This document shows, in pieces, positions 1 through 64,000 of a stretch of DNA of 64,000 bases. Every line of letters starts with the position of its first letter. The first letter of the stretch is position 1. Position numbers and translations under genes: made by a program. The stretch is from Chloroflexota bacterium (GTDB taxonomy: Bacteria; Chloroflexota; UBA11872), in contig JAJDZU010000024.1 of the NCBI GenBank assembly GCA_022824495.1, positions 186,001 to 250,000 of the forward strand, in the 5' to 3' direction. A model generated the notes under the pieces. That model was not told the DNA's origin. It saw only the letters and a list, made by a program, of their open reading frames with translations, and did no database searches.

Positions 1-2
1 CG

Positions 3-494
3 CGAGAGCGCGAAGGGCCGCCCGTCGGAACGCCAGGCGGCGTTCTCATTGCCGCCGGCCTGGCCATATCGGCCGTATTCGGCGTCATGGGCGCGGGATT
101 GGCCCTGCTGGAGCGGGCACGGTTCGAGCGGCAGCGCGCGCCCTATTCCTTTGCCCACCGTCGCCGCATGCGGCGAGTCAACGCGCAGGTCGAAATCCTC
201 CTGTGGATCGCCATGCTTGCCCCGCTGCTATTGGCGCTGACTCCCTATCTTCGCGAGTCCAGCGCCGTGCCGGTGCTGTTCCTGTTGGCCCTGGGGCTCT
301 TGCTGTTCCGCTCCCTGTGGCGCTCCGCCTTCCCCGACATCCTCAAGTCGCTGAGCCCTTACAACGCCGCCGGCTTGGCCTCGCAGATTCTTACCACGGA
401 GGCCGTCATCATTGAGCGCCAGGAAGAAGCCTTTTACGGCAAGGGCGTCTGGCGCCGCTGGCACCGCTACTTCAGCCGCCGGGTTAACTGGTAG
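3..494 (+). CDS. Membrane protein, 5' end outside window
   Basis: The frame is open from the first bases of the window, so the true start lies upstream; about 163 residues are visible. Three hydrophobic stretches are seen: one at the very N-terminal edge (GGVLIAAGLAISAVFGVMG), one near LLWIAMLAPLLLALTPYL and one near AVPVLFLLALGLLLF. The last 55 residues are charged and aromatic (RRWHRYFSRRVNW) and probably cytosolic. I do not recognise the family. The next gene also begins with a membrane segment, but a 124-bp gap separates them, so an operon is not certain. Confidence 0.6.
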   Translation, partial: REREGPPVGTPGGVLIAAGLAISAVFGVMGAGLALLERARFERQRAPYSFAHRRRMRRVNAQVEILLWIAMLAPLLLALTPYLRESSAVPVLFLLALGLLLFRSLWRSAFPDILKSLSPYNAAGLASQILTTEAVIIERQEEAFYGKGVWRRWHRYFSRRVNW

Positions 495-618
495 GGCGGT
501 CCCCGCGGCTCAGCGCGCCGTTGACCGCGCCGGCTCTCGCACCGTCAAACGGAGGGCGTATGACGTCGTGCTAGAGTCGCCCCGTTGAATCGCGCACGGG
601 AACGAACGACCTCTCGCC

Positions 619-1029
619 ATGAGCGCCGAGTTGGTCGGCATCCTGAGCGTTGGCGCGACGCTACTGGTGGGCGGCCTGGCCACCGCCGGCGCGGTTGTCG
701 GCCTGATGTTGCGGCTTGATAGCCGTTCAGGTGATCGCATGGACGCTATGGAAGAGCGTCTGAGTGCCCGCATGGACGGTATGGATGCTCGTATGGACCG
801 TATGGACGCCCGCATGGACACCTTTGAGGCGCGTCAGTACGAAATTGCTCAAACCGTCGCGCGACTGGAAGCTACCCAGCAGGCCATGCTGGCCACCCTG
901 TCCCGCATTGAAGAGCGCACCCGACCGACCGGCAATCTGCCTGCCCAGCCAACACCTCTCGAGACAGGCGACGAACCGGCCGACCATCCCCGACAGTCCG
1001 TGACGGCGACCACACAGACACCCGCTTAG
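619..1029 (+). CDS. Membrane-anchored coiled-coil protein with MD repeats
   Basis: This 136-residue protein has one N-terminal membrane segment (about residues 5-31, rich in Gly and Ala). It is followed by a charged coiled coil in which the unit RMDxMDA recurs about four times between residues 40 and 70, and then a Pro/Thr-rich tail. The family is not recognised. Proteins with one anchor plus a coiled coil are common in Chloroflexota and often of unknown role. The minus-strand gene at 17750-18184 has a comparable heptad-repeat layout without the anchor. Function is unassigned. Confidence 0.6.
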   Translation: MSAELVGILSVGATLLVGGLATAGAVVGLMLRLDSRSGDRMDAMEERLSARMDGMDARMDRMDARMDTFEARQYEIAQTVARLEATQQAMLATLSRIEERTRPTGNLPAQPTPLETGDEPADHPRQSVTATTQTPA

Positions 1030-1160
1030 CACTTCCGACTGCCGCCATCCGAAAGGCGCCAGCCCTACGCGGAAAGGGCGCCCGCGTTCGCTAGGTACAA
1101 TCAGCCCTTACAGCAAGGCGTATCGCGGCCACTCGTACGGTCGCGGGCGGAGGCTGTCGC

Positions 1161-2078
1161 ATGTTGACTTTTGGCCGGCTCATTACCGCGGTGATCACCC
1201 CGTTCGCCGATGACGGCTCGGTGGATTACGACACGTTCGGACGCCTCGTCTCAGGACTCGTCGATGCCGGCAACGACGCGGTCGTCGTCACCGGCACGAC
1301 CGGTGAATCCCCGGTGCTCAGCGACGACGAACGCTTCCAGCTATATCGCGAGGCGCTGTCGGCTGTCGGTGACCGCGCCCAGGTAATCGCGGGCACTGGC
1401 GGCTACAACACCGCCGAGAGCGTGCACCTGTCGCGCGAGGCCGCCGACATCGGCGTGCACGGGCTCTTGCAGGTCACGCCCTACTACAACAAGCCGCCCC
1501 AGGACGGGCTGGTGCTCCACTTCGAGACCATTGCGGAGGCCACCCCGCTGCCCAACATGCTCTACAACGTGCCGGCCCGCACCAGCCTCAACATGACCGC
1601 CGACACCGTGGCGCGCCTGAGCGCCGTGGACAACATCGTCGCCGTCAAGGAGGCCAGCGGAGATTTCGACCAGATCGCCGAGATTGCCCGCACCGCCGAG
1701 GATGGCTTCGACATCTACAGCGGCAACGACAGCGACACCTACCTGCTCATGGCCCTTGGCGGCGTGGGCGTCGTGAGCGTGCAGTCGCACGTGGTAAGCG
1801 GCGAGACCCGCGACATGATCGACGCTTTTGTCGAAGGCGACCTCGAGACGGCGCGCCGCAAGCACCTGCACCTGTTGCCGATCGCTCGCGCGCTGTTCCC
1901 GGCCGGCTGGCCCAACCCGATCGCGGTCAAGGCCGCCGTGAATCTGAGCGGTTTCTCCGTGGGCGTCCCACGCTCACCGTTGATCGAGTTCCCCGCCGAC
2001 ATGCAGGACGACCTGAAATCGGTGCTCGACCTCTACGAACTCGACGCTTTCCTTCAGCCCACCGCGGTGCATGCGTAG
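1161..2078 (+). CDS. dapA: 4-hydroxy-tetrahydrodipicolinate synthase
   Basis: This cytosolic enzyme condenses pyruvate with aspartate-4-semialdehyde, the first committed step of lysine and diaminopimelate synthesis. The 305-residue length is normal for the family. Visible signatures are the GTTGE loop (residues 45-49), YYNKP (108-112), the catalytic Tyr135 in YNVP followed by ART, and the Schiff-base Lys163 in VKEASGD. It is followed after only 3 bases by the uracil-DNA glycosylase and then RNase J and FtsK, so the four genes probably share a transcript. A second, divergent member of the same superfamily lies at 19063-20022. That copy lacks the GTTGE loop, so this gene is the likely lysine-pathway enzyme. 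Confidence 0.93.
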   Translation: MLTFGRLITAVITPFADDGSVDYDTFGRLVSGLVDAGNDAVVVTGTTGESPVLSDDERFQLYREALSAVGDRAQVIAGTGGYNTAESVHLSREAADIGVHGLLQVTPYYNKPPQDGLVLHFETIAEATPLPNMLYNVPARTSLNMTADTVARLSAVDNIVAVKEASGDFDQIAEIARTAEDGFDIYSGNDSDTYLLMALGGVGVVSVQSHVVSGETRDMIDAFVEGDLETARRKHLHLLPIARALFPAGWPNPIAVKAAVNLSGFSVGVPRSPLIEFPADMQDDLKSVLDLYELDAFLQPTAVHA

Positions 2079-2081
2079 CGC

Positions 2082-2708
2082 GTGATCGGCCTTCCGACTT
2101 TTCCCGACCTCGACAGCCTCGCGTCTGTCGTTCGGACCTGTGAGCGGTGCGGCTTGCACCGCGGCCGAAACAACGCGGTCCCCGGCGAAGGCTCGCCCAC
2201 CGCCCGCGTCGTCTTCATCGGCGAAGGTCCGGGCTTTCACGAGGACCGGCTGGGCAGGCCGTTCGTGGGCCAGGCCGGGCAGCTGCTGGACGAGCTGATC
2301 CAGGGCATCGACATGCGCCGGGCCGACGTGTTCATCGCCAACGTCTTGAAATGCCGCCCACCCAACAACCGCGACCCGCTGCCGGATGAAGCCGAAGCCT
2401 GCCGTCCCTACCTGGAGCAGCAATTGGAGTTGATCAATCCCGACTTGATCGTGCTCCTGGGTCGTCACGCCTTGAACGCGTTCTTTCCGGAGGCGCGAAT
2501 CTCGCGCGCCCGCGGCGTGGCGCGGCGGCAGCACGGCCGGGTCTACCTACCCGTCTACCATCCAGCGGCGGCGCTGCGCCAACTGCGGCTGCGCGACATC
2601 CTGTCGCAAGACTTCCAGATGATTCCCAAGCTGCTGGCCGACGCGACCGAGGTCGAACCCGACCCGCCGCCACCGCCCGATACGCAGCAACTCTCATTCT
2701 TCGCTTAG
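2082..2708 (+). CDS. Family-4 uracil-DNA glycosylase (Fe-S type)
   Basis: The protein removes uracil from DNA at the start of base-excision repair. It has 208 residues and a GTG start 3 bases after the dapA stop. Four cysteines (20, 23, 91, 107) are spaced as expected for the [4Fe-4S] cluster of family-4/5 enzymes. The uracil-pocket motif GEGPG (47-51) is followed by ED and GRPFVGQAG, and a late HPAA motif supplies the usual catalytic-loop histidine. GEGPGFHED fits family 4 rather than family 5. The C-terminus is proline-rich and ends in LSFFA, which resembles a sliding-clamp-binding tail (inference). Confidence 0.88.
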   Translation: MIGLPTFPDLDSLASVVRTCERCGLHRGRNNAVPGEGSPTARVVFIGEGPGFHEDRLGRPFVGQAGQLLDELIQGIDMRRADVFIANVLKCRPPNNRDPLPDEAEACRPYLEQQLELINPDLIVLLGRHALNAFFPEARISRARGVARRQHGRVYLPVYHPAAALRQLRLRDILSQDFQMIPKLLADATEVEPDPPPPPDTQQLSFFA

Positions 2709-2733
2709 CGAACCAAACCCCGGAACCACTCAC

Positions 2734-4410
2734 ATGACCAACGAATCTTCAGCCCAAGCCGTGCGCGTCGTCTCAATCGGCGGCATTGGCGAAATCGGCA
2801 GGAACTGCACCGTGATCGAGTACGGCGACGACGCCATCGTGCTCGACTGTGGCATCACCTTTCCCGACGCCGGGATGCTCGGTGTGGATCTGGTGCTCCC
2901 GAACTTCAGCTACCTGCGCGAGATCCGCCACAAGCTGCGTGCCTTCGTGATCACCCACGGGCACGAGGACCACATCGGCGCGCTGCCCTTCGCCCTGCGC
3001 GAGTTTGATCTGCCGATCTACGGCTCCAAGCTCACGCTCGGCCTTGTCGGGGTGAAGCTGGAAGAGCCGGGCCTGCGCGACCAGACGGACCTGCGCGTGG
3101 TCAAAGCGCGCGAGACCGTCACCATCGGACCATTCCGCTGCCAGTTCTTTCACGTCTGCCACAGCATTCCGGACGCCATGGGCATCGCCATCCACACGCC
3201 CGTCGGGACCATCGTGCACACCGGCGACTTCAAGATCGACCACACGCCGGTGGACGGGATCCCCCCTGACTTCCAGACCCTGGGCCGCCTGGGGGACGAA
3301 GGCGTGCTGCTGTTGATGTCCGACAGCACCTATGCCGATCAACCCGGCCACACGCCGTCCGAGGCGGTCATTGCCGAGTCCTTCGACCGGGTGTTCAACG
3401 ACGCGCCAGGCCGCATTATCGTCGCCACCTTCTCGTCGCTGATCTCGCGGGTGCAGCAGGTCATCGACGCCGCCTATGCCTACGGGCGCCGTGTTGCGTT
3501 CGTGGGCCGCAGCATGGAGCGCAACGTGCGGGTGGCCCGCGACCTTGGCTACTTGCACGTGCCCGACGACGCCATGGAAGTCGACCCGCGCGATCTGCGG
3601 GACTACCCGGGAGATGAACTGGCCGTCATCTGCACCGGCTCTCAGGGCGAGCCGCGTTCCGCGCTGGTGCGGATGGCCAACCGGGACCATCGCTTTATCG
3701 ACCTGCTGCCGGACGACACGGTGGTGGTGTCGGCCTCGGCCATACCCGGCAATGAAGAAGCCGTGAACCAGACCATTGACCGGCTGGCGCGGCAGGGCGC
3801 CCGCGTGCTCTACGAGCGCCTGCTGCCCGTGCATGTCTCGGGGCACGCCGGCCAGGAAGATCTCAAGTACATGCTCAGCACCCTTCAGCCCAAGTTCTTC
3901 ATGCCAGTCCACGGCGAGTTCCGGCACCTGGAGGAGCACCGGCGCCTGGCTGAGCGTGTCGGTGTTGATGCCGAGCACGTGCTGGTGGCCGAGTCCGGGA
4001 ACATCGTCGAGCTATCCGCGGACGACATCAACGTGGTTGGCCAGACCGACGTCAGCAACGTCTACGTCGACGGACTCACCGTCGGCGAGGAGAGCGACGC
4101 CACCATTCGCGACCGTCAGCACCTTGCGGAAGGCGGTTTGGTCGTTACTGTCGTCAACATCGACCGTCACACTGGTCAATGCTTGACAGACCCGGATATC
4201 ATCACAAGGGGATTTGTGTACGCGTCGGACGCTCAGGATGAGTTGCTAACGCGTGCTCGCGACACCGTGCGGTCGGTGGTGGACACCGGCGACCATGCGG
4301 ACGTATCCCCTGAACATCTACAGAGGAAGATCCGGAACGCACTCGGGAGGCGTTTGTTCCGGGAGACCCGGCGGCGACCGGTCATTTTGCCGATCGTCAC
4401 CGAGGTCTAG
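2734..4410 (+). CDS. rnj: Ribonuclease J
   Basis: This metallo-beta-lactamase/beta-CASP ribonuclease combines 5'-to-3' exonuclease and endonuclease activity in mRNA turnover and rRNA maturation. It has 558 residues, the normal length. The metal-binding HGHEDH motif starts at residue 75. Later motifs are HTGDFKIDH, SDSTYAD, the beta-CASP GSQGEPRSAL segment, HVSGHAG and PVHGEFRHL. A C-terminal domain of about 110 residues follows. An AUG start is chosen 25 bases after the glycosylase stop. The order dapA, rnj, ftsK recurs in several bacterial phyla. Confidence 0.93.
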   Translation: MTNESSAQAVRVVSIGGIGEIGRNCTVIEYGDDAIVLDCGITFPDAGMLGVDLVLPNFSYLREIRHKLRAFVITHGHEDHIGALPFALREFDLPIYGSKLTLGLVGVKLEEPGLRDQTDLRVVKARETVTIGPFRCQFFHVCHSIPDAMGIAIHTPVGTIVHTGDFKIDHTPVDGIPPDFQTLGRLGDEGVLLLMSDSTYADQPGHTPSEAVIAESFDRVFNDAPGRIIVATFSSLISRVQQVIDAAYAYGRRVAFVGRSMERNVRVARDLGYLHVPDDAMEVDPRDLRDYPGDELAVICTGSQGEPRSALVRMANRDHRFIDLLPDDTVVVSASAIPGNEEAVNQTIDRLARQGARVLYERLLPVHVSGHAGQEDLKYMLSTLQPKFFMPVHGEFRHLEEHRRLAERVGVDAEHVLVAESGNIVELSADDINVVGQTDVSNVYVDGLTVGEESDATIRDRQHLAEGGLVVTVVNIDRHTGQCLTDPDIITRGFVYASDAQDELLTRARDTVRSVVDTGDHADVSPEHLQRKIRNALGRRLFRETRRRPVILPIVTEV

Positions 4411-4451
4411 CTAAGGGGCGGACGACAGTTCGCACCTGAGGAGGGCCTCCC

Positions 4452-6614
<2,163 letters not shown>

Positions 6615-6633
6615 GCCTCTGATCCCAATCGTG

Positions 6634-6657
6634 GCCGAGGCTGCGCGCAGCCTCGGC
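6634..6657. terminator. Bidirectional hairpin between convergent genes
   Basis: GCCGAGGCTG and CAGCCTCGGC form a perfect 10-bp stem with a CGCG loop, 19 bases after the ftsK stop. It lies between ftsK and the convergent minus-strand gene at 6681. There is no long T-tract, so termination is inferred from position and stem strength. Confidence 0.55.
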
Positions 6658-6680
6658 TCTGTGGGGCCGATCCGCGCCGC

Positions 6681-7529
6681 CTAGCCCACACGCACCCCGG
6701 CGCGCGCTCTGCTCGTTGACTTGCCCGGAACCATTACGCCGGGCAACAGCACTTCCAGGCGCTCGCTCGTCCGGCCTTCGGCGGCGGCGGCCAGGTAGGC
6801 CACGCCCTGCCGGCCCATCTCCTCTTTCTCAAAGGTCACCGCCGTCATTGGCGGCGTGGTGTGCTCGGTAGCCGCCGGAGCGTTGAGTTGCACGAACGTG
6901 GTCCCAAGGACTGAAACGTCGTCCGGAACAGCCACGCCCGCCTCGGTCAGCGTCCGCAGCGCTGCCAGCGCCATGGGCAGGTTCTGCACGTAGATGGCGT
7001 CCGGCAGGTCGCCGCGCGCCAGAATGGCCTCGGCCGCATCCTGGCCGGTCGTCGCGACCTTTGCTCCGAAATAGATGTCCGCGTCGTCCAGCGGATGACC
7101 GGCGGCCGCCGCCGCGTCCCGAACCCCGGCGAAGCGGGAGCCGTGATAGCTGTCCAGGTTTGCAGGGTCGCCAGGCAGCACCACCGCCAGCCGCTCGTGT
7201 CCCAGGTCCAGCAGATGCCGGGCCGCCGTGCCCCCAATGTCGTGATTGTCCGGAGCCACCCACGAACAGCCGGGCGCGACGCGCTCGCATACGACCGACG
7301 GTCGCGAGTGCCCGCGCAGGAACTCCAGATCCGCCGCCCCCGTGGCGAACGCCAGCAAGCCGTCAACCTCCGGCGCGCGCTCGGCCGCGGCCGCCAGCGA
7401 GCCTTCCGGAAACTGGTGAATGCTCAGCCCATGCCCGCCGCGCGCGGCCTCGAGTTGCGCGTGATACAGCGCCACCGTGTACGCCCCGGGATCAAAGCCT
7501 TCGCTGTAGAACACACCGATATGCGCCAT
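6681..7529 (-). CDS. LacI/RbsB-type ligand-binding domain protein, no HTH
   Basis: The 282 residues match the periplasmic-binding-like effector domain of LacI-family regulators. It begins directly at the first strand (MAHIGVFYSEGF), with GTAARHLLDLGHERLAVV and PDDVSVLGTTF in the usual places. The roughly 55-residue DNA-binding helix-turn-helix that normally precedes this domain is absent. An in-frame stop (TAG) lies immediately before the ATG, and GGGAGGG sits at ribosome-binding distance. There is no signal peptide, so it is probably a cytosolic sugar sensor or a degenerate regulator. It could also work with a separate DNA-binding partner; none is adjacent. Confidence 0.7.
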   Translation of the reverse strand: MAHIGVFYSEGFDPGAYTVALYHAQLEAARGGHGLSIHQFPEGSLAAAAERAPEVDGLLAFATGAADLEFLRGHSRPSVVCERVAPGCSWVAPDNHDIGGTAARHLLDLGHERLAVVLPGDPANLDSYHGSRFAGVRDAAAAAGHPLDDADIYFGAKVATTGQDAAEAILARGDLPDAIYVQNLPMALAALRTLTEAGVAVPDDVSVLGTTFVQLNAPAATEHTTPPMTAVTFEKEEMGRQGVAYLAAAAEGRTSERLEVLLPGVMVPGKSTSRARAGVRVG

Positions 7530-7636
7530 CTATGGTCCCTCCCGCGCTGAGTTCGTGAGAATCCTCCATGGCGAGCTACGACGGCGGACACCATTTCCTT
7601 GCTGGTTGGGACGCCGTAGCCATGGGATTGGCAGAG

Positions 7637-7987
7637 TCACACGCGTTCCAACAGATATGCGATGGGATCAACGCCCTCTCTTGGTCCCGGCCTCTTGAAC
7701 CCATCTTTGATCTCAATCACTTCAAAAGAACCTGCAGGTTCCTTCTGGAACTCTGCGATGAGATCGCCTTTGAGCCAAAGAGCGCCGGAGTTCGGACCAC
7801 CAAATCGCAGTACCGCTACCGGCTCCTCGCTGGACTCCAGGTAGACATTGATACGCTTCCGAAGGACGACAAGGTCGGCGGTTCGGTTTCCACCGATATC
7901 GACCGGATACCTCCGCACCACATCTTCGGCAGCCGCCCGCGACAACGATTCTGTCATAGGTGACTCGATTAGCAGCGCCATGTCCAT
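7637..7987 (-). CDS. Hypothetical protein following the HAD gene
   Basis: This 116-residue soluble protein has no recognised domain. The start is well supported: AAAGGAGG lies 3 bases upstream of the ATG. Sequence such as VLRFGGPNSGALWLKGD and the acidic/hydrophobic alternation suggest a small alpha-beta fold. Base composition is clearly less GC-rich than the flanking core genes, as for the HAD gene upstream, so the two probably arrived together by transfer. If the interrupted HAD frame is read to its second stop at 8022, the gap between the genes is only 34 bases, which fits an operon. Confidence 0.6.
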   Translation of the reverse strand: MDMALLIESPMTESLSRAAAEDVVRRYPVDIGGNRTADLVVLRKRINVYLESSEEPVAVLRFGGPNSGALWLKGDLIAEFQKEPAGSFEVIEIKDGFKRPGPREGVDPIAYLLERV

Positions 7988-8021
7988 GCCTCCTTTCGGC
8001 TGCTGGTGCTACTCACGGCCA

Positions 8022-8174
8022 TTAGTGACTTGGGAGAGGGCCGGACGAACTTAGCTGGCCCCGGATGCTGTCGGCCATTTGGGTGACTGTCTCCTTCAAG
8101 TGTTCATAAGCATAGCCGCCTTCGGCAAATTCAGGCGGAACGGTTGCGTTGACGCGGCGACCGTAGCCGAGTGC
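8022..8174 (-). other. In-frame continuation of the HAD gene beyond its TGA
   Basis: After the TGA at 8175-8177 the same frame stays open for 50 further codons to a TAA at 8022-8024. The encoded segment (ALGYGRRVNATVPPEF, then AEGGYAYEHLKETV) reads like genuine protein and has no start codon of its own before an internal ATG. It fits the C-terminal helix region of this HAD type, so the TGA looks like a TGG-to-TGA nonsense change, a readthrough site or a sequencing error. Confidence 0.6.
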
Positions 8175-8888
8175 TCAAGCCTTGTTTGGCTTGTCCTTTC
8201 CAAGGATCCCAAGAACATATCCGTCTGACGAAGTGACGAGCGACATGCACGGGATATCCGTTGGACCGTCGCCAATGTATATCATGTTCTCGAAAGGCAC
8301 AGGGCGCTCTTCAGGTTCCATGGGCTCGTTGACGACGTATTGTCGGTTGAAGTACTCCGCCCCAACTTTCCCCTTATTGACCATATAGAGGAATCGAGTT
8401 TTGTCAGTGAATGAAATCACATTCTTAAGATGCGAGAGCCTTCCTTTGCGGTCATATGCAAAGTCGCAAGCCCAGATACGATGAGCGAAATCTGACAGGA
8501 CGCTAGCCCGCAACATGTCGCCAATCCCTGCCGATATAACGTAAAACTCAATCCTGATGCCAACGTCTCGGAACTTGGCAACTCCTTGGATTTCTTCGCG
8601 AAGGGAGATTAGTCCGTCCGGAATGCCTGGATAGAATTGCAGACTGGAGGCGATTTCAACAAGCTTGGTCTTGGTGAGACCTTCAAGTGGACCTCCTTCG
8701 GCTGAAAACTCAATTAGCTTCTGCATGTATGCTAGGTGTTCATCCCAGCCCGCTTTCACGAGCGGCTCTACTTCGTTAGGCCAGAACTCGTCAGGCTTCA
8801 AGTTGAAATACTCAAGAAGTTGGTTCGTTGTGTCGGGAGCAAGCGTGCCGTCGCAGTCGGCTACAATAGCGATAGTGTTATGCGCCAC
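8175..8888 (-). CDS. HAD-superfamily phosphatase, interrupted by TGA
   Basis: The 237-residue frame carries all HAD motifs: DCDGTL near the N-terminus (motif I nucleophile), SAG (motif II Thr/Ser position), a Lys in the HLKNVISFTDK region (motif III), and GDGPTDIP (motif IV). The layout resembles phosphoserine-phosphatase-like small-molecule phosphatases; the substrate is unknown. The start is GTG with no clear Shine-Dalgarno. The catalytic core is complete before the TGA, but about 50 conserved-looking residues follow in frame, so the product may be truncated. Base composition is lower in GC than the neighbours, suggesting transfer. A plausible promoter lies at 8931-8958. Confidence 0.75.
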   Translation of the reverse strand: MAHNTIAIVADCDGTLAPDTTNQLLEYFNLKPDEFWPNEVEPLVKAGWDEHLAYMQKLIEFSAEGGPLEGLTKTKLVEIASSLQFYPGIPDGLISLREEIQGVAKFRDVGIRIEFYVISAGIGDMLRASVLSDFAHRIWACDFAYDRKGRLSHLKNVISFTDKTRFLYMVNKGKVGAEYFNRQYVVNEPMEPEERPVPFENMIYIGDGPTDIPCMSLVTSSDGYVLGILGKDKPNKA

Positions 8889-9322
8889 TGAGGGCTAACT
8901 ACTCATGCGATTGAAGTCGGAACGGGAGACTACATAGCGCGTGGATGTTTTGTAACAAATAGGCGCATACATGTTAATTGTGAGTAATTGGGACGGAGTA
9001 AGAGAAACAGCAGTTGAAGCCCTTCCAAGGGCAGATGTCTGAGCGAGCGGTACGTCCACGTGCCTCTCGTCACGGCGGAGGTGGCGACTACGACACGTAC
9101 GTTACACCCTCCCTCGGTTTCAGTTCAACGGGGCAAGCTGGATGGAAGACGGCACAGCCCATTGTCGCATTCGACGGGCAGTCGAAAGTCGGCCAGCGTG
9201 ACGTGCGATGGCGGTCTGGCATGTGTACGGGAGGCGTTCAAGGGGTTGTGGCAACCTGCAACTACGCCATCTGTGGCCGGAATCCTGCGGGTAGGTCGTG
9301 TTCCCTGCATTCCCGCCGCAGT
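8889..9322. other. Intergenic region without a convincing gene
   Basis: The first 70 bases are AT-rich and hold the HAD promoter. The remainder has open frames on both strands whose translations are compositionally unlike proteins (Arg, Ser and Gly rich, no hydrophobic core). No tRNA, repeat or strong hairpin was seen. It may be the scar of the insertion that brought in the low-GC pair at 7637-8888. Confidence 0.5.
8931..8958 (-). promoter_or_regulatory. Putative sigma70-like promoter of the HAD gene
   Basis: On the minus strand TTGTTA and TATGTA are separated by 16 bases, about 45 bases upstream of the GTG start at 8888. The stretch is AT-rich compared with its surroundings. Confidence 0.35.
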
Positions 9323-10579
9323 CTACGCGGCTCGTCGCAGGGTCGGACGGGTGAGCCAGACGCCGCTAAACACGGCGGTGACTACGACCACGCCGAGGAG
9401 GGTGGCGGCCTGGATGCCGGCCGATTCGGCGATGGCGCCGATGATCAGCGCGCCGATTGGCGACAGGCCGATGAAGGTGATGGTGTTCAGGCTCATCACG
9501 CGGCCGTAGTAGTCCTCGGTGGCTTCCAGTTGCAGCATCGTGCGCACGCTGGCTGAGAAGACGGTATTCAGCATCCCCACGAGCACCAGCAGCACCAGCG
9601 ACAGGCCAAAGGACGTCGAGGCCGCGAAGCCGGCCAGGGCCGCCAGGTATCCCGCGACGGATATTCCGGCCAGGCGTCCGTTGGCCGGTAGCCAGTTGCC
9701 GCTGGCCACCAAAAAGGCCCCCATCACCGCGCCCAATCCGGGCGCGGCAACCAGCCAGCCCAGGCCGGTGACGTCCGCGAATAGCACTTCCCTTGCGAAG
9801 ACCGGCGCCAGCTGCTGGAACGAGCGGCCGAACAGGCTGGCGACGGCCGACACCAGCAGCACCAGCACGATCAGTTCGCGGCTGAACGCAAACCGCAGGC
9901 CGTCGCGGACAGTATTGAGGACAGCCTCGGGCGGGCGCGGCCTGAACCGCGGCAGCCGCATCAGCGCCAGGGCCGCGAAGACCGGCAGGGTCGTGGCGGC
10001 GTTGATGAAGAGGACGCCCGCGGCGCCGATCACCGGCACCAGCAAGCCGGCGATCGACGGTCCGATAAGCGCGCCGCCCGTAAAGACCACGGCGTTGAGG
10101 GCGATGGCCTTGCGCAGGTCTTCTCGTGGAACCAGCGCGGGCACGATGGCCTGGCGGGTCGGTTGGTCGAACGCTCCGGCGACGGAGGCCAGCATGGCGA
10201 TCAGGGCGAAGTGCCACACCTGCGCCACGTCGGCGGCCACCACGATCGCCAGGATCAGGCCCAGGAGCGCCTGGCTGACCTGAGTGATCCACAACAGTGC
10301 GCGGCGGTCCATGCGGTCGGCAACGACGCCGCCAAAGAACGGCAGCACCACCATGGGCACGCCGCGAGCCGCGGCCACAATGCCGACCCAAAGGGCCGAC
10401 TGGGTCATCTCGTCGGTCAGCCACCCGACCACCATGATCTGCATCCAGGTTCCCGAATGCGAGATCACCAGGCTGAACCAGAACAGCGCAAAGTTGCGGT
10501 GTCCAAGCACGCCCAGCCGCGGCCATTGAAGCCACGCAGGCGTCGGTCGCGCGGCCCGTGAAGTCCGCCGTGGGCTCAT
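9323..10579 (-). CDS. MFS transporter, EntS-like
   Basis: This is a 418-residue integral membrane exporter with twelve predicted hydrophobic segments. The motif-A-like loop GGVVADRMDRRALL follows segment 2, and SHSGTWMQ appears in segment 1, as in the MFS_3 group of siderophore and drug exporters. It lies 110 bases downstream of the secreted GH99-like gene on the same strand and close to an Idh-type oxidoreductase, so a role linked to carbohydrate or glycoside turnover is possible. The substrate cannot be told from sequence. A second MFS protein of the same type is at 15442-16752. Confidence 0.85.
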   Translation of the reverse strand: MSPRRTSRAARPTPAWLQWPRLGVLGHRNFALFWFSLVISHSGTWMQIMVVGWLTDEMTQSALWVGIVAAARGVPMVVLPFFGGVVADRMDRRALLWITQVSQALLGLILAIVVAADVAQVWHFALIAMLASVAGAFDQPTRQAIVPALVPREDLRKAIALNAVVFTGGALIGPSIAGLLVPVIGAAGVLFINAATTLPVFAALALMRLPRFRPRPPEAVLNTVRDGLRFAFSRELIVLVLLVSAVASLFGRSFQQLAPVFAREVLFADVTGLGWLVAAPGLGAVMGAFLVASGNWLPANGRLAGISVAGYLAALAGFAASTSFGLSLVLLVLVGMLNTVFSASVRTMLQLEATEDYYGRVMSLNTITFIGLSPIGALIIGAIAESAGIQAATLLGVVVVTAVFSGVWLTRPTLRRAA

Positions 10580-10689
10580 GTTGGTACGCCGCGCTCGTAT
10601 CGAGTCAGGGAACCATGTCGGTCGGAATCGCTGGGCGAACCATTGGCGACCTGGCGCAGGTCACTCATCGGCGTCGCGGACAGCCTGAC

Positions 10690-13095
10690 TTAGACACCGC
10701 TCGGAGGAACCGGCGCAAAGTCCGGTATCGCCAGCGGTTCGTGAACGAATACCGCAGGCGCGTTGAACGTGTTCTGCACCACCCGCCCGTCCGGGTAGAT
10801 CTCCAGCCGCTGACTGCGGTCGCCCAGCGCGAAGGTGATCGCCTGTTCGAGCTCCCGGTCGTACACGGACTCGAACGCCGCGGCCAGCACCGGCTCGCTG
10901 GGACCGTAGACGTTGATCCAAATGTCGTTGCCGGCCTGCACCACCAGCGGGTGGGGCTGGTCGTTGTACATGAACGCCAACGTGGTCGTCGTGCCCTCCG
11001 CGGCCGTTGCCAACCAGGCGTCGCCGCCGAAGTTGACCGTGTCGTCCGTCGGCTGACCCGCACTGTCGAGAAGCCCCAGGTCGCCCTCCGGCCGCATCCA
11101 TTCCACCGCAACCTGGGCAAAGCGCTGCAGCATTTCGCTATCCCTGTCCGTCGCGTTCCAGTACACGATCTGCACCTCGTCGGGAAGCCCGGCTAACACC
11201 GGGTCAACGGTGCGGTCGGTAGCCATGCTGACCACGAGCTCATAGGGGGCCAGCGCGTCGGCCGTGACCTGTTCCGGGGTCATGAAGTCGGCCTGCGGCA
11301 CATAACGCCGCAGCGTGTGGCGAATGTGCAGTCGCTGGCTTTCGAACAGCCCGTCGGTGTGCGCCGCAAAGGCGTCAGCCGGGTCTCCGATAATGACGGC
11401 CCGCGGCAGGTCGTCGGCCCGTTTCTCGGCGAGCTCCGCCAGCTGCGCCTGCGCCAGTTCGTAGCGGCGCCATTGGTACGTGTCGTCGGGAAAGAGATGC
11501 GAACCTTCCCAGAACTCGTTCCAGCTATAGATGAATACAAGGCTTGGCCTGGTGTGCGCGGCCAGCCAGGCGGTTTCCTGCAGGTACCGGTTGTCGTCCC
11601 GGACCACGCGTTGCAGCCCGTCGCGCGCGGCGACGCCGCGGTTATCGAAGATGTAGTTCCAGGTCACCACGTGATGCCCGAACTGCCACTGCGGCGTGTC
11701 CACCACGAAGTTGAACGGCGCGTAGTCGTCCGGCCAGCGCTCGAACGCCAACTCCTGGACGCGTGACGAGGCCGACCAGTCGAAGATCACGTCCACGTCC
11801 AGGGCGGCCTCGACGCGCTGCACGAGCTCGGTAAAGAACCACGTCCAGGCCTCGGTGTCCTCCAAATCGTCCGGAAAGCCGTAGGCGTAGACGATCACTG
11901 GCAGCTGGCCATCGGCATCGTAGAGCCAGAGGTCTCGCGGAATCCCCTGGTAGAAGGCGATGACTTCGTCCGAAATTTTGGTGAGGCTTTCCTCATCAGC
12001 CGCGATATAGGCGCGGTCGCTTAACACGGCCTGGCCGCCCGCGTGCAGCAGCTCCCAGTCGTAGAACAGCCCGATCCGTAGGTCGTGGCGGCGCAGCGAG
12101 TCCAACACCACTTCGGTGGGGGTCAGGCTGTCGCCGGTCAGGTACCACTCCCACATCACGCCGTCCACGCCCAGGTCGCGGATCAGCCGGAAGTTGGCGT
12201 CGTAGTACGCGGGCGACCCGACCTGCTCACGGGTGATGCCAATCCGTTCCCAGGACAACTGGTGGGTGAAGTACTCGGTCGGCAGATAGTCGTGGTCCCA
12301 CCAGTCAAAAAACTGCACCACGCTGACCGGGCGTGGCGGCAGTCGGTAGTCCGGGTCGTGCGGGACGGTAGCGCGCCGCGGGATGAGCGACGTGCCTTTC
12401 AGGAATTCGGAAATGTCCACGCGACGCGGGGCGTCGTCCACGTCGGGCGCGTAGACCCAGGCTGCTCGCTGGGCCCGTAACGCGTAGACGCCATCAGTCT
12501 GGGCCAGGGCCAGGGGAAGGCCGTGAACGAGGATGGCGGCGGCGTCGTTGCCCAGGACCGCGCCCGCCGTATAGAACGCCTGGCGCAGCGCGTTGCGCCA
12601 GGGCTCTGTCCCTTCCAGCAGTGCCAGGTGCCGCCGCTGGACGTCAGGCCAGGCCAGACCGGAGTTGGCCGACCAGTCGGCGGACGCCGGTATTCCGAAA
12701 TCGCTGAGGAGTTGAGCGTCGTAGCCGCTTGATGAGAGCAGGTCCATGACGTTGGTCACGGAGACGCCGCGGTCGGGTTCCCAGCGCAACATGCCGCGCT
12801 CAAATAGCTGGGCAACCTGCCCCTGGTACGGGAAACGTCGCGACACCGGGGCGCCAAACGTTAGTTCGCCCCCCAGGTCCCGCCACGACGACCAGAGGCG
12901 TACGTCTTCGAAATCGGTCACCGCGAATCCCCGGTCCGGCGCTTCGGTCGCGAAGAAGGCGGCGTCCGTGACCGGGGCGGCTTGCTCGGACGACTGAACG
13001 CCGGACGCCGTGGTTGCCGCCAGCGCAAGGAAAACCCCGAGCAGGGCCAGGCGCAGGGTCCCGGCCAGTTGCGCCCAGCCGACGAGGGACGTCAT
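10690..13095 (-). CDS. Secreted GH99-like TIM-barrel protein with LGFP-type repeat
   Basis: The 801 residues begin with a signal peptide (about 1-35). Next comes a repeat of the LGFP type (WRDLGGELTFGAPVSR, then FERGMLRW), commonly used in Chloroflexota to bind surface polymers. The central region (about 240-520) contains FFDWWDHDY, DGVMWEWYLTG and SWNEFWEGSHLFPDD. This is the active-site-like signature shared by GH99 endo-mannosidases and related WbsX-type proteins. A C-terminal beta-rich part follows. A secreted glycoside hydrolase acting on alpha-glycans is the best guess; catalytic residues cannot be confirmed by eye. It sits 48 bases after the oxidoreductase at 13144-14196. Confidence 0.65.
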   Translation of the reverse strand: MTSLVGWAQLAGTLRLALLGVFLALAATTASGVQSSEQAAPVTDAAFFATEAPDRGFAVTDFEDVRLWSSWRDLGGELTFGAPVSRRFPYQGQVAQLFERGMLRWEPDRGVSVTNVMDLLSSSGYDAQLLSDFGIPASADWSANSGLAWPDVQRRHLALLEGTEPWRNALRQAFYTAGAVLGNDAAAILVHGLPLALAQTDGVYALRAQRAAWVYAPDVDDAPRRVDISEFLKGTSLIPRRATVPHDPDYRLPPRPVSVVQFFDWWDHDYLPTEYFTHQLSWERIGITREQVGSPAYYDANFRLIRDLGVDGVMWEWYLTGDSLTPTEVVLDSLRRHDLRIGLFYDWELLHAGGQAVLSDRAYIAADEESLTKISDEVIAFYQGIPRDLWLYDADGQLPVIVYAYGFPDDLEDTEAWTWFFTELVQRVEAALDVDVIFDWSASSRVQELAFERWPDDYAPFNFVVDTPQWQFGHHVVTWNYIFDNRGVAARDGLQRVVRDDNRYLQETAWLAAHTRPSLVFIYSWNEFWEGSHLFPDDTYQWRRYELAQAQLAELAEKRADDLPRAVIIGDPADAFAAHTDGLFESQRLHIRHTLRRYVPQADFMTPEQVTADALAPYELVVSMATDRTVDPVLAGLPDEVQIVYWNATDRDSEMLQRFAQVAVEWMRPEGDLGLLDSAGQPTDDTVNFGGDAWLATAAEGTTTTLAFMYNDQPHPLVVQAGNDIWINVYGPSEPVLAAAFESVYDRELEQAITFALGDRSQRLEIYPDGRVVQNTFNAPAVFVHEPLAIPDFAPVPPSGV

Positions 13096-13143
13096 AACCG
13101 GGGCAGCGGCACGACCCTCTGGGCCACCGTGGCCGGCGGGTGC

Positions 13144-14196
13144 CTACTCAAGCGGAATACTGACCCGCCGCCCCTCCCGCGCGGACCGCGTGGCCGCCTC
13201 CATGAACTCCATGTACTTGAACGCGCGGGCGAAGCTGGGCGCCAGCCCCGTGTCGTGGCTGCCGCTGCGGATGGCGTCGATGAAATCCGTCTCGACGTTC
13301 GGGTCGTAATGCTCGTCGGCCGGGATGTCGATCGGCGACAACTCATCCTCGCCCGCCTTGGCGCCGGCGATGGTGTCGTGGTCGAAGTCGTAGACCAGGG
13401 TGCCCTCGTCGCCGTAGAGCCAGACCTCGGTGGCCGGTTCGTGATGCGCCAGGCCCGACCACTGGTACACGTAGTCCGCCCCGGATACCAACTCGCCCAT
13501 CGCGGTGAAGGAGTCCGGAACCCGCACGGCCTCGAAGGCGTCGGTCTCCGCGTTGCGGCGCTCCTTGATGTGGACCTTGGTCATCGCCTGAACGTCGCGT
13601 TCCGGCCCCACCCAGCGCTGCAGGGCCTCCACCATGATTCCGACGTTCATCACGTTGTAGCCGCTGATGTCGAAGTCGTGCCGCCAGTGCAGGATGTCGT
13701 TGGTGACGGCGGTGTCCCCAAACGACGACATCCGCGCCTGGCGCAGCGTGCCAACGAAACGATCCACCTTCAGCAGACGGAGCATCGTGCGGTCGCCGGC
13801 CACCCCAATTCCCGGCGGACAGACGGCCGCCACCAGTCCCGGATTTCGCTCGGCGGCCCCCAGCATCTCGCGCGCCTCGGCCAGGTTGCGCGCCATGCGC
13901 GCCTGGCAAAAGACGTGCTTGCCGGCATCAAGAGCAGCCACCGACACCAGTGCGTGCAAGTACGGCGTGGCCCCGATCCAAACGACGTCCACGTCGGGGT
14001 GCTCCACCACCTCGCGCCAGTTGTCCAGGACGTTCGGCACGCTGTGGTCGGCGGCGAACGCTTCGGCTGTTTCACGACGCCGGTTCGTCACCGCCACGAA
14101 GGCAATGTCGTCTACATCCGCCAGGTTCGGCATGTGCCGCGTGCGCACGATGTCGCCCGCGCCGACGATGCCGATTCCGAGGCTGCCATTCGACAT
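13144..14196 (-). CDS. Gfo/Idh/MocA-family oxidoreductase
   Basis: This is an NAD(P)-dependent sugar dehydrogenase-type enzyme of 350 residues. The start at 14196 (MSNGSLGIGIVGAGDI) is preferred to a longer frame because AGGAAC lies just upstream and the nucleotide-binding GxGxxG motif then falls at the expected position. The usual EKP catalytic motif is replaced by CQARMARN, so the active site is atypical. Later ISGYNVMNVGI provides the substrate-domain histidine-equivalent region. It heads a minus-strand operon with the GH99-like protein and an MFS exporter. It diverges from a second oxidoreductase at 14359. Confidence 0.82.
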   Translation of the reverse strand: MSNGSLGIGIVGAGDIVRTRHMPNLADVDDIAFVAVTNRRRETAEAFAADHSVPNVLDNWREVVEHPDVDVVWIGATPYLHALVSVAALDAGKHVFCQARMARNLAEAREMLGAAERNPGLVAAVCPPGIGVAGDRTMLRLLKVDRFVGTLRQARMSSFGDTAVTNDILHWRHDFDISGYNVMNVGIMVEALQRWVGPERDVQAMTKVHIKERRNAETDAFEAVRVPDSFTAMGELVSGADYVYQWSGLAHHEPATEVWLYGDEGTLVYDFDHDTIAGAKAGEDELSPIDIPADEHYDPNVETDFIDAIRSGSHDTGLAPSFARAFKYMEFMEAATRSAREGRRVSIPLE

Positions 14197-14358
14197 GTAA
14201 GTTCCTGAATCGGGGAATCCCTGCCGCGGCATCATGGCACGCCCCGCGCCGGTTCGCGTACCGCTCGCCAACCGTCCAGAATGTCTGCAATGGCAAGTTC
14301 AAGGCGAAGAACGGCGTTCGGACCGACCGATCTGTCCAAGAGCGCGTGAGAGGGCCGC

Positions 14359-15345
14359 ATGACTGATCCGACGTCCGCCCCACTGCGCGTCGCCATCGTC
14401 GGCAGCGGCGGTATGGCTGCGGCTCGCGCCGAGCGCATGTCCGCGCGCTCCGACATGGAGCTGGTGGTCATTGCCGGCCGCAATCCTGACACCTGCGCCG
14501 CATTGGCCGCGCGCTTTGGAGTCGAGCACACGCAGGACTGGGAATCCACCGTTGCGCGTGCGGACGTGGACGCGGTCATCGTCACCACCCACCCCGACAC
14601 GCACGCCCCAATGGGCGCGGCCGCCCTGGCGGCCGGCAAGCACCTCTTCAGCGAGTCGCCGCTGGCGCTCGCGCCGCTGGACGCCTCGCGTCTGTTACGA
14701 GAAGCCGACCAGCGGGGGTTGGTCATTCGCGTCGGCCACACCAGCCCGCTCCGACCGGGTCCGCGCCTGGTTCGCCAGCAGGTCGCCGCCCTGGGCGGCG
14801 CGCTGCACGACGACCTGGTGATCCACTTTCCGCATGACCTCCGTGCCGGCCGCGACGCCGGGTTCGACCAGCGCATCAGCGGCCATCCCCTCGTCTACGC
14901 CATCCTGCTGGGCTACCCCGCGATCTACGGCCGCGGGCCGATCACCCACATCGCCGCAGCCGCCGCCATCGAGCCGGAAGGCCACGTGTTCGACCGTGCC
15001 GTGGCGGTCGTCAACCTCCGCTTCCAGGACGGCGGCCTGGCGACCATTACCTACCGTCGCGGCTTCGACGGTGATGCCGAATCGGGCCGCAAAGTCATCT
15101 GCCGGCAGGGCGTGGTCGACTTCAGCGAGGCCGCCGATCACATCGGCGTCAGCGACGCCGACGGGCCACGGATGCTGCTGATTCCCGACGGAGACCCCTG
15201 GGACGACGAGTTGAGCGAGTTCGTCGCCGCCATTCGCGAAGGCCGCCCCATGTCCGTCTCCGCACGGGAAGCTGCAAGGGTCGTCGACATCATCGACGCC
15301 GCCCGCCGGGCGGCCGACGCCGGCTCCGCTTTCGCCGAAATCTGA
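14359..15345 (+). CDS. Gfo/Idh/MocA-family oxidoreductase
   Basis: A 328-residue paralogue-type enzyme with Rossmann motif VAIVGSGGMAAAR at residues 11-23 and the catalytic-region variant SESPLAL in place of the canonical CEKPLA. The Lys normally required for hydride transfer is therefore missing. It may act as a non-canonical dehydrogenase or a sugar-binding relative. The C-terminal domain ends with VSAREAARVVDIIDAA, typical of the family. The gene starts 162 bases from the divergent oxidoreductase and leads a plus-strand set with an MFS transporter and a sugar isomerase. Confidence 0.8.
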   Translation: MTDPTSAPLRVAIVGSGGMAAARAERMSARSDMELVVIAGRNPDTCAALAARFGVEHTQDWESTVARADVDAVIVTTHPDTHAPMGAAALAAGKHLFSESPLALAPLDASRLLREADQRGLVIRVGHTSPLRPGPRLVRQQVAALGGALHDDLVIHFPHDLRAGRDAGFDQRISGHPLVYAILLGYPAIYGRGPITHIAAAAAIEPEGHVFDRAVAVVNLRFQDGGLATITYRRGFDGDAESGRKVICRQGVVDFSEAADHIGVSDADGPRMLLIPDGDPWDDELSEFVAAIREGRPMSVSAREAARVVDIIDAARRAADAGSAFAEI

Positions 15346-15441
15346 TCCGCCAGTTGGCGCGCGCGCGCCAATCGTCAATCATGCGGACAGGCGGGACCTG
15401 ATCTCGGGTTTTCGCCGGGAGGACCCGCGCAGGCTCGACCC

Positions 15442-16752
15442 ATGACCAGCGATAGTCCGGCAGCCCCGCCCTCGCCGCTTGAGCCTCCCACCGGCCGGCG
15501 CTCGCGCCTGGCCCGCCACCGCGATCGCCTGGCGCCCGCGTTCGCCCACAGCGATTTCGTCCGGCTTTGGCGCGCCAACCTGGGGACCATGATGGCGTTC
15601 TGGATGCAGAACGTCGCCCAGGGCTGGCTGGTCGCGGTCATCACCGAGTCCCCGCTGATCCTGGGCACCCTGGCCATGGTTCGCGCCATCCCCATGCTGG
15701 TCCTCTCGCCCTTCGGCGGCTTGCTGGCCGACCGGGTCAGCCGCACCAAGCTGCTGATCGCCTCTCAGATGATCTTCACCGTGGCCGGCCTTTCCATCGG
15801 CGTGCTGGTCGCCACCGGCCGAATCGAGGTCTGGCACCTGGCGATCTCCAGCGTCATGGCGGGCACGTCGTTCGCTATCAGCGTGCCGTCGCGCAACGCC
15901 CTGGTGTCCGACCTGGTGCCGCGCCGCCACGTCAGCAACGCCATCGCGCTCACCAGCACCACCATGAACGCCTCGCGCATCGTCGGTCCGGCGCTGGCCG
16001 GCTGGCTGATCGGCGTCATCGGCATCGCCGGCACCTACTTCGTGCAGACCGGCGGCTACCTGTGGGGCATGGCCAACGTCCTGTCCGTCCGCGGCGGCGA
16101 TCAGCACCCCAGGACTCGCGGATCGCCGTTTGCAGCGCTGCGCGACGGGTTTACCTTCGCCTTCAGCACTCGTCCGCTGGCCGCGCTGCTGCTGCTGGGC
16201 CTCTCGCCCTCCCTCTTCAGCATGCCCATGGTCATGATCCTGCCGATCTTCGTGAAGCAGGACCTGAAGGCCGGCTCGGAGGAATTGGGCCTCGTCCTCG
16301 CGGCCCAGGGCATCGGAGCGGTCATCGGGTCGGTTGGCGTGGTCGCCTACTCCGGTAGCCGGCGCAAGGGCCCGGTCGTCATGCTCAGCGCCGCCGCCTT
16401 TGGCCTGGCGATTGTCGTGCTCGGCCTGACCCGCACCCCCTTGGCGGCCGGCATCGTCATGGCGGTCGCCGGCTTCTTTTCGGCGGTGTACATGGCCAAC
16501 AACCAGACCATGATTCAACTGCTGGCCCCCAGTCGGCTGCGCGGACGCGTCATGTCCATCTGGATGCTCGGCTGGGGCCTCACACCGCTGGGCCTGATGC
16601 CCATCTCGATCGTGGCCGAAACCCGCGGCATGCCGACCGCCATGGTCCTGGGCGGCGGCCTCAGCGTCGCCGTCGTGCTCTTCATCATGGTTTGGGGCCG
16701 CGAGCTCTGGACCCTCGACGCCGAAGCCGCGGTCGACCCCTCCGAGCACTGA
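15442..16752 (+). CDS. MFS transporter
   Basis: This 436-residue permease has about twelve hydrophobic segments. WMQNVAQGWLV in segment 1 and GGLLADRVSRTKLL after segment 2 place it in the same MFS_3/EntS-like group as the protein at 9323-10579. A charged N-terminal tail (SRLARHRDRLA) precedes segment 1. The ATG start is 96 bases downstream of the oxidoreductase. The antisense strand also has a long open frame here, but its translation is His/Asp/Gly rich and not protein-like. Substrate unknown. Confidence 0.87.
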   Translation: MTSDSPAAPPSPLEPPTGRRSRLARHRDRLAPAFAHSDFVRLWRANLGTMMAFWMQNVAQGWLVAVITESPLILGTLAMVRAIPMLVLSPFGGLLADRVSRTKLLIASQMIFTVAGLSIGVLVATGRIEVWHLAISSVMAGTSFAISVPSRNALVSDLVPRRHVSNAIALTSTTMNASRIVGPALAGWLIGVIGIAGTYFVQTGGYLWGMANVLSVRGGDQHPRTRGSPFAALRDGFTFAFSTRPLAALLLLGLSPSLFSMPMVMILPIFVKQDLKAGSEELGLVLAAQGIGAVIGSVGVVAYSGSRRKGPVVMLSAAAFGLAIVVLGLTRTPLAAGIVMAVAGFFSAVYMANNQTMIQLLAPSRLRGRVMSIWMLGWGLTPLGLMPISIVAETRGMPTAMVLGGGLSVAVVLFIMVWGRELWTLDAEAAVDPSEH

Positions 16753-16804
16753 CGCGGCATGGTCGTACTACCATCGCTCGGCCCTTCGCGAACGGAGACG
16801 GCGC

Positions 16805-17665
16805 ATGCGTAGCGGAGTCGTTGGCCTGCTGCCGTCCGATCCCCCGTCAATCACGACGGCCGACGTGCGACGCGCCCTTGAACTCGGCTTCACCGGTAGC
16901 AGCGTCCAACTCGGACAGCCGGACACCTACTCGCCGGACGAGTTTCGCCGCGTCGGCGACCTGCTGGCCGCGGAAGGCCTGACCGTCGCCCAGGCCAACG
17001 GCCAGTACCCCTCGCTCATCTCGCTCGATCCGGCCGTCCGGCAAGCCGGAATCGACGGCATGCAGCGGCACATGCAGGCCGCGCACGCGCTGCGGGCCGA
17101 AACCCTCTACGTCCGCCCCGGCGGCCTCAACCCCGTCGGTCCCTGGTATCCCCATCCCGACCATCACCACGACGCCGCCTTCGAGCGCGCCGTCGAGAGC
17201 ATCGCCGCCATTGCCGAGGCCGCTGAGGCCGAAGGCATAACGCTGACCGTCGAGGGCCACGTCCTCTCCGTGCTGGACCGGCCCGAACGCATCGCCGAAC
17301 TGCTCCGCCGCATCCCCACCCAGGCCCTCGGCTTCAACCTGGACCCCGTCAACTTCATCGGCAGCATCTGGGACGCCTGGAACCCCGACCCCGTCTATGC
17401 CCGCCTGCTGGAGGCCGCCCGGGGGCGCATCCCGGCCGCCCACTGGAAGGACTACACGCTCGAGGACCGCTTGGTCCTGCACATCGAGGAAGTCCCCCTC
17501 GGCCAGGGCGTCATCGACCACGCCGCCTGGCTCACGGCCCTCAACGAAACCGCCCCCCGCGCCTGGGTCCTCATCGAACACCTGCCCCCCGAACTCATCC
17601 CCGAAGCCAAACGCGTCCTCGACGCGGCCATGGCCCAGGCGGGCCTCACCTGGGATCCCGCCTAA
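16805..17665 (+). CDS. Sugar phosphate isomerase/epimerase-like TIM barrel
   Basis: The 286 residues match the xylose-isomerase-like/AP-endonuclease-2 superfamily. Metal-ligand candidates are the Glu in TLTVEGHV, the Asp in FNLDPVN, His in AAHWKDY and Glu in VLIEH. GGAG sits 7 bases before the ATG. Together with the two oxidoreductases it suggests inositol- or rare-sugar catabolism (inference from context). Several related activities (epimerase, isomerase, dehydratase) use this fold, so the exact reaction is open. Confidence 0.78.
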   Translation: MRSGVVGLLPSDPPSITTADVRRALELGFTGSSVQLGQPDTYSPDEFRRVGDLLAAEGLTVAQANGQYPSLISLDPAVRQAGIDGMQRHMQAAHALRAETLYVRPGGLNPVGPWYPHPDHHHDAAFERAVESIAAIAEAAEAEGITLTVEGHVLSVLDRPERIAELLRRIPTQALGFNLDPVNFIGSIWDAWNPDPVYARLLEAARGRIPAAHWKDYTLEDRLVLHIEEVPLGQGVIDHAAWLTALNETAPRAWVLIEHLPPELIPEAKRVLDAAMAQAGLTWDPA

Positions 17666-17703
17666 GTCTGAACCGAGGCTCGATAGACCGTCGCAACGGG
17701 CCA

Positions 17704-17725
17704 GGCCGAGCAGACGCCCTCGGCC
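17704..17725. terminator. Hairpin between convergent genes
   Basis: GGCCGAG and CTCGGCC pair perfectly over 7 bp around an 8-base loop, between the isomerase stop and the convergent coiled-coil gene. No T-tract follows, so confidence is modest. Confidence 0.35.
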
Positions 17726-17749
17726 GAGAGTCGCCGAAATCCAGTGCCT

Positions 17750-18184
17750 CTACCCGCTGAAGCCGCGCACCTGGACACGCCTGTTGGTGTCTGCAGTCGT
17801 GGATTCAATGGTTGCGACTTTCAGACTTAGGACATCGGCGACCGTCGTAAGCGTTTCGACATCCTCCTTGACGGCAACCAAGTCTTGCCTGAGAGCTCCT
17901 ACATCCCCCTTTAGGGTCTCCATGTCGGACTTGAGGGTTCCAACGTCAGACTTGAGGGTTCCGACGTCGGACCTGAGGGTCCCGATGTCGAGCTTGAGTG
18001 TGGCGAATTCTCTGTCGTGGGCAGCGAGCCGCTGATCCACCCGTTCCAGAATCAGCAGAATGCTCTGAAGCGTGGTGTCGTCCGATTCCGCGCGCCGCTC
18101 AAGACGAGCGACACGAACATCCATCGTTGGCGTAGCCAGGCGAGTCCCCCTTCGTGCAAGTACGATCGGATCCCCGCCCTGCAT
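17750..18184 (-). CDS. Heptad-repeat coiled-coil protein
   Basis: This 144-residue soluble protein has a centre made almost entirely of the heptad LKSDVGT and variants (LRSDVGT, LKSDMET, LKGDVGA), predicting a parallel coiled coil. The start is uncertain. The ATG at 18184 lacks a Shine-Dalgarno but TACAAT lies 4 bases upstream, which could make it leaderless; an ATG at 18124 (MDVRVARLERR) is the alternative. Similar proteins occur near restriction or TA genes but no function is established. The gene at 619 is a membrane-anchored analogue. Confidence 0.6.
   Translation of the reverse strand: MQGGDPIVLARRGTRLATPTMDVRVARLERRAESDDTTLQSILLILERVDQRLAAHDREFATLKLDIGTLRSDVGTLKSDVGTLKSDMETLKGDVGALRQDLVAVKEDVETLTTVADVLSLKVATIESTTADTNRRVQVRGFSG
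17909..17992. repeat. Four tandem 21-bp units within the coiled-coil gene
   Basis: Units beginning at 17909, 17930, 17951 and 17972 share the pattern CTTGAGGGTTCCxACGTCxGA with few mismatches. Each encodes one heptad, so copy number could change in frame by slippage. Confidence 0.75.
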
Positions 18185-18267
18185 CTATTGTAGCGGTCGC
18201 AGCGAATCCCGTAGATTCCGCCCACAGACCGAGTTGACCCGCAGACGGCTCACCACGAATGGCGCCA

Positions 18268-18285
18268 ATGTTTCACGTGAAACAT
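18268..18285. promoter_or_regulatory. parS centromere site (ParB-binding)
   Basis: The 16-base sequence TGTTTCACGTGAAACA (18269-18284) is identical to the bacterial chromosomal parS consensus, and the palindrome extends by one base on each side. It lies 26 bases upstream of the SDR gene, outside any coding region. ParB loads here to nucleate the partition complex and recruit SMC. parS sites usually cluster near the replication origin, so this window may be origin-proximal. parA and parB are not in the window. Confidence 0.9.
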
Positions 18286-18311
18286 CGCAGCCTTCACGAG
18301 GACGCTGACCG

Positions 18312-19058
18312 ATGACCACCGACTCCCTACAGAACCGCGTCATCATCGTCACCGGCGGCGCCTCCGGCATCGGCCGCGCCACCGTCGAGGTCTGCGCCCG
18401 GCGCGGCGCCCATGTGGTGCTGGCCGACCTTGCACAGAGTGAGGGCGCGGCCATTGCCGACAGCCTGACCGCCGAGGGCCGCACCGTTCGCTTCGTCGCC
18501 TGCGACGTTGCCGACGAGGATCAGGTGGAAAACCTGCTGGCCGCCACGTCGGAGCTTGGCCGCCTCAACGTCCTGATCGCCTGCGCCGGCATCCTCCATG
18601 GCGCCACCGTGCCGATCCAGGACTTCGAGACCGAAACCTTCGACCGCGTTCTCGGCATCAACGCCCGCGGCATGTTCCTTTGCGCCAAGCACGCGGTACG
18701 CGCCATGGGCGAAGCCGGCGGCGTGATCCTGCTGCTGGCCTCGGGCGCCGGCGTCACCAGCGGTAGTTCGTCGTTCGCGTATGGAACCAGCAAGGGTGCG
18801 GTGCATGGCCTGGGCCTGGTCATGCAAGGACGAATGGGCTATGACCCCATCCGAGTCAACACCGTGGCCCCCGGCAGCATCGCCACCGCCCTCAAGCTGC
18901 AGAACGTGGTGGATGTCGGCCAGGCCGCCGGCGTCTCCGATGACGAAATCCGCCGCCGCCAGGCCGAACTCGGCGACCCGGCCGGCGTCGCCCGCGTCCT
19001 CGCCTTCCTTGCCTCCGACGAAGCCGACTACGTCCGCGGCACCGTCTTCACGCGCTAA
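18312..19058 (+). CDS. Short-chain dehydrogenase/reductase
   Basis: This is a 248-residue NAD(P)-dependent oxidoreductase. The cofactor loop TGGASGIG starts near residue 14, CAGI stands for the usual NAG motif near residue 92, and the catalytic Tyr and Lys are in YGTSK near residue 157, with Ser in the preceding GVTSGSSS segment. The C-terminus stops at RGTVFTR, a few residues short of the usual GxxxxVDGG ending. It converges on a DapA-family gene with only 4 bases between the stops. Context suggests sugar-acid or polyol metabolism. Confidence 0.87.
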   Translation: MTTDSLQNRVIIVTGGASGIGRATVEVCARRGAHVVLADLAQSEGAAIADSLTAEGRTVRFVACDVADEDQVENLLAATSELGRLNVLIACAGILHGATVPIQDFETETFDRVLGINARGMFLCAKHAVRAMGEAGGVILLLASGAGVTSGSSSFAYGTSKGAVHGLGLVMQGRMGYDPIRVNTVAPGSIATALKLQNVVDVGQAAGVSDDEIRRRQAELGDPAGVARVLAFLASDEADYVRGTVFTR

Positions 19059-19062
19059 GCGC

Positions 19063-20022
19063 TCAGGGCTGATAGGCCAGGTCAGGAAACTCCTCCGCCG
19101 CCGTCTGCACGAACGCCTCCCAGCCATTTCGTGACACCGGCAGGTACGGCCGCCGCGTCTCCCAGGTGGTTTCCACCAGGAACGGCGAGGCCGCCGACAT
19201 GGCCTTGCCCACGATGCCGTGCAGGTTGCCGTCCTCCACCAGATGGCGTTTGACCAAGGCGCCGAAGGCCTGCAGCCGCTCGTTGCGACGCGCCGCCAGG
19301 TCCCAGTCGCCGCGCTCGATCTCGTCCCACCAGTCCAGCATGAAGGTCGGGTTGTAGCCGGCCATCCACGAGTAGTTGCCGCGCGCCCCGTGCATGGCGA
19401 AGGCCGTCAGCACGTGCTCGCCGGCGAAGCAACTCAACTCCGGCGCCTGCCGCCGCACGTCCATGAAGCCGTCCACCCCGGCCTGCACGTACTTGGCCCC
19501 GATCAGCTTGGGAAAGCGCTCAGCCAGCGCCCGGTATTCGTCGCCCCCCAGCACGTGCGGCTGCCGCGGCGTGTTGTATTGGATCAGGCCGAAGTCGTCG
19601 GGCACGGCGTCCGATACGTCCTCCCAGAACTGGTCGAACGAGTCCGGCGTCATCGGCATAAACACCGGGTGCCCCACGTGCGCGCCCATTACCCCGCTGT
19701 CCGCCGCGATGCGTAGCCGGTCAACCGTGCCCTGCGTGTTCAGCCAGGTCACCCCCGCCTGCGAGGGCATGCCCACTTTCCGGCACTCGTCACCAAACGC
19801 CTCCACCAGGGTGCGGAAGTCATCCAACTCGACGGCGTAGAACTCCCCGTCGCTATCCGTCGTATACGCCCCGTGCAGCCCCGCGGCATGGCAGCGACGC
19901 ACGTTCTCGCGCACGATGCCCGTATCGATCCTGTTGTCAGCCGTAAACGGCGTCGTCAGCGCAATCCAGATCCCATGCAGATTCTCCCGCGTCAGCCCTT
20001 CGGCCATCTCCTCACGCGCCAT
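19063..20022 (-). CDS. DapA-superfamily aldolase/dehydratase, non-lysine type
   Basis: A 319-residue (beta/alpha)8 lyase of the DHDPS/NAL superfamily. The start at 20022 (MAREEMAEGL) has GAGGAG upstream and is preferred to a start 72 bases earlier. Catalytic Lys is in IGAKYVQAG and Tyr in IQYNTPRQ, while the pyruvate-loop GTTGE is replaced by TTDSDGE. Such relatives include 5-keto-4-deoxyglucarate dehydratase and 2-keto-3-deoxy sugar-acid aldolases. Next to an SDR and near Idh-type enzymes it most likely works in sugar-acid breakdown. Confidence 0.8.
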   Translation of the reverse strand: MAREEMAEGLTRENLHGIWIALTTPFTADNRIDTGIVRENVRRCHAAGLHGAYTTDSDGEFYAVELDDFRTLVEAFGDECRKVGMPSQAGVTWLNTQGTVDRLRIAADSGVMGAHVGHPVFMPMTPDSFDQFWEDVSDAVPDDFGLIQYNTPRQPHVLGGDEYRALAERFPKLIGAKYVQAGVDGFMDVRRQAPELSCFAGEHVLTAFAMHGARGNYSWMAGYNPTFMLDWWDEIERGDWDLAARRNERLQAFGALVKRHLVEDGNLHGIVGKAMSAASPFLVETTWETRRPYLPVSRNGWEAFVQTAAEEFPDLAYQP

Positions 20023-20163
20023 GACTCTCGACTCCTCGTGCTTCCACGCCTTCTCTCTCGCCCATAGTGTGCGCGTTGCACCACCGGCGGCCATCCCGGC
20101 TCCAACCGTGGAACCGGGAAGCTAGCCTCGTCGGTTGCTATCGATTCCGGGATCCGAATCGCC

Positions 20164-21033
20164 GTGAGCCACGAGCCTCCGCAGTGGAGAGCCCGCCACC
20201 CCGACCGTGATCAATTGCGGGCTGAGACCCGCGGCCTGGCCGAATGCGTTCGGGACCAACTGCTGGCACTGTTTCCCGAGGACCAGATTCGCGGCATCTA
20301 TCTCACCGGCTCAGCGGTCAAGCCCTGGGACTCCCCGCTGGACTACGTGCCCGAAGTCAGCGACGTCGACATCCACGTGTCGTTCCGCGATGACAGCGCC
20401 TGGCGTCAGCATCTGGACACCGTGCCGCGCGCCCTGGAAATGCAAGCGGCAATCGAGGCCTGCTTCGAGAATCGTTGCCCGCGGGCCCTGCACCGACCCC
20501 GGCCGCAACTCCTCGTCCTGAACAAGCTCATGGCCGAGCGTCCGGGCTTCGTCTACTCCCCGCAGTCCACCGTCGTCGTGCTCCACGGCGAGGCCTATCC
20601 GCAAGACGACTACAGCGATCCCGACACCATCCGGCGCCACAACGCAGCGGACCTGGTGGACCGAGCCGAGTTCGTGCAACGAGTACCGCTGCTAGCCGTC
20701 GACCGGCTCTGGACCTATTCGCGCGACCTGCTGAGTCAGCTGACCTGGCGGATCTCACCCGTCGGCCCACTCGCGCTGCACCTCTCCGGCCTCGACACCG
20801 AGCACGCCTGGACCTTGAACCGAACCCGAGTCACAGCCGCACTGCGGGACCTGGCGCTGCACGACCTCGCGGACGCCTACACCGCGTTCTACCTGGCCGG
20901 CTGGGACTACTTCCTCTCCGGATTCGCCGACACCACCGCCTGCCGCGCAGCCATCCTCGCAGGAACCCAGGTGCTCGCCGAAGGCGCCAACTTCGGCCGG
21001 CAGTGGATAGGCGCAAACTCAGGAATCCAATAG
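20164..21033 (+). CDS. Nucleotidyltransferase-fold protein
   Basis: The 289 residues include the nucleotidyltransferase signature GIYLTGSA followed 13 residues later by SDVDIHV, giving the Gly-Ser and Asp-x-Asp metal-binding pattern with an insertion between them. The C-terminal half is helical (YTAFYLAGWDYFLSG), as in antibiotic nucleotidyltransferases and HEPN/MNT-like proteins. A GTG start is used. The substrate is unknown; it could modify a small molecule or nucleic acid. It stands alone between the divergent DapA-like gene and leuS. Confidence 0.6.
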   Translation: MSHEPPQWRARHPDRDQLRAETRGLAECVRDQLLALFPEDQIRGIYLTGSAVKPWDSPLDYVPEVSDVDIHVSFRDDSAWRQHLDTVPRALEMQAAIEACFENRCPRALHRPRPQLLVLNKLMAERPGFVYSPQSTVVVLHGEAYPQDDYSDPDTIRRHNAADLVDRAEFVQRVPLLAVDRLWTYSRDLLSQLTWRISPVGPLALHLSGLDTEHAWTLNRTRVTAALRDLALHDLADAYTAFYLAGWDYFLSGFADTTACRAAILAGTQVLAEGANFGRQWIGANSGIQ

Positions 21034-21130
21034 CCAACCCCCACCCATCGCCAACACCCGCCGGAACACCCCCGCGTCTGCCCTAGAATTACTCCACATC
21101 CCAGTCCCCTGGCCCGTCTGCTGTATTCCC

Positions 21131-23782
21131 ATGAGCACTGACTTCCATCCCACCGAAATCGATCCCAAGTGGCGTGCCCGCTGGGCTGAGCAGGACCTGT
21201 ACCGCACGCCCGAGCCCTCCGACCGCCCCACCTTCTACTGCCTCGACTTCTTCCCCTACCCGTCGGGCGACGGGCTAAGCGTCGGTCACCTGCGCAACTA
21301 CGTGCCCACCGACGTGATTTCCCGCGTCATGCGCATGCGCGGCTACGACGTGCTGCATCCCATGGGCTGGGACGCCTTCGGCCTGCCCACCGAAAACGCC
21401 GCCATCGAGACCGGCCGCCACCCGGCCGACCTGACCCGCGAGTGGAGCGCCAACTACAAGCGGCAGTTGAACCTGGCCGGCGGGTCGTTTGACTGGAATC
21501 GCGAGATCAACTCCACGCACCCCGAGTACTACCGCTGGACCCAGTGGATGTTCCTGAAGCTCTACGAGCGCGGCCTGGCCTACCGGGCCTCCGGCTTGCA
21601 GTGGTGGTGCCCCATCTGCGGCGCCCTGGCCAACGAGGAAGTCAACGCCGACGGCACCTGCTGGCGCGACCACCCCGACGTCACCCAGCGCGAGCTGACC
21701 CAGTGGTTCTTCAAGATCACCGACTACGCCGACCAGCTGATCGAAGACCTGGAGGGCCTGGACTGGCCGGAGGAAACCCGCGCGGCCCAGGTCAACTGGA
21801 TCGGCCGCAGCGAGGGCGCCGACGTCACCTTCACGGCCGAAACCGGCGACGAAATCCCCGTCTTCACCACCCGCCCCGACACCCTCTTCGGCGCCACCTT
21901 CATGGTGCTGGCGCCGGAGCACCCGCTGGTCGACCGGATCACTACGCCGGACCGCGCCGACGAGGTCCAGGCCTACGTGGCCGCCGCCGCCCGCAAGGCC
22001 GAGTTGGATCGCGTGGCGCTAGACGACGACAAGACCGGCGTCTTCACCGGCGGCTACGCCGTCAACCCGGTCAACAACGAGCGCCTGCCCATCTGGATCG
22101 CCGACTACGTCCTGATGTCCTACGGCTCCGGCGCCATCATGGCCGTCCCGGCCCACGACGAGCGTGACTTCGACTTCGCCACCCGCTACGGCATCGAAAT
22201 CCGCACCGTCATCGCCCCGCCCGACTGGGACGGCGAAGCGCTGTCCGAGGCCTTCGTCGGCGACGGCCCCATGGTCAACTCCGGCCAATTCGACGGCCTG
22301 TCGGTCAAGGACGGCGTGCGCGCCGTCACCGAATGGCTGCGCGACCAGGGCAGGGGCGACTTCGCCGTCAACTACAAGCTGCGCGACTGGCTGATCTCCC
22401 GCCAGCGCTACTGGGGCACCCCCATCCCCATCGTCCACTGCCAGGCCTGCGGCGAAGTTCCCGTGCCGGAGGACCAGCTACCCGTCCTGCTGCCCTACGT
22501 CAAGCAAATCGACCCGCAGCAGTCAGGCGGACGCTCCCCCCTGGACGCCGTCGAGGACTGGGTCAACGTCCCTTGTCCTACCTGCGGCAAGCCCGCCCGG
22601 CGCGAAACCGACACCCTGGGCGGCTTCGCCTGCTCCAGCTGGTATTTCCTGCGCTTCTGCAGCCCCGACCGGGACGACCAGGCCTTTGACCCCGACACCG
22701 TTCGCCGCTGGATGCCCGTGGACCTGTACGTCGGCGGCGCCGAGCACAGCGTCATGCACCTGCTCTACGCCCGCTTCTGGACCAAGGCCATGCGCGACGC
22801 CGGCGTGCTGGACCTGACCGAACCCTTCCATGCCCTGCGCCACCAGGGCCTGATGCTGGCGCAGCCCGGCTGGGTGGATGAGTCCATCCTGCGGGTCGAC
22901 AGCCAGGGCCGCGCTCGCGTGGATGCGCCCGACGGCGCCGATGCCTTCGACAGCCCCGAGGCCGCCCAACCCTTCCGCCGATATCCCCTGGAAGCCCGCT
23001 TCGAGCTCACCGGCCAGCGCGCCCAGCGCAACGGCCAGGCCCTGGTCGAGTTCCGCGCCACCGGGATGTCCAAGTCCTGGCGCAACGTCGTGACGCCCGA
23101 CGAGGTGGCCGCCACCGCCGGCGGCGACGCCCTGCGCTGCTACATCCTCTTCATGGGCCCCTTCGACCGCACCCTGCCCTGGAGCGATCAGGGACTGGCC
23201 GGCGTCTCCCGCTGGCTGAGCCGGGTCTGGAACATCGTGCTGGGCCAGGAAATGGGCGGCACCCGCCGCCGCCGCGCCGACTACGCCGACGTCCAGGTCG
23301 AACTGCAACGCCAACTGCACCAGACCATCCGCCGCGTCAGCAACGACATCGACGCGCTGAAATTCAACACCATGGTCGCCGCCCTGATGGAGTTCACCAA
23401 CTTCCTGATCGAAGTCGGCGACGACGACCTGCGCGCCACCCCGGCCTGGAAGCAAACCATCGACACCTTCCTGGTCCTGCTGGCCCCCAGCGCCGTCTTC
23501 ATGGTCGAGGAACTATGGGAGCGCACCGGCCACTCCGAGAGCATCCACCTCCAGCCCTGGCCGGAGTGGGACGAAGCCCTGGCCGCCGACGAGACCTTCA
23601 CCCTGGTCGTTCAGGTCAACGGCCGCGTCCGCGACCGTATCGAGGCCCCCGTCGCCACCGACGAAGCCGCCGCCCAGTCGCTCGCCCTGGCCAGCCCCCG
23701 CGTCCAGACCCACACCGACGGCAAGCAGGTCCGCAAAGTCATCTACCGCGAAGGCCGCCTCATCAACCTCGTCGTCGGCTAG
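21131..23782 (+). CDS. leuS: Leucyl-tRNA synthetase
   Basis: This 883-residue class I synthetase charges tRNA-Leu. The HIGH-type motif is GHLRN at residues 52-56 and the KMSKS motif appears as GMSKS near residue 645. The editing domain (about 220-420) contains TTRPDTLFGATF and GSGAIMAVPAHDERD. Zinc-type cysteines are seen in CPICG and CPTCG. The C-terminal anticodon-binding and LVVQVNGRVRDRIE segments are intact. The ATG start is 97 bases after the preceding gene; TAGAAT at 21084-21089 may be a -10 element. Confidence 0.95.
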   Translation: MSTDFHPTEIDPKWRARWAEQDLYRTPEPSDRPTFYCLDFFPYPSGDGLSVGHLRNYVPTDVISRVMRMRGYDVLHPMGWDAFGLPTENAAIETGRHPADLTREWSANYKRQLNLAGGSFDWNREINSTHPEYYRWTQWMFLKLYERGLAYRASGLQWWCPICGALANEEVNADGTCWRDHPDVTQRELTQWFFKITDYADQLIEDLEGLDWPEETRAAQVNWIGRSEGADVTFTAETGDEIPVFTTRPDTLFGATFMVLAPEHPLVDRITTPDRADEVQAYVAAAARKAELDRVALDDDKTGVFTGGYAVNPVNNERLPIWIADYVLMSYGSGAIMAVPAHDERDFDFATRYGIEIRTVIAPPDWDGEALSEAFVGDGPMVNSGQFDGLSVKDGVRAVTEWLRDQGRGDFAVNYKLRDWLISRQRYWGTPIPIVHCQACGEVPVPEDQLPVLLPYVKQIDPQQSGGRSPLDAVEDWVNVPCPTCGKPARRETDTLGGFACSSWYFLRFCSPDRDDQAFDPDTVRRWMPVDLYVGGAEHSVMHLLYARFWTKAMRDAGVLDLTEPFHALRHQGLMLAQPGWVDESILRVDSQGRARVDAPDGADAFDSPEAAQPFRRYPLEARFELTGQRAQRNGQALVEFRATGMSKSWRNVVTPDEVAATAGGDALRCYILFMGPFDRTLPWSDQGLAGVSRWLSRVWNIVLGQEMGGTRRRRADYADVQVELQRQLHQTIRRVSNDIDALKFNTMVAALMEFTNFLIEVGDDDLRATPAWKQTIDTFLVLLAPSAVFMVEELWERTGHSESIHLQPWPEWDEALAADETFTLVVQVNGRVRDRIEAPVATDEAAAQSLALASPRVQTHTDGKQVRKVIYREGRLINLVVG

Positions 23783-23869
23783 CCGCGTCGCTTGTGGGCT
23801 GCTACGGCCCTATGATCGAATGGGCTAGCTTGGAGGACAAGCGTTCGTGTGCCGCCGCTGACTTGAGAT

Positions 23870-25582
23870 ATGGCAATACACGGTTCACGGAACATTCCGC
23901 CACGAGCTTTTGAGGGCGCTGTCCAGACCGTCCTTGACAGTTACGAGCATCCACTGAATGGCGCGTCTGGCGTCCCGGCCTCGCTCGATGGTCTGATTCG
24001 GACGGAGGCCGAGCTTGCGGCGCTTGCGGGCGCGCTTGGAGCGGAGTCCGTCGGTGGACTCAAGAACGACGAGTTGCGCCTTCTTGCCAGCGCTCCTGCC
24101 GTGCCGCACGTCCTCGTGGATGAAGTTAATGATCGCATTCGGGCTCGGGAGGACCCCTTGGGGGATGCCTTCTGCGCGATCCGAACGGCGCCCACGCGGC
24201 GGGCGAGCGGCGCCGTCTACACGCCGAAGGCGATTGTGACCGCCATGGTCGACTGGGCGGCCAGCGCTGGAGCGCCGGCGCGGGTCGTCGAGCCAGGCGC
24301 CGGGTCAGGACGCTTTCTCATGGAAGCGGCGCGTCGGTTTCCGCAGGCTGAGCTTGTCGCGGTAGAGAACGACCCATTGGCATCGCTGATGGCCCGAGCC
24401 AATCTGGCCGTGCTCGGCAAAGGCGAGCAGTCGCGCGTCATGCTGGCGGACTTCAGAAACGCAAAGCTCGCGGTGATCGACGGACGCACTCTCTACATCG
24501 GGAATCCGCCATACGTCAGGCATCATCTGATCGAACCTCAATGGAAGGATTGGCTCAAGCGGCAGGCGCGGCAGCTGGGGCTGAAAGCAAGCGCCCTGGC
24601 CGGTCTCCATGTCTATTTTTTCCTGGCGATTGCGCGGTGGGCGAAGGCCGGTGACTACGGGGCGCTGATCTCCGCTGCCGAGTGGCTGGACGTGAACTAC
24701 GGCCAGCTTGTACGCGATCTGTTCCTGAACCGGCTCGGCGGACAGAGCGTGGTTGTGGTGGAGCCGCGTGCCGAACCCTTCCCCGGCACGGCAACCACCG
24801 GCGCCATCACCACGTTCACCGTGAACGCGGCCCCTGCGACGGCACGGTTCATACGGGTATCGAATCTAAACAAGCTTGGCAATCTCGCCGACGGCCGGCC
24901 GATTAGTCGAAAGCAATTGGCCGCCGAAACCCGATGGTCGCACTTTACGCGCACGCCGACTGATACCCCCGCCGGCTATGTCGAACTGGGAGAACTGTGC
25001 CGCGTGCACCGTGGCCAGGTGACGGGTGCGAATCGGGTGTGGATCGCCGGACCGGAGAGCGAGGCGTTGCCTGAGAGCGTGTTGTTTCCCACGGTTACGC
25101 GGGCAAGGGAATTGATCCAGTCCGGTCCCGCGCTGACGAACGCCGCATCGCTCAGGCGTGTGATCGACCTTCCGGTCGATCTCTCCGTGTTCTCCGACGA
25201 GACGCGTGCTGCGATCGACCGGTTCTTGGAATGGGCGCGGTCGATGGGCGCGTCCGAGAGCTACGTGGCGACCCATCGCAAGGCTTGGTGGTCGGTCAGG
25301 CTACGGGAGCCGGCGCCGATTCTGGCCACCTACATGGCCCGTCGCCCGCCGGCATTCGTCCTCAACGATGCGGGCGCGAGGCACCTGAACATCGCGCACG
25401 GTCTGTATCCGCGCGAGCAGCTTACTCGCGAGACGCTCGCGGCATTAGTAACGCACCTCCGTCAGTCGGCTTCGATTCGCGGAGGGCGCGTCTATGCCGG
25501 TGGGCTTACGAAGTTCGAGCCGCGGGAAATGGAGCGCATTCCGGTTCCGGAACCAGCAACCTTGGATGCCGCGCGGCTGTGA
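23870..25582 (+). CDS. Type II N6-adenine DNA methyltransferase (XamI-like)
   Basis: This 570-residue modification enzyme methylates the recognition site to protect self DNA. SAM-binding motif I is VVEPGAGSGRF (residues 139-149) and catalytic motif IV is NPPY (212-215), the gamma/Eco57I-like arrangement. A C-terminal target-recognition part of about 250 residues follows. The stop codon overlaps the GTG start of the downstream endonuclease (GTGA), so translation is coupled. The pairing matches the XamI family of restriction-modification systems; the recognition sequence cannot be deduced by eye. Confidence 0.83.
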   Translation: MAIHGSRNIPPRAFEGAVQTVLDSYEHPLNGASGVPASLDGLIRTEAELAALAGALGAESVGGLKNDELRLLASAPAVPHVLVDEVNDRIRAREDPLGDAFCAIRTAPTRRASGAVYTPKAIVTAMVDWAASAGAPARVVEPGAGSGRFLMEAARRFPQAELVAVENDPLASLMARANLAVLGKGEQSRVMLADFRNAKLAVIDGRTLYIGNPPYVRHHLIEPQWKDWLKRQARQLGLKASALAGLHVYFFLAIARWAKAGDYGALISAAEWLDVNYGQLVRDLFLNRLGGQSVVVVEPRAEPFPGTATTGAITTFTVNAAPATARFIRVSNLNKLGNLADGRPISRKQLAAETRWSHFTRTPTDTPAGYVELGELCRVHRGQVTGANRVWIAGPESEALPESVLFPTVTRARELIQSGPALTNAASLRRVIDLPVDLSVFSDETRAAIDRFLEWARSMGASESYVATHRKAWWSVRLREPAPILATYMARRPPAFVLNDAGARHLNIAHGLYPREQLTRETLAALVTHLRQSASIRGGRVYAGGLTKFEPREMERIPVPEPATLDAARL

Positions 25583-26499
25583 TTGACCCTCCAGCTTGGT
25601 CAGGCGACGACCTCGATCGAGCCCGCACGCAAGCAGAGGAACACTTTCGACAGAGCCGCTACACCGAGCCTCGCGCGGACTACCTCAAGCTCTTTGACGA
25701 GTACCGCGGGATCGTCGAGGTGGTGTTGCAAGAAACAGCCGACCTCACGGACGTCGATGTCAAAGTGTTAGACCTACTTAGCGACGCACGGAAGCGAGAA
25801 GTCTTTCGCTACCTATCCGGGCCACCAGTCTCAGAGGATGATCTGCGTGTTCTACTACAAGCGCAGTCGCTCAGTGCGGCACGGTTGCGAGTCGACAGCG
25901 CGCTCCTGGACCGTATTGTCACGTTCTTCCACGACTGGCATGACCGCCGGCGATTCCCGTGGCTCGGTGAGCAGTCGAAGCCTGCGGTGCATGATCGGCA
26001 TGCTGCGGTGCTCGCCACTGCAGCCTTGCTGGCCATGCGACGGCTCGAAACACTTCGCCGCAACGTGGCAAAGAGGCGGCAAGAAGCACTTGTCGCTGAG
26101 CAACTGCAGGACGCCGAGTTCGATCTAATCCCAACCAGAACGATTAGAACGCTCTCCGATGCACCGGCAGCCGGCCAATTCTGCCGTGAGTCGCCACTCG
26201 GAAACAGAAAGGCCGATTTCGTCATTGGTCTGTATGACGGACGCACACTGCCGCTTGAATGCAAGGTGTCCAATTCCTCGACCAACTCCGTGAAACGCCT
26301 CAACAATGACGCGGCGGTCAAAGCCGAAGTGTGGCGGCAGGACTTTGGCACGGTACAGATAGTGCCGGCGGCTGTTCTGAGCGGCGTCTATAAGCTCCAC
26401 AACCTCGTAGATGCGCAGAACCGGGGTCTAGCCCTGTTCTGGGCGCACGACCTGGGAGCGCTCGTGGATTGGCTGCGGCAAACAAAGATCGGCGCGTAG
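25579..26499 (+). CDS. XamI-like type II restriction endonuclease
   Basis: Starting at the GTG that overlaps the methylase stop, this 306-residue protein (VIDPPAWSGDDLDRARTQ) carries FRYLSGPPVSEDDLRVL, which I associate with the RE_XamI family. It also carries a PD-(D/E)xK nuclease core: Asp213 in KADFVIG and Glu227-x-Lys229 in PLECK. A longer open frame extends upstream inside the methylase gene, but that stretch is not protein-like. It would cut unmethylated DNA. No control (C) protein is present. Base composition is slightly lower in GC than leuS, consistent with transfer. Confidence 0.75.
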   Translation: MIDPPAWSGDDLDRARTQAEEHFRQSRYTEPRADYLKLFDEYRGIVEVVLQETADLTDVDVKVLDLLSDARKREVFRYLSGPPVSEDDLRVLLQAQSLSAARLRVDSALLDRIVTFFHDWHDRRRFPWLGEQSKPAVHDRHAAVLATAALLAMRRLETLRRNVAKRRQEALVAEQLQDAEFDLIPTRTIRTLSDAPAAGQFCRESPLGNRKADFVIGLYDGRTLPLECKVSNSSTNSVKRLNNDAAVKAEVWRQDFGTVQIVPAAVLSGVYKLHNLVDAQNRGLALFWAHDLGALVDWLRQTKIGA

Positions 26500-26507
26500 C
26501 GAAAGAG

Positions 26508-26543
26508 AAGCCCCCGGAGTGTCTTGAGTCGCGCCGGAGGCTT
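26508..26543 (+). terminator. Hairpin after the restriction operon
   Basis: AAGCCCCCGG pairs with CCGGAGGCTT (one mismatch) around a 16-base loop, 9 bases after the endonuclease stop. This is consistent with an operon-end terminator. Confidence 0.4.
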
Positions 26544-26664
26544 ACAGCCAAGCATCTACCGGACTTGTCGGAGCCCGAAGACGCCTGTACTGAGCCTTTC
26601 ATCTCCGTTGCGAGTGTCGCCAAGCCGAGACGTCGCGAATACGTCGCAGCGGCTCGACCGCTGG

Positions 26665-27018
26665 CTAGTCGAACCAGTGCTCGCTCTCGATTGTTTCGCG
26701 TGTGGTGAGCAAGGCGTCCAGGGCCGCCACCAGCCTTCCGGCGGTCCGCCGGTTGGCTCGCGGAAAGGTGCGGTTGCTCGTGAAGATCAGCGCCGGATGC
26801 GAGCGCCCGGCCCGCATGGCGTCGGCCGCCAGTGGTCGATAGTCGACCACGTTCTCGGTCACGATCACCCGACCTTCCGCCTCGGCCGCAGCGAAGATCG
26901 CTTCGTCAGGCAACCCTCGCAGGTCGGGCCGTTCGGCCACCGCCACGACCTCATGGCCGCGGTTCCGCAGCGCCTCCGCAATTGCCGGCGCCCACATCTC
27001 GTCCAGCAGCAACTTCAC
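26665..27018 (-). CDS. PIN-like toxin (DUF5615 type)
   Basis: This 117-residue protein begins MKLLLDEMWAPAIAEALRNRG, the start typical of the DUF5615/Mut7-C PIN-like group. Asp6 and Glu7 and a later Asp in VTENVVDY are candidate metal ligands for RNase activity. Its start overlaps the stop of the upstream ribbon-helix-helix gene by 4 bases (ATGA), the classic antitoxin-then-toxin order. RNase toxicity is known for VapC and inferred here. A related toxin is encoded at 31229-31789. Confidence 0.78.
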   Translation of the reverse strand: MKLLLDEMWAPAIAEALRNRGHEVVAVAERPDLRGLPDEAIFAAAEAEGRVIVTENVVDYRPLAADAMRAGRSHPALIFTSNRTFPRANRRTAGRLVAALDALLTTRETIESEHWFD

Positions 27019-27437
27019 CGGCCCAGCAGCGTCTGCTCACGTCGCCAGCGGGTCTCGGCTCGTTCAGCTTCTTCGTCGACGCGACGGATCCAGTCAGCGA
27101 CCTCGTCCGTGTGGTCGGCGTAGTAGCGCAGGGCGGCTCCCACCTGATCGGCCGTCAGTCCCGTCCGCTCACCAATACGATCAAGACTGTCGGCATCGCC
27201 ATCATCCCCACCGCGGATGGCACCCACGACTTCCCACACGTCCGGACCGCCGATCAGCCCGGCGCGCCGCCCGCCGGGACCCGACCGAAACACGATCCCG
27301 GGATGCTGCTCCATGCGCAGCCCCTCTTCCAGCAGTCGCTTGGCGACCGCCGACCGCGACTGCCCGCTCCTCCGGCTCTGCGCCTCCAACTGCTCAAACA
27401 GATCCTCCCCCACGCGCACCGAAAGATGCCGGCTCAT
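27015..27437 (-). CDS. Ribbon-helix-helix antitoxin
   Basis: The 140 residues start with a ribbon-helix-helix DNA-binding domain (LSVRVGEDLFEQLEAQS, then RSGQSRSAVAKRLLEEGL). A C-terminal helical part (ADSLDRIGERTGLTADQVGAALRYYADHTDEV) resembles the DUF433-like antitoxin tail. It should repress its own operon and neutralise the downstream PIN-like protein. A near-palindromic site at 27466-27482 lies about 30 bases upstream and could be the operator. Confidence 0.75.
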   Translation of the reverse strand: MSRHLSVRVGEDLFEQLEAQSRRSGQSRSAVAKRLLEEGLRMEQHPGIVFRSGPGGRRAGLIGGPDVWEVVGAIRGGDDGDADSLDRIGERTGLTADQVGAALRYYADHTDEVADWIRRVDEEAERAETRWRREQTLLGR

Positions 27438-27465
27438 CGCTTTAGTCGCCTTGCCCGTATGCCGC

Positions 27466-27482
27466 TGTCACACAATGTAACA
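27466..27482. promoter_or_regulatory. Putative operator of the RHH antitoxin
   Basis: TGTCACACAATGTAACA contains two TGTxACA half-sites separated by three bases, between the divergent antitoxin and secreted-protein genes. Ribbon-helix-helix repressors usually bind such short paired sites. This is inferred from position only. Confidence 0.35.
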
Positions 27483-27616
27483 CTGCTCTCTTGCCTCGCG
27501 GATACTAGGTGAACCGGAGCGCTGGCCTGCTCGCGCGATCCGGACTTCACCGGCGATCCCGACTTCGCGACGTCTCTATGCTTAGCTGGCTTGGGTCTGG
27601 ACAGGTGGGATGCTCG

Positions 27617-29515
27617 ATGAAGACAAGGCTTGCGCTCTTGGCCGCGATGGTGGGACTCGTCTTCTCGTTCCAGCCCCTCCTTGCCCAGGACTGCACCTTC
27701 CAACTGGGCTTTAAGGCCCTCCACGATCTGATCCCTGACGTAGTCGGCGACTGCCTTGATGACGAGCAACACAACCCGGCAACAGGAATCACGCAGCAAT
27801 CCACCACCAACGGCCAGCTCACCTGGCGCAAAGCCGACAACTGGACCGGGTTCACCGACGGCCGGCGCACCTGGGTCAACGGCCCCGAGGGGCTACAGCA
27901 GCGGCTGAATAGCGAACAGTTTCCCTGGGAAGCGGCGGTCACGCAGCGCCTGACGCTGGACCAGCTACGCAACGCCGAATACCACCTCCCGCTCCTCGGT
28001 GACGAGGACACCGCGATTCACCTCGTCGATGGCATGGGCACCCTTGTCTACGGCGAGGGTGCGACCGAGCGCGTGCAGGTGGGCCTGGTCGACGACCGGG
28101 TTGCCTTCGGCGATCTCGATGCCGATGGAATCGCCGATGCCGCGGTCGTCGCCTACCTCAACTCGGGCGGCAGCGGCACGTTCATCTACCTGATTGCCGT
28201 CCTCGACCGCGACGGCGCGCCCGTCCAGGCGGCGCACGCCTTCCTGGGGGACCGGGTACGGCCACAGAGCCTCGCCATCCAGGGCGGCGAAATCCGGGTG
28301 GAATCGCTTGCCCACGGTCCCGACGACCCCCTGTGCTGCCCCTCGGTCATCGACACCCGGGCCTTTGTGCTGCGCGGAGACAGACTTGAGCCAGGCATGG
28401 AGTCGCCGCGCCTGACGCTGGATCAGCTACGCAACGCCCAATACCACCTCCCGCTTCTCGGTGACGAGAACATCCCCATCCAATTCACCGACGGCGCGGG
28501 CCACATCGCCTTTGGCGAAGGGGCGACGGAGCGGGTCTCCGCCGGAATCGTCAACGACACCGTCGCTTTCGGAGACCTCAACGGCGACGGCATCGCCGAC
28601 GCCGCCGTAATCGTCTACATCTCCGGCGGCGGCAGCGGCACGTTCATCCACCTGGTCGCCGTCCTTGATCGAGACGGCCAGCCGGCGCAGGCCGCCCTGG
28701 CATTCCTGGGCGACCGGGTGCCGGTACGCAGCCTGGCCGTCACCGGCGGAAATGTCGTGGCCGAGACGGTTGTCCACCGCCCCAGCGACGGCCTCTGCTG
28801 CCCATCGCTTCAAATCACCCGCGCATTCACGCTGCAGGGCAACCGGCTCGTCCCGCGCCAGGCCCTGGTCATCGAGTCGCCCCTGCCCGGCGAAACGGTG
28901 GCCAGCGGCGTCGAGGTCCGAGGCACTGCCAGCATCTACCCATCCGCCGGAACCCTTGCCTACTCCGTCTATGACGCCCGCGGCGGCGTTATCGGCATGG
29001 GCAACCTTCCTGTCGATGGATATGGAGAACAACCGGCAACCTTCGCCGCGCCGGTCGATTTCATCGCTGGCGCGGACGGACCCGGCCGCATCGAAATCGT
29101 CGACACAGACACGGTCAACGGTTCGGCATCGGCTCGAACGTCAGTCCCCGTCAACCTCCAGGCCGCACCCATAACCGACGGACGCACCAGCCGCGAACCC
29201 ACCCCCGAGCTCATCCTGGAATCGCCCCTCAGCGGCGCCACCGTCGGATCCACTGTGCAGCTTCGCGGCCGCATCAGCGCCATGCCTTTCGAGAAAAACC
29301 TCACCTATCGCATCTACAGCCAGGCCGGAACCGTCATCGACCAGAGTTGGATCTCGGTGGAAGGCGACTACGGCGGCCCGGGCACGTTTACCAAGTCGAT
29401 CAACATTCCAACCACAACTCCACCCGGCCCCCTCCGCATCGAAGTCCGCGACGAAAGCGTCATCGACGGCGCCCTGATCGTCAGCACCTCCGTGGAGGTG
29501 CACTTCACGGGCTGA
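27617..29515 (+). CDS. Secreted protein with duplicated beta domain and two Gmad2-like domains
   Basis: The start at 27617 (MKTRLALLAAM) gives a clean signal peptide ending near ALLAQ and 632 residues. Residues about 25-110 form a domain common in Chloroflexota secreted proteins (HDLIPDVVGDCLDDEQHNP, then LTWRKADNWTGFTDG). Two tandem repeats of about 150 residues follow, each beginning RLTLDQLRNAxYHLPLLGDE and containing an FGDLxxDGIADAAV calcium-binding-like loop. The C-terminal part has two immunoglobulin-like Gmad2-type domains (ESPLPGETVASGVEVRGTA and ESPLSGATVGSTVQLRG). It is probably a cell-surface adhesion or matrix protein; no enzyme motif is seen. Confidence 0.78.
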   Translation: MKTRLALLAAMVGLVFSFQPLLAQDCTFQLGFKALHDLIPDVVGDCLDDEQHNPATGITQQSTTNGQLTWRKADNWTGFTDGRRTWVNGPEGLQQRLNSEQFPWEAAVTQRLTLDQLRNAEYHLPLLGDEDTAIHLVDGMGTLVYGEGATERVQVGLVDDRVAFGDLDADGIADAAVVAYLNSGGSGTFIYLIAVLDRDGAPVQAAHAFLGDRVRPQSLAIQGGEIRVESLAHGPDDPLCCPSVIDTRAFVLRGDRLEPGMESPRLTLDQLRNAQYHLPLLGDENIPIQFTDGAGHIAFGEGATERVSAGIVNDTVAFGDLNGDGIADAAVIVYISGGGSGTFIHLVAVLDRDGQPAQAALAFLGDRVPVRSLAVTGGNVVAETVVHRPSDGLCCPSLQITRAFTLQGNRLVPRQALVIESPLPGETVASGVEVRGTASIYPSAGTLAYSVYDARGGVIGMGNLPVDGYGEQPATFAAPVDFIAGADGPGRIEIVDTDTVNGSASARTSVPVNLQAAPITDGRTSREPTPELILESPLSGATVGSTVQLRGRISAMPFEKNLTYRIYSQAGTVIDQSWISVEGDYGGPGTFTKSINIPTTTPPGPLRIEVRDESVIDGALIVSTSVEVHFTG

Positions 29516-29522
29516 GCAGGGG

Positions 29523-30191
29523 CTAGCTCCCGTCGGGCAACGGGACCGTGCAGACGCGGCGGGTGACGGCGCAGCAGAACCAGATCTGGTCCTGGTGCAG
29601 GGTCATGCCGTGGACTTCGGGGTCGGGCATGTCGATCGAGGCCTTGATGGCACCGGTGGCCGGGTCGAGCTTATGGATCTGGCGCAGTCCCACGTCGGAG
29701 CACCAGACGTGGCCGTCGGCGACGAAGACGCCGTGCGGGCGGTGGCTGGGCGTGGGGATCGAGCGATGTACCGACATGTCGCGTGGGTCAACCAGGAACA
29801 GTTGCTGGGCCGGCGGCACGGCCATCCACAAATGGCGATCGTCCACCCACTGCAGGCCGTGCGCGCCGGTGACCTGGGCGTTGGTGGGGTCGACGAAGGC
29901 GACAACGCCCTTGCCGGGGGTGTCGTAGTGGGCCACGGTCGTCCCGTCGTCGTACAGCTTGTAGATGCGAGACCCGATGGTTGAGGACACCCACAGGTAA
30001 CCGCCGCCAATGGTGACGCCGCTGGCGTGGCTGGTCTCGGTCGGTACGCGCGCCAACACCGAACCGTCCGCGTAGTCCAGCTTGTAGAGGTGACAGTCGT
30101 CCTGATCGATCACCCACAGGCCGTCGTCAGCCGCCTGCAGGCCGTTGGGCTGCGGGCCGGGGGTGAGCCAGCGGTCGGTCACCTGGGTCAT
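29523..30191 (-). CDS. Vgb/NHL-type beta-propeller protein
   Basis: The 222 residues show repeated blades such as NGLQAADDGLWVID, HASGVTIGGGYLWVSS and PHGVFVADGHVWCSD, typical of virginiamycin-B-lyase-like or NHL propellers. The catalytic residues of true Vgb are not obvious, so it is probably a binding propeller. There is no signal peptide. The start is uncertain: ATG 30191, ATG 30200 and GTG 30221 are all possible. Only 7 bases separate its stop from that of the convergent secreted protein. Confidence 0.65.
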   Translation of the reverse strand: MTQVTDRWLTPGPQPNGLQAADDGLWVIDQDDCHLYKLDYADGSVLARVPTETSHASGVTIGGGYLWVSSTIGSRIYKLYDDGTTVAHYDTPGKGVVAFVDPTNAQVTGAHGLQWVDDRHLWMAVPPAQQLFLVDPRDMSVHRSIPTPSHRPHGVFVADGHVWCSDVGLRQIHKLDPATGAIKASIDMPDPEVHGMTLHQDQIWFCCAVTRRVCTVPLPDGS

Positions 30192-30364
30192 GCCCCGCAT
30201 CTTCTTTGGGAAAGCCGACACTGGACCGGTGGGCGCAAGCCTAGCAGCGAGCAGGCGGGCCCGACTTGAGTATTGACGATGTCCCGGGTCGGTGAGAACG
30301 TGTAGTTGCGGGGAGCATGTGGCAACTGCTCCGTACCCCCCCCAGTCTCTTCGGCGGCTGGGAT

Positions 30365-30388
30365 AGCGACCGCCCGCGGGCGGTCGCT
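30365..30388. repeat. Perfect 24-base palindrome upstream of the TA/phage region
   Basis: AGCGACCGCCCG is followed directly by its reverse complement CGGGCGGTCGCT. As RNA it would make a GC-rich hairpin; as DNA it could bind a dimer. It lies in the 289-bp gap between the propeller gene and the antitoxin gene, near the left edge of the phage-related block. Confidence 0.6.
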
Positions 30389-30510
30389 GCCATGTTTAAA
30401 GGCATACCGGAATCCGCGACGACAAGAGACACGCGATTCCGGGAGCGGGCGGGAACCCGGAGTCTATTGGCGGCCTTGGGGGCGAGCGTTTTGCTACCGT
30501 CGGTACATGG

Positions 30511-31251
30511 ATGTTGATCTCGGCCGGGAGTTTGGCGAAGGATCAGTTGGCTCGGCGACGGACCATTGCGAAAGTGACACCGAGAATGGCTGGTAGGCCT
30601 CGGTCGCAGGGTTTCTACTCCGTTGGGCTAGCCTCCCGCCTGACCGGAATCCCGGGTCGAACACTGCGGGACTGGCATCTTCGAGGAGTCGTTCAACGCG
30701 ATCTGGCGATTACGGACAGCGACGGTCGATATGTTCAGGGATACTCGTACTACCGACTTACGCTGCTAAAGATCGTCCGCGCAGTCCGTGACGGGCGCTA
30801 TGACCTTGAGACTGCGGCGAAGGCGCTCGACTATCTCTACCGGCGGTTCGGCCTGCCTGAGAACTGGCCCGATAAGCGCGTGCATGTGTGGGAGAGCAAG
30901 ATCTTCGCCGACGGTTCCGACGAGTGGGGAGTGACGGAAGCGACTCTGCAGGGCCAGTCCGTCGAGACGAGGCTCATGGGCGATCTCTTCGAGGAGCTGC
31001 GTGCTGACGAGGGAGGGTCTATTCTCATCCCAACACAATTTCGAGCGTTTGTGGCCATCCATCCGGATGTGATGGGCGGTCAGCCGGTTGTGCGTGGAAC
31101 TCGCGTGCCCACTTCCGTCCTCGCCGCACTAGTCAGCCAACAGTACACGGTGCCTCAGATTGCTCGAATGTATCCCTTCATGGGCAGAGAGTCCGTGGCC
31201 AAGGCCGTGGAATACGAGCAGTTCCTAGATGGCGTTAAGTCGGCCGCGTAA
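30511..31251 (+). CDS. MerR-like HTH plus DUF433 antitoxin
   Basis: The 246-residue frame has an N-terminal MerR-type helix-turn-helix (YSVGLASRLTGIPGRTLRDWHLRG) and a C-terminal DUF433 domain (IHPDVMGGQPVVRGTRVPTSVLAALV). The combination is typical of antitoxins paired with DUF5615 toxins. It overlaps the toxin gene by 23 bases. The start is uncertain: ATG 30586 (MAGRPRSQGF) gives a more compact protein and GTG 30574 is also in frame. None has a strong Shine-Dalgarno. Confidence 0.72.
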   Translation: MLISAGSLAKDQLARRRTIAKVTPRMAGRPRSQGFYSVGLASRLTGIPGRTLRDWHLRGVVQRDLAITDSDGRYVQGYSYYRLTLLKIVRAVRDGRYDLETAAKALDYLYRRFGLPENWPDKRVHVWESKIFADGSDEWGVTEATLQGQSVETRLMGDLFEELRADEGGSILIPTQFRAFVAIHPDVMGGQPVVRGTRVPTSVLAALVSQQYTVPQIARMYPFMGRESVAKAVEYEQFLDGVKSAA

Positions 31252-31789
31252 ATTCCACAGCCTGTTTCTTGATGCCGATATAACGCCACCCTTGCGCGAA
31301 ATCCTCGAGTGCGTCGGATTCACATGCCTTAGCGTCAACGATCCAGATCTTAGGAAGAGAATGCCGCAAGACGCGCCGGACTGGGACGTATTGCGCGAAG
31401 CGCGACGTCGGCGTCGCGTGCTTGTTTCGTTCGACAAGCATGAGGATGCGAAGACCAAATACGCTTGGTCCGAAGAGCTTGAACGGCGTGGCGGCCACGT
31501 TATCCAGATTTCTCGCGGGCCTGAACAGCACCCCATTGAGGCAGCAGGCAAGATCCTGATTCACTACGACGCATGGCAGGAGTTTTTTCGTAGAAACGAC
31601 ACGGCAGTGGCAACACTCGACAAGAACGCTAATCCCAAGTTGTGGGACCGGCAAGAGATCTTCAAGCCATCGCCAGCTACATTGCGCCAAATCAATACTC
31701 CAGTAGAACCTCGAAAACCTGGATCACGATCCGCGAGACGAAGACGCCAGGCACCACAGGAACAGCAACTTCCATTGGACGGCGCCTAG
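31229..31789 (+). CDS. PIN-like toxin (DUF5615 type) with basic tail
   Basis: A 186-residue protein beginning FLDADITPPLREILE after a short leader, the DUF5615 pattern. Asp in DWDVLREA and the strand RRRVLVSFDKHED complete a PIN-like core of about 115 residues. The remaining 70 residues are an unusual extension ending in a basic stretch (GSRSARRRRQAP) that may bind nucleic acid. It is translationally coupled to the DUF433 antitoxin. This module sits just before the promoter of the phage portal gene. Confidence 0.72.
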   Translation: MALSRPRKFHSLFLDADITPPLREILECVGFTCLSVNDPDLRKRMPQDAPDWDVLREARRRRRVLVSFDKHEDAKTKYAWSEELERRGGHVIQISRGPEQHPIEAAGKILIHYDAWQEFFRRNDTAVATLDKNANPKLWDRQEIFKPSPATLRQINTPVEPRKPGSRSARRRRQAPQEQQLPLDGA

Positions 31790-31900
31790 CGAGCCGCTGA
31801 CCCGAATCAGCTGGAAGACCTGGTCACGGGAAGGGCCTTGACGGACCTGGTGCATCTCAGGTTGTGCGTCTGACCTTGAATCAACTCGCCTCTGTCTGAC

Positions 31901-31929
31901 TTGCCGCGCGTACTCGTATAGAGTATAAT
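31901..31929 (+). promoter_or_regulatory. Promoter of the portal-terminase operon with inverted repeat
   Basis: TTGCCG and a consensus TATAAT are separated by exactly 17 bases and lie about 50 bases upstream of the portal start. The inverted repeat TACTC-GTATA-GAGTA (31911-31925) overlaps the spacer and -10 box. It resembles the CGTACTCTGTATA sequence beside the Xre gene at 36118-36130, so the Xre protein may repress here. Confidence 0.65.
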
Positions 31930-31979
31930 CGCCCCAGCTTGCCAGCGATGTCCCGTCGGTCCGGCCTGTCGGACCTGGA

Positions 31980-33707
31980 ATGGGACCTATGCCAGAGTCA
32001 GACGCGCAGCGCCCGCCGCCGAGCGAGGCGTATTTGCGTGAGCTTGAGGAACAACTGCTCGCCGAGTTCGGCGAGCGCAACGCCCGTATCGAACGCCTGC
32101 GCCGCCTGCGGCACATGGAACTGCCGGTGGACATCCCACCGGCCTATCGAACCAGCGCCCGCGAGGTGCGCACGCCGCTGGCGCGCGAGCAACTGAAACG
32201 GGTCATCGGCAGCCTGACGGCCAATCGCCCCCTGGTGCACGTGCCGCCGGCCGAACCAACCGAGGCCGCCCGCGCCGGCGCGGACCTGCGGGCGCGCTGG
32301 ACGAACTCCGCGTTGCGCCGCATGGACAGCGAGGCCGCGCGCGACGTGTTCGGCATGTTGATCGACGCCATGGTGGCGGATGGCGCCGGGGTGCTGAAGC
32401 TGCTCTACGCGCCGGACCGCTGGGCGGGCTATCCACGGCGCTCCGCCCAACCTGACGAATCGGCGGAAGGCTTTCTGCGCCGCGCCGAGCGCTTCAAGAA
32501 ATCCGCCCGCTTCCCGCTGGCCTGGCGCGATGTCGACGTCACCACCTTCTACCCGCTCGAAGGCGAGGACGGGCTGGAAGCCTGCCTGGAGATTGCCGAG
32601 CGTCCGCGCCACCTGGTGCAACGGCGCTACGGCCTGATCACCGACAAGCGCAGCGGACGCCTGGTCCCGCCCGGCGGCGACATCCGGGCCCTGGACACAC
32701 CTGGCGCGCAGCCGGATGCGCCCAATGCCGAGCCTCGCGCCACCGCCCGCGTCGTCGAGTACTGGGACCACGAATACTTCGCCTACCTGGTGGACGGTCA
32801 CCTGGTGCGCCGCGGCCGGCACGGCTACGGGGCCATCCCCTACGTCCACGCCTACGGCGACCAGACGCCCAGCCGCGATCCCGCCAAGGCCGGCGTCTCC
32901 ATGCTGGCCTCCATGGAATACCTGATCCCGCTGTTGGATCAGCTGCTGACCATGAAGCAGAACGCGCTGTTCCTCTACGCCTACCCCACGCCCAAGATCA
33001 CCAACTTCTCGCCCATCGACCCCAGCCTCAGCAACGACGGCCGCCCGCGCGCGCTGGACTTTCGCCCCGGCGAAATCCTGCCGCTCTACCAGGGCGAGGA
33101 CCTCACCTTCCTGCAATGGCAGGGCACCCCGCCCGACCTGGACGAACTGATCGCCCAGACCCGCGCCATGATCGACCAGGCCGGCGCCCCCAGCGTGCTC
33201 TTTGGCGTCCCGCCCGACGGCAACACCAGCGGCTACCTGCTCAACCAGCTCATCAACACCGCGCGCGTCTCGTTCCAGCAGGTCGCCCGGCACGCCGAGC
33301 AGGCGCTGGAGCGGATCGTGCGCCTGATGTGGCGGTTGGTGGAAACTCGCATCGGCGAAACCGTCTTCGTCTTCGAGGCCGAGGACGACCACGGCTGGAT
33401 CGGCCTGGGCCCGCAGGACATCGATGGCTACCACGCCGTCCGCGTGCGACTCGACCCGCTCGGTCCCGCCGACGACGTGGCCCAGGGCACCCTGGCCGCC
33501 AGCCTCGTCGGCGCCCGCCTCGCCTCCCGCCGCTGGGCCATGCGCGAAAAGCTGGGCATCGAAGACGCCGAAGCCGTCGAAGACGAAATCCTCCTCGACG
33601 AACTCATCGACGCCCCCGAAATCCGCTCCGCCATCGCCCGCGAAGCCCTCGGCCAGGCCGGATTACAACCCTCACCCACAGGGGAGGCGGCAGATGTCCA
33701 AGCGTGA
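31980..33707 (+). CDS. Phage portal protein
   Basis: The 575 residues have portal-family character. There is an N-terminal helical part (REQLKRVIGSLTANRPLV), a central beta region (YWDHEYFAYLVDGHLV, then PYVHAYGD), and the stem/clip segment MLASMEYLIPLLDQLLTMKQNAL. The long helix near SVLFGVPPDGNTSGYLLNQL precedes ARVSFQQVARHAEQALERIV. Portals form the dodecameric DNA gate of the capsid and dock the terminase. ATG 31989 is an alternative start. The gene is placed before the terminase genes, the reverse of the usual terS-terL-portal order. Confidence 0.82.
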   Translation: MGPMPESDAQRPPPSEAYLRELEEQLLAEFGERNARIERLRRLRHMELPVDIPPAYRTSAREVRTPLAREQLKRVIGSLTANRPLVHVPPAEPTEAARAGADLRARWTNSALRRMDSEAARDVFGMLIDAMVADGAGVLKLLYAPDRWAGYPRRSAQPDESAEGFLRRAERFKKSARFPLAWRDVDVTTFYPLEGEDGLEACLEIAERPRHLVQRRYGLITDKRSGRLVPPGGDIRALDTPGAQPDAPNAEPRATARVVEYWDHEYFAYLVDGHLVRRGRHGYGAIPYVHAYGDQTPSRDPAKAGVSMLASMEYLIPLLDQLLTMKQNALFLYAYPTPKITNFSPIDPSLSNDGRPRALDFRPGEILPLYQGEDLTFLQWQGTPPDLDELIAQTRAMIDQAGAPSVLFGVPPDGNTSGYLLNQLINTARVSFQQVARHAEQALERIVRLMWRLVETRIGETVFVFEAEDDHGWIGLGPQDIDGYHAVRVRLDPLGPADDVAQGTLAASLVGARLASRRWAMREKLGIEDAEAVEDEILLDELIDAPEIRSAIAREALGQAGLQPSPTGEAADVQA

Positions 33708-34005
33708 CCGGTTGGATCGACCTGGGGCGATTCAACTGCGAGTTCAGCGCCTGGTCCTGGGGCTGGCCCATCGAATCCGGTCGCGTCGCCTAGTCGGCGG
33801 CAACACCTCCGCGCCCGCGACGACAGAGGCCGGCGATCAGGTTTCTCGCGTTCATCGTCGGGCGGAGGCGCAGCTAGTCGGTCGGATTCGGCATCCCGCG
33901 CTGCACGCTCTCCTGCGCCGAATGTGGGCGGGCGGCAACGGGCGAGTCGGTGGCGAACGGGCTCGAGATCGAAACACGCGTCGAGGGAGCCGGACCCATG
34001 CCTGA
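33694..34005 (+). CDS. Small Arg-rich ORF after the portal gene, doubtful
   Basis: An ATG preceded by GGGGAGG opens 103 codons that overlap the portal stop by 14 bases and the next small gene by 8 bases, as expected in a compact phage operon. The translation is very rich in arginine and recognised by nothing I know. A 29-codon frame starting GTG 33705 (WIDLGRFNCEFSAWSWGWP) is an alternative. The region could also be untranslated. Confidence 0.35.
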   Translation: MSKRDRLDRPGAIQLRVQRLVLGLAHRIRSRRLVGGNTSAPATTEAGDQVSRVHRRAEAQLVGRIRHPALHALLRRMWAGGNGRVGGERARDRNTRRGSRTHA

Positions 34006-34228
34006 CGCTAGGCGGGACGCAAGCAGCGTGTTCGCCGAGCGTCTGACTGCCGCTGCGAACGCGGAATGTGAGTCCCTGTGCCAGACGATCATGGCCAAGG
34101 CGCGGTCCGGCGAGCGCTGGGCAGTGGAGTTGGTTGTGCGAAACGTCTTCGCGCGCCATGTCGACAGCGAGGACACGTTACAGACGTTGCTGGAGGAGAT
34201 TCGTGAACGCACGGCGCGCGACGCGTGA
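33998..34228 (+). CDS. Probable small terminase subunit
   Basis: A 76-residue helical protein (MPDARRDASSVFAERLTAA, ending IRERTARDA) starts at an ATG with GAGGGAG upstream and overlaps the large terminase start by 26 bases. Position directly before terL and the small helical make-up suggest the DNA-recognition terminase subunit, but it is shorter than typical TerS and no clear helix-turn-helix is visible. A GTG at 33950 would add 16 residues. Confidence 0.5.
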   Translation: MPDARRDASSVFAERLTAAANAECESLCQTIMAKARSGERWAVELVVRNVFARHVDSEDTLQTLLEEIRERTARDA

Positions 34229-35504
34229 TCTGCTGTGGGCGCGGGTGGGCTACGACCCGTCGGCGGCCCAGCGCGCGGCGCACGACTGTCCAGCACGGAT
34301 TCGCCTGATTGCCGGGGGCGAGCGGGCCGGCAAGAGTCGAAGCGCCGCCATGGAGCTCTTCGGCCGGCTGATCGAGGGGCGGCTCTACTGGCTGGTGGGT
34401 CCCGAGTACGATCTTTGCCGGCCGGAGTTCGAGTACTTGCTGGACGCCTGTCGGCGGATTGGCGCCGTGGCCTCGGTTCGGTATCCGGGCAGCAGCCGGT
34501 GTGAACTGATTACGCGCACCGGGGCGCGGATTGTCACGCGAAGCGCGCGTGAGCCGGAACGGCTGGCGGGCGAGGCACCGGACGGAATCCTGGGCTGCGA
34601 GGCCGCCCAGCTTCCGCCATCCGTGTTTCTGCGCTTGCGGGGACGAATCGCGGAACGGCGCGGCTGGCTGTGGCTGAGCGGAACCTTCGAAGGTTCGCGC
34701 GGCTGGTACGCGGACCGATTCCGCGCCTGGCAGCCGGCCGCGCGCGGGGATGCCCGGTCATTTTCGATCCCCTCGTGGGAGAACCGGGCGCTTTATCCGG
34801 GCGGCCGCGACGATCCCGAGATCGCGGAGTTGGAGGATCTGTTCCCTCCCGATCTCTTCATGGAGCGCTTTGGCGGTGTGCCGTGTCCGCCGTCCACGCT
34901 GGTCTTTCGAGAGTTCGATACGCGCGAACACGTGGACATCAAAGCGCGGGGTAGCGGCGCACCGGTGGAACTGGCGGTCGACCCGGGATACGCGGGGGCC
35001 TATGCGGTGCTGGCCATTGAGCAACGTGGGTCCGAGGTAGCGGTCATCGACGAGGTGTATCTGCGGCGGACGGTGGCGGGAGACGTAATCGCGGCCTGTC
35101 GGAAGCGACCGTGGTGGCCTCGAGTGCGTGGTGGGGTGATCGACGTGGCCGGCCGGCAGCACCATGCCGCACCGAGCCAGATAGAAGTTTGGGCCTCGCT
35201 GGCGGGCGTGCGGCTGCGCTCGCACTCGGTACCGTTGCGTTCGGGGATCGACCGCTTACGGACGTTCCTGCGGGACCCGGTCAGTGGGGACGCGCGCCTG
35301 ATCGTGGCGCCCGAGTGCACGAATCTGATTGAGGAGTTTGGGCTTTACCGCTACCACGAGGCGTCGGACCTGGAACCGATCTCGGAGATTCCGATCGACC
35401 GCGACAATCACGCGATCAAGGCGCTGACGTACTGGCTGTTCGACCGCTTTGGAGCCATTGAGCGGCCGCCGCGCCAGAGTATTCCGTTTCGGATTACTTG
35501 GTAG
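34203..35504 (+). CDS. Phage terminase large subunit
   Basis: A GTG start with GGAGGAGA upstream gives 433 residues. The ATPase has a Walker A-like GGERAGKS (38-45), the catalytic Glu133 in ILGCEAAQLP (Cys replaces the usual Asp of Walker B), and the coupling motif LSGTFEG. The RNase H-like nuclease domain supplies Asp260 (AVDPGY), Asp314 (VIDVAGR) and Asp399/Asp401 (DRDNHAIK). The enzyme cuts and pumps DNA through the portal. All key residues are present, so it may be functional. Confidence 0.85.
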   Translation: MNARRATRDLLWARVGYDPSAAQRAAHDCPARIRLIAGGERAGKSRSAAMELFGRLIEGRLYWLVGPEYDLCRPEFEYLLDACRRIGAVASVRYPGSSRCELITRTGARIVTRSAREPERLAGEAPDGILGCEAAQLPPSVFLRLRGRIAERRGWLWLSGTFEGSRGWYADRFRAWQPAARGDARSFSIPSWENRALYPGGRDDPEIAELEDLFPPDLFMERFGGVPCPPSTLVFREFDTREHVDIKARGSGAPVELAVDPGYAGAYAVLAIEQRGSEVAVIDEVYLRRTVAGDVIAACRKRPWWPRVRGGVIDVAGRQHHAAPSQIEVWASLAGVRLRSHSVPLRSGIDRLRTFLRDPVSGDARLIVAPECTNLIEEFGLYRYHEASDLEPISEIPIDRDNHAIKALTYWLFDRFGAIERPPRQSIPFRITW

Positions 35505-35538
35505 CGGAGATCAGGCCGAGCCGCGGCTAAGTCGGGGT

Positions 35539-36072
35539 TTAGTCGCTCGGCGAGTCCGCGTTGGCGTGGGCGCTGACGAGCAGGACGATGGGGTCGTCGT
35601 CGCCGGCGACGCTAATGCCCAGGCGCATGGAGCCGTCGTCGCCCAATTGCAGGTCCACAAAGGCCAGGCGGCTGGCGAGTTCGTCGACCGCGTCGTCGTG
35701 GTCTGCGAGGTCGGCAAGCTCGGCTTCGGTGTCGGCGGGGCCGGACTCGATCAGGACGCCGCCGGCGGTTGGGTCGATGTTGCGTCCCACGGGGCCGCGC
35801 CGAAGGGCCGCGACCATGGTGGTGGCGACGTCGCTGCCGGCGCGATCGGCGATGGCGGCCAGCGCAAAGGTCAGGCGGTCGGCTTCGAGAGCGTCGGCCA
35901 ACTCAAGGATGGCCTTGGCGGGCGGGGCGCGGCGTTCGCCTTTTTCCACGTGGCTGAGGAAGGAGTGCGATATGCCGCTGGCCTGGGCCAACTGCCGATA
36001 TGACAAGCCAGCCGCGCGGCGGGTGCTGTTCAGCACGGCCGCGAACCGTATCCCCTGCCGCGGTTCGCTCAT
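35539..36072 (-). CDS. Xre-family transcriptional regulator
   Basis: This 177-residue protein has an N-terminal Xre helix-turn-helix (LSYRQLAQASGISHSFLSHVEKG) and an acidic C-terminal domain of unknown fold. The start at 36072 has GAGGG upstream. It is the only gene on the minus strand within the head module, placed between terL and the gene at 36157, with divergent promoters and an inverted repeat between them. It probably represses the particle genes, like a lysogeny regulator. Confidence 0.82.
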   Translation of the reverse strand: MSEPRQGIRFAAVLNSTRRAAGLSYRQLAQASGISHSFLSHVEKGERRAPPAKAILELADALEADRLTFALAAIADRAGSDVATTMVAALRRGPVGRNIDPTAGGVLIESGPADTEAELADLADHDDAVDELASRLAFVDLQLGDDGSMRLGISVAGDDDPIVLLVSAHANADSPSD

Positions 36073-36081
36073 GTTGCCCTC

Positions 36082-36139
36082 ATTGTACCCATGGGGTTGA
36101 CAACCTGCCAACGAGTCCGTACTCTGTATAAGTACAGAG
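36082..36139. promoter_or_regulatory. Divergent promoters and Xre operator
   Basis: Minus strand: TTGGCA (36106-36111) and TACAAT (36082-36087) with an 18-base spacer serve the Xre gene. Plus strand: TTGACA (36097-36102) with TACTCT 17 bases later serves 36157. The inverted repeat CTCTGTA-TAAG-TACAGAG (36122-36139) covers the plus-strand -10 area and is the likely Xre operator. Confidence 0.6.
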
Positions 36140-36156
36140 GGCGTTGACGCCGGGGA

Positions 36157-36954
36157 ATGATGAATCAGACATCGCTGGCCTGGGCGGAATCCCCGGCGTT
36201 GACGCCCCCGTCACACAGAAAGGTTGACGTGCTGACAATTGAGCGCCATGACGGGCGCCTGATGCTTCTGGCCCGGACGCCGGGCCATGACGACGCGGCG
36301 ACGCACGGGTTCGCGAGCGCCGATCTCGAGGCGGCGCGAGACGCGGTGGCCCAGGCCCTGCGCGAGACCGATGCCGACCGATTTGAACGCGCCTGGACCA
36401 AAGCCGTGGCCGATTTGTCCCGTGGGACGGAAGTCTCGCCGGCTCTCCGACGCTACGTGAGCCAGCGTCTCGACGAGGAAGCCGTCCGGCGCGGACGGCT
36501 GCTGCGAGCGCACTGGCATTGCCCGCGCTGCGGCGCGCCGGGCAGCCAGTGGACCGCAGGCTGCCTGCGCGTTGCGTGTGACGAGCCTGCGCCGGAACGC
36601 CTGGCGCATTGGGACGTATGCCGGGCCGCCTCGGCCGACGAACTGCTGACGCTGATGGTGAGCGAAGGCTACGAGCGGATTGGCGCGCAAGTTCATGCGG
36701 CCCGTCTGCGCCGCCTTCGGTTCGACCTCACGTCGCTGCTGCGCGCGTGCCGCCCGGGTCTGGCGCGTCGACTGACGCGCTGGGCCGACGAAGCCGACGA
36801 GATTCACGCCGTGCGCGCGACGGAAATGCTGGACCTGGCAGCCAGGCTGGGAACCCGGATACACGCAGGACCCGATTCGACACCGGAGGCCGATCTGACA
36901 TCGGCCCTGACCAGCGCCCAGGTGCAGTCAATGGGCGCACCCGCGAAGGAGTAG
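36157..36954 (+). CDS. Zinc-ribbon-containing phage-cluster protein, unknown role
   Basis: This 265-residue protein is not recognised. The centre holds HWHCPRCGAPGS followed by two more cysteines (GCLRVACDEP), suggesting a zinc ribbon. Both flanks are helical and arginine-rich (FDLTSLLRACRPGLARRLTRW). Position between terL and the scaffold suggests a minor head or internal virion protein, or a DNA-binding factor. A start at GTG 36229 (VLTIERHDGR), with AAAGG upstream, is a credible alternative. The scaffold ATG follows its stop by 2 bases. Confidence 0.55.
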   Translation: MMNQTSLAWAESPALTPPSHRKVDVLTIERHDGRLMLLARTPGHDDAATHGFASADLEAARDAVAQALRETDADRFERAWTKAVADLSRGTEVSPALRRYVSQRLDEEAVRRGRLLRAHWHCPRCGAPGSQWTAGCLRVACDEPAPERLAHWDVCRAASADELLTLMVSEGYERIGAQVHAARLRRLRFDLTSLLRACRPGLARRLTRWADEADEIHAVRATEMLDLAARLGTRIHAGPDSTPEADLTSALTSAQVQSMGAPAKE

Positions 36955-36956
36955 GT

Positions 36957-37679
36957 ATGAGCAGCGATTCCCCCGAGGCGGCAACGCTGATCGGGACGGA
37001 CGGACCGGAAGCCATGAGCGCCGGCGAACGGATGGACGGCACGGATTCGACGGAGGCGTTTCAGACGGCGCTGGACGCGGAAGTGGCGCGGCGGATCGAG
37101 GCGGTGGAACGCCGCTGGCAGTCGCGCAAGGACCGCGAGTTGAACCGCGCGCGGCGGCGCTGGGAGTCGGAGGCCGGCCAGGCTATCGACCCGGACCTGC
37201 TGGCCTGGATAGCGCAGGCGGACTCGCAGGAGGTGGGCGACTGGCTGAAGGCGGGGCTGACGACGGGTCAAGCATCAGAGGCGCCGGTATCGAAGGCCGC
37301 GCAGGAGAACCAGGCAGTCCCCGCCGCGTCGAAGGAAACGTCCGACGCGGCCGCGGGATCAGACGTAGAGACCGAGGACTCGCAGCCAGGATCCGTGGAT
37401 GCCGGATCCGACGCGGTACCTGAGGAGGCTGGGGACCAGGAGGACGAGCAAGGCGACGCCGGGGAGACGGAGGCTGCCTCGCCGGCGCCGGACCTGGAGC
37501 GCGAGGCCGAGGCGCGGGAACGCCTAGCGGAACGGCGCAGCCTGGACCCCGCGCCCGACCTGTTTCCGAGCCGGGGGGCGCCAGCGGACGCGTTTCAGCA
37601 GATCGAGGCCGGGTTCGCCCGTGGCGAGGTTGATTTGGAGACCTATGAGACAGCCCGGCGGCGACGCGGGTTGACGTAG
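36957..37679 (+). CDS. Probable capsid scaffolding protein
   Basis: The ATG at 36957 has AAGGAG upstream. The 240 residues form a charged coiled coil (VARRIEAVERRWQSRKDREL) followed by an acidic low-complexity stretch (SDVETEDSQPGSVD, then EEAGDQEDEQGDAGE) and a C-terminal helical tail (LETYETARRRRGL). This pattern and its position match phage scaffolds that guide capsid assembly. In a typical phage the major capsid gene follows directly; here it is 5.7 kb away, beyond a terminator and cargo genes. Confidence 0.7.
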   Translation: MSSDSPEAATLIGTDGPEAMSAGERMDGTDSTEAFQTALDAEVARRIEAVERRWQSRKDRELNRARRRWESEAGQAIDPDLLAWIAQADSQEVGDWLKAGLTTGQASEAPVSKAAQENQAVPAASKETSDAAAGSDVETEDSQPGSVDAGSDAVPEEAGDQEDEQGDAGETEAASPAPDLEREAEARERLAERRSLDPAPDLFPSRGAPADAFQQIEAGFARGEVDLETYETARRRRGLT

Positions 37680-37705
37680 CAGGTTCCTGGCTGCCCGCTT
37701 TGGCC

Positions 37706-37747
37706 ACGCACACCGGCCCGGCGCCGAAGCGCCGGGCCGGTGTGCGT
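37706..37747. terminator. Strong 19-bp hairpin after the scaffold gene
   Basis: ACGCACACCGGCCCGGCGC and its exact complement enclose a CGAA tetraloop, 26 bases after the scaffold stop. This is the strongest stem in the window and probably ends the first particle operon. Confidence 0.75.
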
Positions 37748-37907
37748 ATTCAGGTGCGGCCACATTTGGAGGCGCTGCCCGTAGCCGAGCGACTATCGTG
37801 AGTCGACAACGGGTTGGCCGCCCGGCAGCCGGGCGCTGGCCGCGACGCGATACCCGTGCCGAAAGCTTGACGGCGGCCTAGTCTCAGAAGGGGAAGGGTG
37901 AACACTG

Positions 37908-38366
37908 ATGTCATCGGTTTCCAGAATTCACCCGTTTCTGTGGTTCGATGGTCGGGCCGAGGAAGCGGCGAGGTTCTACGTGTCGATCTTCCCGAACTCG
38001 AGGGTCGTGCACGTGGAAGAGATCTCGACGGGGCCGGCCGAGGGCGGGGCGATCGTGGAGTTTGAGCTGGAGGGTCAGCGATTCGGCGGGGTTGACGGCG
38101 GGCCGATGTACAGCTTCACGCCGGCAGTCTCGTTTGTGGTGGAGTGCGAGACGCAGGACGAGATCGACTACTACTGGGAGCGGCTGTCGGACGGTGGGCG
38201 GACGCAGCCGTGCGGCTGGCTTGTGGACCAGTTCGGCCTCTCGTGGCAGGTCTTACCGGCCGGACTCTCGGAGATCATGGAGCCGGCGCCCCAGGCGGTG
38301 ATGGAGGTGCTGCTGGGGATGTCGAAGATCGAGATTGAGGGATTGCGGCGAGCGGCAGAGGGATAG
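37908..38366 (+). CDS. VOC-superfamily protein (PhnB-like)
   Basis: A 152-residue protein with the paired beta-alpha-beta-beta-beta units of the glyoxalase/vicinal oxygen chelate fold. Signatures are IHPFLWFDGRAEEAARFY, SIFPNSRV, and the late CGWLVDQFGLSWQVLP typical of PhnB/3-demethylubiquinone-methyltransferase-like proteins. Enzymatic activity is not known for most of this subgroup. GGGAAGGG lies upstream of the ATG. It is a cellular-type gene and begins the cargo block inside the phage cluster. Confidence 0.82.
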   Translation: MSSVSRIHPFLWFDGRAEEAARFYVSIFPNSRVVHVEEISTGPAEGGAIVEFELEGQRFGGVDGGPMYSFTPAVSFVVECETQDEIDYYWERLSDGGRTQPCGWLVDQFGLSWQVLPAGLSEIMEPAPQAVMEVLLGMSKIEIEGLRRAAEG

Positions 38367-38443
38367 TCCGGACGACATAGCCGATCTACGTGCTATTCGG
38401 TGCATTTTTTCGACACTCAGGCGTGTTGGCAAACTACACGTAC

Positions 38444-38632
38444 ATGGAGCTGTCAGTTCGGCGGATCAGACGGCGGCTGGAGCGGGAGGGCTGGTATTTG
38501 CAGCGGCATGGATCGAGCCACGACACTTATCGCCATCCGCGTGTGACCGGCATTATCGTGGTGCCGCGACACCGCACGGTTTCTCCCGGAGTGGCTCGTT
38601 CCATCGCCAAGCAGGCTGGGTGGGAGGAGTAG
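38444..38632 (+). CDS. hicA: HicA-type mRNA interferase toxin
   Basis: The 62 residues (MELSVRRIRRRLEREGW) carry the HicA core with RHGSSHDTYRHP, in which the histidine after GSS is the catalytic residue, and IIVVPRHRTVSPGVARSIAKQAGW. HicA cleaves mRNA until bound by HicB. ATG 38444 is chosen over a GTG 54 bases upstream because it gives the usual length. No Shine-Dalgarno is visible. hicB follows after 6 bases. Confidence 0.82.
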   Translation: MELSVRRIRRRLEREGWYLQRHGSSHDTYRHPRVTGIIVVPRHRTVSPGVARSIAKQAGWEE

Positions 38633-38638
38633 GTAGGG

Positions 38639-39031
38639 ATGGCCAGGTATCCAGCACTGATCGACGGGACGAAGGGCGCGTACGGGGTTGTGTTCCCCGA
38701 CCTCCCCGGCATCGTGGCCATGGGCGCCACGGTGGAGGAGGCGATGCTGAACGCTGAAGCGGCGCTTCAGGATGCCGCGCTCGAGGCCGAGCGGGATGGT
38801 ATCGCGCTGAATCTTCCCAGCGCCCTGGAGGATGTGGACGTGCCGTCCGGAAGCGCCCTGTCGTCGATCCTCCTGGTCCGTGCTGCTCCGACGCGACGCA
38901 GTGTTCGTCTCAATCTCACACTGGACGCTGCGATCGCCGACGTCATCAGATCCGAGGCGGAGCGGCGCGGCATGTCTCGCAAGCGCTATGTGGAGTGGAT
39001 GACGCGTCGAGTGGCTCAGGTCGGGGGCTAA
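38639..39031 (+). CDS. hicB: HicB-type antitoxin
   Basis: The 130 residues have the HicB partial RNase-H fold at the N-terminus (YGVVFPDLPGIVAMGATVEE) and a C-terminal ribbon-helix-helix-like DNA-binding part (LDAAIADVIRSEAERRGMS). GGAGGAG precedes the ATG. It neutralises HicA and probably represses the pair. HicAB pairs are frequent cargo of prophages and islands, fitting this position. Confidence 0.83.
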   Translation: MARYPALIDGTKGAYGVVFPDLPGIVAMGATVEEAMLNAEAALQDAALEAERDGIALNLPSALEDVDVPSGSALSSILLVRAAPTRRSVRLNLTLDAAIADVIRSEAERRGMSRKRYVEWMTRRVAQVGG

Positions 39032-39079
39032 GTCCCGACCGAGCGCTGGCAGGATTCCGGGCTGCTGCCGGTGCGGAGG

Positions 39080-39211
39080 CTATTGCCTGGCTTCGATGCG
39101 GGCGAGGATGTCGCGGATTTCGGTGAGGCGTTGGGTGGTGTCGGCCGCGGGAGCCGCGGTCCCGGGGGCGTCGGCGCTGGGTTCGGCTGACCGCACTGGT
39201 CGGTCCTCCAT
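39080..39211 (-). CDS. 43-residue small protein downstream of the membrane protein
   Basis: A short frame from ATG 39211 encodes MEDRPVRSAEPSADAPG followed by TAAPAADTTQRLTEIRDI and LARIEARQ. A disordered Pro/Ala part leads to an amphipathic helix. It starts 49 bases after the stop of the membrane protein at 39261-39704 and on the same strand, so the two may form a pair. No homologue is recognised. Confidence 0.4.
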   Translation of the reverse strand: MEDRPVRSAEPSADAPGTAAPAADTTQRLTEIRDILARIEARQ

Positions 39212-39260
39212 GGTCTCAAGGCTGCCCAAGCCCGGGGCGCGAGCGCCGAGTTCTCGGCCG

Positions 39261-39704
39261 CTAGTCGCGGCTCATCTTTTCGCCGACGGCGCGCCAGAGG
39301 TAGAGGCCGGCGCTGCCGGCAACCCAGGTAAACAGCACGTCCATCCAGGGAAAGTGGTTGAGGTGGGACTGGGCGGCCATGCCGGTTTCAGTCTCCGGGA
39401 ACAGCGTCCAGAGCCAGTTCCAGTAGAAGATGATGATGAGGCCCGTGGCTCCGAGGAAGAGGGCGGTGGCGCCCAGGTACTCGCGGGTGACGGGGTCGTT
39501 GGGGCCGCCGTTGAGGCTGCGGACGCGGTGGAAGCTGATGAGGAGCGCAATGACCACGGCCACGGCCATGAACCAATTCATCACCTGCCAGACGGGATAG
39601 GTTTCGCCGCCGTCGTGGTAGACGGGAGTGAGCATGAGGTTGAGTCCGACGGCGACGGCGAGAACGATGAGGGCAACGGCGACGACGCGACGAACCTGAT
39701 CCAT
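39261..39704 (-). CDS. Four-segment membrane protein
   Basis: The start at 39704 (MDQVRRVVAVALIVLAVAVG) has GGAGTGG upstream and yields 147 residues with four hydrophobic segments: near residues 5-25, 42-60, 78-98 and 119-138. A conserved-looking loop GGETYPVWQVMNWFM lies between the first two, and a short charged tail ends the protein. I do not recognise the family. Such small membrane proteins are common in Chloroflexota. It may act with the small helical protein encoded just downstream. Confidence 0.65.
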   Translation of the reverse strand: MDQVRRVVAVALIVLAVAVGLNLMLTPVYHDGGETYPVWQVMNWFMAVAVVIALLISFHRVRSLNGGPNDPVTREYLGATALFLGATGLIIIFYWNWLWTLFPETETGMAAQSHLNHFPWMDVLFTWVAGSAGLYLWRAVGEKMSRD

Positions 39705-39784
39705 CTGGCCACTCCGAGTCAGATGACGATGATCTATCCGATTTCCGCTTATTCGGGAGCGTAGCACCGCGCCCTTTTTTGGGC

Positions 39785-41245
39785 TCAGGCGAGGCGGAAC
39801 TGTTCGGGGGCGCGGGTGAAGTTGATTTGCTGGCCGGCGGCAAGGACGGCGGCTTTGCCGCCGTTGGCCTGGACGCAACGAGCCTGGTCGGCTTTGGCGG
39901 CGGCGTCGGTGGCGTCAGGGTCGCAGATGGCGGCCAGGCGGCGCTGGAAGTCAGCAACGCGCGGCCGGTGAGCCGGTCGGGCCGCCAGGTTTGTGAGCTC
40001 GTTGGGATCGGTCTGCATGTCAAAGAGTTGCGGGTCGTGGCCGACGAAGTGGACGTATTTCCAGCGGCGGTCGCGCAGCAGGTAGGTGGCGGAGGCGGAG
40101 CCGGTGGCGTGGTACTCGCTGAAGACGGTGCGATCGGCGGGCTCTTCGCCCGACGCTATCGACCAGAGGTCAGAACCCGGCAGGTCTGCGTCCGCAGCGG
40201 CCGGTGCGACGCCGGTGCCGGCCATGATGGTGGGCGCGAGGTCGACGAGCGACACGGGGCAGTCGATTGATCGGCCGGATGGCACGTCGGGCCCGGCCAG
40301 GATGAGGGGGACGGCGGCGGCGCTGTCGTACATGACGCTCTTGCCCCAGAGGCCGTAGTCGCCGAGGGTTTCGCCGTGGTCGCTGGTGTAGACGATGCGG
40401 GTGTCGTCGGCCAGGCCTGCATTGTTCAGCGCGCCAAGCACGTCCCCGATCAGCTCATCGACGAATGAGCACATGGCGTAGTAGACGAGACGAGCGCGGC
40501 GGATGGCCTCTTCCGAGCGAACGTCCTCAACCGTTTGTATGCGCGCCTTGCGGAATGCGGCCAGGGGCGGGTGCATGGGCCACTGGTCGGGCGACCAGGC
40601 GATGGGCATGTCGATGTCGTCAAGCCGATAACGGCGCTGGTGGTGTTCCGGGGCGGCGAAGGGAAAGTGGGGCAGGGTGAAGGACACGAACAGGCACCAG
40701 GGTTTCTCGTGCGTTTGCGCCTCGGTCTGGAGCCAGCGGACGGCTTCGGCGGCGATGGCGGTGTCGTAGCGGATGTACTCGGAGTCGGTGTCGCCGGCGT
40801 GGTCGACGTGGCCGAGCTGATAGCGGGTCTGGGGCATGTTGGAGCGAATGCAGCCGAAGATATCCCCAATGCCATGCATGACGTGCATGGGGATGCGCTG
40901 GTCGGGAAAGCCAATGTCGTCGGTGGTGTTGCGGTGGTGGAGCTTGCCGATGGTGGTGACGGGGTGACCGTTCTCCGTGAGCCGGTGCCCCCAGCCGGAG
41001 GCGGCGCTGCCGGTGTACGGCGCGGCGTTATCCCAGGCGCGTATCTGATGGACATAGCGGCCGGTGGCGAAGCTGGCGCGCGAGGGAACGCAGATGGGGG
41101 AGTTGCAGTAGGCGGTGGCGAATGAGGCGCCGGCCGCGGCCAGGGCGTCCAGATTCGGGGTTTGCACCAGCGGGTGTCCGGCGCAGCCCAGCATGCGGGG
41201 GTTGTGCTCGTCGGACATGAGAACCAGGAGGTTCTTGGGTTCCAC
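39785..41245 (-). CDS. Type I sulfatase (choline-sulfatase/arylsulfatase family)
   Basis: This 486-residue hydrolase removes sulfate esters. Cys52 in CVPSR is the formylglycine precursor; Asp12, Asp/His in TSDHGETLGDYG and Lys in WGKSVMYD supply metal and sulfate ligands. The N-terminus (NLLVLMSDEHNPRMLGC) lacks a signal peptide, so it is cytosolic. A GTG start with GGAGA upstream is used. Maturation needs a formylglycine-generating enzyme, which is not in the window. Sulfatases are abundant in marine bacteria that use sulfated glycans. Its presence inside a phage cluster marks it as cargo. Confidence 0.88.
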   Translation of the reverse strand: MEPKNLLVLMSDEHNPRMLGCAGHPLVQTPNLDALAAAGASFATAYCNSPICVPSRASFATGRYVHQIRAWDNAAPYTGSAASGWGHRLTENGHPVTTIGKLHHRNTTDDIGFPDQRIPMHVMHGIGDIFGCIRSNMPQTRYQLGHVDHAGDTDSEYIRYDTAIAAEAVRWLQTEAQTHEKPWCLFVSFTLPHFPFAAPEHHQRRYRLDDIDMPIAWSPDQWPMHPPLAAFRKARIQTVEDVRSEEAIRRARLVYYAMCSFVDELIGDVLGALNNAGLADDTRIVYTSDHGETLGDYGLWGKSVMYDSAAAVPLILAGPDVPSGRSIDCPVSLVDLAPTIMAGTGVAPAAADADLPGSDLWSIASGEEPADRTVFSEYHATGSASATYLLRDRRWKYVHFVGHDPQLFDMQTDPNELTNLAARPAHRPRVADFQRRLAAICDPDATDAAAKADQARCVQANGGKAAVLAAGQQINFTRAPEQFRLA

Positions 41246-41359
41246 GTTGTCTCCGGAATCGAGTGGGGCGCGGCATCACGCCTCGGCTGCGTGAGGCAAT
41301 GAGCCTATCCGACGGTGGACATCGGCTACGGGGTAATGGCGCGGGAGGAGTACGGAACC

Positions 41360-41389
41360 CGGAGGGCGACGGGTACCCGTCGCCCTCCG
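41360..41389 (-). terminator. Hairpin terminator of the secreted propeller gene
   Basis: CGGAGGGCGACGGGT and its exact complement form a perfect 30-base palindrome, 25 bases beyond the stop of the minus-strand gene at 41415. The stem is about 13 bp with a minimal GTAC loop. Confidence 0.6.
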
Positions 41390-41414
41390 ACATCCGACGA
41401 CGTGCTACAAGGCG

Positions 41415-42803
41415 CTAGCCGGTGGGCCCAACCGGGTTGGGGTACGTGAGCCAGTTATTCGCCCCGTTTCCGGTAAACGCGAACTGCACTTCGCCTCCGG
41501 CGTAAATCGTGGCGTCACCGGCAAAGCCATTGCTGAAGCCGATCCCGCGGACATTGCGCATCGCCAGGCTTGCACTGAGGTGGCTCCAACTTCCCGGCGC
41601 TCCGATGTCGTCCACGGTTCCCAGACGCTGACTGCGCTTGCTCATGTAGAAGCCACGAAGCTGGGTGCCCGCTGCAATGGTCCCATCGCGGGTGACGTTG
41701 GGCGAGAGGGTGATCACGTTGATTCGGCCTAGCTCATTGTCCCGGCCCCGTGGATTGTGAAGCACGTTCTCAAAGTGAGCACCGCCGTCTTCCGAACGAT
41801 AGATGCCCAGCGATTCGGTACCCAGCCAGACGACGCGGTCGTAGTTCCATTCGGGATGCACTGCGAGGGCTGTGATCTTGAGATGCCGTGGCAGCGCGTT
41901 ATTGCCCAGTATTGACCGGAAGTTCCGCCCACGGTTATCGCTTACGAAGACGTTGTCAACGGTCCACGAGAAAATGTGGATCCTGTCGCCGCGTCCCTGA
42001 ACCGCGACCAGACCGAGGTAGGTCGACGCGGGTTGGCCATTTGCCGGGGTCGTGGATATGGTCGACCAATTCGCGCCACCATCCGTTGACTGGAATAGTG
42101 TTCCCGTGTCTGCAAGGGCGTAGAAGGTCCGGTCGGATGCAAATCGCGGCGATGCCGCGATAGCACCGAACCGAACCGCCGGCAGGCCTGCAGCGGTTGA
42201 CCAGGTCGCTCCGCGGTCGCCCGAACGGCCGATCCCAAGGTTCGTGGCGGCCAGCACCACGCCGTCGGCCGACACCGCGGGCGATGGTGCGATGGCATTG
42301 ATCGTCAGGTTTGGAAGCCCGATCGTCGACTGCGTGAAACTTCTTCCGGCGTCTCCCGATCGGAGGACGCCACCGGTGGTGGTTCCCAGCCAGATGGTGT
42401 TGTCCTGGAAGACAAGCGGCGACGCCGCGACAACCGAAATCTCGCCGATGGGCGCCGAACCGGGCATCGGCGCCGGTGCAGGCGCCGGTGCCGGAGCAGG
42501 AGCTGGCGCCGGAGCTGGGACTGGCGTCGGGATGGCCCACGCGAAGGTGCCCTGGACATCGGAACGGTGCTCGCGTTGGCAGGCCTGCTCGGCCTGGTCG
42601 CCGAAGACGCGCTGGTAGATGCCGACGTTTTGGTTGTTGCCCAAGTGGGCCTCGACAATGTCGTTGAGCTCCACACAGCTTGTGGGCCATTGAGCCAGGG
42701 CCGGCGCGGCGGTGAACACCAGCGCCAAAGCTGCGGCCAGGGCCGCGACGGCAAGAATTGCGCGGAACGTGATGTGGCCGAGGAATGCGTGCATAGCCGG
42801 CAT
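41415..42803 (-). CDS. Secreted BNR/sortilin-type beta-propeller protein
   Basis: The 462 residues begin with a signal peptide (about 1-38, ending ALAQ). A small domain with CVELNDIVEAHLGNNQNV follows, found in many Chloroflexota exoproteins, then a Pro-Ala linker and a propeller with repeated Asp-box-like blades (SGDAGRSFTQS, SGDRGATWSTA, STDGGANWSTI, SEDGGAHFENV). It probably binds glycans or proteins outside the cell; sialidase catalytic residues are not evident. GGAGG precedes the ATG. Confidence 0.72.
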   Translation of the reverse strand: MPAMHAFLGHITFRAILAVAALAAALALVFTAAPALAQWPTSCVELNDIVEAHLGNNQNVGIYQRVFGDQAEQACQREHRSDVQGTFAWAIPTPVPAPAPAPAPAPAPAPAPMPGSAPIGEISVVAASPLVFQDNTIWLGTTTGGVLRSGDAGRSFTQSTIGLPNLTINAIAPSPAVSADGVVLAATNLGIGRSGDRGATWSTAAGLPAVRFGAIAASPRFASDRTFYALADTGTLFQSTDGGANWSTISTTPANGQPASTYLGLVAVQGRGDRIHIFSWTVDNVFVSDNRGRNFRSILGNNALPRHLKITALAVHPEWNYDRVVWLGTESLGIYRSEDGGAHFENVLHNPRGRDNELGRINVITLSPNVTRDGTIAAGTQLRGFYMSKRSQRLGTVDDIGAPGSWSHLSASLAMRNVRGIGFSNGFAGDATIYAGGEVQFAFTGNGANNWLTYPNPVGPTG

Positions 42804-42913
42804 CCGCCGCCTCCGTGGACTGCCCGGAAGTCATAGGCATCGTAGCCGCAGACGGACGGCATGTGAAGCACATGGGGTGAGAACGAGCTCTGAGGCAGGC
42901 CGGGCGATTAAGG

Positions 42914-42942
42914 TTGCGGGGTGTGCGCGATATGTGTACAAT
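42914..42942 (+). promoter_or_regulatory. Promoter of the capsid operon
   Basis: TTGCGG and TACAAT are separated by exactly 17 bases, about 400 bases upstream of the capsid start. The first downstream coding sequence is the capsid gene, leaving a long leader. Confidence 0.55.
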
Positions 42943-43001
42943 AGGTCTGTAGCGCTTCGAAGCTGATCGATTCAGCCGGAAGAGCCGCGGTCAGTCGAAG
43001 C

Positions 43002-43233
43002 GGGGCTACGGCGGCGCAGGTTGGGTAATTCGATTTCGCCAAGCGGCGTGAGGCAATGGTTCATTGCCCACCCGCGGGCGGGACCTCGACAACCCCGGCA
43101 ACCGCGTCATCGCAGCCCAGCGCGCTTGCGTGGAGCAGGGGGCGGCGGATTCGCACATCGCCCGATAGGACATCGGGTTCGGTGCGCAGCCGCCGCCCCC
43201 GGAGGCCGGAAGTTCGACTCCGGAGCTCCACGA
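43002..43233 (+). ncRNA. Structured leader RNA of the capsid operon (candidate)
   Basis: The untranslated leader contains a nested hairpin. The outer arms GGGGGCGGCGG (43138-43148) and CCGCCGCCCCC (43190-43200) pair perfectly, then CGCAC with GTGCG, then CCCGAT with ATCGGG around an AGGAC loop. A second hairpin with CCGGA/TCCGG and loop AGTTCGAC follows at 43206-43223. GGGGCT (43002-43007) can pair with AGCTCC (43224-43229), closing a 232-base domain. It may be a packaging RNA, a translational control element or an independent RNA. No known family is recognised. Confidence 0.4.
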
Positions 43234-43346
43234 GACCGAGTGCCGGCGAAGCGCGGTTTCGCCGACCGAGCGCCCACACGGGGCGTCCTACAGCTGACCA
43301 GACGTCACGAGCGCCGCGCATTGGCAGGCGCTCCGGAGGAGACGCA

Positions 43347-44201
43347 GTGGCGATAACGAAGAGCGATTCAATCGGCGACGTGGTGGACACCGTGATTGCG
43401 GAAGCCCGTCGCACGCAGATGCACCGCACGGTGATGGAACCGCTGGTGCGGACCTATCGGGTGCCGCGCGGGGCCGGCGACCGCCTGGAGATTCCCAAGT
43501 TCGGCACGGTGTCGGCGGCCGCTCTGACCGAGGGCGTGGACATGACCAACCCGCAAACGCTGACCACCAGCAAGGTCACGATTACGCCGGCCGAGGTGGG
43601 CGCGCAAATCGTACTGACCGACCGGGCGCTGCGCACGGCCAAGGAAGACATGGCCCGGGCGGCCGGGCGGGTGCTGGGCGACGCGATCGCCCGCAAGCTG
43701 GATGCGGACCTGCTTGGCCTGCTGGACAGTTTCAGCGCGTCGCTGGGCGGGGCTGGCCAGAACATTTCGATGGGGCATTTGCGAGCCGCGGTGTCGCGGT
43801 TGCATGGAGCGACCGAGCCGGCCCCGCAGCCGTTCCACGCGGTGCTGCACCCGTATCAGGCGCACGACCTGGCGGCGGACATTTCGCCCACGGGCACCTA
43901 CCCGGTGCCGGCCGGCATCTCGCAGACGGTGCTGGAAAACCACTGGGTGGCGCGCGCGTTCGGCGTGGATGTCTTCCAGGCCGGAAACCTGGCGGTGGAC
44001 AGCAGCGACGACGCCAAGGGCGCGGTGTTCTCGAAAGAGGCGCTGGTGCTGGTGATGTTCAAGGACTGGGCGGTGGAGCGCGAGCGCGACGCCTCGCTGC
44101 GGGCCTGGGAACTGAATGTCGTGGCGGACTACGGCCTGGGCGAATACGCGGACGCCTGGGGCGTGGAGATGTACTTCGACGCGTCCACCCCGTCCAGCTA
44201 A
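43347..44201 (+). CDS. Phage major capsid protein
   Basis: The GTG at 43347 has GGAGGAG upstream; the open frame extends further 5' but that part is not protein-like. The 284 residues show capsid-type features: an N-terminal helix (VVDTVIAEARRTQMHRTVME), PKFGTVSAAALTEGVDM, a spine helix (DAIARKLDADLLGLL), and HAVLHPYQAHDLAADIS with the C-terminal VFSKEALVLVMFKDW seen in N4-gp56/HK97-fold major capsid proteins. It would form the shell around the portal. Its own promoter and leader are 5' of it. Confidence 0.78.
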   Translation: MAITKSDSIGDVVDTVIAEARRTQMHRTVMEPLVRTYRVPRGAGDRLEIPKFGTVSAAALTEGVDMTNPQTLTTSKVTITPAEVGAQIVLTDRALRTAKEDMARAAGRVLGDAIARKLDADLLGLLDSFSASLGGAGQNISMGHLRAAVSRLHGATEPAPQPFHAVLHPYQAHDLAADISPTGTYPVPAGISQTVLENHWVARAFGVDVFQAGNLAVDSSDDAKGAVFSKEALVLVMFKDWAVERERDASLRAWELNVVADYGLGEYADAWGVEMYFDASTPSS

Positions 44202-44233
44202 GGCTGGGCGATTCCAGGAGGAGGCAGCGGCAC

Positions 44234-44488
44234 ATGCACGCTCCCATCATCTGGATCAGGCGCCGCCCCAGGCGGCGCCTGATCCACCGTTTTCCTGGCG
44301 TCGCGGGCGGACGCCAGATTCTGGTGATTTCGCCCGATCGCCAGGAAGCGCAGGAAACCGCGCTGGCCATGCGCGAGCGCCAGGCAGCGCGGCTGCACGA
44401 CCACGGCACAGCAGACTTAGAGGCGCTGGACTCGCAGCGATCGGGCTGGGGTCGGCGCGGCGCCGAGCCCTCGGAGGCCGGCCGATGA
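44234..44488 (+). CDS. Small basic phage-cluster protein
   Basis: This 84-residue protein (MHAPIIWIRRRPRRRLIH) has GGAGGAGG upstream of its ATG and a stop that overlaps the next start (ATGA), so it is translated as part of the head operon. The N-terminus is basic, and the middle (RQEAQETALAMRERQAARL) is helical. Its position, directly after the capsid, suggests a decoration or head-completion protein. No homologue is recognised. Confidence 0.5.
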   Translation: MHAPIIWIRRRPRRRLIHRFPGVAGGRQILVISPDRQEAQETALAMRERQAARLHDHGTADLEALDSQRSGWGRRGAEPSEAGR

Positions 44489-45705
44489 GCGTGACGAGGC
44501 GCGCCTTGCGCCAACGTATCGCCCGGCGGCTGGCGCCGTTTCTGACCGGAACGGCGGAAAGCGGATCCACGGTGACGCTGGTCGATCCGGCTCGGCTCCA
44601 GGACTCAACGGCATCCGCCGACCTATGGGCCGATAGTTGGGTCCACCTGCTCAGTGGTCCAGACGCGGGCGAAACGCGGCGGGTGGCGGCGTACGACGCG
44701 GCGGCCGGATCAATCACCGTCAGCCGGGCGTTCCCGCACGGGACGGCGGGCGCGTCCTATGAGCTTCTACGTCTAGTTTCGCCCGAGGTGATCAACGCCG
44801 CCATCGATACCACGCTGTCCCGCTGCTGGTTTCAGACCCTGGCGCCGCTGACAGTGCTGCCCGACGGCGACATGGAGAACCCGGACACGCGAGCCTGGCG
44901 TGCCTGGAACGCCACCGTGGCCCGGATTGCGGCCTCCGCGGACGCGTCCGGCGGCACCGCCAGCCTGGAAGTCCGCAATAGCGCGGCGCACGGCTATGCA
45001 GCGTCGACCAGCCTGATCGTGCTGCCGGGGCAGCCTTTCACGCTGGAGGCGACTGTGGCGCCCGGCGGGTTCTCGGCGCGACTTTCGGTGCGCAACGTGT
45101 CGTCCGACGTCGAGTTGGACAGGGTGGCGGCCGCGGGCCTTGCCTGGCGACGCGTGCGCCTGACATTCGTCGTGCCCGACGACTGTGAGGCCATTGAGGT
45201 GCGGCTGGGCGCTGCCGAGGCCGACGCGATTACGCGGTGGTCCCAGGTGGTGGTGCTGGCGGCGAACCGCCGGCGGTTTCCCTTGCCGGCCTGGGTCACG
45301 CAGCGGCAGCAGGTCGTCGAGGTCTGGCGTCGGGCGGCAGACCACCCGCAGCGCGTGATGACCGCGGTGAATTGGTGGCGAACCACGGCCAACCCGGGCC
45401 CGGCAGGGTCCGAGCTATGGCTGGAGACGGAGCCAGCACCCAGCCACGGGGAGACGCTGCTAATCGAAGGCTTGCGGGCCTACCAGCCGCTGCCCGGCGA
45501 CGCCGCCGCCACCGATGCGCCGGTGGACTGGGTTGCCCAAGGGGCGCTGGTTGAGGTGTACCGCCACCTGAATCGGGATGCGCCGGCGGGGGACGTGGCG
45601 CGCTACGCGGCGCTGCAGCGTGACGCGGCGCTGGAATTCCAGCACCTGTCGCGTCTGTATCGCCCACGGTCCACCCGGCGGGTGATGCTGGGGGGAGGCT
45701 GGTAA
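44485..45705 (+). CDS. Head-tail connector-region protein with jelly-roll domain
   Basis: The 406 residues start at an ATG overlapping the previous stop. The N-terminal 110 residues (RRALRQRIARRLAPFL, then WVHLLSGPDAGETRRVAAY) look like an adaptor. Residues about 130-260 resemble a carbohydrate-binding jelly roll (DGDMENPDTRAWRAWNAT, then LEVRNSAAHGYAAST). The C-terminal part (LVEVYRHLNRDAPAGDVA) is helical. A connector or tail-base protein that also contacts a host glycan is a reasonable inference. The next gene starts immediately after its stop. Confidence 0.5.
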   Translation: MSVTRRALRQRIARRLAPFLTGTAESGSTVTLVDPARLQDSTASADLWADSWVHLLSGPDAGETRRVAAYDAAAGSITVSRAFPHGTAGASYELLRLVSPEVINAAIDTTLSRCWFQTLAPLTVLPDGDMENPDTRAWRAWNATVARIAASADASGGTASLEVRNSAAHGYAASTSLIVLPGQPFTLEATVAPGGFSARLSVRNVSSDVELDRVAAAGLAWRRVRLTFVVPDDCEAIEVRLGAAEADAITRWSQVVVLAANRRRFPLPAWVTQRQQVVEVWRRAADHPQRVMTAVNWWRTTANPGPAGSELWLETEPAPSHGETLLIEGLRAYQPLPGDAAATDAPVDWVAQGALVEVYRHLNRDAPAGDVARYAALQRDAALEFQHLSRLYRPRSTRRVMLGGGW

Positions 45706-48084
45706 ATGCCACGCGGCACCCGCCCTCCCTATCCCTACGACTGCAGCGTGGCCGGCGTCGGCCTGATGCTGAGCCAACGCTCGGGTGCGGAGATCGCCTG
45801 GCGCGAACGCAAGCTGGATTTCTTCGCGCCGCGCGTCAGTCAGACGGACCAGTCCTATGCGCAGTTCCCGCCGGAAGACGAAACGACCTGGGCCGTGGAC
45901 GACTTTTCGGGCGGATACGGCCAGCGGGTCGTGCCGCGCGGCGGATCGAACGCGTACGCCGACGGCGTGGCCGATACGCGCATCCCGCATCAGGTCACGC
46001 TGCCACCCGAAATCCTGACCACGCCAATCACCGCGTCAGGGACCATTACCGACCACTTTGAACTGGGCGACACCACCTACGTGCTGGCGGGTCCGGCCGT
46101 GTACCGATCGCGGGACGGCCGGACGTGGACCCTGGCCAAGGCCTTTGAACCCGGCGTCACGGCTCGCTCGGCGGCGGTCTTCAAAGGGCGCGCGGACCGG
46201 CCGATGGCCTTCGTGGCCGTCGGCGGCACAGGGGCCGACGAGCCCTTCTGGACCTTTGACGGCTCAACCTGGGCGCAGCACCCGGGCCAGCGCGAACGAC
46301 CCGCGGCGGTCTTGCGAACCGGCGACGGCGGCCTGACGTACGCCGATCTGACGGCCGCCGTGAGCGACGGAGACCCAGGCACCTACGGGCACCTGGACTC
46401 GCTCGGAGCGGTGACCGACGGCGCCTGGCTGCTGATTGGCGGCAAGGCGCCGTTCGCGTCCATGGCCGTCGAGATGAACGTCGCCGCCAACAGCAACGCC
46501 GCCGAGGTTACGGCGGAGTACTGGAACGGTTTGGCCTGGACAACCGTCCGCGGACTGCGTGACGGCACGGCCCAGGATGGCAAGACCCTGGCTCGTGACG
46601 GTGACGTGAGCTTTCGCGAGCCGACCGACTGGCAGCTCACGGCCATAAACGACGTCGAGGCGTTTTGGCTGCGGTTAACCGTGGCCTCGGCGCTGGACTC
46701 GTCGACTCGCGTCAACGAACTCGCCGTTCACGAGGTCCGCAAGGCCGAGGCCTTCCGGGTGGTCGGTTCGGAATTAGCGCGGGTGAGCAGCGAGAGCGGC
46801 GCGCCCATGCTGTCGACCTCGGTGGACGGCGGTGTGGATTCCACCTGGACGGATGGCATCCCCGTAGGTGACGGAGCATCTGGCATCACCGCGCTACAGA
46901 GCCTGGGCCATACGGCTTTTCTGGTGAAAGCGGATGGCCTATACGCGCTGCGCCCGGGCGCCGACACCGGCGCGGTCGTGGATCACGCGTGGTCGTTGCC
47001 GGTGCGAGAGGACAGCCCCTATAACGGGCGCGGGGCCTCGGTTTGGCGCGGCCACCTGTGGTTGCCGCTGCCGCACGGACTCTTCCGGTACCGGCCCGGC
47101 GAGTTGACGCCGTCGGGTCCGGAGCGCCTGCGCGCAAGCAGTTCGCCGATCCGCGGACGCGTGACGGCCTGCGCGGGCGACGCCAACTTTCTCTACGCGG
47201 CGCTGCGAGAGGAGACCGGCCACGTCACGCTGCTGGCGCTCAACCCGGACGCGGATAGCTGGCACCCACTGGCGCGCCTGGGGCGGGTGGAGTGTCGCCA
47301 CATGTGGGTCTCGGACCGGCCGGGCCCCAATCCGCGGCTCTATATCGCGATTGACGGATCGCTGGCGGCCATGGTGCTGCCGCGTGCTTCCGCCAATCCG
47401 CTGCACGACCCGAATTGCCGGTATGCCAGCACCGCGGAACTGACGCTCTCGCGGTTCGACGCGGGCTTCGCAGCCCAGCCGAAGGCGTTCCTGGCGCTGG
47501 CCCTGAGCGGCGAGCGCCTGACGTCGTCGACGTGGGTGGACGCGTTCTACCGACACGGCGACGGCGCATCGTTCCGGCAACTCGGACGCTTCGCCGCCGA
47601 TGGCCAGCGCATTGAGTTTGGACCGGAAGCCGCGGCGACGGCCATCGACCTTCGTCTGACGCTGCACACGGACGACCCGACAACGTCGCCGGTAATTCAC
47701 GCCGCATCCCTGGCTTACGCGGTGCGCGCGGACTTCAAACGGGTGTTTGATTTCGTGGTTCGGATTGCGGACCAGACACCGCTGCGGGACGGGCGACGCG
47801 ACCGGCGGTCGGGTCGCGAAGTCAAGCTCGCGATCGCGGCTGCCGCGGCCACGCGCGAGCCCGTGGTGCTGGTCAGCCCGGACGGCGAGCACGTGGAGGC
47901 GTTGGTACGCGGCGCCGAAGCCCAGGCCCGACGCAGCGAGGCCGGTCGCGACCTGGAATGGCTGATGCCCGTGACAGCCACCGAAAACCGGCCGACCGCC
48001 GGCACGGGCACGCACAACCGACTGGCGGCCTATGCCCACCAGGCCCAGGCCGCCTATCTGCATAGCCAACTCGCCAGGCTCTAG
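45706..48084 (+). CDS. Large beta-rich virion protein, propeller-like
   Basis: The 792-residue product starts directly after the TAA of its neighbour with GGAGG upstream. It has an N-terminal domain (DDFSGGYGQRVVPRGG, then ANAYADGVADTRIP-like residues) and repeated blades such as YVLAGPAVYRSRDGRTW, AFLVKADGLYALRPG and GHLWLPLPHGLFRYRPG. These suggest a beta-propeller as in tail or adhesion proteins of podovirus-like particles. The end is helical (AYAHQAQAAYLHSQLARL). Role inferred from position: tail tube adaptor or host-recognition protein. Confidence 0.55.
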   Translation: MPRGTRPPYPYDCSVAGVGLMLSQRSGAEIAWRERKLDFFAPRVSQTDQSYAQFPPEDETTWAVDDFSGGYGQRVVPRGGSNAYADGVADTRIPHQVTLPPEILTTPITASGTITDHFELGDTTYVLAGPAVYRSRDGRTWTLAKAFEPGVTARSAAVFKGRADRPMAFVAVGGTGADEPFWTFDGSTWAQHPGQRERPAAVLRTGDGGLTYADLTAAVSDGDPGTYGHLDSLGAVTDGAWLLIGGKAPFASMAVEMNVAANSNAAEVTAEYWNGLAWTTVRGLRDGTAQDGKTLARDGDVSFREPTDWQLTAINDVEAFWLRLTVASALDSSTRVNELAVHEVRKAEAFRVVGSELARVSSESGAPMLSTSVDGGVDSTWTDGIPVGDGASGITALQSLGHTAFLVKADGLYALRPGADTGAVVDHAWSLPVREDSPYNGRGASVWRGHLWLPLPHGLFRYRPGELTPSGPERLRASSSPIRGRVTACAGDANFLYAALREETGHVTLLALNPDADSWHPLARLGRVECRHMWVSDRPGPNPRLYIAIDGSLAAMVLPRASANPLHDPNCRYASTAELTLSRFDAGFAAQPKAFLALALSGERLTSSTWVDAFYRHGDGASFRQLGRFAADGQRIEFGPEAAATAIDLRLTLHTDDPTTSPVIHAASLAYAVRADFKRVFDFVVRIADQTPLRDGRRDRRSGREVKLAIAAAAATREPVVLVSPDGEHVEALVRGAEAQARRSEAGRDLEWLMPVTATENRPTAGTGTHNRLAAYAHQAQAAYLHSQLARL

Positions 48085-48095
48085 GAGGGCGCGAC

Positions 48096-49148
48096 ATGGC
48101 AACAACCACGGCAAACCTGCGGCTGACCAAGCCGCTGGGCGCCGAGCGATACGACATCAACGTGTTCAACAACAACGCCGATCTGATCGACGCCGTCTTC
48201 CACGCCTTGACCGGGCACGGTCACTCCGGCAGGGCGGGCGAAGGCCCGCAACTGACGGCGGCGGCGCTGGCCGCTGGCGCGGTGACGACCGACAAGCTGG
48301 CGCCGGACAGCTTTCACGCCGAACAGTTTCACAACGCGCTGCCCAATGCTGGTTTCGAGTCGTGGTCAGGCGGCGGGACGGGTGCGCCGGACGGCTGGAC
48401 GCTGTCGGGTGCTAATGCCCAGGTTGCGCGTTCCACGTCGGTCGTGAAGCACGGACGTTATGCGGCCTCGCTGACGCGGCGGGGCGTCGACTGCGATCTG
48501 CGCCGCGGCCTGGCCGACGATCTGGGCGGGCTGCCGTATCTGCGGGGGCGGACGTTCACCCTGGGCGGTTGGGTCTACGCGACAGTTCCCAATCGAGCGC
48601 GGCTGGAATTGGGCGACGGCGTGACCACGTCAATCTCGGCTTACCACTCGGGCAGCTCGGCCTGGGAATGGCTGACCGCGACGATCGTCGCGGATAGCGC
48701 GGCGCCGGCGCTGCTGGCGCTCTGCAAGCTCAAGCAGGGCGACACCTCGGCCTGGTTCGACGGGCTGCAGGTCGCCGAGGGCACGCTTGCGCCCGCGTTC
48801 GCTCCAAACCCGACGGACGAGGCGCTGCGCCTCACCAACTTCCAGGACAGTACGCCCGCCAACCACGTGGACCGGGGGCAGTGGCGGGCGGAGGTTGGCG
48901 TGGCCTCGGTGGCGGGCGTGACCGCGCAGAACTGGTCAGACCTTGACGTGACGTTCGAGACGGCCTTCCGCACGGTCTACGCGGCTCTGGCCACGCCGCG
49001 CGAGGATATTGGCGGCCGCCGCGCGATTGCGCGCTGCACCAACCTGCGCGTCGCCGGCTTCACCCTGCAGGCCGCCACCGCGGACGCGCGCACTTTCAGC
49101 AGCACCACGCCGGGCCTGGTCTATTGGCTGGCGATTGGAGCGGTGTAA
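48096..49148 (+). CDS. Tail-fibre/receptor-binding-like protein
   Basis: The 350 residues begin with a tail-attachment motif (NLRLTKPLGAERYDINVFNN, then ADLIDAVF) seen in many short tail fibres. A carbohydrate-binding-module-like jelly roll follows (NAGFESWSGGGTGAPDGWTL). A C-terminal domain (WSDLDVTFETAFRTVYAAL) resembles the gp53/H-lectin-like caps of phage fibres. GGAGGG precedes the ATG. This is the best candidate for host-surface binding by the particle. Confidence 0.65.
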   Translation: MATTTANLRLTKPLGAERYDINVFNNNADLIDAVFHALTGHGHSGRAGEGPQLTAAALAAGAVTTDKLAPDSFHAEQFHNALPNAGFESWSGGGTGAPDGWTLSGANAQVARSTSVVKHGRYAASLTRRGVDCDLRRGLADDLGGLPYLRGRTFTLGGWVYATVPNRARLELGDGVTTSISAYHSGSSAWEWLTATIVADSAAPALLALCKLKQGDTSAWFDGLQVAEGTLAPAFAPNPTDEALRLTNFQDSTPANHVDRGQWRAEVGVASVAGVTAQNWSDLDVTFETAFRTVYAALATPREDIGGRRAIARCTNLRVAGFTLQAATADARTFSSTTPGLVYWLAIGAV

Positions 49149-49489
49149 TGGGAATCGCCGACCAGCCCAACTCAATGGAGCCGAATCCGCTCGACGTGCC
49201 GGCCGACGCATACCCCGGCCTTTCCATCAACCCCACAAAGGAGGCAAACGCCTTGGAACCAGAAACCATTGGCATCATCACGGCCGTGACCGTGTACATC
49301 GCGCGCGTGGTGCGCAACGAGATGGTGCGTTGGCGCAGCCGCGCCCGCGGCACCGACACCGAAACCCGCGCGTTACAACTGCTGGAGAACATTGACCGGG
49401 GCCTGGCGACGCATCACACCGAAATGACGCGCTACCAAGCCTCGATTGCAGATTCGCTGGGCCAGATTAAAGGCCGGCTGGCGGCGTAG
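49148..49489 (+). CDS. Holin-like single-span protein, two possible starts
   Basis: From ATG 49148, overlapping the previous stop (TAATG), the frame encodes 113 residues. An internal TTG at 49253 has a perfect AAAGGAGG 8 bases upstream and would give 78 residues (MEPETIGIITAVTVYIARVV). The shorter product has one membrane segment followed by a charged coiled coil (ALQLLENIDRGLATHHTEM), a holin or spanin-like layout. Two products from one frame, as with dual-start phage holins, is possible. No endolysin accompanies it. Confidence 0.55.
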   Translation: MGIADQPNSMEPNPLDVPADAYPGLSINPTKEANALEPETIGIITAVTVYIARVVRNEMVRWRSRARGTDTETRALQLLENIDRGLATHHTEMTRYQASIADSLGQIKGRLAA

Positions 49490-49534
49490 GCCAACCCGGC
49501 GGACGGCGCAGCCACGCCGCACGCCCGAGTCTCG

Positions 49535-49575
49535 AGCAGTCGCCCTGGCTAACGGCCGAAGCCAGGGCGACTGCT
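49535..49575. terminator. Bidirectional hairpin ending the particle cluster
   Basis: AGCAGTCGCCCTGGCT and its exact complement form a 16-bp stem with a 9-base loop, 45 bases after the last particle gene and 1 base from the convergent host gene stop. It marks the right edge of the cluster. Confidence 0.75.
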
Positions 49576-49576
49576 G

Positions 49577-49960
49577 CTACCACGGCCATAACCATCCGCC
49601 GAAGGGCAGGCAGCCTTTGCGAGCAGGTTGGTGGGGGACGATGTCCGACGGGAAGTGGCCGGGGAAACGCTCCTCCAGGTCGGCGCTGGTGGCGATGGGC
49701 GTGAGGCGAAGATCCGGTTCGTGTTCAAGGACGTACCAGGCGACGAGCGGGCGGCGGCGGCGGTCGGTGACGCGTGGCGATGTGGTTTCGATGGCCCGTG
49801 GAGGCACATCCGCGGCGGGCTGCCAGCGCAGCAGGGCGGTGCGCCCTTCGAGGAGCGAGCGGGCAATCAGTTCGATCCGGCAGTCATCGAACTGCCTGCG
49901 CAGGAAGCGGGCCTCGGCGCTGTCGAAGTCGCCGACCAGTTCGACCGACGTGCTGTGCAT
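49577..49960 (-). CDS. Hypothetical protein coupled to the Sua5-like gene
   Basis: A 127-residue protein (MHSTSVELVGDFDSAEARFL) whose ATG overlaps the stop of the threonylcarbamoyl-AMP synthase gene, so they are co-translated. The sequence has an alpha-beta pattern, with RSLLEGRTALLRW and a Pro/Gly-rich end. No domain is recognised. A longer frame upstream on this strand is only the shadow of the neighbouring gene. Confidence 0.55.
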   Translation of the reverse strand: MHSTSVELVGDFDSAEARFLRRQFDDCRIELIARSLLEGRTALLRWQPAADVPPRAIETTSPRVTDRRRRPLVAWYVLEHEPDLRLTPIATSADLEERFPGHFPSDIVPHQPARKGCLPFGGWLWPW

Positions 49961-50583
49961 CAGCCAGCGTCGACGGGCGGGCGGACGGCGGGGACTATGG
50001 CCTGAATGGTCGGCGCGTCCACGGCGCCGGCGCGCAGGATGAGCGGGGGATCTTGCGCCAGGTTGATCACGGTGGAGGGGGCGCCGGCGCCGGATCCGCC
50101 GTCCAGGACCAGGTCCACAAGGCTTCCGACCGCGGCGGCGGCGGCGTGAGCGGTCATGGGCGGCGGCTCGTTGTGCAGGTTCGCGCTGGTTCCGGTAAGC
50201 GGCGCGCCGACGCGACGTATCAGGTCCCGCACGATGCCGGCAGCCGGAACTCGCACGCCCACGGTCCGGTTTGGGCCGAGCAACCGTTCGTCGACGCCGA
50301 GCCTGGCAGGCAGGACCAGCGTGACCGCCCCAGGCCAAAACGCCCCCGCTAGGCGTTCAGCGTCAGGCGAAATGCCGGCGATCTCGCGGGCCTGCGTCAT
50401 ATCGGCGACCAGGATGGGTACACCGCTGCCCGGGTTGCGGCCCTTGATCTGCAGCACCCGAGCCACGGCGTCGGGTTTGCGGATACTTGCCGCAAGTCCG
50501 TACAGCGTGTCCGTAGGGATCGCGGCAATGCCTCCCGCCGCCAGGAGGCGGGCGCATTGAGCCACGTCCGGCTTGCGCCGCAT
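49960..50583 (-). CDS. L-threonylcarbamoyladenylate synthase (Sua5/YwlC/YrdC)
   Basis: This enzyme makes threonylcarbamoyl-AMP from threonine, bicarbonate and ATP for the universal t6A37 tRNA modification. The 207 residues contain the family core: AAIPTDTLYGLAAS, IKGRNPGSGVPILVADM, FWPGAVTLVLPA, VGVRVPA and LTGTSANLHNEPP. It is the short YrdC-type without the Sua5 C-terminal domain. ATG 50583 (MRRKPDVAQC) is preferred to a start 108 bases upstream because the extra residues are not family-like. It is the first recognisable host gene right of the particle cluster. Confidence 0.88.
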   Translation of the reverse strand: MRRKPDVAQCARLLAAGGIAAIPTDTLYGLAASIRKPDAVARVLQIKGRNPGSGVPILVADMTQAREIAGISPDAERLAGAFWPGAVTLVLPARLGVDERLLGPNRTVGVRVPAAGIVRDLIRRVGAPLTGTSANLHNEPPPMTAHAAAAAVGSLVDLVLDGGSGAGAPSTVINLAQDPPLILRAGAVDAPTIQAIVPAVRPPVDAG

Positions 50584-51084
50584 CCCGTCAGCCAGCCTGC
50601 CGGTGGCAGTACGCGGTGAGCCGTTCGGGCAAGGTCGGGCCTCGGCGAACGTTTCGTGATAGCGAAGCGCCGGCTGCCGGGCGCCAGCCATTGAATTCGC
50701 GTGGGCGCCGGGTGGAGTGAGTGTTCGAGCTAGACGAGGACATGCGCATACGTGCCATCCGGAAGACGACTCCGGGGTTTTGGGTCGTCGCGGTTGCTAC
50801 GAACCATACCCACTGGTTTCTGCTAGGCTACGCGGGCCTAGATGCACGTTGGCGGTGCTGCCGTCCGCACGAGGCCAAGCCGGTCTGCCGACCACGCTCA
50901 TGTCGAGAGTTGAGATACAGTTCTCTACGGGTGACATGTTGAGTGTTGAGGCAGTCAGCGGGCCAGCGGGCCGTGGTGACCTGGAGCTCTGGACGCCTTG
51001 GGCCGGCAACGCGCTGACCAGTGAGATTGTGAATCCGGCCCCCGAGCATGGGAGACTGCAAGGACCGGCAAGGAGACGAACCCC
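50584..51084. other. Intergenic region before the signalling operon
   Basis: This 500-bp gap separates the divergent Sua5-like gene and the first STAS gene, so both promoters should lie here, but no consensus pair stands out. A 73-codon frame (GTG 50721 to 50942, MFELDEDMRIRAIRKTTPGF) with GGTGGAG upstream is the only possible small gene; its second half is not protein-like. Confidence 0.4.
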
Positions 51085-51429
51085 ATGAGCGTTAGCACCG
51101 AGTGGGCGTGGAACGACAACGCCATCGTGGTCACGGCAGATGGCCGCGTGGACGGGACCAACGCCCGCGACTTCCAGAGCGCCCTGGAGGCCGTGATCGA
51201 GGCCAGCGACCAGGCGGTGATCCTGGACATGGAGCGCCTTACGTACATCAGTAGCGCCGGGCTGCGGGTCATCCTGCTGGCGGCCAAGTCCCTCCAACGT
51301 AAGGACGCCTCGCTCTCCATATGCTCGCTGTCGGATCCGATCCGCGAGATCTTCAGCGTCAGCGGCTTCGACCAGATCATTCCAATTCACGCCACCCAGG
51401 CCGAAGCGCTCGCCGCCCGCAAGAGCTGA
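51085..51429 (+). CDS. STAS anti-sigma-factor antagonist
   Basis: A 114-residue single STAS domain of the SpoIIAA/RsbV type. The switch serine is Ser57 in TYISSAGLRV; the kinase phosphorylates it and the PP2C partner dephosphorylates it. The C-terminal stretch SGFDQIIP is shared with the two other STAS domains of the cluster, showing recent duplication. AAGGAG precedes the ATG. Unphosphorylated STAS proteins bind the RsbW-like kinase and free a sigma factor, which is not encoded in this window. Confidence 0.9.
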   Translation: MSVSTEWAWNDNAIVVTADGRVDGTNARDFQSALEAVIEASDQAVILDMERLTYISSAGLRVILLAAKSLQRKDASLSICSLSDPIREIFSVSGFDQIIPIHATQAEALAARKS

Positions 51430-51544
51430 GCCCCGGCGTGCGGGGCGGTCGGCGACGTGGCCGATCCGCGAGCGGCCGGATGGGGGTCCAGAGGAGTGTT
51501 GCGCGGAAGTTCTCGACTAGTGCCACAAGGAAGTCGGACACCAA

Positions 51545-51889
51545 GTGAAGCTCACCGTGGTGAACGTCACCGAGAACGGCGTGATGGTCGTCGCGATTGA
51601 GGGCCGGGTCGATAGCTCAACCGCTCCGAAGTTTCGGCGTGTGCTCGGCGGGGTGGCGGATGCCGGCACGAAGGGCCTCGTTCTGGACCTGGAGAATCTC
51701 AGGTTTATCAGTAGCGCGGCGCTTGGGGTCCTGCTGGAAGTTACCAAGGCCCAGGCACGGCGCGGCGGGATGCTCGCTGTCTGCTCCGTGCCGGATGCCC
51801 TTCGCAAGATCCTGGAAATCAGCGGCTTCGATCAGATCATTCCCGTGCACGACTCCCAGGCGGAGGCCCTGGCAGCATGTTCACGCTAG
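51545..51889 (+). CDS. STAS anti-sigma-factor antagonist, second copy
   Basis: This is another 114-residue STAS domain, with a GTG start, phosphorylatable Ser57 in RFISSAALGV and the same SGFDQIIPVHDSQAEALAA ending. It differs from the first copy in the surface around helix 1 (SSTAPKFRRVLGGVADA), which may give a different partner preference. It lies 115 bases after the first copy and 55 bases before the receiver-STAS fusion. Confidence 0.9.
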   Translation: MKLTVVNVTENGVMVVAIEGRVDSSTAPKFRRVLGGVADAGTKGLVLDLENLRFISSAALGVLLEVTKAQARRGGMLAVCSVPDALRKILEISGFDQIIPVHDSQAEALAACSR

Positions 51890-51944
51890 ACGACGTCATT
51901 GAATTCACAGCGTCGCCCGGTCTGGGTGAGAGTCTTGCGAGCCC

Positions 51945-52859
51945 GTGGGCATGACGGTGGCTGTGGATTCGCCCTCCAAGATCCTGGTCGTGGACGACGA
52001 GGCCGACCTTGAGGTCCTGCTGCGGCAGCGGATGCGTCGCAGCATCCGAAGCGGCCGCTTCGAATTTGTCTTCGCGCGCAACGGCGTAGAGGCGCTGGAG
52101 GCGCTGCGCGAGAACCAAATCGACATCGTTCTCTCGGACATCAACATGCCGGAGATGGACGGGCTGACCTTGCTCCAGCAGATTCCGGATGTGGACCCGG
52201 ACGTTCGATCGGTGATCGTGACGGCCTACGGGGACATTGACAACATCAGGTCGGCCATGAACCGCGGGGCATTTGACTTCATCACCAAGCCGATCGATTT
52301 TCGGGACTTGCGTGCCACCATCGAGCGCGCGCTGGAACACCGCGAGCTCTTCCGCAGAACGGCACCCTCGGGTGACGATGCCGGTGCGGAATCCGGGCCC
52401 GGCCGTGGGGAATCCGACGGCGCGGCCGTGGAGGGGCCGGTGTTGATCCACATGGAGCCGGATGGCATGTATGCCGACGATGCTGAGGGCGTGAGGGCGC
52501 CGGCGCAGAGCCAAGTGAAGCTAGCCGTAATCAACGCGACGCCCGACGGCGTCATGGTGGTTGCCCTGGAAGGTCGCGTGGACGCTAACACCATCCAGCG
52601 TTTCGACCGCGCCCTGGAGGTGGTAAGCAAGGCCTGCGAATCAGCGATGATTCTGGACTGTCGAAACCTGGACTACGTGAGCAGTGCGGGGCTGCGCGTG
52701 GTGCTGGGGCTGGCCAAGTCCCTGCGGCAGAAAGGCGCCGAGCTGGCGCTTTGCTCGGTCACGGAACCGGTTCGTCGCGTCTTCAATGTGAGCGGCTTCG
52801 ATCAGATCATTCCCGTATGCGACACCCAGGCCGAGGCACTGACCGCATGCGCAAGCTGA
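51945..52859 (+). CDS. Response-regulator receiver fused to a STAS domain
   Basis: The 304 residues start with a CheY-like receiver (KILVVDDEADLEVLL), with phosphoacceptor Asp65 in LSDINMPEMDG and Lys in TKPIDFRD. An acidic Gly-rich linker (about 145-185) leads to a STAS domain with Ser247 in YVSSAGLRVVL. The architecture links phosphorelay input to partner-switching output in one chain. The GTG at 51945 or the ATG at 51951 may be the start. The receiver is closely similar to that of the next gene, suggesting they respond to the same kinase. Confidence 0.88.
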   Translation: MGMTVAVDSPSKILVVDDEADLEVLLRQRMRRSIRSGRFEFVFARNGVEALEALRENQIDIVLSDINMPEMDGLTLLQQIPDVDPDVRSVIVTAYGDIDNIRSAMNRGAFDFITKPIDFRDLRATIERALEHRELFRRTAPSGDDAGAESGPGRGESDGAAVEGPVLIHMEPDGMYADDAEGVRAPAQSQVKLAVINATPDGVMVVALEGRVDANTIQRFDRALEVVSKACESAMILDCRNLDYVSSAGLRVVLGLAKSLRQKGAELALCSVTEPVRRVFNVSGFDQIIPVCDTQAEALTACAS

Positions 52860-52925
52860 ACTTCGCGCGCCCCACTGGGGGCCTATCCGCCCGGGCCACG
52901 GCACGGGGATCCTGAGGGTGACATC

Positions 52926-54095
52926 GTGGTAGTCAAACCCCCGTACAAGATCCTGGTTGTTGACGACGAGCCGGACCTTGAGCCGCTGATGCTGCAGCGC
53001 ATGCGGCGAAATATCCGACGTGGCCAGTACAACTTCGTCTTTGCCCGCAATGGGGTCCAGGCCCTGGATCGGTTACATCAAGAAGACGACATCGACATGG
53101 TGGTGTCGGACATCAATATGCCGGAGATGGATGGGCTGACGCTGCTTCAGCAGATCCCCAAGGTCGATCCCAACATCAGGTCCATCATTGTCTCCGCCTA
53201 CGGCGACATGGAGAACATCCGGACGGCCATGAACCGGGGGGCCTTCGACTTCGTGACCAAGCCGATTGACTTTCGAGACCTTCGAGTGACGATCGATCGG
53301 ACCCTGCAACACCTGATGGAGTGGCGGGAAGCGCTGGCCTCGCGCGATCAGTTGGTGGCTCTGCAGAACGAGTTGACCGTTGCGAGCAAGATGCAGCAAT
53401 CGATTCTCCCGACGCACTTCCCGGACCACCCCGGCTACCAGCTTTTCGCCAACATGGAGCCGGCGCGCAGCGTCGGTGGTGACTTCTTCGACGTCGTGAC
53501 GCTGGAGAACGAGCGCATTGGCATGACAGTCGCGGATGTATCGGACAAGGGTGTGCCGGCCGCCCTGTTCATGATGTCGACGCGCACCCTGATCAAGGGG
53601 GCGGCCATCGGATCGGCCGGGCCCGGTGATGTGCTGCGCGAGGTCAACAACCTGCTGTTCGAAGACAACGAAACCGAGATGTTCGTGACGGTGCTCTACG
53701 CGGAGTACAACCCGGCGACGGGCGAGTTTGTCTACGCCAGCGGCGGGCACGACCCGCCGTTGCTGGTACGACCAGATGGAAGTTCAACGTCGCTTCCGCT
53801 GACCGGCGGCATTGCGCTGGGGCTGTTGCCCGACCTGGACTACCGGCAGAACAGCGTCATCCTGGAGCCGGGCGAGACCATCGTGCTGTACACCGACGGC
53901 GTAAGCGAAGCCATGACGAGTGACGAAGAGCAGTTTGGCCTGGAACGCTTGCGCGACGCGGTGGCCGCGGACCCCGGCGAAGATGCCGAAGCGGCCAACG
54001 AAGCGGTCTTTGAAGCGGTGAGCGATTTCGTGGGCGACAACCCGCCCTCGGATGACATTACCTGCCTGACGTTTCGCCGCACGGTGAGCGGCTGA
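52926..54095 (+). CDS. Receiver-controlled PP2C phosphatase (RsbU/SpoIIE type)
   Basis: A 389-residue response regulator whose receiver (Asp62 in VSDINMPEMDG) is followed by a coiled-coil linker (RDQLVALQNELTVASKMQQ) and a PPM/PP2C domain. Metal-binding residues are in VGGDFFDVV (Asp186, Asp189), ADVSDKGVPAALFM and the late NPPSDDITCL. Phosphorylated receivers in this class activate the phosphatase, which restores STAS antagonists. The gene has a GTG start and ends overlapping the kinase start (TGATG), so their levels are coupled. Confidence 0.92.
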   Translation: MVVKPPYKILVVDDEPDLEPLMLQRMRRNIRRGQYNFVFARNGVQALDRLHQEDDIDMVVSDINMPEMDGLTLLQQIPKVDPNIRSIIVSAYGDMENIRTAMNRGAFDFVTKPIDFRDLRVTIDRTLQHLMEWREALASRDQLVALQNELTVASKMQQSILPTHFPDHPGYQLFANMEPARSVGGDFFDVVTLENERIGMTVADVSDKGVPAALFMMSTRTLIKGAAIGSAGPGDVLREVNNLLFEDNETEMFVTVLYAEYNPATGEFVYASGGHDPPLLVRPDGSSTSLPLTGGIALGLLPDLDYRQNSVILEPGETIVLYTDGVSEAMTSDEEQFGLERLRDAVAADPGEDAEAANEAVFEAVSDFVGDNPPSDDITCLTFRRTVSG

Positions 54096-54514
54096 TGGCT
54101 CTCACGCGCACCCTGACCATTGAGACGCGGCTGGACGAGTTGAACCGGCTCACGGAGGCCGTGGAGAACCTTGGCGAGGAGGACAGTTGGTCGCCAGGGC
54201 TGGTGGGCAAAGTCAACCTGGTGCTGGAAGAGTTGGCGATCAATACGATCAATCACGGCCACGATGGCGGCCTGCACGAGATCGCGTTTACCTTTAGCTC
54301 CACCGAGGATGCGTTGACCATCGAAATGGTGGACGACGGTAGACCATTCGACCCCTTGACCGACGCGCCTGTCCCGGACGTCAATGCGCCGATGCACGAA
54401 CGGCCGATCGGGGGGCTGGGCGTTTTCCTGGTTCGCAAGCTGATGGACGAATTGAGCTACCGGCGGGAAGAAGGCCGCAACCACCTGACGCTCGTCGCCT
54501 ATCGAGCTGAATGA
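54095..54514 (+). CDS. RsbW/SpoIIAB-like serine kinase (anti-sigma factor)
   Basis: A 139-residue GHKL ATPase domain with N-box VLEELAINTINHG, G1 VDDGRPFDP and G2 GGLGVFLVRKLMD. Such proteins phosphorylate STAS antagonists and can hold a sigma factor inactive. It overlaps the phosphatase gene by 1 base and the next gene by 4 bases. No sigma factor gene is adjacent, so its output partner is elsewhere or the target is not a sigma factor. Confidence 0.9.
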   Translation: MALTRTLTIETRLDELNRLTEAVENLGEEDSWSPGLVGKVNLVLEELAINTINHGHDGGLHEIAFTFSSTEDALTIEMVDDGRPFDPLTDAPVPDVNAPMHERPIGGLGVFLVRKLMDELSYRREEGRNHLTLVAYRAE

Positions 54515-55797
54515 ATCGGATTGCCCAGATGCCCAGGGCCTGGCTGCTCGTAGCGCTTGGGATCGGGGGCCTTGCCGCCATCGCCATTGCCGTGTGGGCA
54601 GTGCTGGCGGTGGGCGGAGCGACGGGAGCGACTGAGCCAGGGCAGGCAACCCCGACGGTCGCCGTGGACGCGACGGCTTCCCCGCAAGACGGAGCAGCCG
54701 CACCCGCGCCCGGTGTGTCGGATGAGCGGGTGCTGTTTGGCCAGTCGGCCGCGTTCAGCGGACCCGCCAGCGAGTTGGGTCTGAACATGCGGCTTGGTAT
54801 CCAGGCGGCGTTCGAGGAGGCGAACGCGAATGGTGGCGTGCATGGCCGGCGCCTGGAACTGACGACGCTTGACGACGCCTACGAACCCGAGGCCGCCATT
54901 ACCAACACCAAGCAGTTGATCGACCAGGAGAACGTATTTGCGCTGATTGGCGCGGTGGGCACGCCGACTTCGCGCTCGGCGGTGCCCGTTGCCGTTGAGG
55001 CCAATACGCCGTACCTGGCGCCCTTCACCGGCGCGGCGTTTCTGCGCGGCGAAGACCTCCATGACGTCGTCATCAATCTGCGGGCTTCATACAACCAGGA
55101 GACCGAGGAGATGGTGGCGCGCCTGACGAACGACCTGGGCGTCTCCCGGATTGCCTTGCTGTACCAGGATGACTCCTACGGGCGCGCCGGGTACAACGGC
55201 GTGCAGGCCGCCCTGGAGCGGCGGGGCATGAGCCTGGCCGCCGTTGGCGTGTATCCGCGGAACACCACGGCGGTGAAGACCGCGATGCTGGATCTGCGCG
55301 AGGGACAGCCCGAAGCGGTGATCATGGTCGGCGCCTATGAACCGGTGGCCGCCCTGGTTGCGTGGTCGCGGCACCTGGGCTTCATCCCGGTGTTCATGAC
55401 TATTTCCTTTGTCGGCAGCAATGCCCTTGCCCAGGAACTCGGGCCGGAAGGCGCCGGCGTTTTCGTCACCCAGGTGGTGCCCTTTCCCACGGACACATCG
55501 CTGCCGGTGGTTCAGGCCTACCATCGCGCGCTGGCCGCCCACGATCCCGAGGCCGTTCCGGGTTTCGTCTCCTTCGAGGGCTACCTGGCCGGCCGCCTGA
55601 CTGTCCTGGGGCTGGAGCGGTGCGGACCCGAACTGAGCCGTGACTGCTTCGTGAACAGCCTGCGCAGCGCCGAGGAAATCGATGGATTCAGCCTTCACTA
55701 CGGCGACGCCGACAACCAGGGATCGGACTCGGTGTTCCTGACGGTGATTGGTCCGGACGGCCGCTACCGCGCCGTCAGCAGCCTGGCGGGTACGTGA
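54511..55797 (+). CDS. Periplasmic amino-acid-type binding protein (LivK-like)
   Basis: The 428 residues start with an uncleaved-looking membrane segment (about 11-36) without a lipobox cysteine, then a Thr/Pro/Ala linker. A type-I binding fold follows, with FGQSAAFSGPASELG, DDAYEPEAAITNTKQLI and VFALIGAVGTPTS as in branched-chain amino-acid receptors. There are no permease or ATPase genes nearby. Overlap by 4 bases with both the kinase gene before it and the histidine kinase after it indicates a dedicated sensory role, presenting ligand to the histidine kinase. Confidence 0.85.
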   Translation: MNRIAQMPRAWLLVALGIGGLAAIAIAVWAVLAVGGATGATEPGQATPTVAVDATASPQDGAAAPAPGVSDERVLFGQSAAFSGPASELGLNMRLGIQAAFEEANANGGVHGRRLELTTLDDAYEPEAAITNTKQLIDQENVFALIGAVGTPTSRSAVPVAVEANTPYLAPFTGAAFLRGEDLHDVVINLRASYNQETEEMVARLTNDLGVSRIALLYQDDSYGRAGYNGVQAALERRGMSLAAVGVYPRNTTAVKTAMLDLREGQPEAVIMVGAYEPVAALVAWSRHLGFIPVFMTISFVGSNALAQELGPEGAGVFVTQVVPFPTDTSLPVVQAYHRALAAHDPEAVPGFVSFEGYLAGRLTVLGLERCGPELSRDCFVNSLRSAEEIDGFSLHYGDADNQGSDSVFLTVIGPDGRYRAVSSLAGT

Positions 55798-57983
55798 GCA
55801 TGTTGGGCCGATTGCATCGCCTGCTGGAAGCCCGCTATCGCCTGTCCACGCAGTTGTATTTCGGCATTGGCGGCGCCGTTGCGCTGACCATAGCTGCCAG
55901 TTTCGTTGGCCTGGCATCGTTTACGCAGGTCGGCGAGGCGCAACGCCGGGTCAACGAGGGCAGCGTGCCTGAACTGGCGGCCGCGTTTGGGGTGGCCGAT
56001 TACAGCAGCACGCTGGTGGCGGCCGCGCCGCGCCTGGCGGCGGCTGCCAATGCCGAAGCGGTGAATGAGATCGCGCAGAGCATTGAGAGTTCGCGCCAGG
56101 AGCTTGAAGTGCTCTTTGCCGTGCTGAATCGCGGCGGCGATGCGGAACGGACGCTGCGCCTGCGTCGGCACGCCGATACGCTGCTCTCCAACATTGACAC
56201 GATCCGACGCGAGCGCTTCGACCTCTTCGAGTTCAACGATCAGCGGCAGGCGCTGCGCACGGAACTTGCCGATCTGCGCTCCAGCCTGGAGGGCGTGATT
56301 GTTCCCGCCCTGGACGACCAACTGTTCTACACGATGACCGGATATCGAACGTTGGAGGAGATTCCGCCGATTCGCCAGGTGTACTTCTCCGAGCCCGAAC
56401 TCAACCGCTACCGGCGCCTGGCTGAGCTGCAGTCGGACGTCAATATCGCAACCCAGTTGCTGGCCAGCGCGTTCACCCTGTCCAGCCCGGCGCTGATCGA
56501 GCCATTGCGCGAGCGTTTCGAGGCCTCCGCCCGCCGAATCGAGCGGAATCTCAATGCACTGGCCGGGTCGCCGTTCCACGCCGACCTGGTCCCGCTGTTC
56601 GATCGGCTCTTCGAGGTTGGCACGGGTGAGCCGAGCGGCTTCGACGTGCTGGAACAGGAACTCACGCTGCTGGAGCGTCAACAGGATCTGCTGGCGAACA
56701 ACCGTGCCCAGGCGATTGAGCTGCTGGACGAAGTTGACGGCCTAGTGAACGCGGCGCGCGCCAGCGCGGACGAAGCCACCCAGAGTTCGACCGACACCAT
56801 CGCCACGGGCCGATTCCTACTGCTGGTCATCGGAGCGGTCAGCGTTGGCGGCGCCCTGCTGATTGCCTGGCTCTTTGTCGGCCGCTTCCTGCTGCGCCGG
56901 CTGCAAATGCTGTCCGACTGGATGGTCCGCATGGCCGGCGGCGATCTCGAGACGCGAGTCGAGATGAGCGGACGCGACGAAGTGGCGGATATGGCCGCGG
57001 CCCTGGAGGTCTTCCGTCGTCACGCGCTCGAGGTGCAGCGGCTGAACCTGGTGGAAAAGCTGGCCGATGAACTGCAGGACAAGAACGAGCAATTGGAGAG
57101 TGTGCTGGGCGACCTGCAGAAGGCGCAGGACCAGATTGTCATGCGCGAAAAACTGGCCGCGCTGGGCGAACTGACCGCCGGCGTGGCCCACGAGATTCGT
57201 AATCCGCTGAACTTTGTGAAGAACTTCGCCGAGGCTTCCGAAGAATTGCTGGAGGAGTTCCAGGAGGTCCTGGAGGAAAGCGGCGACAGTCTCCCGGAGG
57301 CTGACCGCGAGATCATCGAAGAGGTGTCACAAGACCTCACCGACAACCTCGCACGTATTCGATCGCACGGCGACCGCGCCAACCGGATCGTGCAGGACAT
57401 GCTCTCGATGGGTCGCGGTTCCGGAGACCGGTCGCCGACCGACATCAACCAGTTGGTGGACGAATACGCGCGTCTGGCCTACCACAGTGCGCGGGGCATG
57501 GACCAGAACTTTCAGCTCAGTATCGAGCGGGACTTTGACGACGCCGTTGGCGAGCTCAACGTGGTGTCGCAGGATCTGGGTCGTGTGTTCCTGAACATGG
57601 TGGCCAATTCCTGCTACGCGACCGACGAACGACGGCAGGAGTCGCGGGCGGACGATGGCGAGGGGCCGTTCATGCCGGTGGTCTGGTTAACCACCCGGAA
57701 GCATGAGGATCAGGTGGAAGTCCGCATACGGGACAACGGCGGCGGCATGCCGGAGGAGGTTGTCGAGAAAATCTTCAACCCGTTCTTTACGACCAAGCCC
57801 ACCGGTCAGGGCACCGGGCTGGGCTTGGCGATGTGCAGCGACATCGTGCGCCAGCACGGCGGCCACATCAGGGTCGAGGTTGAGGAAGGTGAGGGCACCG
57901 AGATGATCATCGACCTGCCGCTGGTGCCGCCGTCGGACACCGCCGAACAGGAAGCCGACTCGCTGCTGACGCCGTCGGCCTGA
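55794..57983 (+). CDS. Sensor histidine kinase
   Basis: A 729-residue membrane kinase with transmembrane segment 1 near residues 22-44, a roughly 300-residue helical extracytoplasmic sensor, segment 2 near 341-365, a HAMP linker (MAGGDLETRVEMSGRDEV) and a coiled coil. The phosphoacceptor His466 lies in GVAHEIRNPLN, followed by a GHKL ATPase with NMVANSCYA, DNGGGMP and TGLGLAMC. The HisKA region has an acidic insertion (LLEEFQEVLEESGD). Helical sensors of this kind can dock a binding protein, as in TorS/TorT, matching the preceding gene. GTG start in a GTGA overlap. Confidence 0.9.
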   Translation: MSMLGRLHRLLEARYRLSTQLYFGIGGAVALTIAASFVGLASFTQVGEAQRRVNEGSVPELAAAFGVADYSSTLVAAAPRLAAAANAEAVNEIAQSIESSRQELEVLFAVLNRGGDAERTLRLRRHADTLLSNIDTIRRERFDLFEFNDQRQALRTELADLRSSLEGVIVPALDDQLFYTMTGYRTLEEIPPIRQVYFSEPELNRYRRLAELQSDVNIATQLLASAFTLSSPALIEPLRERFEASARRIERNLNALAGSPFHADLVPLFDRLFEVGTGEPSGFDVLEQELTLLERQQDLLANNRAQAIELLDEVDGLVNAARASADEATQSSTDTIATGRFLLLVIGAVSVGGALLIAWLFVGRFLLRRLQMLSDWMVRMAGGDLETRVEMSGRDEVADMAAALEVFRRHALEVQRLNLVEKLADELQDKNEQLESVLGDLQKAQDQIVMREKLAALGELTAGVAHEIRNPLNFVKNFAEASEELLEEFQEVLEESGDSLPEADREIIEEVSQDLTDNLARIRSHGDRANRIVQDMLSMGRGSGDRSPTDINQLVDEYARLAYHSARGMDQNFQLSIERDFDDAVGELNVVSQDLGRVFLNMVANSCYATDERRQESRADDGEGPFMPVVWLTTRKHEDQVEVRIRDNGGGMPEEVVEKIFNPFFTTKPTGQGTGLGLAMCSDIVRQHGGHIRVEVEEGEGTEMIIDLPLVPPSDTAEQEADSLLTPSA

Positions 57984-58002
57984 GCGGGTCTGGCCCCGGC
58001 CT

Positions 58003-58830
58003 CTAGCCCGGGCGGCGGGTTCGGCCGTTGAGCAGCCGCTCGATCGCCTGCGCCACGCCGTCCTCCTCGTAACTGCCGGTAATCCAGTCGGCCGCCGCCA
58101 GCACGCGCGGATCGCCGTCGCCCATGGCCACGCCGATTCCCGCCGCACGTACCAGGTCCAAGTCGTTCAGGTTGTCGCCAATACCCATGGTCCCCTCCAG
58201 CGATACCTGCGCCACGGCGGCCACGCGCGCAAGCGCACGTCCCTTGTTGACGTCGCGCCGGACGATTTCGGCGAAGCGGGGGTGCGAGCGCGTGGCTTGC
58301 ACGGTCGGGCCAAACCGGCCGTCCATCTCCGCAATCGCGTCAAGGACCCGGATCTCGTCCATAACGAAAACCAGCTTGGTGCTGCCGGCCGTTACCGCCG
58401 CGGCCAGGTCGTCGACGAACGTGATAGGGACGTTGGAACTGGCGGCGTAGAACCGGCCCTCGGGCGTATCGGCTTCCATGTACAGCTCATCGTCGATATA
58501 GGCGTTGACATGCAGCCCGCGCTCGCGGGCGAATTCAACGGCCGCCTGCGCCGGCTCCGACGGCAGCACCTCGTGCTGGTACGTCACGCCGGTCACCGGA
58601 TCGCGAACCAGCGATCCCTGGTAACAAATGATCGGCAGCGTGACCTGCAGGTCCTCGGCAAAACGACGGGCCGACCGGAACATTCGTCCGGTGGCGATCG
58701 TGACCCCAAGGCCCGCGGCCCGTGCGTCGTCGATCGCCCGGCGAACGCGCGACGTGATTCCGAGCTCGCCCTTCACCAGGGTTCCATCCAGATCCATGGC
58801 AATGATGCGAATCCGGGCAGGCTCAGTCAT
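58003..58830 (-). CDS. Cof-type HAD phosphatase
   Basis: The 275 residues belong to the HAD IIB (Cof) group: motif I MDLDGTL, ATGRMF, a large cap domain, Lys in DVNKGRAL and motif IV GIGDNLNDLDL. Members dephosphorylate small sugar phosphates or cofactors such as HMP-PP; the substrate is not predictable. ATG 58830 (MTEPARIRI) is preferred since the longer upstream frame is not family-like. It converges with the histidine kinase gene, 19 bases between stops. Confidence 0.85.
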   Translation of the reverse strand: MTEPARIRIIAMDLDGTLVKGELGITSRVRRAIDDARAAGLGVTIATGRMFRSARRFAEDLQVTLPIICYQGSLVRDPVTGVTYQHEVLPSEPAQAAVEFARERGLHVNAYIDDELYMEADTPEGRFYAASSNVPITFVDDLAAAVTAGSTKLVFVMDEIRVLDAIAEMDGRFGPTVQATRSHPRFAEIVRRDVNKGRALARVAAVAQVSLEGTMGIGDNLNDLDLVRAAGIGVAMGDGDPRVLAAADWITGSYEEDGVAQAIERLLNGRTRRPG

Positions 58831-58975
58831 GGCGCGCGAACTGTTCCCGTCAAGCGCCATGGCGATATACTTCAGGCCAATGCCGTGTAGCGTCGCACAC
58901 GCGTCTGGCTTGTCCTTTGTACCCGGTGCACAGCGGGCCAATATTGGCACGGATGCTGTTGTAGAAGGCCATTAG

Positions 58976-60295
58976 ATGCGTTCTCGCCGCTGGCTGACGC
59001 TTGGAATCGGCGTAAAGCGCTACCTGTTGCTCATTTTCCTGGGCACGGTGGTCCTGGCGCTGGCCATGGCCATGTTCCTGGCCTTCGTGTATCGCACGAT
59101 CGATATCCCGGGACCGGCGGGGACCGTTGTCTATTACCTCACCCTTCAGTTCCTGGCCCACCCCGTTCGCGAACTGACCGTGGGCGCGCTGGGCCTGATC
59201 ATCGCGGCCTCGGGTGCGTTCCTGCTCGGTCGCAGCGTCCTTTCGGTCGTGGTGGATCCCAAGGACGACCTCGCCGAGATTCTCTATCAGAACAGGCGCC
59301 TGCAACGCGGGCCGCGCGTCGTGGCCATCGGCGGCGGAACCGGTCTGGGTGTGTTGCTGCGCGGTCTGAAGGCGTACACCAATAACATTACCGCCGTCGT
59401 CACGGTGGCCGACGACGGCGGCAGCTCTGGACGCCTGCGGGAAGAGCTGGGCCTGATGCCGCCCGGCGACATCCGCCAGTGCCTGGCCGCGCTGGCCGAT
59501 TCCGAGTCGCTGATGCAGGACGTCATGGAATACCGCTTCAGCCGCGGGCAGGGGTTGCAGGGGCATAGCCTGGGGAACCTGCTGATAGCCGCCATGGCCG
59601 ACCTGAACCAGGGCAACTTTGAGCGCGGCGTCAACGACTTGAGCGAGGTTCTTCGGGTGCGCGGGCGCATCCTGCCCTCCACCCTGACCGATGTTCGGTT
59701 GGCGGCTCAAATGACCGACGGGTCCATTGTGCGCGGTGAATCGCGCATCCGCTCCGCCGGTAAGCCAATCCGCCGGGTGCTGATCGAGCCGCGCTATGTC
59801 GCGGCCAACGACGAAGCGGTCAAAGAGTTACTCGCAGCCGACATGATCGTGCTGGGCCCGGGAAGTGTGCACACCAGCGTGCTGCCCAATCTGCTCGTCG
59901 GCGATATCGCCACGGCGGTGCGTGCCTCAAACGCGGTCAAAGTGTACGTCTGCAACGTCGCTACCGAACCTGGTGAGACCGACGGCTACAGCCTGGCCGA
60001 CCACGTGACGTCGCTTACCTCAAACATCGGGCCGGGCCTCTTTCAGTACACCCTGGTCAACAACAACACCAGCCTCGGCGTGCAGCCAGGCAGCGGATCA
60101 CGGATTGTCGAATGCGACCCGGCGGTCCAGGTCGAGTTGTTGGAAACGGGCGTACAGGCCGTAATGGCTGACGTGGTTGACCACAACGACCCGCGCCACC
60201 ACGACTCAGTAACGCTTGCCGCCGCCTTGATGGAACTGTACGAGGAAGCGTCGCAAGAGACGCCGACGCCGCTGGCTGTTGGGGCGACGCGCTAG
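58976..60295 (+). CDS. YvcK/CofD-like gluconeogenesis factor
   Basis: The 439 residues begin with two membrane segments (about 16-40 and 68-92), which is unusual beside the soluble Bacillus YvcK. The family core starts at residue 119: VVAIGGGTGLGVLLRGLK, VTVADDGGSSGRL, MPPGDIRQCLAALAD, GHSLGNLLI and VLGPGSVHTSVLPNLLV. YvcK proteins bind UDP-sugars and influence cell shape and carbon metabolism. The N-terminal anchor suggests action at the membrane. It diverges from the HAD gene. Confidence 0.88.
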   Translation: MRSRRWLTLGIGVKRYLLLIFLGTVVLALAMAMFLAFVYRTIDIPGPAGTVVYYLTLQFLAHPVRELTVGALGLIIAASGAFLLGRSVLSVVVDPKDDLAEILYQNRRLQRGPRVVAIGGGTGLGVLLRGLKAYTNNITAVVTVADDGGSSGRLREELGLMPPGDIRQCLAALADSESLMQDVMEYRFSRGQGLQGHSLGNLLIAAMADLNQGNFERGVNDLSEVLRVRGRILPSTLTDVRLAAQMTDGSIVRGESRIRSAGKPIRRVLIEPRYVAANDEAVKELLAADMIVLGPGSVHTSVLPNLLVGDIATAVRASNAVKVYVCNVATEPGETDGYSLADHVTSLTSNIGPGLFQYTLVNNNTSLGVQPGSGSRIVECDPAVQVELLETGVQAVMADVVDHNDPRHHDSVTLAAALMELYEEASQETPTPLAVGATR

Positions 60296-60330
60296 CGCGC
60301 CAGTCCCCCCACGCCTGTCGGGCGTTCGAC

Positions 60331-61260
60331 CTAACGGTCGCGCGTCGCGATGTAGGTTGCCACCGCCTCTAGGTTGCGGCGCCCCCATGCGTTCACGGGA
60401 AGCCGCGCCAGCGCCTGGCTGGCCAGGTTCCCGTGTTTGCGAATCTGCTCCTCGGTGAAGCTTCGAGACCCGGCCCGTTCCAGAATCGTCATGGTTGAAT
60501 CGGTGTCGGGCGGCGCGCTGTCGTTGCTGAACATCGAGCGCAGGCGTGCCCGGTCGGCCCCGTCGGCGGTCTCCAGCGCGTGAATGATGGGCAGGGTCTT
60601 CTTTCGCTTCTGGATGTCGGCGCCCACCGGTTTCCCAGTCACCGCCGGATCGCCCCAGATGCCCAGCATGTCGTCCCGGATTTGGAAGACGATGCCCAGT
60701 TCCCGACCGTAAGCGCGGCAGGCGGCGCGCGTGGCCGGGTCATTGCTGGCGAATATGGCGCCGAGTTCAAAGGCCACCGCCAGCAAGGCCGCCGACTTGC
60801 GGGCAATCATGTCCAGGTAGTCAGCCACGCCGACGCTCGCGGCGGTCTCAAACGCGATGTCCAGGTGCTGACCTTCGGTTACCAGCCGGCATCCTTCCGT
60901 CAGCACTTCAACGGCGTCCCTGGCCAACGATGCGGAGGGGCCGTTTCCGCCGCTCCGCAGCACGCTGAGCGTCGCCAGCACGTGAAGCAGGTCGCCGGCA
61001 TCAATGGCCTGGGCGCGTCCCCAAATGACCCACACGGTGGGCCGGTGGCGGCGCGTTTCGTCGTCATCCATCACGTCGTCATGAACCAACGTGAAGTTGT
61101 GCAGGAGTTCCAGGCCGGCCGCCGCCGGGAGCGCGGCCTTCAGGTCGCCGCCGAGCGCCTCGCACATCAACAGGCAGAGCGTGGGCCGAACGGCCTTTCC
61201 GCGGTCGGCGGATGCGGGCGACCCGTCCGCGTTGACCTGTCCGAGCTGGTAGCGGGCCAT
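60331..61260 (-). CDS. Polyprenyl diphosphate synthase
   Basis: This trans-prenyltransferase extends isoprenoid chains. The first Asp-rich motif is VHDDVMDDDETRRHRPT (with the unusual doubled DDxxDDD) and the second is QIRDDMLGIWGD. The ATG at 61260 falls inside the conserved N-terminus. The same frame continues upstream with family-like residues (VLERYRERIDAELHCAVEG, then PDLPLYT) to a stop at 61402, with no ATG, GTG or TTG. CTG 61377, with GAGG 8 bases upstream, or ATT 61353 could be the true start. It follows dxs, so the two isoprenoid genes form an operon. Confidence 0.87.
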   Translation of the reverse strand: MARYQLGQVNADGSPASADRGKAVRPTLCLLMCEALGGDLKAALPAAAGLELLHNFTLVHDDVMDDDETRRHRPTVWVIWGRAQAIDAGDLLHVLATLSVLRSGGNGPSASLARDAVEVLTEGCRLVTEGQHLDIAFETAASVGVADYLDMIARKSAALLAVAFELGAIFASNDPATRAACRAYGRELGIVFQIRDDMLGIWGDPAVTGKPVGADIQKRKKTLPIIHALETADGADRARLRSMFSNDSAPPDTDSTMTILERAGSRSFTEEQIRKHGNLASQALARLPVNAWGRRNLEAVATYIATRDR

Positions 61261-61387
61261 GGTGTACAGGGGCAGGTCGGGCCCTTCGACGGCACAGTGG
61301 AGTTCCGCGTCGATACGCTCGCGATAGCGTTCGAGAACCTCTGGTGCCGGAATCGTCGCCGACGGCCGGGTGCTCAGCGGTCCCGCC

Positions 61388-63256
61388 TCAGGATCCGACG
61401 ATCAGTCGTCCCGCGTCGATCCGAACCGCGACCGCGTGGTCGGTGAGGGCGCAGGCGGCGTCCACGATTCCGGACGCGCTAAGGCCGTGCGCGGCTCGAA
61501 TGCTGTCGGCCGGTCCGTGCTCGTGAAACATGTCGGGCATGGCGACACGACGGACCTGGACGTCGCCCAGGTCGTTGTCGGCCAGCAACTCCACCACGGC
61601 GCTGCCAAAGCCGCCCATGAGGTTGTGATCTTCGACCGTGACGACGCAGCGGGTGCGCGCGGCAAGTTCGCAGATCAACTCTCGGTCCAGCGGCTTGACG
61701 AAGCGTGCATTGACCACCGCGGCCTGGACGCCCAGCCGCTCGAGCCGCTCGGCGGCTTCCAGCGCAGGGGCAACGCCCCACCCCAGGGCAATGATCGCGA
61801 GGTCCGACCCGTCGCGCAGCATCTCGGATCGGCCGATCGGCAATACGCGTGGGGGACCTGACAGCGGGACTCCGACGCCCGAGCCTCGCGAATAGCGGAC
61901 CGCGAACGGCCGATTGCTGGCCAGCGCCGTCCGGAAAAGGTGGCGCAACTCGTCCTCGTCCTTGGGCGCCGCCACAACGAAGTTGGGGATCGCCCGCAGA
62001 TAGGCCAGGTCCAGCACCCCATGGTGCGTCCGTCCGTCGTCGCCAACGATTCCGGCGCGGTCCACGCCCAGGATCACCGGCAGGTTCTGGATCGCAACGT
62101 CGTGCACGATCTGGTCGAAGGCGCGCTGCAGGAAGGTGCTGTAGATACAGACCACGGGCCGCAGCCCCTGCGTGGCCAGCCCGGCGGCCATGGCCACCGC
62201 GTGGCCCTCGGCGATGCCGACATCAAAGACCCGGTCCGGCAGCTCGCGTTGCATGTCGGCCAGCGCGGTGCCCTCGCACATCGCCGCGCTGATGGTCACG
62301 ATACGGTCATCCTCGCGGGCCAGATCGGTCAGCGTACGGGCCAATACCTTGCTGTAGCTGGTGGCGTTGGCGGCCCCAACCGCCTGCGCGGTTCCGGGTT
62401 GGTGCAGCGTCACCGGATCGGCTTCGGCCGCCGGCAGTCCCTTGCCCTTGCGCGTAAAGGCGTGGATCAGCACGGGCCGCCGGCGTTCGACGGCGGCTCG
62501 AATGACATTCTCGAGCTCCGGTCGGTCATGGCCGTCCACCGGACCCACGTATTCGAAGCCAAATGCCGCGCAAAAGTCGGCCGCATCACCGTAGGGTTCC
62601 GTCGGCTGCGTGGCCATCTGGGTCTCGGTAAAGCGCGCCTGGGCTTCCGGGTCGTCCGGCTTCCAGGTCTCGCGTCCGCGCCCCATGTTGCGGCTCAACG
62701 CACCCACGTTCGGCGAAATCGACATGCCGTTGTCGTTCAACAGCACCACAAAGGGCAGACCCAGGTCGCCGGCCTGGTTGAGAGCTTCGAAGACCACGCC
62801 AGACGTAAACGATCCGTCGCCGATGACGGCGACGGTGGCCGATGACTCGTCTCGCAATTGGGCGGCCACCGCAATCCCTACGCCAGCCGACACGCCAGTG
62901 CCGGCATGCCCCGCCCCCATCACGTCGTGCGGGCTCTCTTCGCGCGCGGCGAAGCCGGACAATCCGTCGGGCTGTCGCAGCGTGGGGAAATCAGCGGCGC
63001 GGCCGGTCACCAATTTGTGCGGATATGTCTGATTGCTGGTGTCCCAGACAATCTTGTCGCTGGGACTCTCGAGCACGCGGTGCAGTGCCAGGGTGATCTC
63101 AACCACACCCAGATTGCTGGCCAGGTGCCCGCCGTTGGCATCGACGGTATCTACGATGAGCTGGCGAATCTCGCCGGCCAGGCGGTCGAGCTCCGCGTCC
63201 GTCATTGCACGCAGATCCGATGGATCCGCAATCCGGTCGAGTATGCGGTCCATCAC
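61388..63256 (-). CDS. dxs: 1-deoxy-D-xylulose-5-phosphate synthase
   Basis: This thiamine-diphosphate enzyme starts the MEP isoprenoid pathway from pyruvate and glyceraldehyde-3-phosphate. It has 622 residues, the normal length. Catalytic His44 is in GGHLASNLG, the TPP motif is GDGSFTSGVVFEALN to LLNDNGMSI, and the transketolase-type Glu is in DVGIAEGHAV. At residues 74-76 SNQ replaces the common GHQ before TYPHK, removing a histidine usually near the cofactor phosphate. A GTG start is read, or ATG 63253 next to GGGGGAG. Confidence 0.93.
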   Translation of the reverse strand: MMDRILDRIADPSDLRAMTDAELDRLAGEIRQLIVDTVDANGGHLASNLGVVEITLALHRVLESPSDKIVWDTSNQTYPHKLVTGRAADFPTLRQPDGLSGFAAREESPHDVMGAGHAGTGVSAGVGIAVAAQLRDESSATVAVIGDGSFTSGVVFEALNQAGDLGLPFVVLLNDNGMSISPNVGALSRNMGRGRETWKPDDPEAQARFTETQMATQPTEPYGDAADFCAAFGFEYVGPVDGHDRPELENVIRAAVERRRPVLIHAFTRKGKGLPAAEADPVTLHQPGTAQAVGAANATSYSKVLARTLTDLAREDDRIVTISAAMCEGTALADMQRELPDRVFDVGIAEGHAVAMAAGLATQGLRPVVCIYSTFLQRAFDQIVHDVAIQNLPVILGVDRAGIVGDDGRTHHGVLDLAYLRAIPNFVVAAPKDEDELRHLFRTALASNRPFAVRYSRGSGVGVPLSGPPRVLPIGRSEMLRDGSDLAIIALGWGVAPALEAAERLERLGVQAAVVNARFVKPLDRELICELAARTRCVVTVEDHNLMGGFGSAVVELLADNDLGDVQVRRVAMPDMFHEHGPADSIRAAHGLSASGIVDAACALTDHAVAVRIDAGRLIVGS

Positions 63257-63370
63257 GCTCCCCCTTCTACAAGCACCCGAGCCGCGGGCGCTGTTCGATA
63301 CTGCCCGCTGAACGGGGATTCACGCAATACTAATGCCCCCGTCCCACGAGGTGCCCGACGTCTATCTGGC

Positions 63371-64000
63371 ATGGATATCGCCGGCTCCACCGCCCTCGTG
63401 ACGGGCGCCAGCAGCGGGATCGGACGCGCCGTCGCCATCGGCCTGGCGAAGGCCGGCGCCCAAGTAGTCGGACTTGGGCGCGACCGGCGAGCCCTCCGCT
63501 CGCTCGCGGAAACCGGCGGCGTGACCGTGCGACACGTGAACTTTGAATCTGCCGGCGAACTCCAGCGATTCGTGGAACAGTCGCTGCCCGAACTTCCGCC
63601 GGTCGACATCCTGGTCAACTGCGCCGGATCCGGACGCTACGGGCCATTGGCCGAGCACAGTACCGAGGACATTGACCGGCTGCTGGACGTGAACGTCCGC
63701 GTCCCAATTTTGCTTACAAAGGCCGTGCTGCCCGGCATGCGGCAGCGAGGTTGCGGTCGTGTTGTGAATGTCGCCTCGATAGCGGGCCGCCTAGGCGTGC
63801 CAAACGAGACGGTCTATAGCGCGTCCAAGGGCGCGCTGGCCGTGTTCAGCCGGGCCCTGGATGCGGAGCTGGCGGGAACAGGCGTGGGGGTGACAGTCGC
63901 TATTCCGGGTGTGGTGCGGACGGCCTTCTTCGAACGGCGCGGCGCGCCCTACGACCGTCGCTGGCCGCGGCCGCTACCGCCCGCACGCGTGGCGCGGGCG
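63371..64000 (+). CDS. Short-chain dehydrogenase, 3' end outside window
   Basis: At least 210 residues are encoded before the window ends. The cofactor loop TGASSGIG starts near residue 12, CAGSG follows near 81, the catalytic Ser is in NVASIAGR and the YSASK motif holds Tyr and Lys. The PGVVRTAFF segment is typical of classical SDRs. The gene diverges from dxs with 114 bases between starts. The substrate is unknown. Confidence 0.85.
   Translation, partial: MDIAGSTALVTGASSGIGRAVAIGLAKAGAQVVGLGRDRRALRSLAETGGVTVRHVNFESAGELQRFVEQSLPELPPVDILVNCAGSGRYGPLAEHSTEDIDRLLDVNVRVPILLTKAVLPGMRQRGCGRVVNVASIAGRLGVPNETVYSASKGALAVFSRALDAELAGTGVGVTVAIPGVVRTAFFERRGAPYDRRWPRPLPPARVARA

Follow-up and report, generated by a model that had tools for sequence, protein, structure and literature searches.

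Phage-type genes at positions 31980-49489 of a 64,000-nt stretch of a Chloroflexota bacterium genome (GTDB UBA11872; GCA_022824495.1, contig JAJDZU010000024.1, 186,001-250,000 of the forward strand; hereafter the window, in which all coordinates are given) probably represent a domesticated phage virion cluster, i.e., an independently originated, probably short-tailed viriform resembling gene transfer agents (GTAs), which has been present in one Chloroflexota family since before its two genera split. The cluster spans 17.5 kb in this genome, with further loci in relatives, and contains intact genes for portal, small and large terminase (TerS and TerL), capsid, adaptor-like, 792-aa tail-like, fibre-like and holin-like proteins (Table 1). 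These observations suggest that the family has a particle of viral origin, so far unreported, which may carry DNA from cell to cell.

Table 1. Features of the phage-type cluster and the adjoining operon
Feature	Position	Strand	Basis or remark
Promoter-like TTGCCG-17-TATAAT upstream of portal gene	31901-31929	+	consensus match only
Portal protein	31980-33707	+	phrog_156, E 3.5e-5
Small terminase-like protein (TerS), <=92 aa	33950-34228	+	position; no Pfam match
Large terminase (TerL)	34203-35504	+	phrog_2 terminase large subunit, E 3e-23; solved phage terminase 4znj, E 3.6e-9
Xre-family regulator, genus core only	35539-36111	-	HTH_31, 9e-13
Conserved protein without assigned function, genus core only	36157-36954	+	
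Scaffold-like acidic protein, genus core only	36957-37679	+	position and composition; no useful family match
Perfect 17-bp hairpin 3' of scaffold-like gene, no T-run	37707-37746	+	sequence
PhnB/3-demethylubiquinone-methyltransferase-like cargo	37908-38366	+	PF06983, 1.3e-38
HicA-HicB toxin-antitoxin pair, cargo slot	38450-39031	+	HicA 4e-15, HicB 4e-13
Cargo membrane protein	39261-39764	-	no family above its cut-off; conserved in genus core
Sulfatase	39785-41245	-	PF00884, 3.5e-39
BNR-repeat (sortilin-like) secreted protein, cargo	41415-42803	-	PF15902, 5.5e-9
Promoter-like TTGCGG-17-TACAAT in capsid leader	42914-42942	+	consensus; aligned leaders
Major capsid protein (HK97-type)	43347-44201	+	Pfam Phage_capsid_4, 3e-10; phrog_544, 1e-11
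Short conserved ORF	44234-44488		overlapped by hairpin 44252-44286
16-bp terminator-like hairpin 3' of capsid gene	44252-44286	+	terminator scan
Adaptor-like structural protein	44485-45705	+	profile matches in virus contigs; CBM_4_9, E 0.026, below cut-off
792-aa tail protein (putatively nozzle-like)	45706-48084	+	profile matches in 5 virus contigs, E 1e-10 to 1e-17
Fibre/adhesion-like protein	48096-49148	+	Gp53-like_C, E 0.012, below cut-off
Holin/XhlA-like small membrane protein	49148-49489	+	judged by eye from sequence; no family match
Partner-switching operon adjoining cluster	51085-57983	+	2 STAS, RR-STAS, RR-SpoIIE, RsbW-like ATPase, periplasmic-binding protein, histidine kinase

The original prediction had described an intact set of portal, terminase, Xre, scaffold, capsid, connector and adhesion genes split by cargo. 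Family matches supported this for portal, TerL, capsid and Xre, while the scaffold-like gene (36957; genes are named here by their first position) was assigned by position and composition only; no family was matched confidently by the putative connector and adhesion genes of the window (44485, 45706 and 48096), and synteny with virus contigs suggests their role in the virion. The predicted cargo was found behind the scaffold-like gene (PhnB-like protein, HicAB, membrane protein, sulfatase and BNR-repeat protein; 37908-42803), and, also as predicted, no integrase, replication, tape-measure or endolysin families were detected among the 30 window proteins scanned. A tRNA-Arg called by ARAGORN (36830-36922) sits within ORF 36157 and was judged to be a false call.

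Comparison with related genomes, which had been proposed as a check, showed family-wide single-copy presence with retained gene order and flanks. The capsid gene was found as a single copy in 18 of the 19 genomes of the host family, for whose bacteria sponge samples are the presumed source, and in none of the remaining 381 genomes of a 400-genome sample of the phylum; the only family genome with no capsid match (G007) is 76% complete. The gene order, with the sulfatase between the packaging and capsid halves, was kept in both genera (one genome carries an inverted half). All 18 genomes with the capsid gene also have the sulfatase; in G009, sulfatase and capsid are located on separate contigs, and in G003 the sulfatase remains with the packaging half. 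The flanking genes tsaC, 58003, 58976, 60331 and 63371 were common to both sister-genus genomes tested, and the partner-switching operon, a possible regulator of the cluster, adjoins it in all nine genus-core genomes with an available flank (in G008 it is broken by a contig end). A check for att repeats revealed no direct repeats of at least 18 nt bracketing the cluster in the window, where all such repeats were imperfect.

Phage-type genes showed dN/dS values of 0.02-0.39 in the genus core (capsid, 0.019-0.085; portal, 0.065-0.152; TerL, 0.063-0.115; 44485 and 45706, 0.145-0.241), as compared to 0.01-0.35 for host genes; alignments covering <60% of a gene and host gene 58976, for which the coordinates gave stops, were left out. 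These low values, along with the open reading frames, argue against simple decay. In comparisons with G018 and the sister genus, dN/dS was higher (0.15-0.60) and dS was near saturation. Gene distances were correlated with those of rpoB over 15-18 family genomes (r = 0.94-0.95; P = 0.001, permutation test), whereas congruence with rpoB within the genus core was weak (r = 0.19-0.51; P = 0.006-0.187). Moreover, dS of portal and/or capsid was 0.23-0.38 in seven genus-core genomes as compared to host medians of 0.66-0.72 (alignments covering <60% of the gene or with <60% identity left out). Constraint on synonymous sites could account for this, as could recombination between species, and portal and capsid do look recombined within the genus. 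Between genera, the capsid is 84-86% identical, as compared to 78% for rpoB.

In the packaging half, portal identity was 89-97% for the seven genus-core relatives with a portal match, 77% for G018 and 65-67% for the sister genus (matches covering <45% of the query, and TerL matches in the genus with <66% identity, which are second copies, were left out of the identity table). A TerS-like gene is present upstream of TerL in both genera, and a Pfam search recognised no DNA-binding domain in it; such a small TerS would fit random packaging of host DNA, although this is only suggestive. Neither G018 nor the sister genus has a recognised homologue of the Xre regulator, 36157 or the scaffold-like gene. 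In four genomes (G008, G011, G014 and G015), terL dS was above host dS (1.12-1.97), and terL looks exchanged in them; for G016 and G017, exchange was rejected, as terL dS (0.97) is similar to rpoB dS (0.92 and 0.87) and it is portal and capsid whose dS is low. Restriction-modification genes adjoin terL in three of the four terL-exchange genomes; such inserts are a sign of local gene traffic. A second terS-terL pair, with no capsid genes, is kept elsewhere in seven genomes under purifying selection, and TerL fragments are also present elsewhere in the genome. Outside the family, TerL matches of 25-44% were found in 12 genomes, including one of 44% adjoining large genes in G231, with no capsid match among those listed. 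It is tempting to regard the packaging motor as an exchangeable, contested module in which free-standing terS-terL islands act as "GTA satellites", steering packaging, including that of defence genes, via their own terminase. Restriction-modification genes beside terS-terL in several species and divergent alleles of terL in four and of terS in two species would fit this idea, which we consider decidedly improbable.

The cluster had been described as head-only, with no tail genes. Profiles of 44485 and 45706, though, matched adjacent genes that follow the capsid gene in five virus contigs (E 4e-7 to 1e-17; three contigs are near-copies), with the 45706 homologue directly following the 44485 homologue. 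The head-only particle was set aside on the basis of this shared order, and a short tail is more probable than no tail at all. PhageMin_Tail was found in just 3 of the 19 family genomes (in the control, 7 of 14 named genomes were positive), which indicates that no long tail of that family is conserved. No tail-tube or tape-measure families were detected in 10 proteins from two of the virus contigs, most of which had no match at all. The 44485 protein carries a carbohydrate-binding-like insert that is missing from the aligned sister-genus proteins, and a shorter sister-genus homologue of the 48096 protein matches tail-fibre phrog_892 (8e-9). A match of the 45706 profile to PDB entry 9efk ("orf18"; E 7e-5, 97 residues, six chains) was given no weight, as no publication was found for that entry.

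Likewise, the reported lack of lysis genes was not supported: in addition to the holin-like gene, judged by eye, six relatives encode an M23+SLT lysin within the cluster, and nine of the 19 genomes, representing most of one genus, encode it at a second locus. In the assembly that contains the window (93.5% complete), neither the lysin nor its usual neighbour gene was found, so the lysin region may be missing from this assembly. As for transcription, the strong terminator predicted behind the scaffold gene is a hairpin that has no T-run and was absent from the list of the terminator scan, which identified 11 terminator-like sites, including the one 3' of the capsid gene, as compared to 8.3 expected by chance. 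The promoter predicted ahead of the capsid was not listed by the promoter scan either, but its TACAAT element aligns in seven of eight genus-core genomes; it is absent from the G018 leader and the two sister-genus leaders aligned.

A search of IMG/VR with the capsid revealed 22 loci with 33-44% identity; for the Pelagibacter phages HTVC111P and HTVC026P, capsid identity was 34-36%. The capsid-44485-45706 order recurs in five of the IMG/VR contigs (L158, L160, L161, L162 and L165); in HTVC111P, TerL precedes portal, the reverse of the order in the cluster, and a tape measure protein is annotated. In a capsid tree, the 18 family capsids were grouped together and separated from the 19 virus capsids included (support 88/91; recovered in 87% of 200 bootstrap trees). 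An IMG/VR search with 45706 yielded eight stretches that fitted a pattern, none of which was confirmed, and the best identities in INPHARED were 36% for capsid, 30% for TerL and 25% for 45706; no close free virus of the same kind was found in either collection. Six virus contigs listed encode a 1,291-1,658-aa protein before the scaffold. No counterpart was detected in the cluster or in the 19 genomes (using a very divergent alignment and no positive control), which leaves DNA ejection unexplained if the cluster is GTA-like.

Among the options originally raised, i.e., a GTA-like particle, a satellite or a decaying prophage, family-wide single-copy presence, kept order and flanks, low dN/dS, the lack of bracketing repeats and family-depth congruence with rpoB favour the first. 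Phage satellites (PICI-like) are helper-dependent and have no major capsid or terminase set of their own, while the cluster encodes its own portal, TerL and capsid. The missing pre-scaffold protein, the scaffold unrecognised in the sister genus and the TerL fragments could suggest genes on their way out; open frames under purifying selection throughout the genus core and a capsid better conserved between genera than rpoB contradict decay and make it highly improbable. An ordinary old prophage (or satellite), frequent in the family and still moving between its species, would be in line with the existence of virus relatives, the low portal and capsid dS, the high terL dS and the restriction-modification inserts. 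We nevertheless consider it quite unlikely, as a cluster with common flanks that only one of 19 family genomes appears to lack, and that none of 381 others has, is not sporadic as expected for a temperate prophage, and as family-depth congruence, the absence of bracketing repeats from the window and the absence of integrase and replication families from the 30 window proteins scanned speak against it.

The same presence and selection data would also fit a virion domesticated for a purpose other than transfer, e.g., an empty or protein-carrying particle with a bacteriocin-like role or one in interaction with an animal host; the carbohydrate-binding-like insert, the fibre-like protein and the conserved mid-cluster sulfatase could suit surface interactions, and the cluster lacks the large pre-scaffold protein seen in virus relatives. 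A DNA-less particle should need neither TerL, which is intact and constrained, nor the second terS-terL pair kept in seven genomes, and this explanation is thus unlikely. Domestication as a GTA-like viriform itself faces the weak within-genus congruence, portal and capsid dS below and terL dS in four genomes above host values, the higher dN/dS towards G018 and the sister genus, three genes unrecognised there, an own assembly in which no lysin was found, and a cluster known from genes alone.

Whereas the inheritance and anatomy of the cluster are shown by the above data, DNA transfer is inferred; if the cluster is GTA-like, it could proceed as follows. The host would turn the cluster on, perhaps via the adjoining partner-switching operon and, in the window's genus, the Xre protein; portal, TerS and TerL and the capsid/tail operon would build small heads, and a TerS with no DNA-binding domain would let host DNA be packaged without sequence preference. 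With 44485 as adaptor and 45706 as nozzle-like protein, a short tail with fibre and carbohydrate-binding parts may bind relatives, and the M23+SLT lysin and the small membrane protein would lyse the producer cell.

GTAs are described as caudoviricete-derived, endogenised elements, often at several loci and mostly inherited vertically, which package mostly random host DNA in heads too small to hold the whole GTA genome and deliver it (PMC9662315). In the cluster, the TerL, portal and capsid family matches represent caudoviricete-derived proteins, the location is chromosomal between host flanks, with the lysin as a second locus in relatives, and inheritance is mostly vertical at family depth only. 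Three independently exapted GTA groups with an established genetic basis are classified in PMC9662315, while PMC11841831 describes GTA prevalence as unknown, as bioinformatic detection is hard. Among the titles listed for literature on GTAs with Chloroflexi, Chloroflexota or sponge, or on Chloroflexi prophages, capsids or sponge symbionts, none reported such a cluster. If our interpretation is correct, the cluster adds a further GTA origin, which was recognised from the way it is inherited and not from similarity to established GTAs, and terL exchange beside restriction-modification genes makes conflict over packaging specificity in such particles testable.

As proposed for the cluster, Bartogtaviriformidae (BaGTA) and Brachygtaviriformidae (BhGTA) were independently exapted and kept in their host lineages (PMC9662315); dispersal over loci is likely for the BhGTA genome, too, and early descriptions of B. 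henselae particles mention no tail or a short one (PMC9662315). Compared by description, these agents differ in their hosts, and their particles and DNA have been studied, whereas the Chloroflexota cluster is represented by genes. Genes of known GTAs are often dispersed over loci (PMC9662315), which is paralleled by the lysin positions inside and outside the cluster. Rhodogtaviriformidae (RcGTA and relatives, Alphaproteobacteria) similarly represent a largely vertical, slowly evolving caudoviricete-derived cluster with more than one locus (PMC9662315); by description, the Chloroflexota cluster differs in phylum, in having no recognised long-tail genes and in being split by sulfatase and other cargo. 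RcGTA production is affected by a partner-switching system (PMC3999984), and one such system adjoins the Chloroflexota cluster.

The reading frames at 31980-49489, in a genome of 3.37 Mb that is 93.5% complete, start with a packaging half: portal (31980-33707), small and large terminase (TerS and TerL), an Xre regulator, a conserved protein of 265 aa and a scaffold-like protein. Cargo genes come next (PhnB-like protein, HicAB, a membrane protein, a sulfatase and a BNR-repeat protein). Behind the cargo are the capsid gene (43347-44201) and genes for an adaptor-like protein of 406 aa, a protein of 792 aa, a fibre-like protein and, last, a small membrane protein. Among the genes named in the original prediction (portal, terminase, Xre regulator, scaffold and capsid), portal, TerL and capsid were supported by profile matches, whereas the scaffold was assigned by position and composition only; the genes after the capsid are supported by synteny. 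Genomes of the host family are grouped here as a "genus core", to which the window belongs, a sister genus, and G018, which is listed separately. Gene calling combined with profile searches, applied to 22 contigs from 18 genomes, revealed a common order of portal-TerS-TerL, a variable zone with the sulfatase, and capsid-44234-44485 (adaptor-like)-45706 (the 792-aa protein)-48096 (fibre-like), with a shorter form of the gene at the 48096 position in the sister genus; contig breaks conceal parts of this order in several genomes and TerS was uncalled in some. In G003 (sister genus) the capsid half is inverted and lies ~40 kb from the portal. All 18 capsid-bearing genomes carry the sulfatase; the Xre regulator, the conserved gene 36157 and the scaffold-like gene were recognised in the genus core only. 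In genus-core genomes, as far as the fetched flanks extend, the cluster is followed by tsaC and host genes 58003 to 63371; five of these flank genes are near the cluster in both sister-genus genomes tested (G003 and G005), and in G018 genes 60331, 61388 and 63371 are on the portal side instead. A search for att repeats within the window, as originally proposed, found no direct repeats bracketing the cluster. One contig of G011 (C24, locus L104) carries a sister-genus-like half cluster and, as this genome is 8% contaminated, is probably foreign.

Of 19 host-family genomes, 18 had a TerL match, among them all 15 with completeness of 90% or more and contamination of 5% or less; none of five sister-family genomes had one. 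Because G012 matched through a second terminase copy only (its own cluster stops at a contig end without TerL), a resident TerL is demonstrated in 17 genomes. TerL matches of 25-44% occurred in 12 genomes outside the family in a 400-genome sample of the phylum. The capsid was single-copy in 18/19 family genomes, G012 included, the one genome without a match (G007) being 76% complete; it was found in none of the remaining 381 genomes of the phylum sample, where only candidates from a loose first look were scored. In a scan of named genomes, each of the 15 loci obtained came from a record whose title names a Chloroflexi or Chloroflexota metagenome assembly.

Comparisons of the window with up to seven genus-core genomes (Nei-Gojobori) gave dN/dS ratios of 0.019-0.085 for the capsid, 0.065-0.152 for the portal, 0.063-0.115 for TerL, 0.145-0.241 for 44485 and 45706, 0.14-0.262 for 48096 and 0.211-0.386 for the scaffold-like gene; for host genes, compared over ten genus-core genomes, the range was 0.01-0.35. 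Phage-type genes gave ratios of 0.15-0.60 when the window was compared with G018 and the sister genus, with dS near saturation.

Vertical inheritance, a check suggested with the original prediction, was supported at family depth, where patristic distances for portal, capsid, 45706, sulfatase and TerL correlated with those for rpoB (r = 0.94-0.95; P = 0.001, 999 permutations, 15-18 genomes), a correlation driven by deep splits. Support was weaker in the genus core (r = 0.19-0.51; P = 0.006-0.187). Splits in common with rpoB numbered 3/12 for portal, 5/15 for capsid, 8/13 for 45706, 6/15 for sulfatase and 7/14 for TerL. We also compared dS of cluster and host genes between the window and other genus-core genomes. 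Cluster dS in G013 and G010 (0.10-0.33) agrees with the host medians (0.24 and 0.23, respectively). Seven genomes (G016, G009, G014, G015, G008, G012 and G017) have host medians of 0.66-0.72, based on 2-14 genes each and on just two in G017; where measured, 45706 (0.67-0.84) is close to the host, but capsid (0.23-0.38) and, where found, portal (0.31-0.38) are below it. G011 is mixed (rpoB 0.36, upstream flank 0.15-0.29, downstream flank mostly 0.4-0.8, capsid 0.23, portal 0.24). Together, the rpoB correlations and dS values indicate an old cluster, inherited vertically at family depth, in which portal and capsid either recombined between species or are constrained at synonymous sites.

TerL dS to the window reaches 1.12 in G014, 1.38 in G015, 1.49 in G008 and 1.97 in G011, above the host medians (0.49-0.71) and above rpoB where that was measured (0.89, 0.90 and 0.36 in G014, G015 and G011, respectively), is close to rpoB (0.87-0.92) in G016, G017 and G009 (0.88-0.97), and matches the host in G013 and G010. 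In G015 and G011, TerS is 46-52% identical and the portal 91-95%. G008 and G011 have type IIG/ISP restriction enzyme-methyltransferase genes next to TerL, and G014 has an N6-methylase gene there. A 462-aa gene, without a Pfam match in the one copy searched (G009), is close to TerL in two genomes (G009 and G017) and on the Xre side in two others (G015 and G012). Seven genus-core genomes carry a second TerL, 64-66% identical to that of the window and in every case paired with a separate TerS; gene calling gave no capsid in the sequence fetched around these pairs. Among the second copies dS is 0.14-0.41 and dN/dS 0.115-0.355. The second copy in G000 adjoins a type IIG enzyme and a PLD-helicase, with 52-62-codon TerL 3'-end fragments downstream and a more decayed one on another contig. 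Such fragments may be traces of a site in terL used for recombination or integration; that the free-standing terS-terL islands might steer packaging is speculation.

Coordinates of features in the window (plain positions) and in related loci (L) or genome contigs (G:C)
Feature	Position	Remarks
Terminator-like hairpin	44252-44286	3' of capsid gene; scan found 11 sites vs 8.3 expected by chance
Partner-switching operon	51085-57983	downstream of cluster; STAS, STAS, RR-STAS, RR-SpoIIE, RsbW-like, periplasmic-binding protein, histidine kinase
Second terS-terL pair	L052:13702-15169 (G000:C4)	equivalents in L055, L072, L053, L054, L070, L071
TerL 3'-end fragments	G000:C4:10227-10412 and 13012-13167; G000:C10:85121-85285; G015:C43:82-291	start near codons 364-383
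HicAB	38450-39031	cargo zone; toxin-antitoxin-like genes here vary by genome
PIN-domain-like genes (by eye)	L036:9219-9874; L049:10100-10498	cargo zone, toxin-antitoxin-like
Fused lysin with glycosidase-looking N-terminal part	L096:7710-9668	genus core; separate genes in sister genus
Restriction-modification/defence-type genes (type IIG, N6-methylase, PLD-helicase)	L052:4675-7752; L052:9932-13426; L044:551-3934; L060:117-935; L041:18162-19127	near either terS-terL copy
Four distant sulfatase genes	L067:5147-13533	clustered, ~14-22 kb from second terminase copy of G013
Methylase-like gene	24101-25582	upstream of cluster (Eco57I 3e-6, N6_Mtase 6e-6)
tRNA-Arg (ccg), ARAGORN	36830-36922 (-)	inside ORF 36157; probably a false call

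Capsid alignment against IMG/VR gave 22 loci with 33-44% identity. In a capsid tree with an arbitrary root and some virus capsids on long branches, the 18 family capsids formed one group (88/91; 87% of 200 bootstrap trees) separate from 19 virus capsids. Profiles of 44485 and 45706 matched consecutive genes 3' of the capsid in virus contigs L158, L160, L161, L162 and L165 (E 4e-7 to 1e-17), which represent about two lineages, as L160, L161 and L162 have almost the same capsid and that of L158 is closely similar; several other virus contigs stop short of this region. Six of the virus contigs listed encode a 1,291-1,658-aa protein ahead of the scaffold-like gene, and L158 carries an endolysin (phrog_9611, 3e-7). 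No tail-tube or tape-measure family was recognised among 10 proteins scanned from L158 and L165. Of the closest named phages by capsid, Pelagibacter phages (34-36%), one is annotated with a tape measure. The short tail is accordingly an inference from these comparisons.

An endolysin, absent according to the original prediction, was not found in the window's genome, but relatives encode one. A protein with M23 and SLT domains (PF01551, 1.4e-12; PF01464, 3.6e-12) lies at the cluster end, beside small membrane proteins, in five sister-genus genomes and G018, and nine genus-core genomes encode a lysin 74-76% identical to the G002 (sister genus) protein away from the cluster. Seven of these nine are single 633-652-aa proteins (contig ends cut the other two genes), the N-terminal part of which resembles the preceding sister-genus gene, had no Pfam match and, in our reading, looks like a glycosidase. 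Neighbour genes c28, c23 and c37 are common to six of the nine separate loci. G000, G001, G007 and G009 gave no strong lysin matches. Since the window's genome lacks the lysin and also the gene that usually stands beside it, an assembly gap is as likely as loss.

Of the predicted strong terminator after the scaffold, a hairpin is present 3' of the scaffold-like gene, but without a T-run. The predicted new capsid promoter has a counterpart in a TACAAT element in the capsid leader of 7/8 aligned genus-core genomes (TACACT in G011), but the alignment showed no match in G018, G006 and G002. The partner-switching operon follows the cluster in 9/9 genus-core genomes for which this flank was available, a count that includes the window and excludes G010 and G017; the flanks fetched for G018, G003 and G005 did not show it.

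Overall, presence, selection and gene content favour the domesticated option of the original prediction, and the best explanation for the cluster is a viriform that was domesticated independently, is probably short-tailed and resembles a gene transfer agent (GTA). Of the six published defining features of GTAs, the three that sequence can address were examined; two hold for the cluster, and vertical inheritance holds at family depth only. A partner-switching system is reported to affect production of RcGTA, a known alphaproteobacterial GTA (PMC3999984), and the partner-switching operon here is a lead, a candidate regulator of the cluster.
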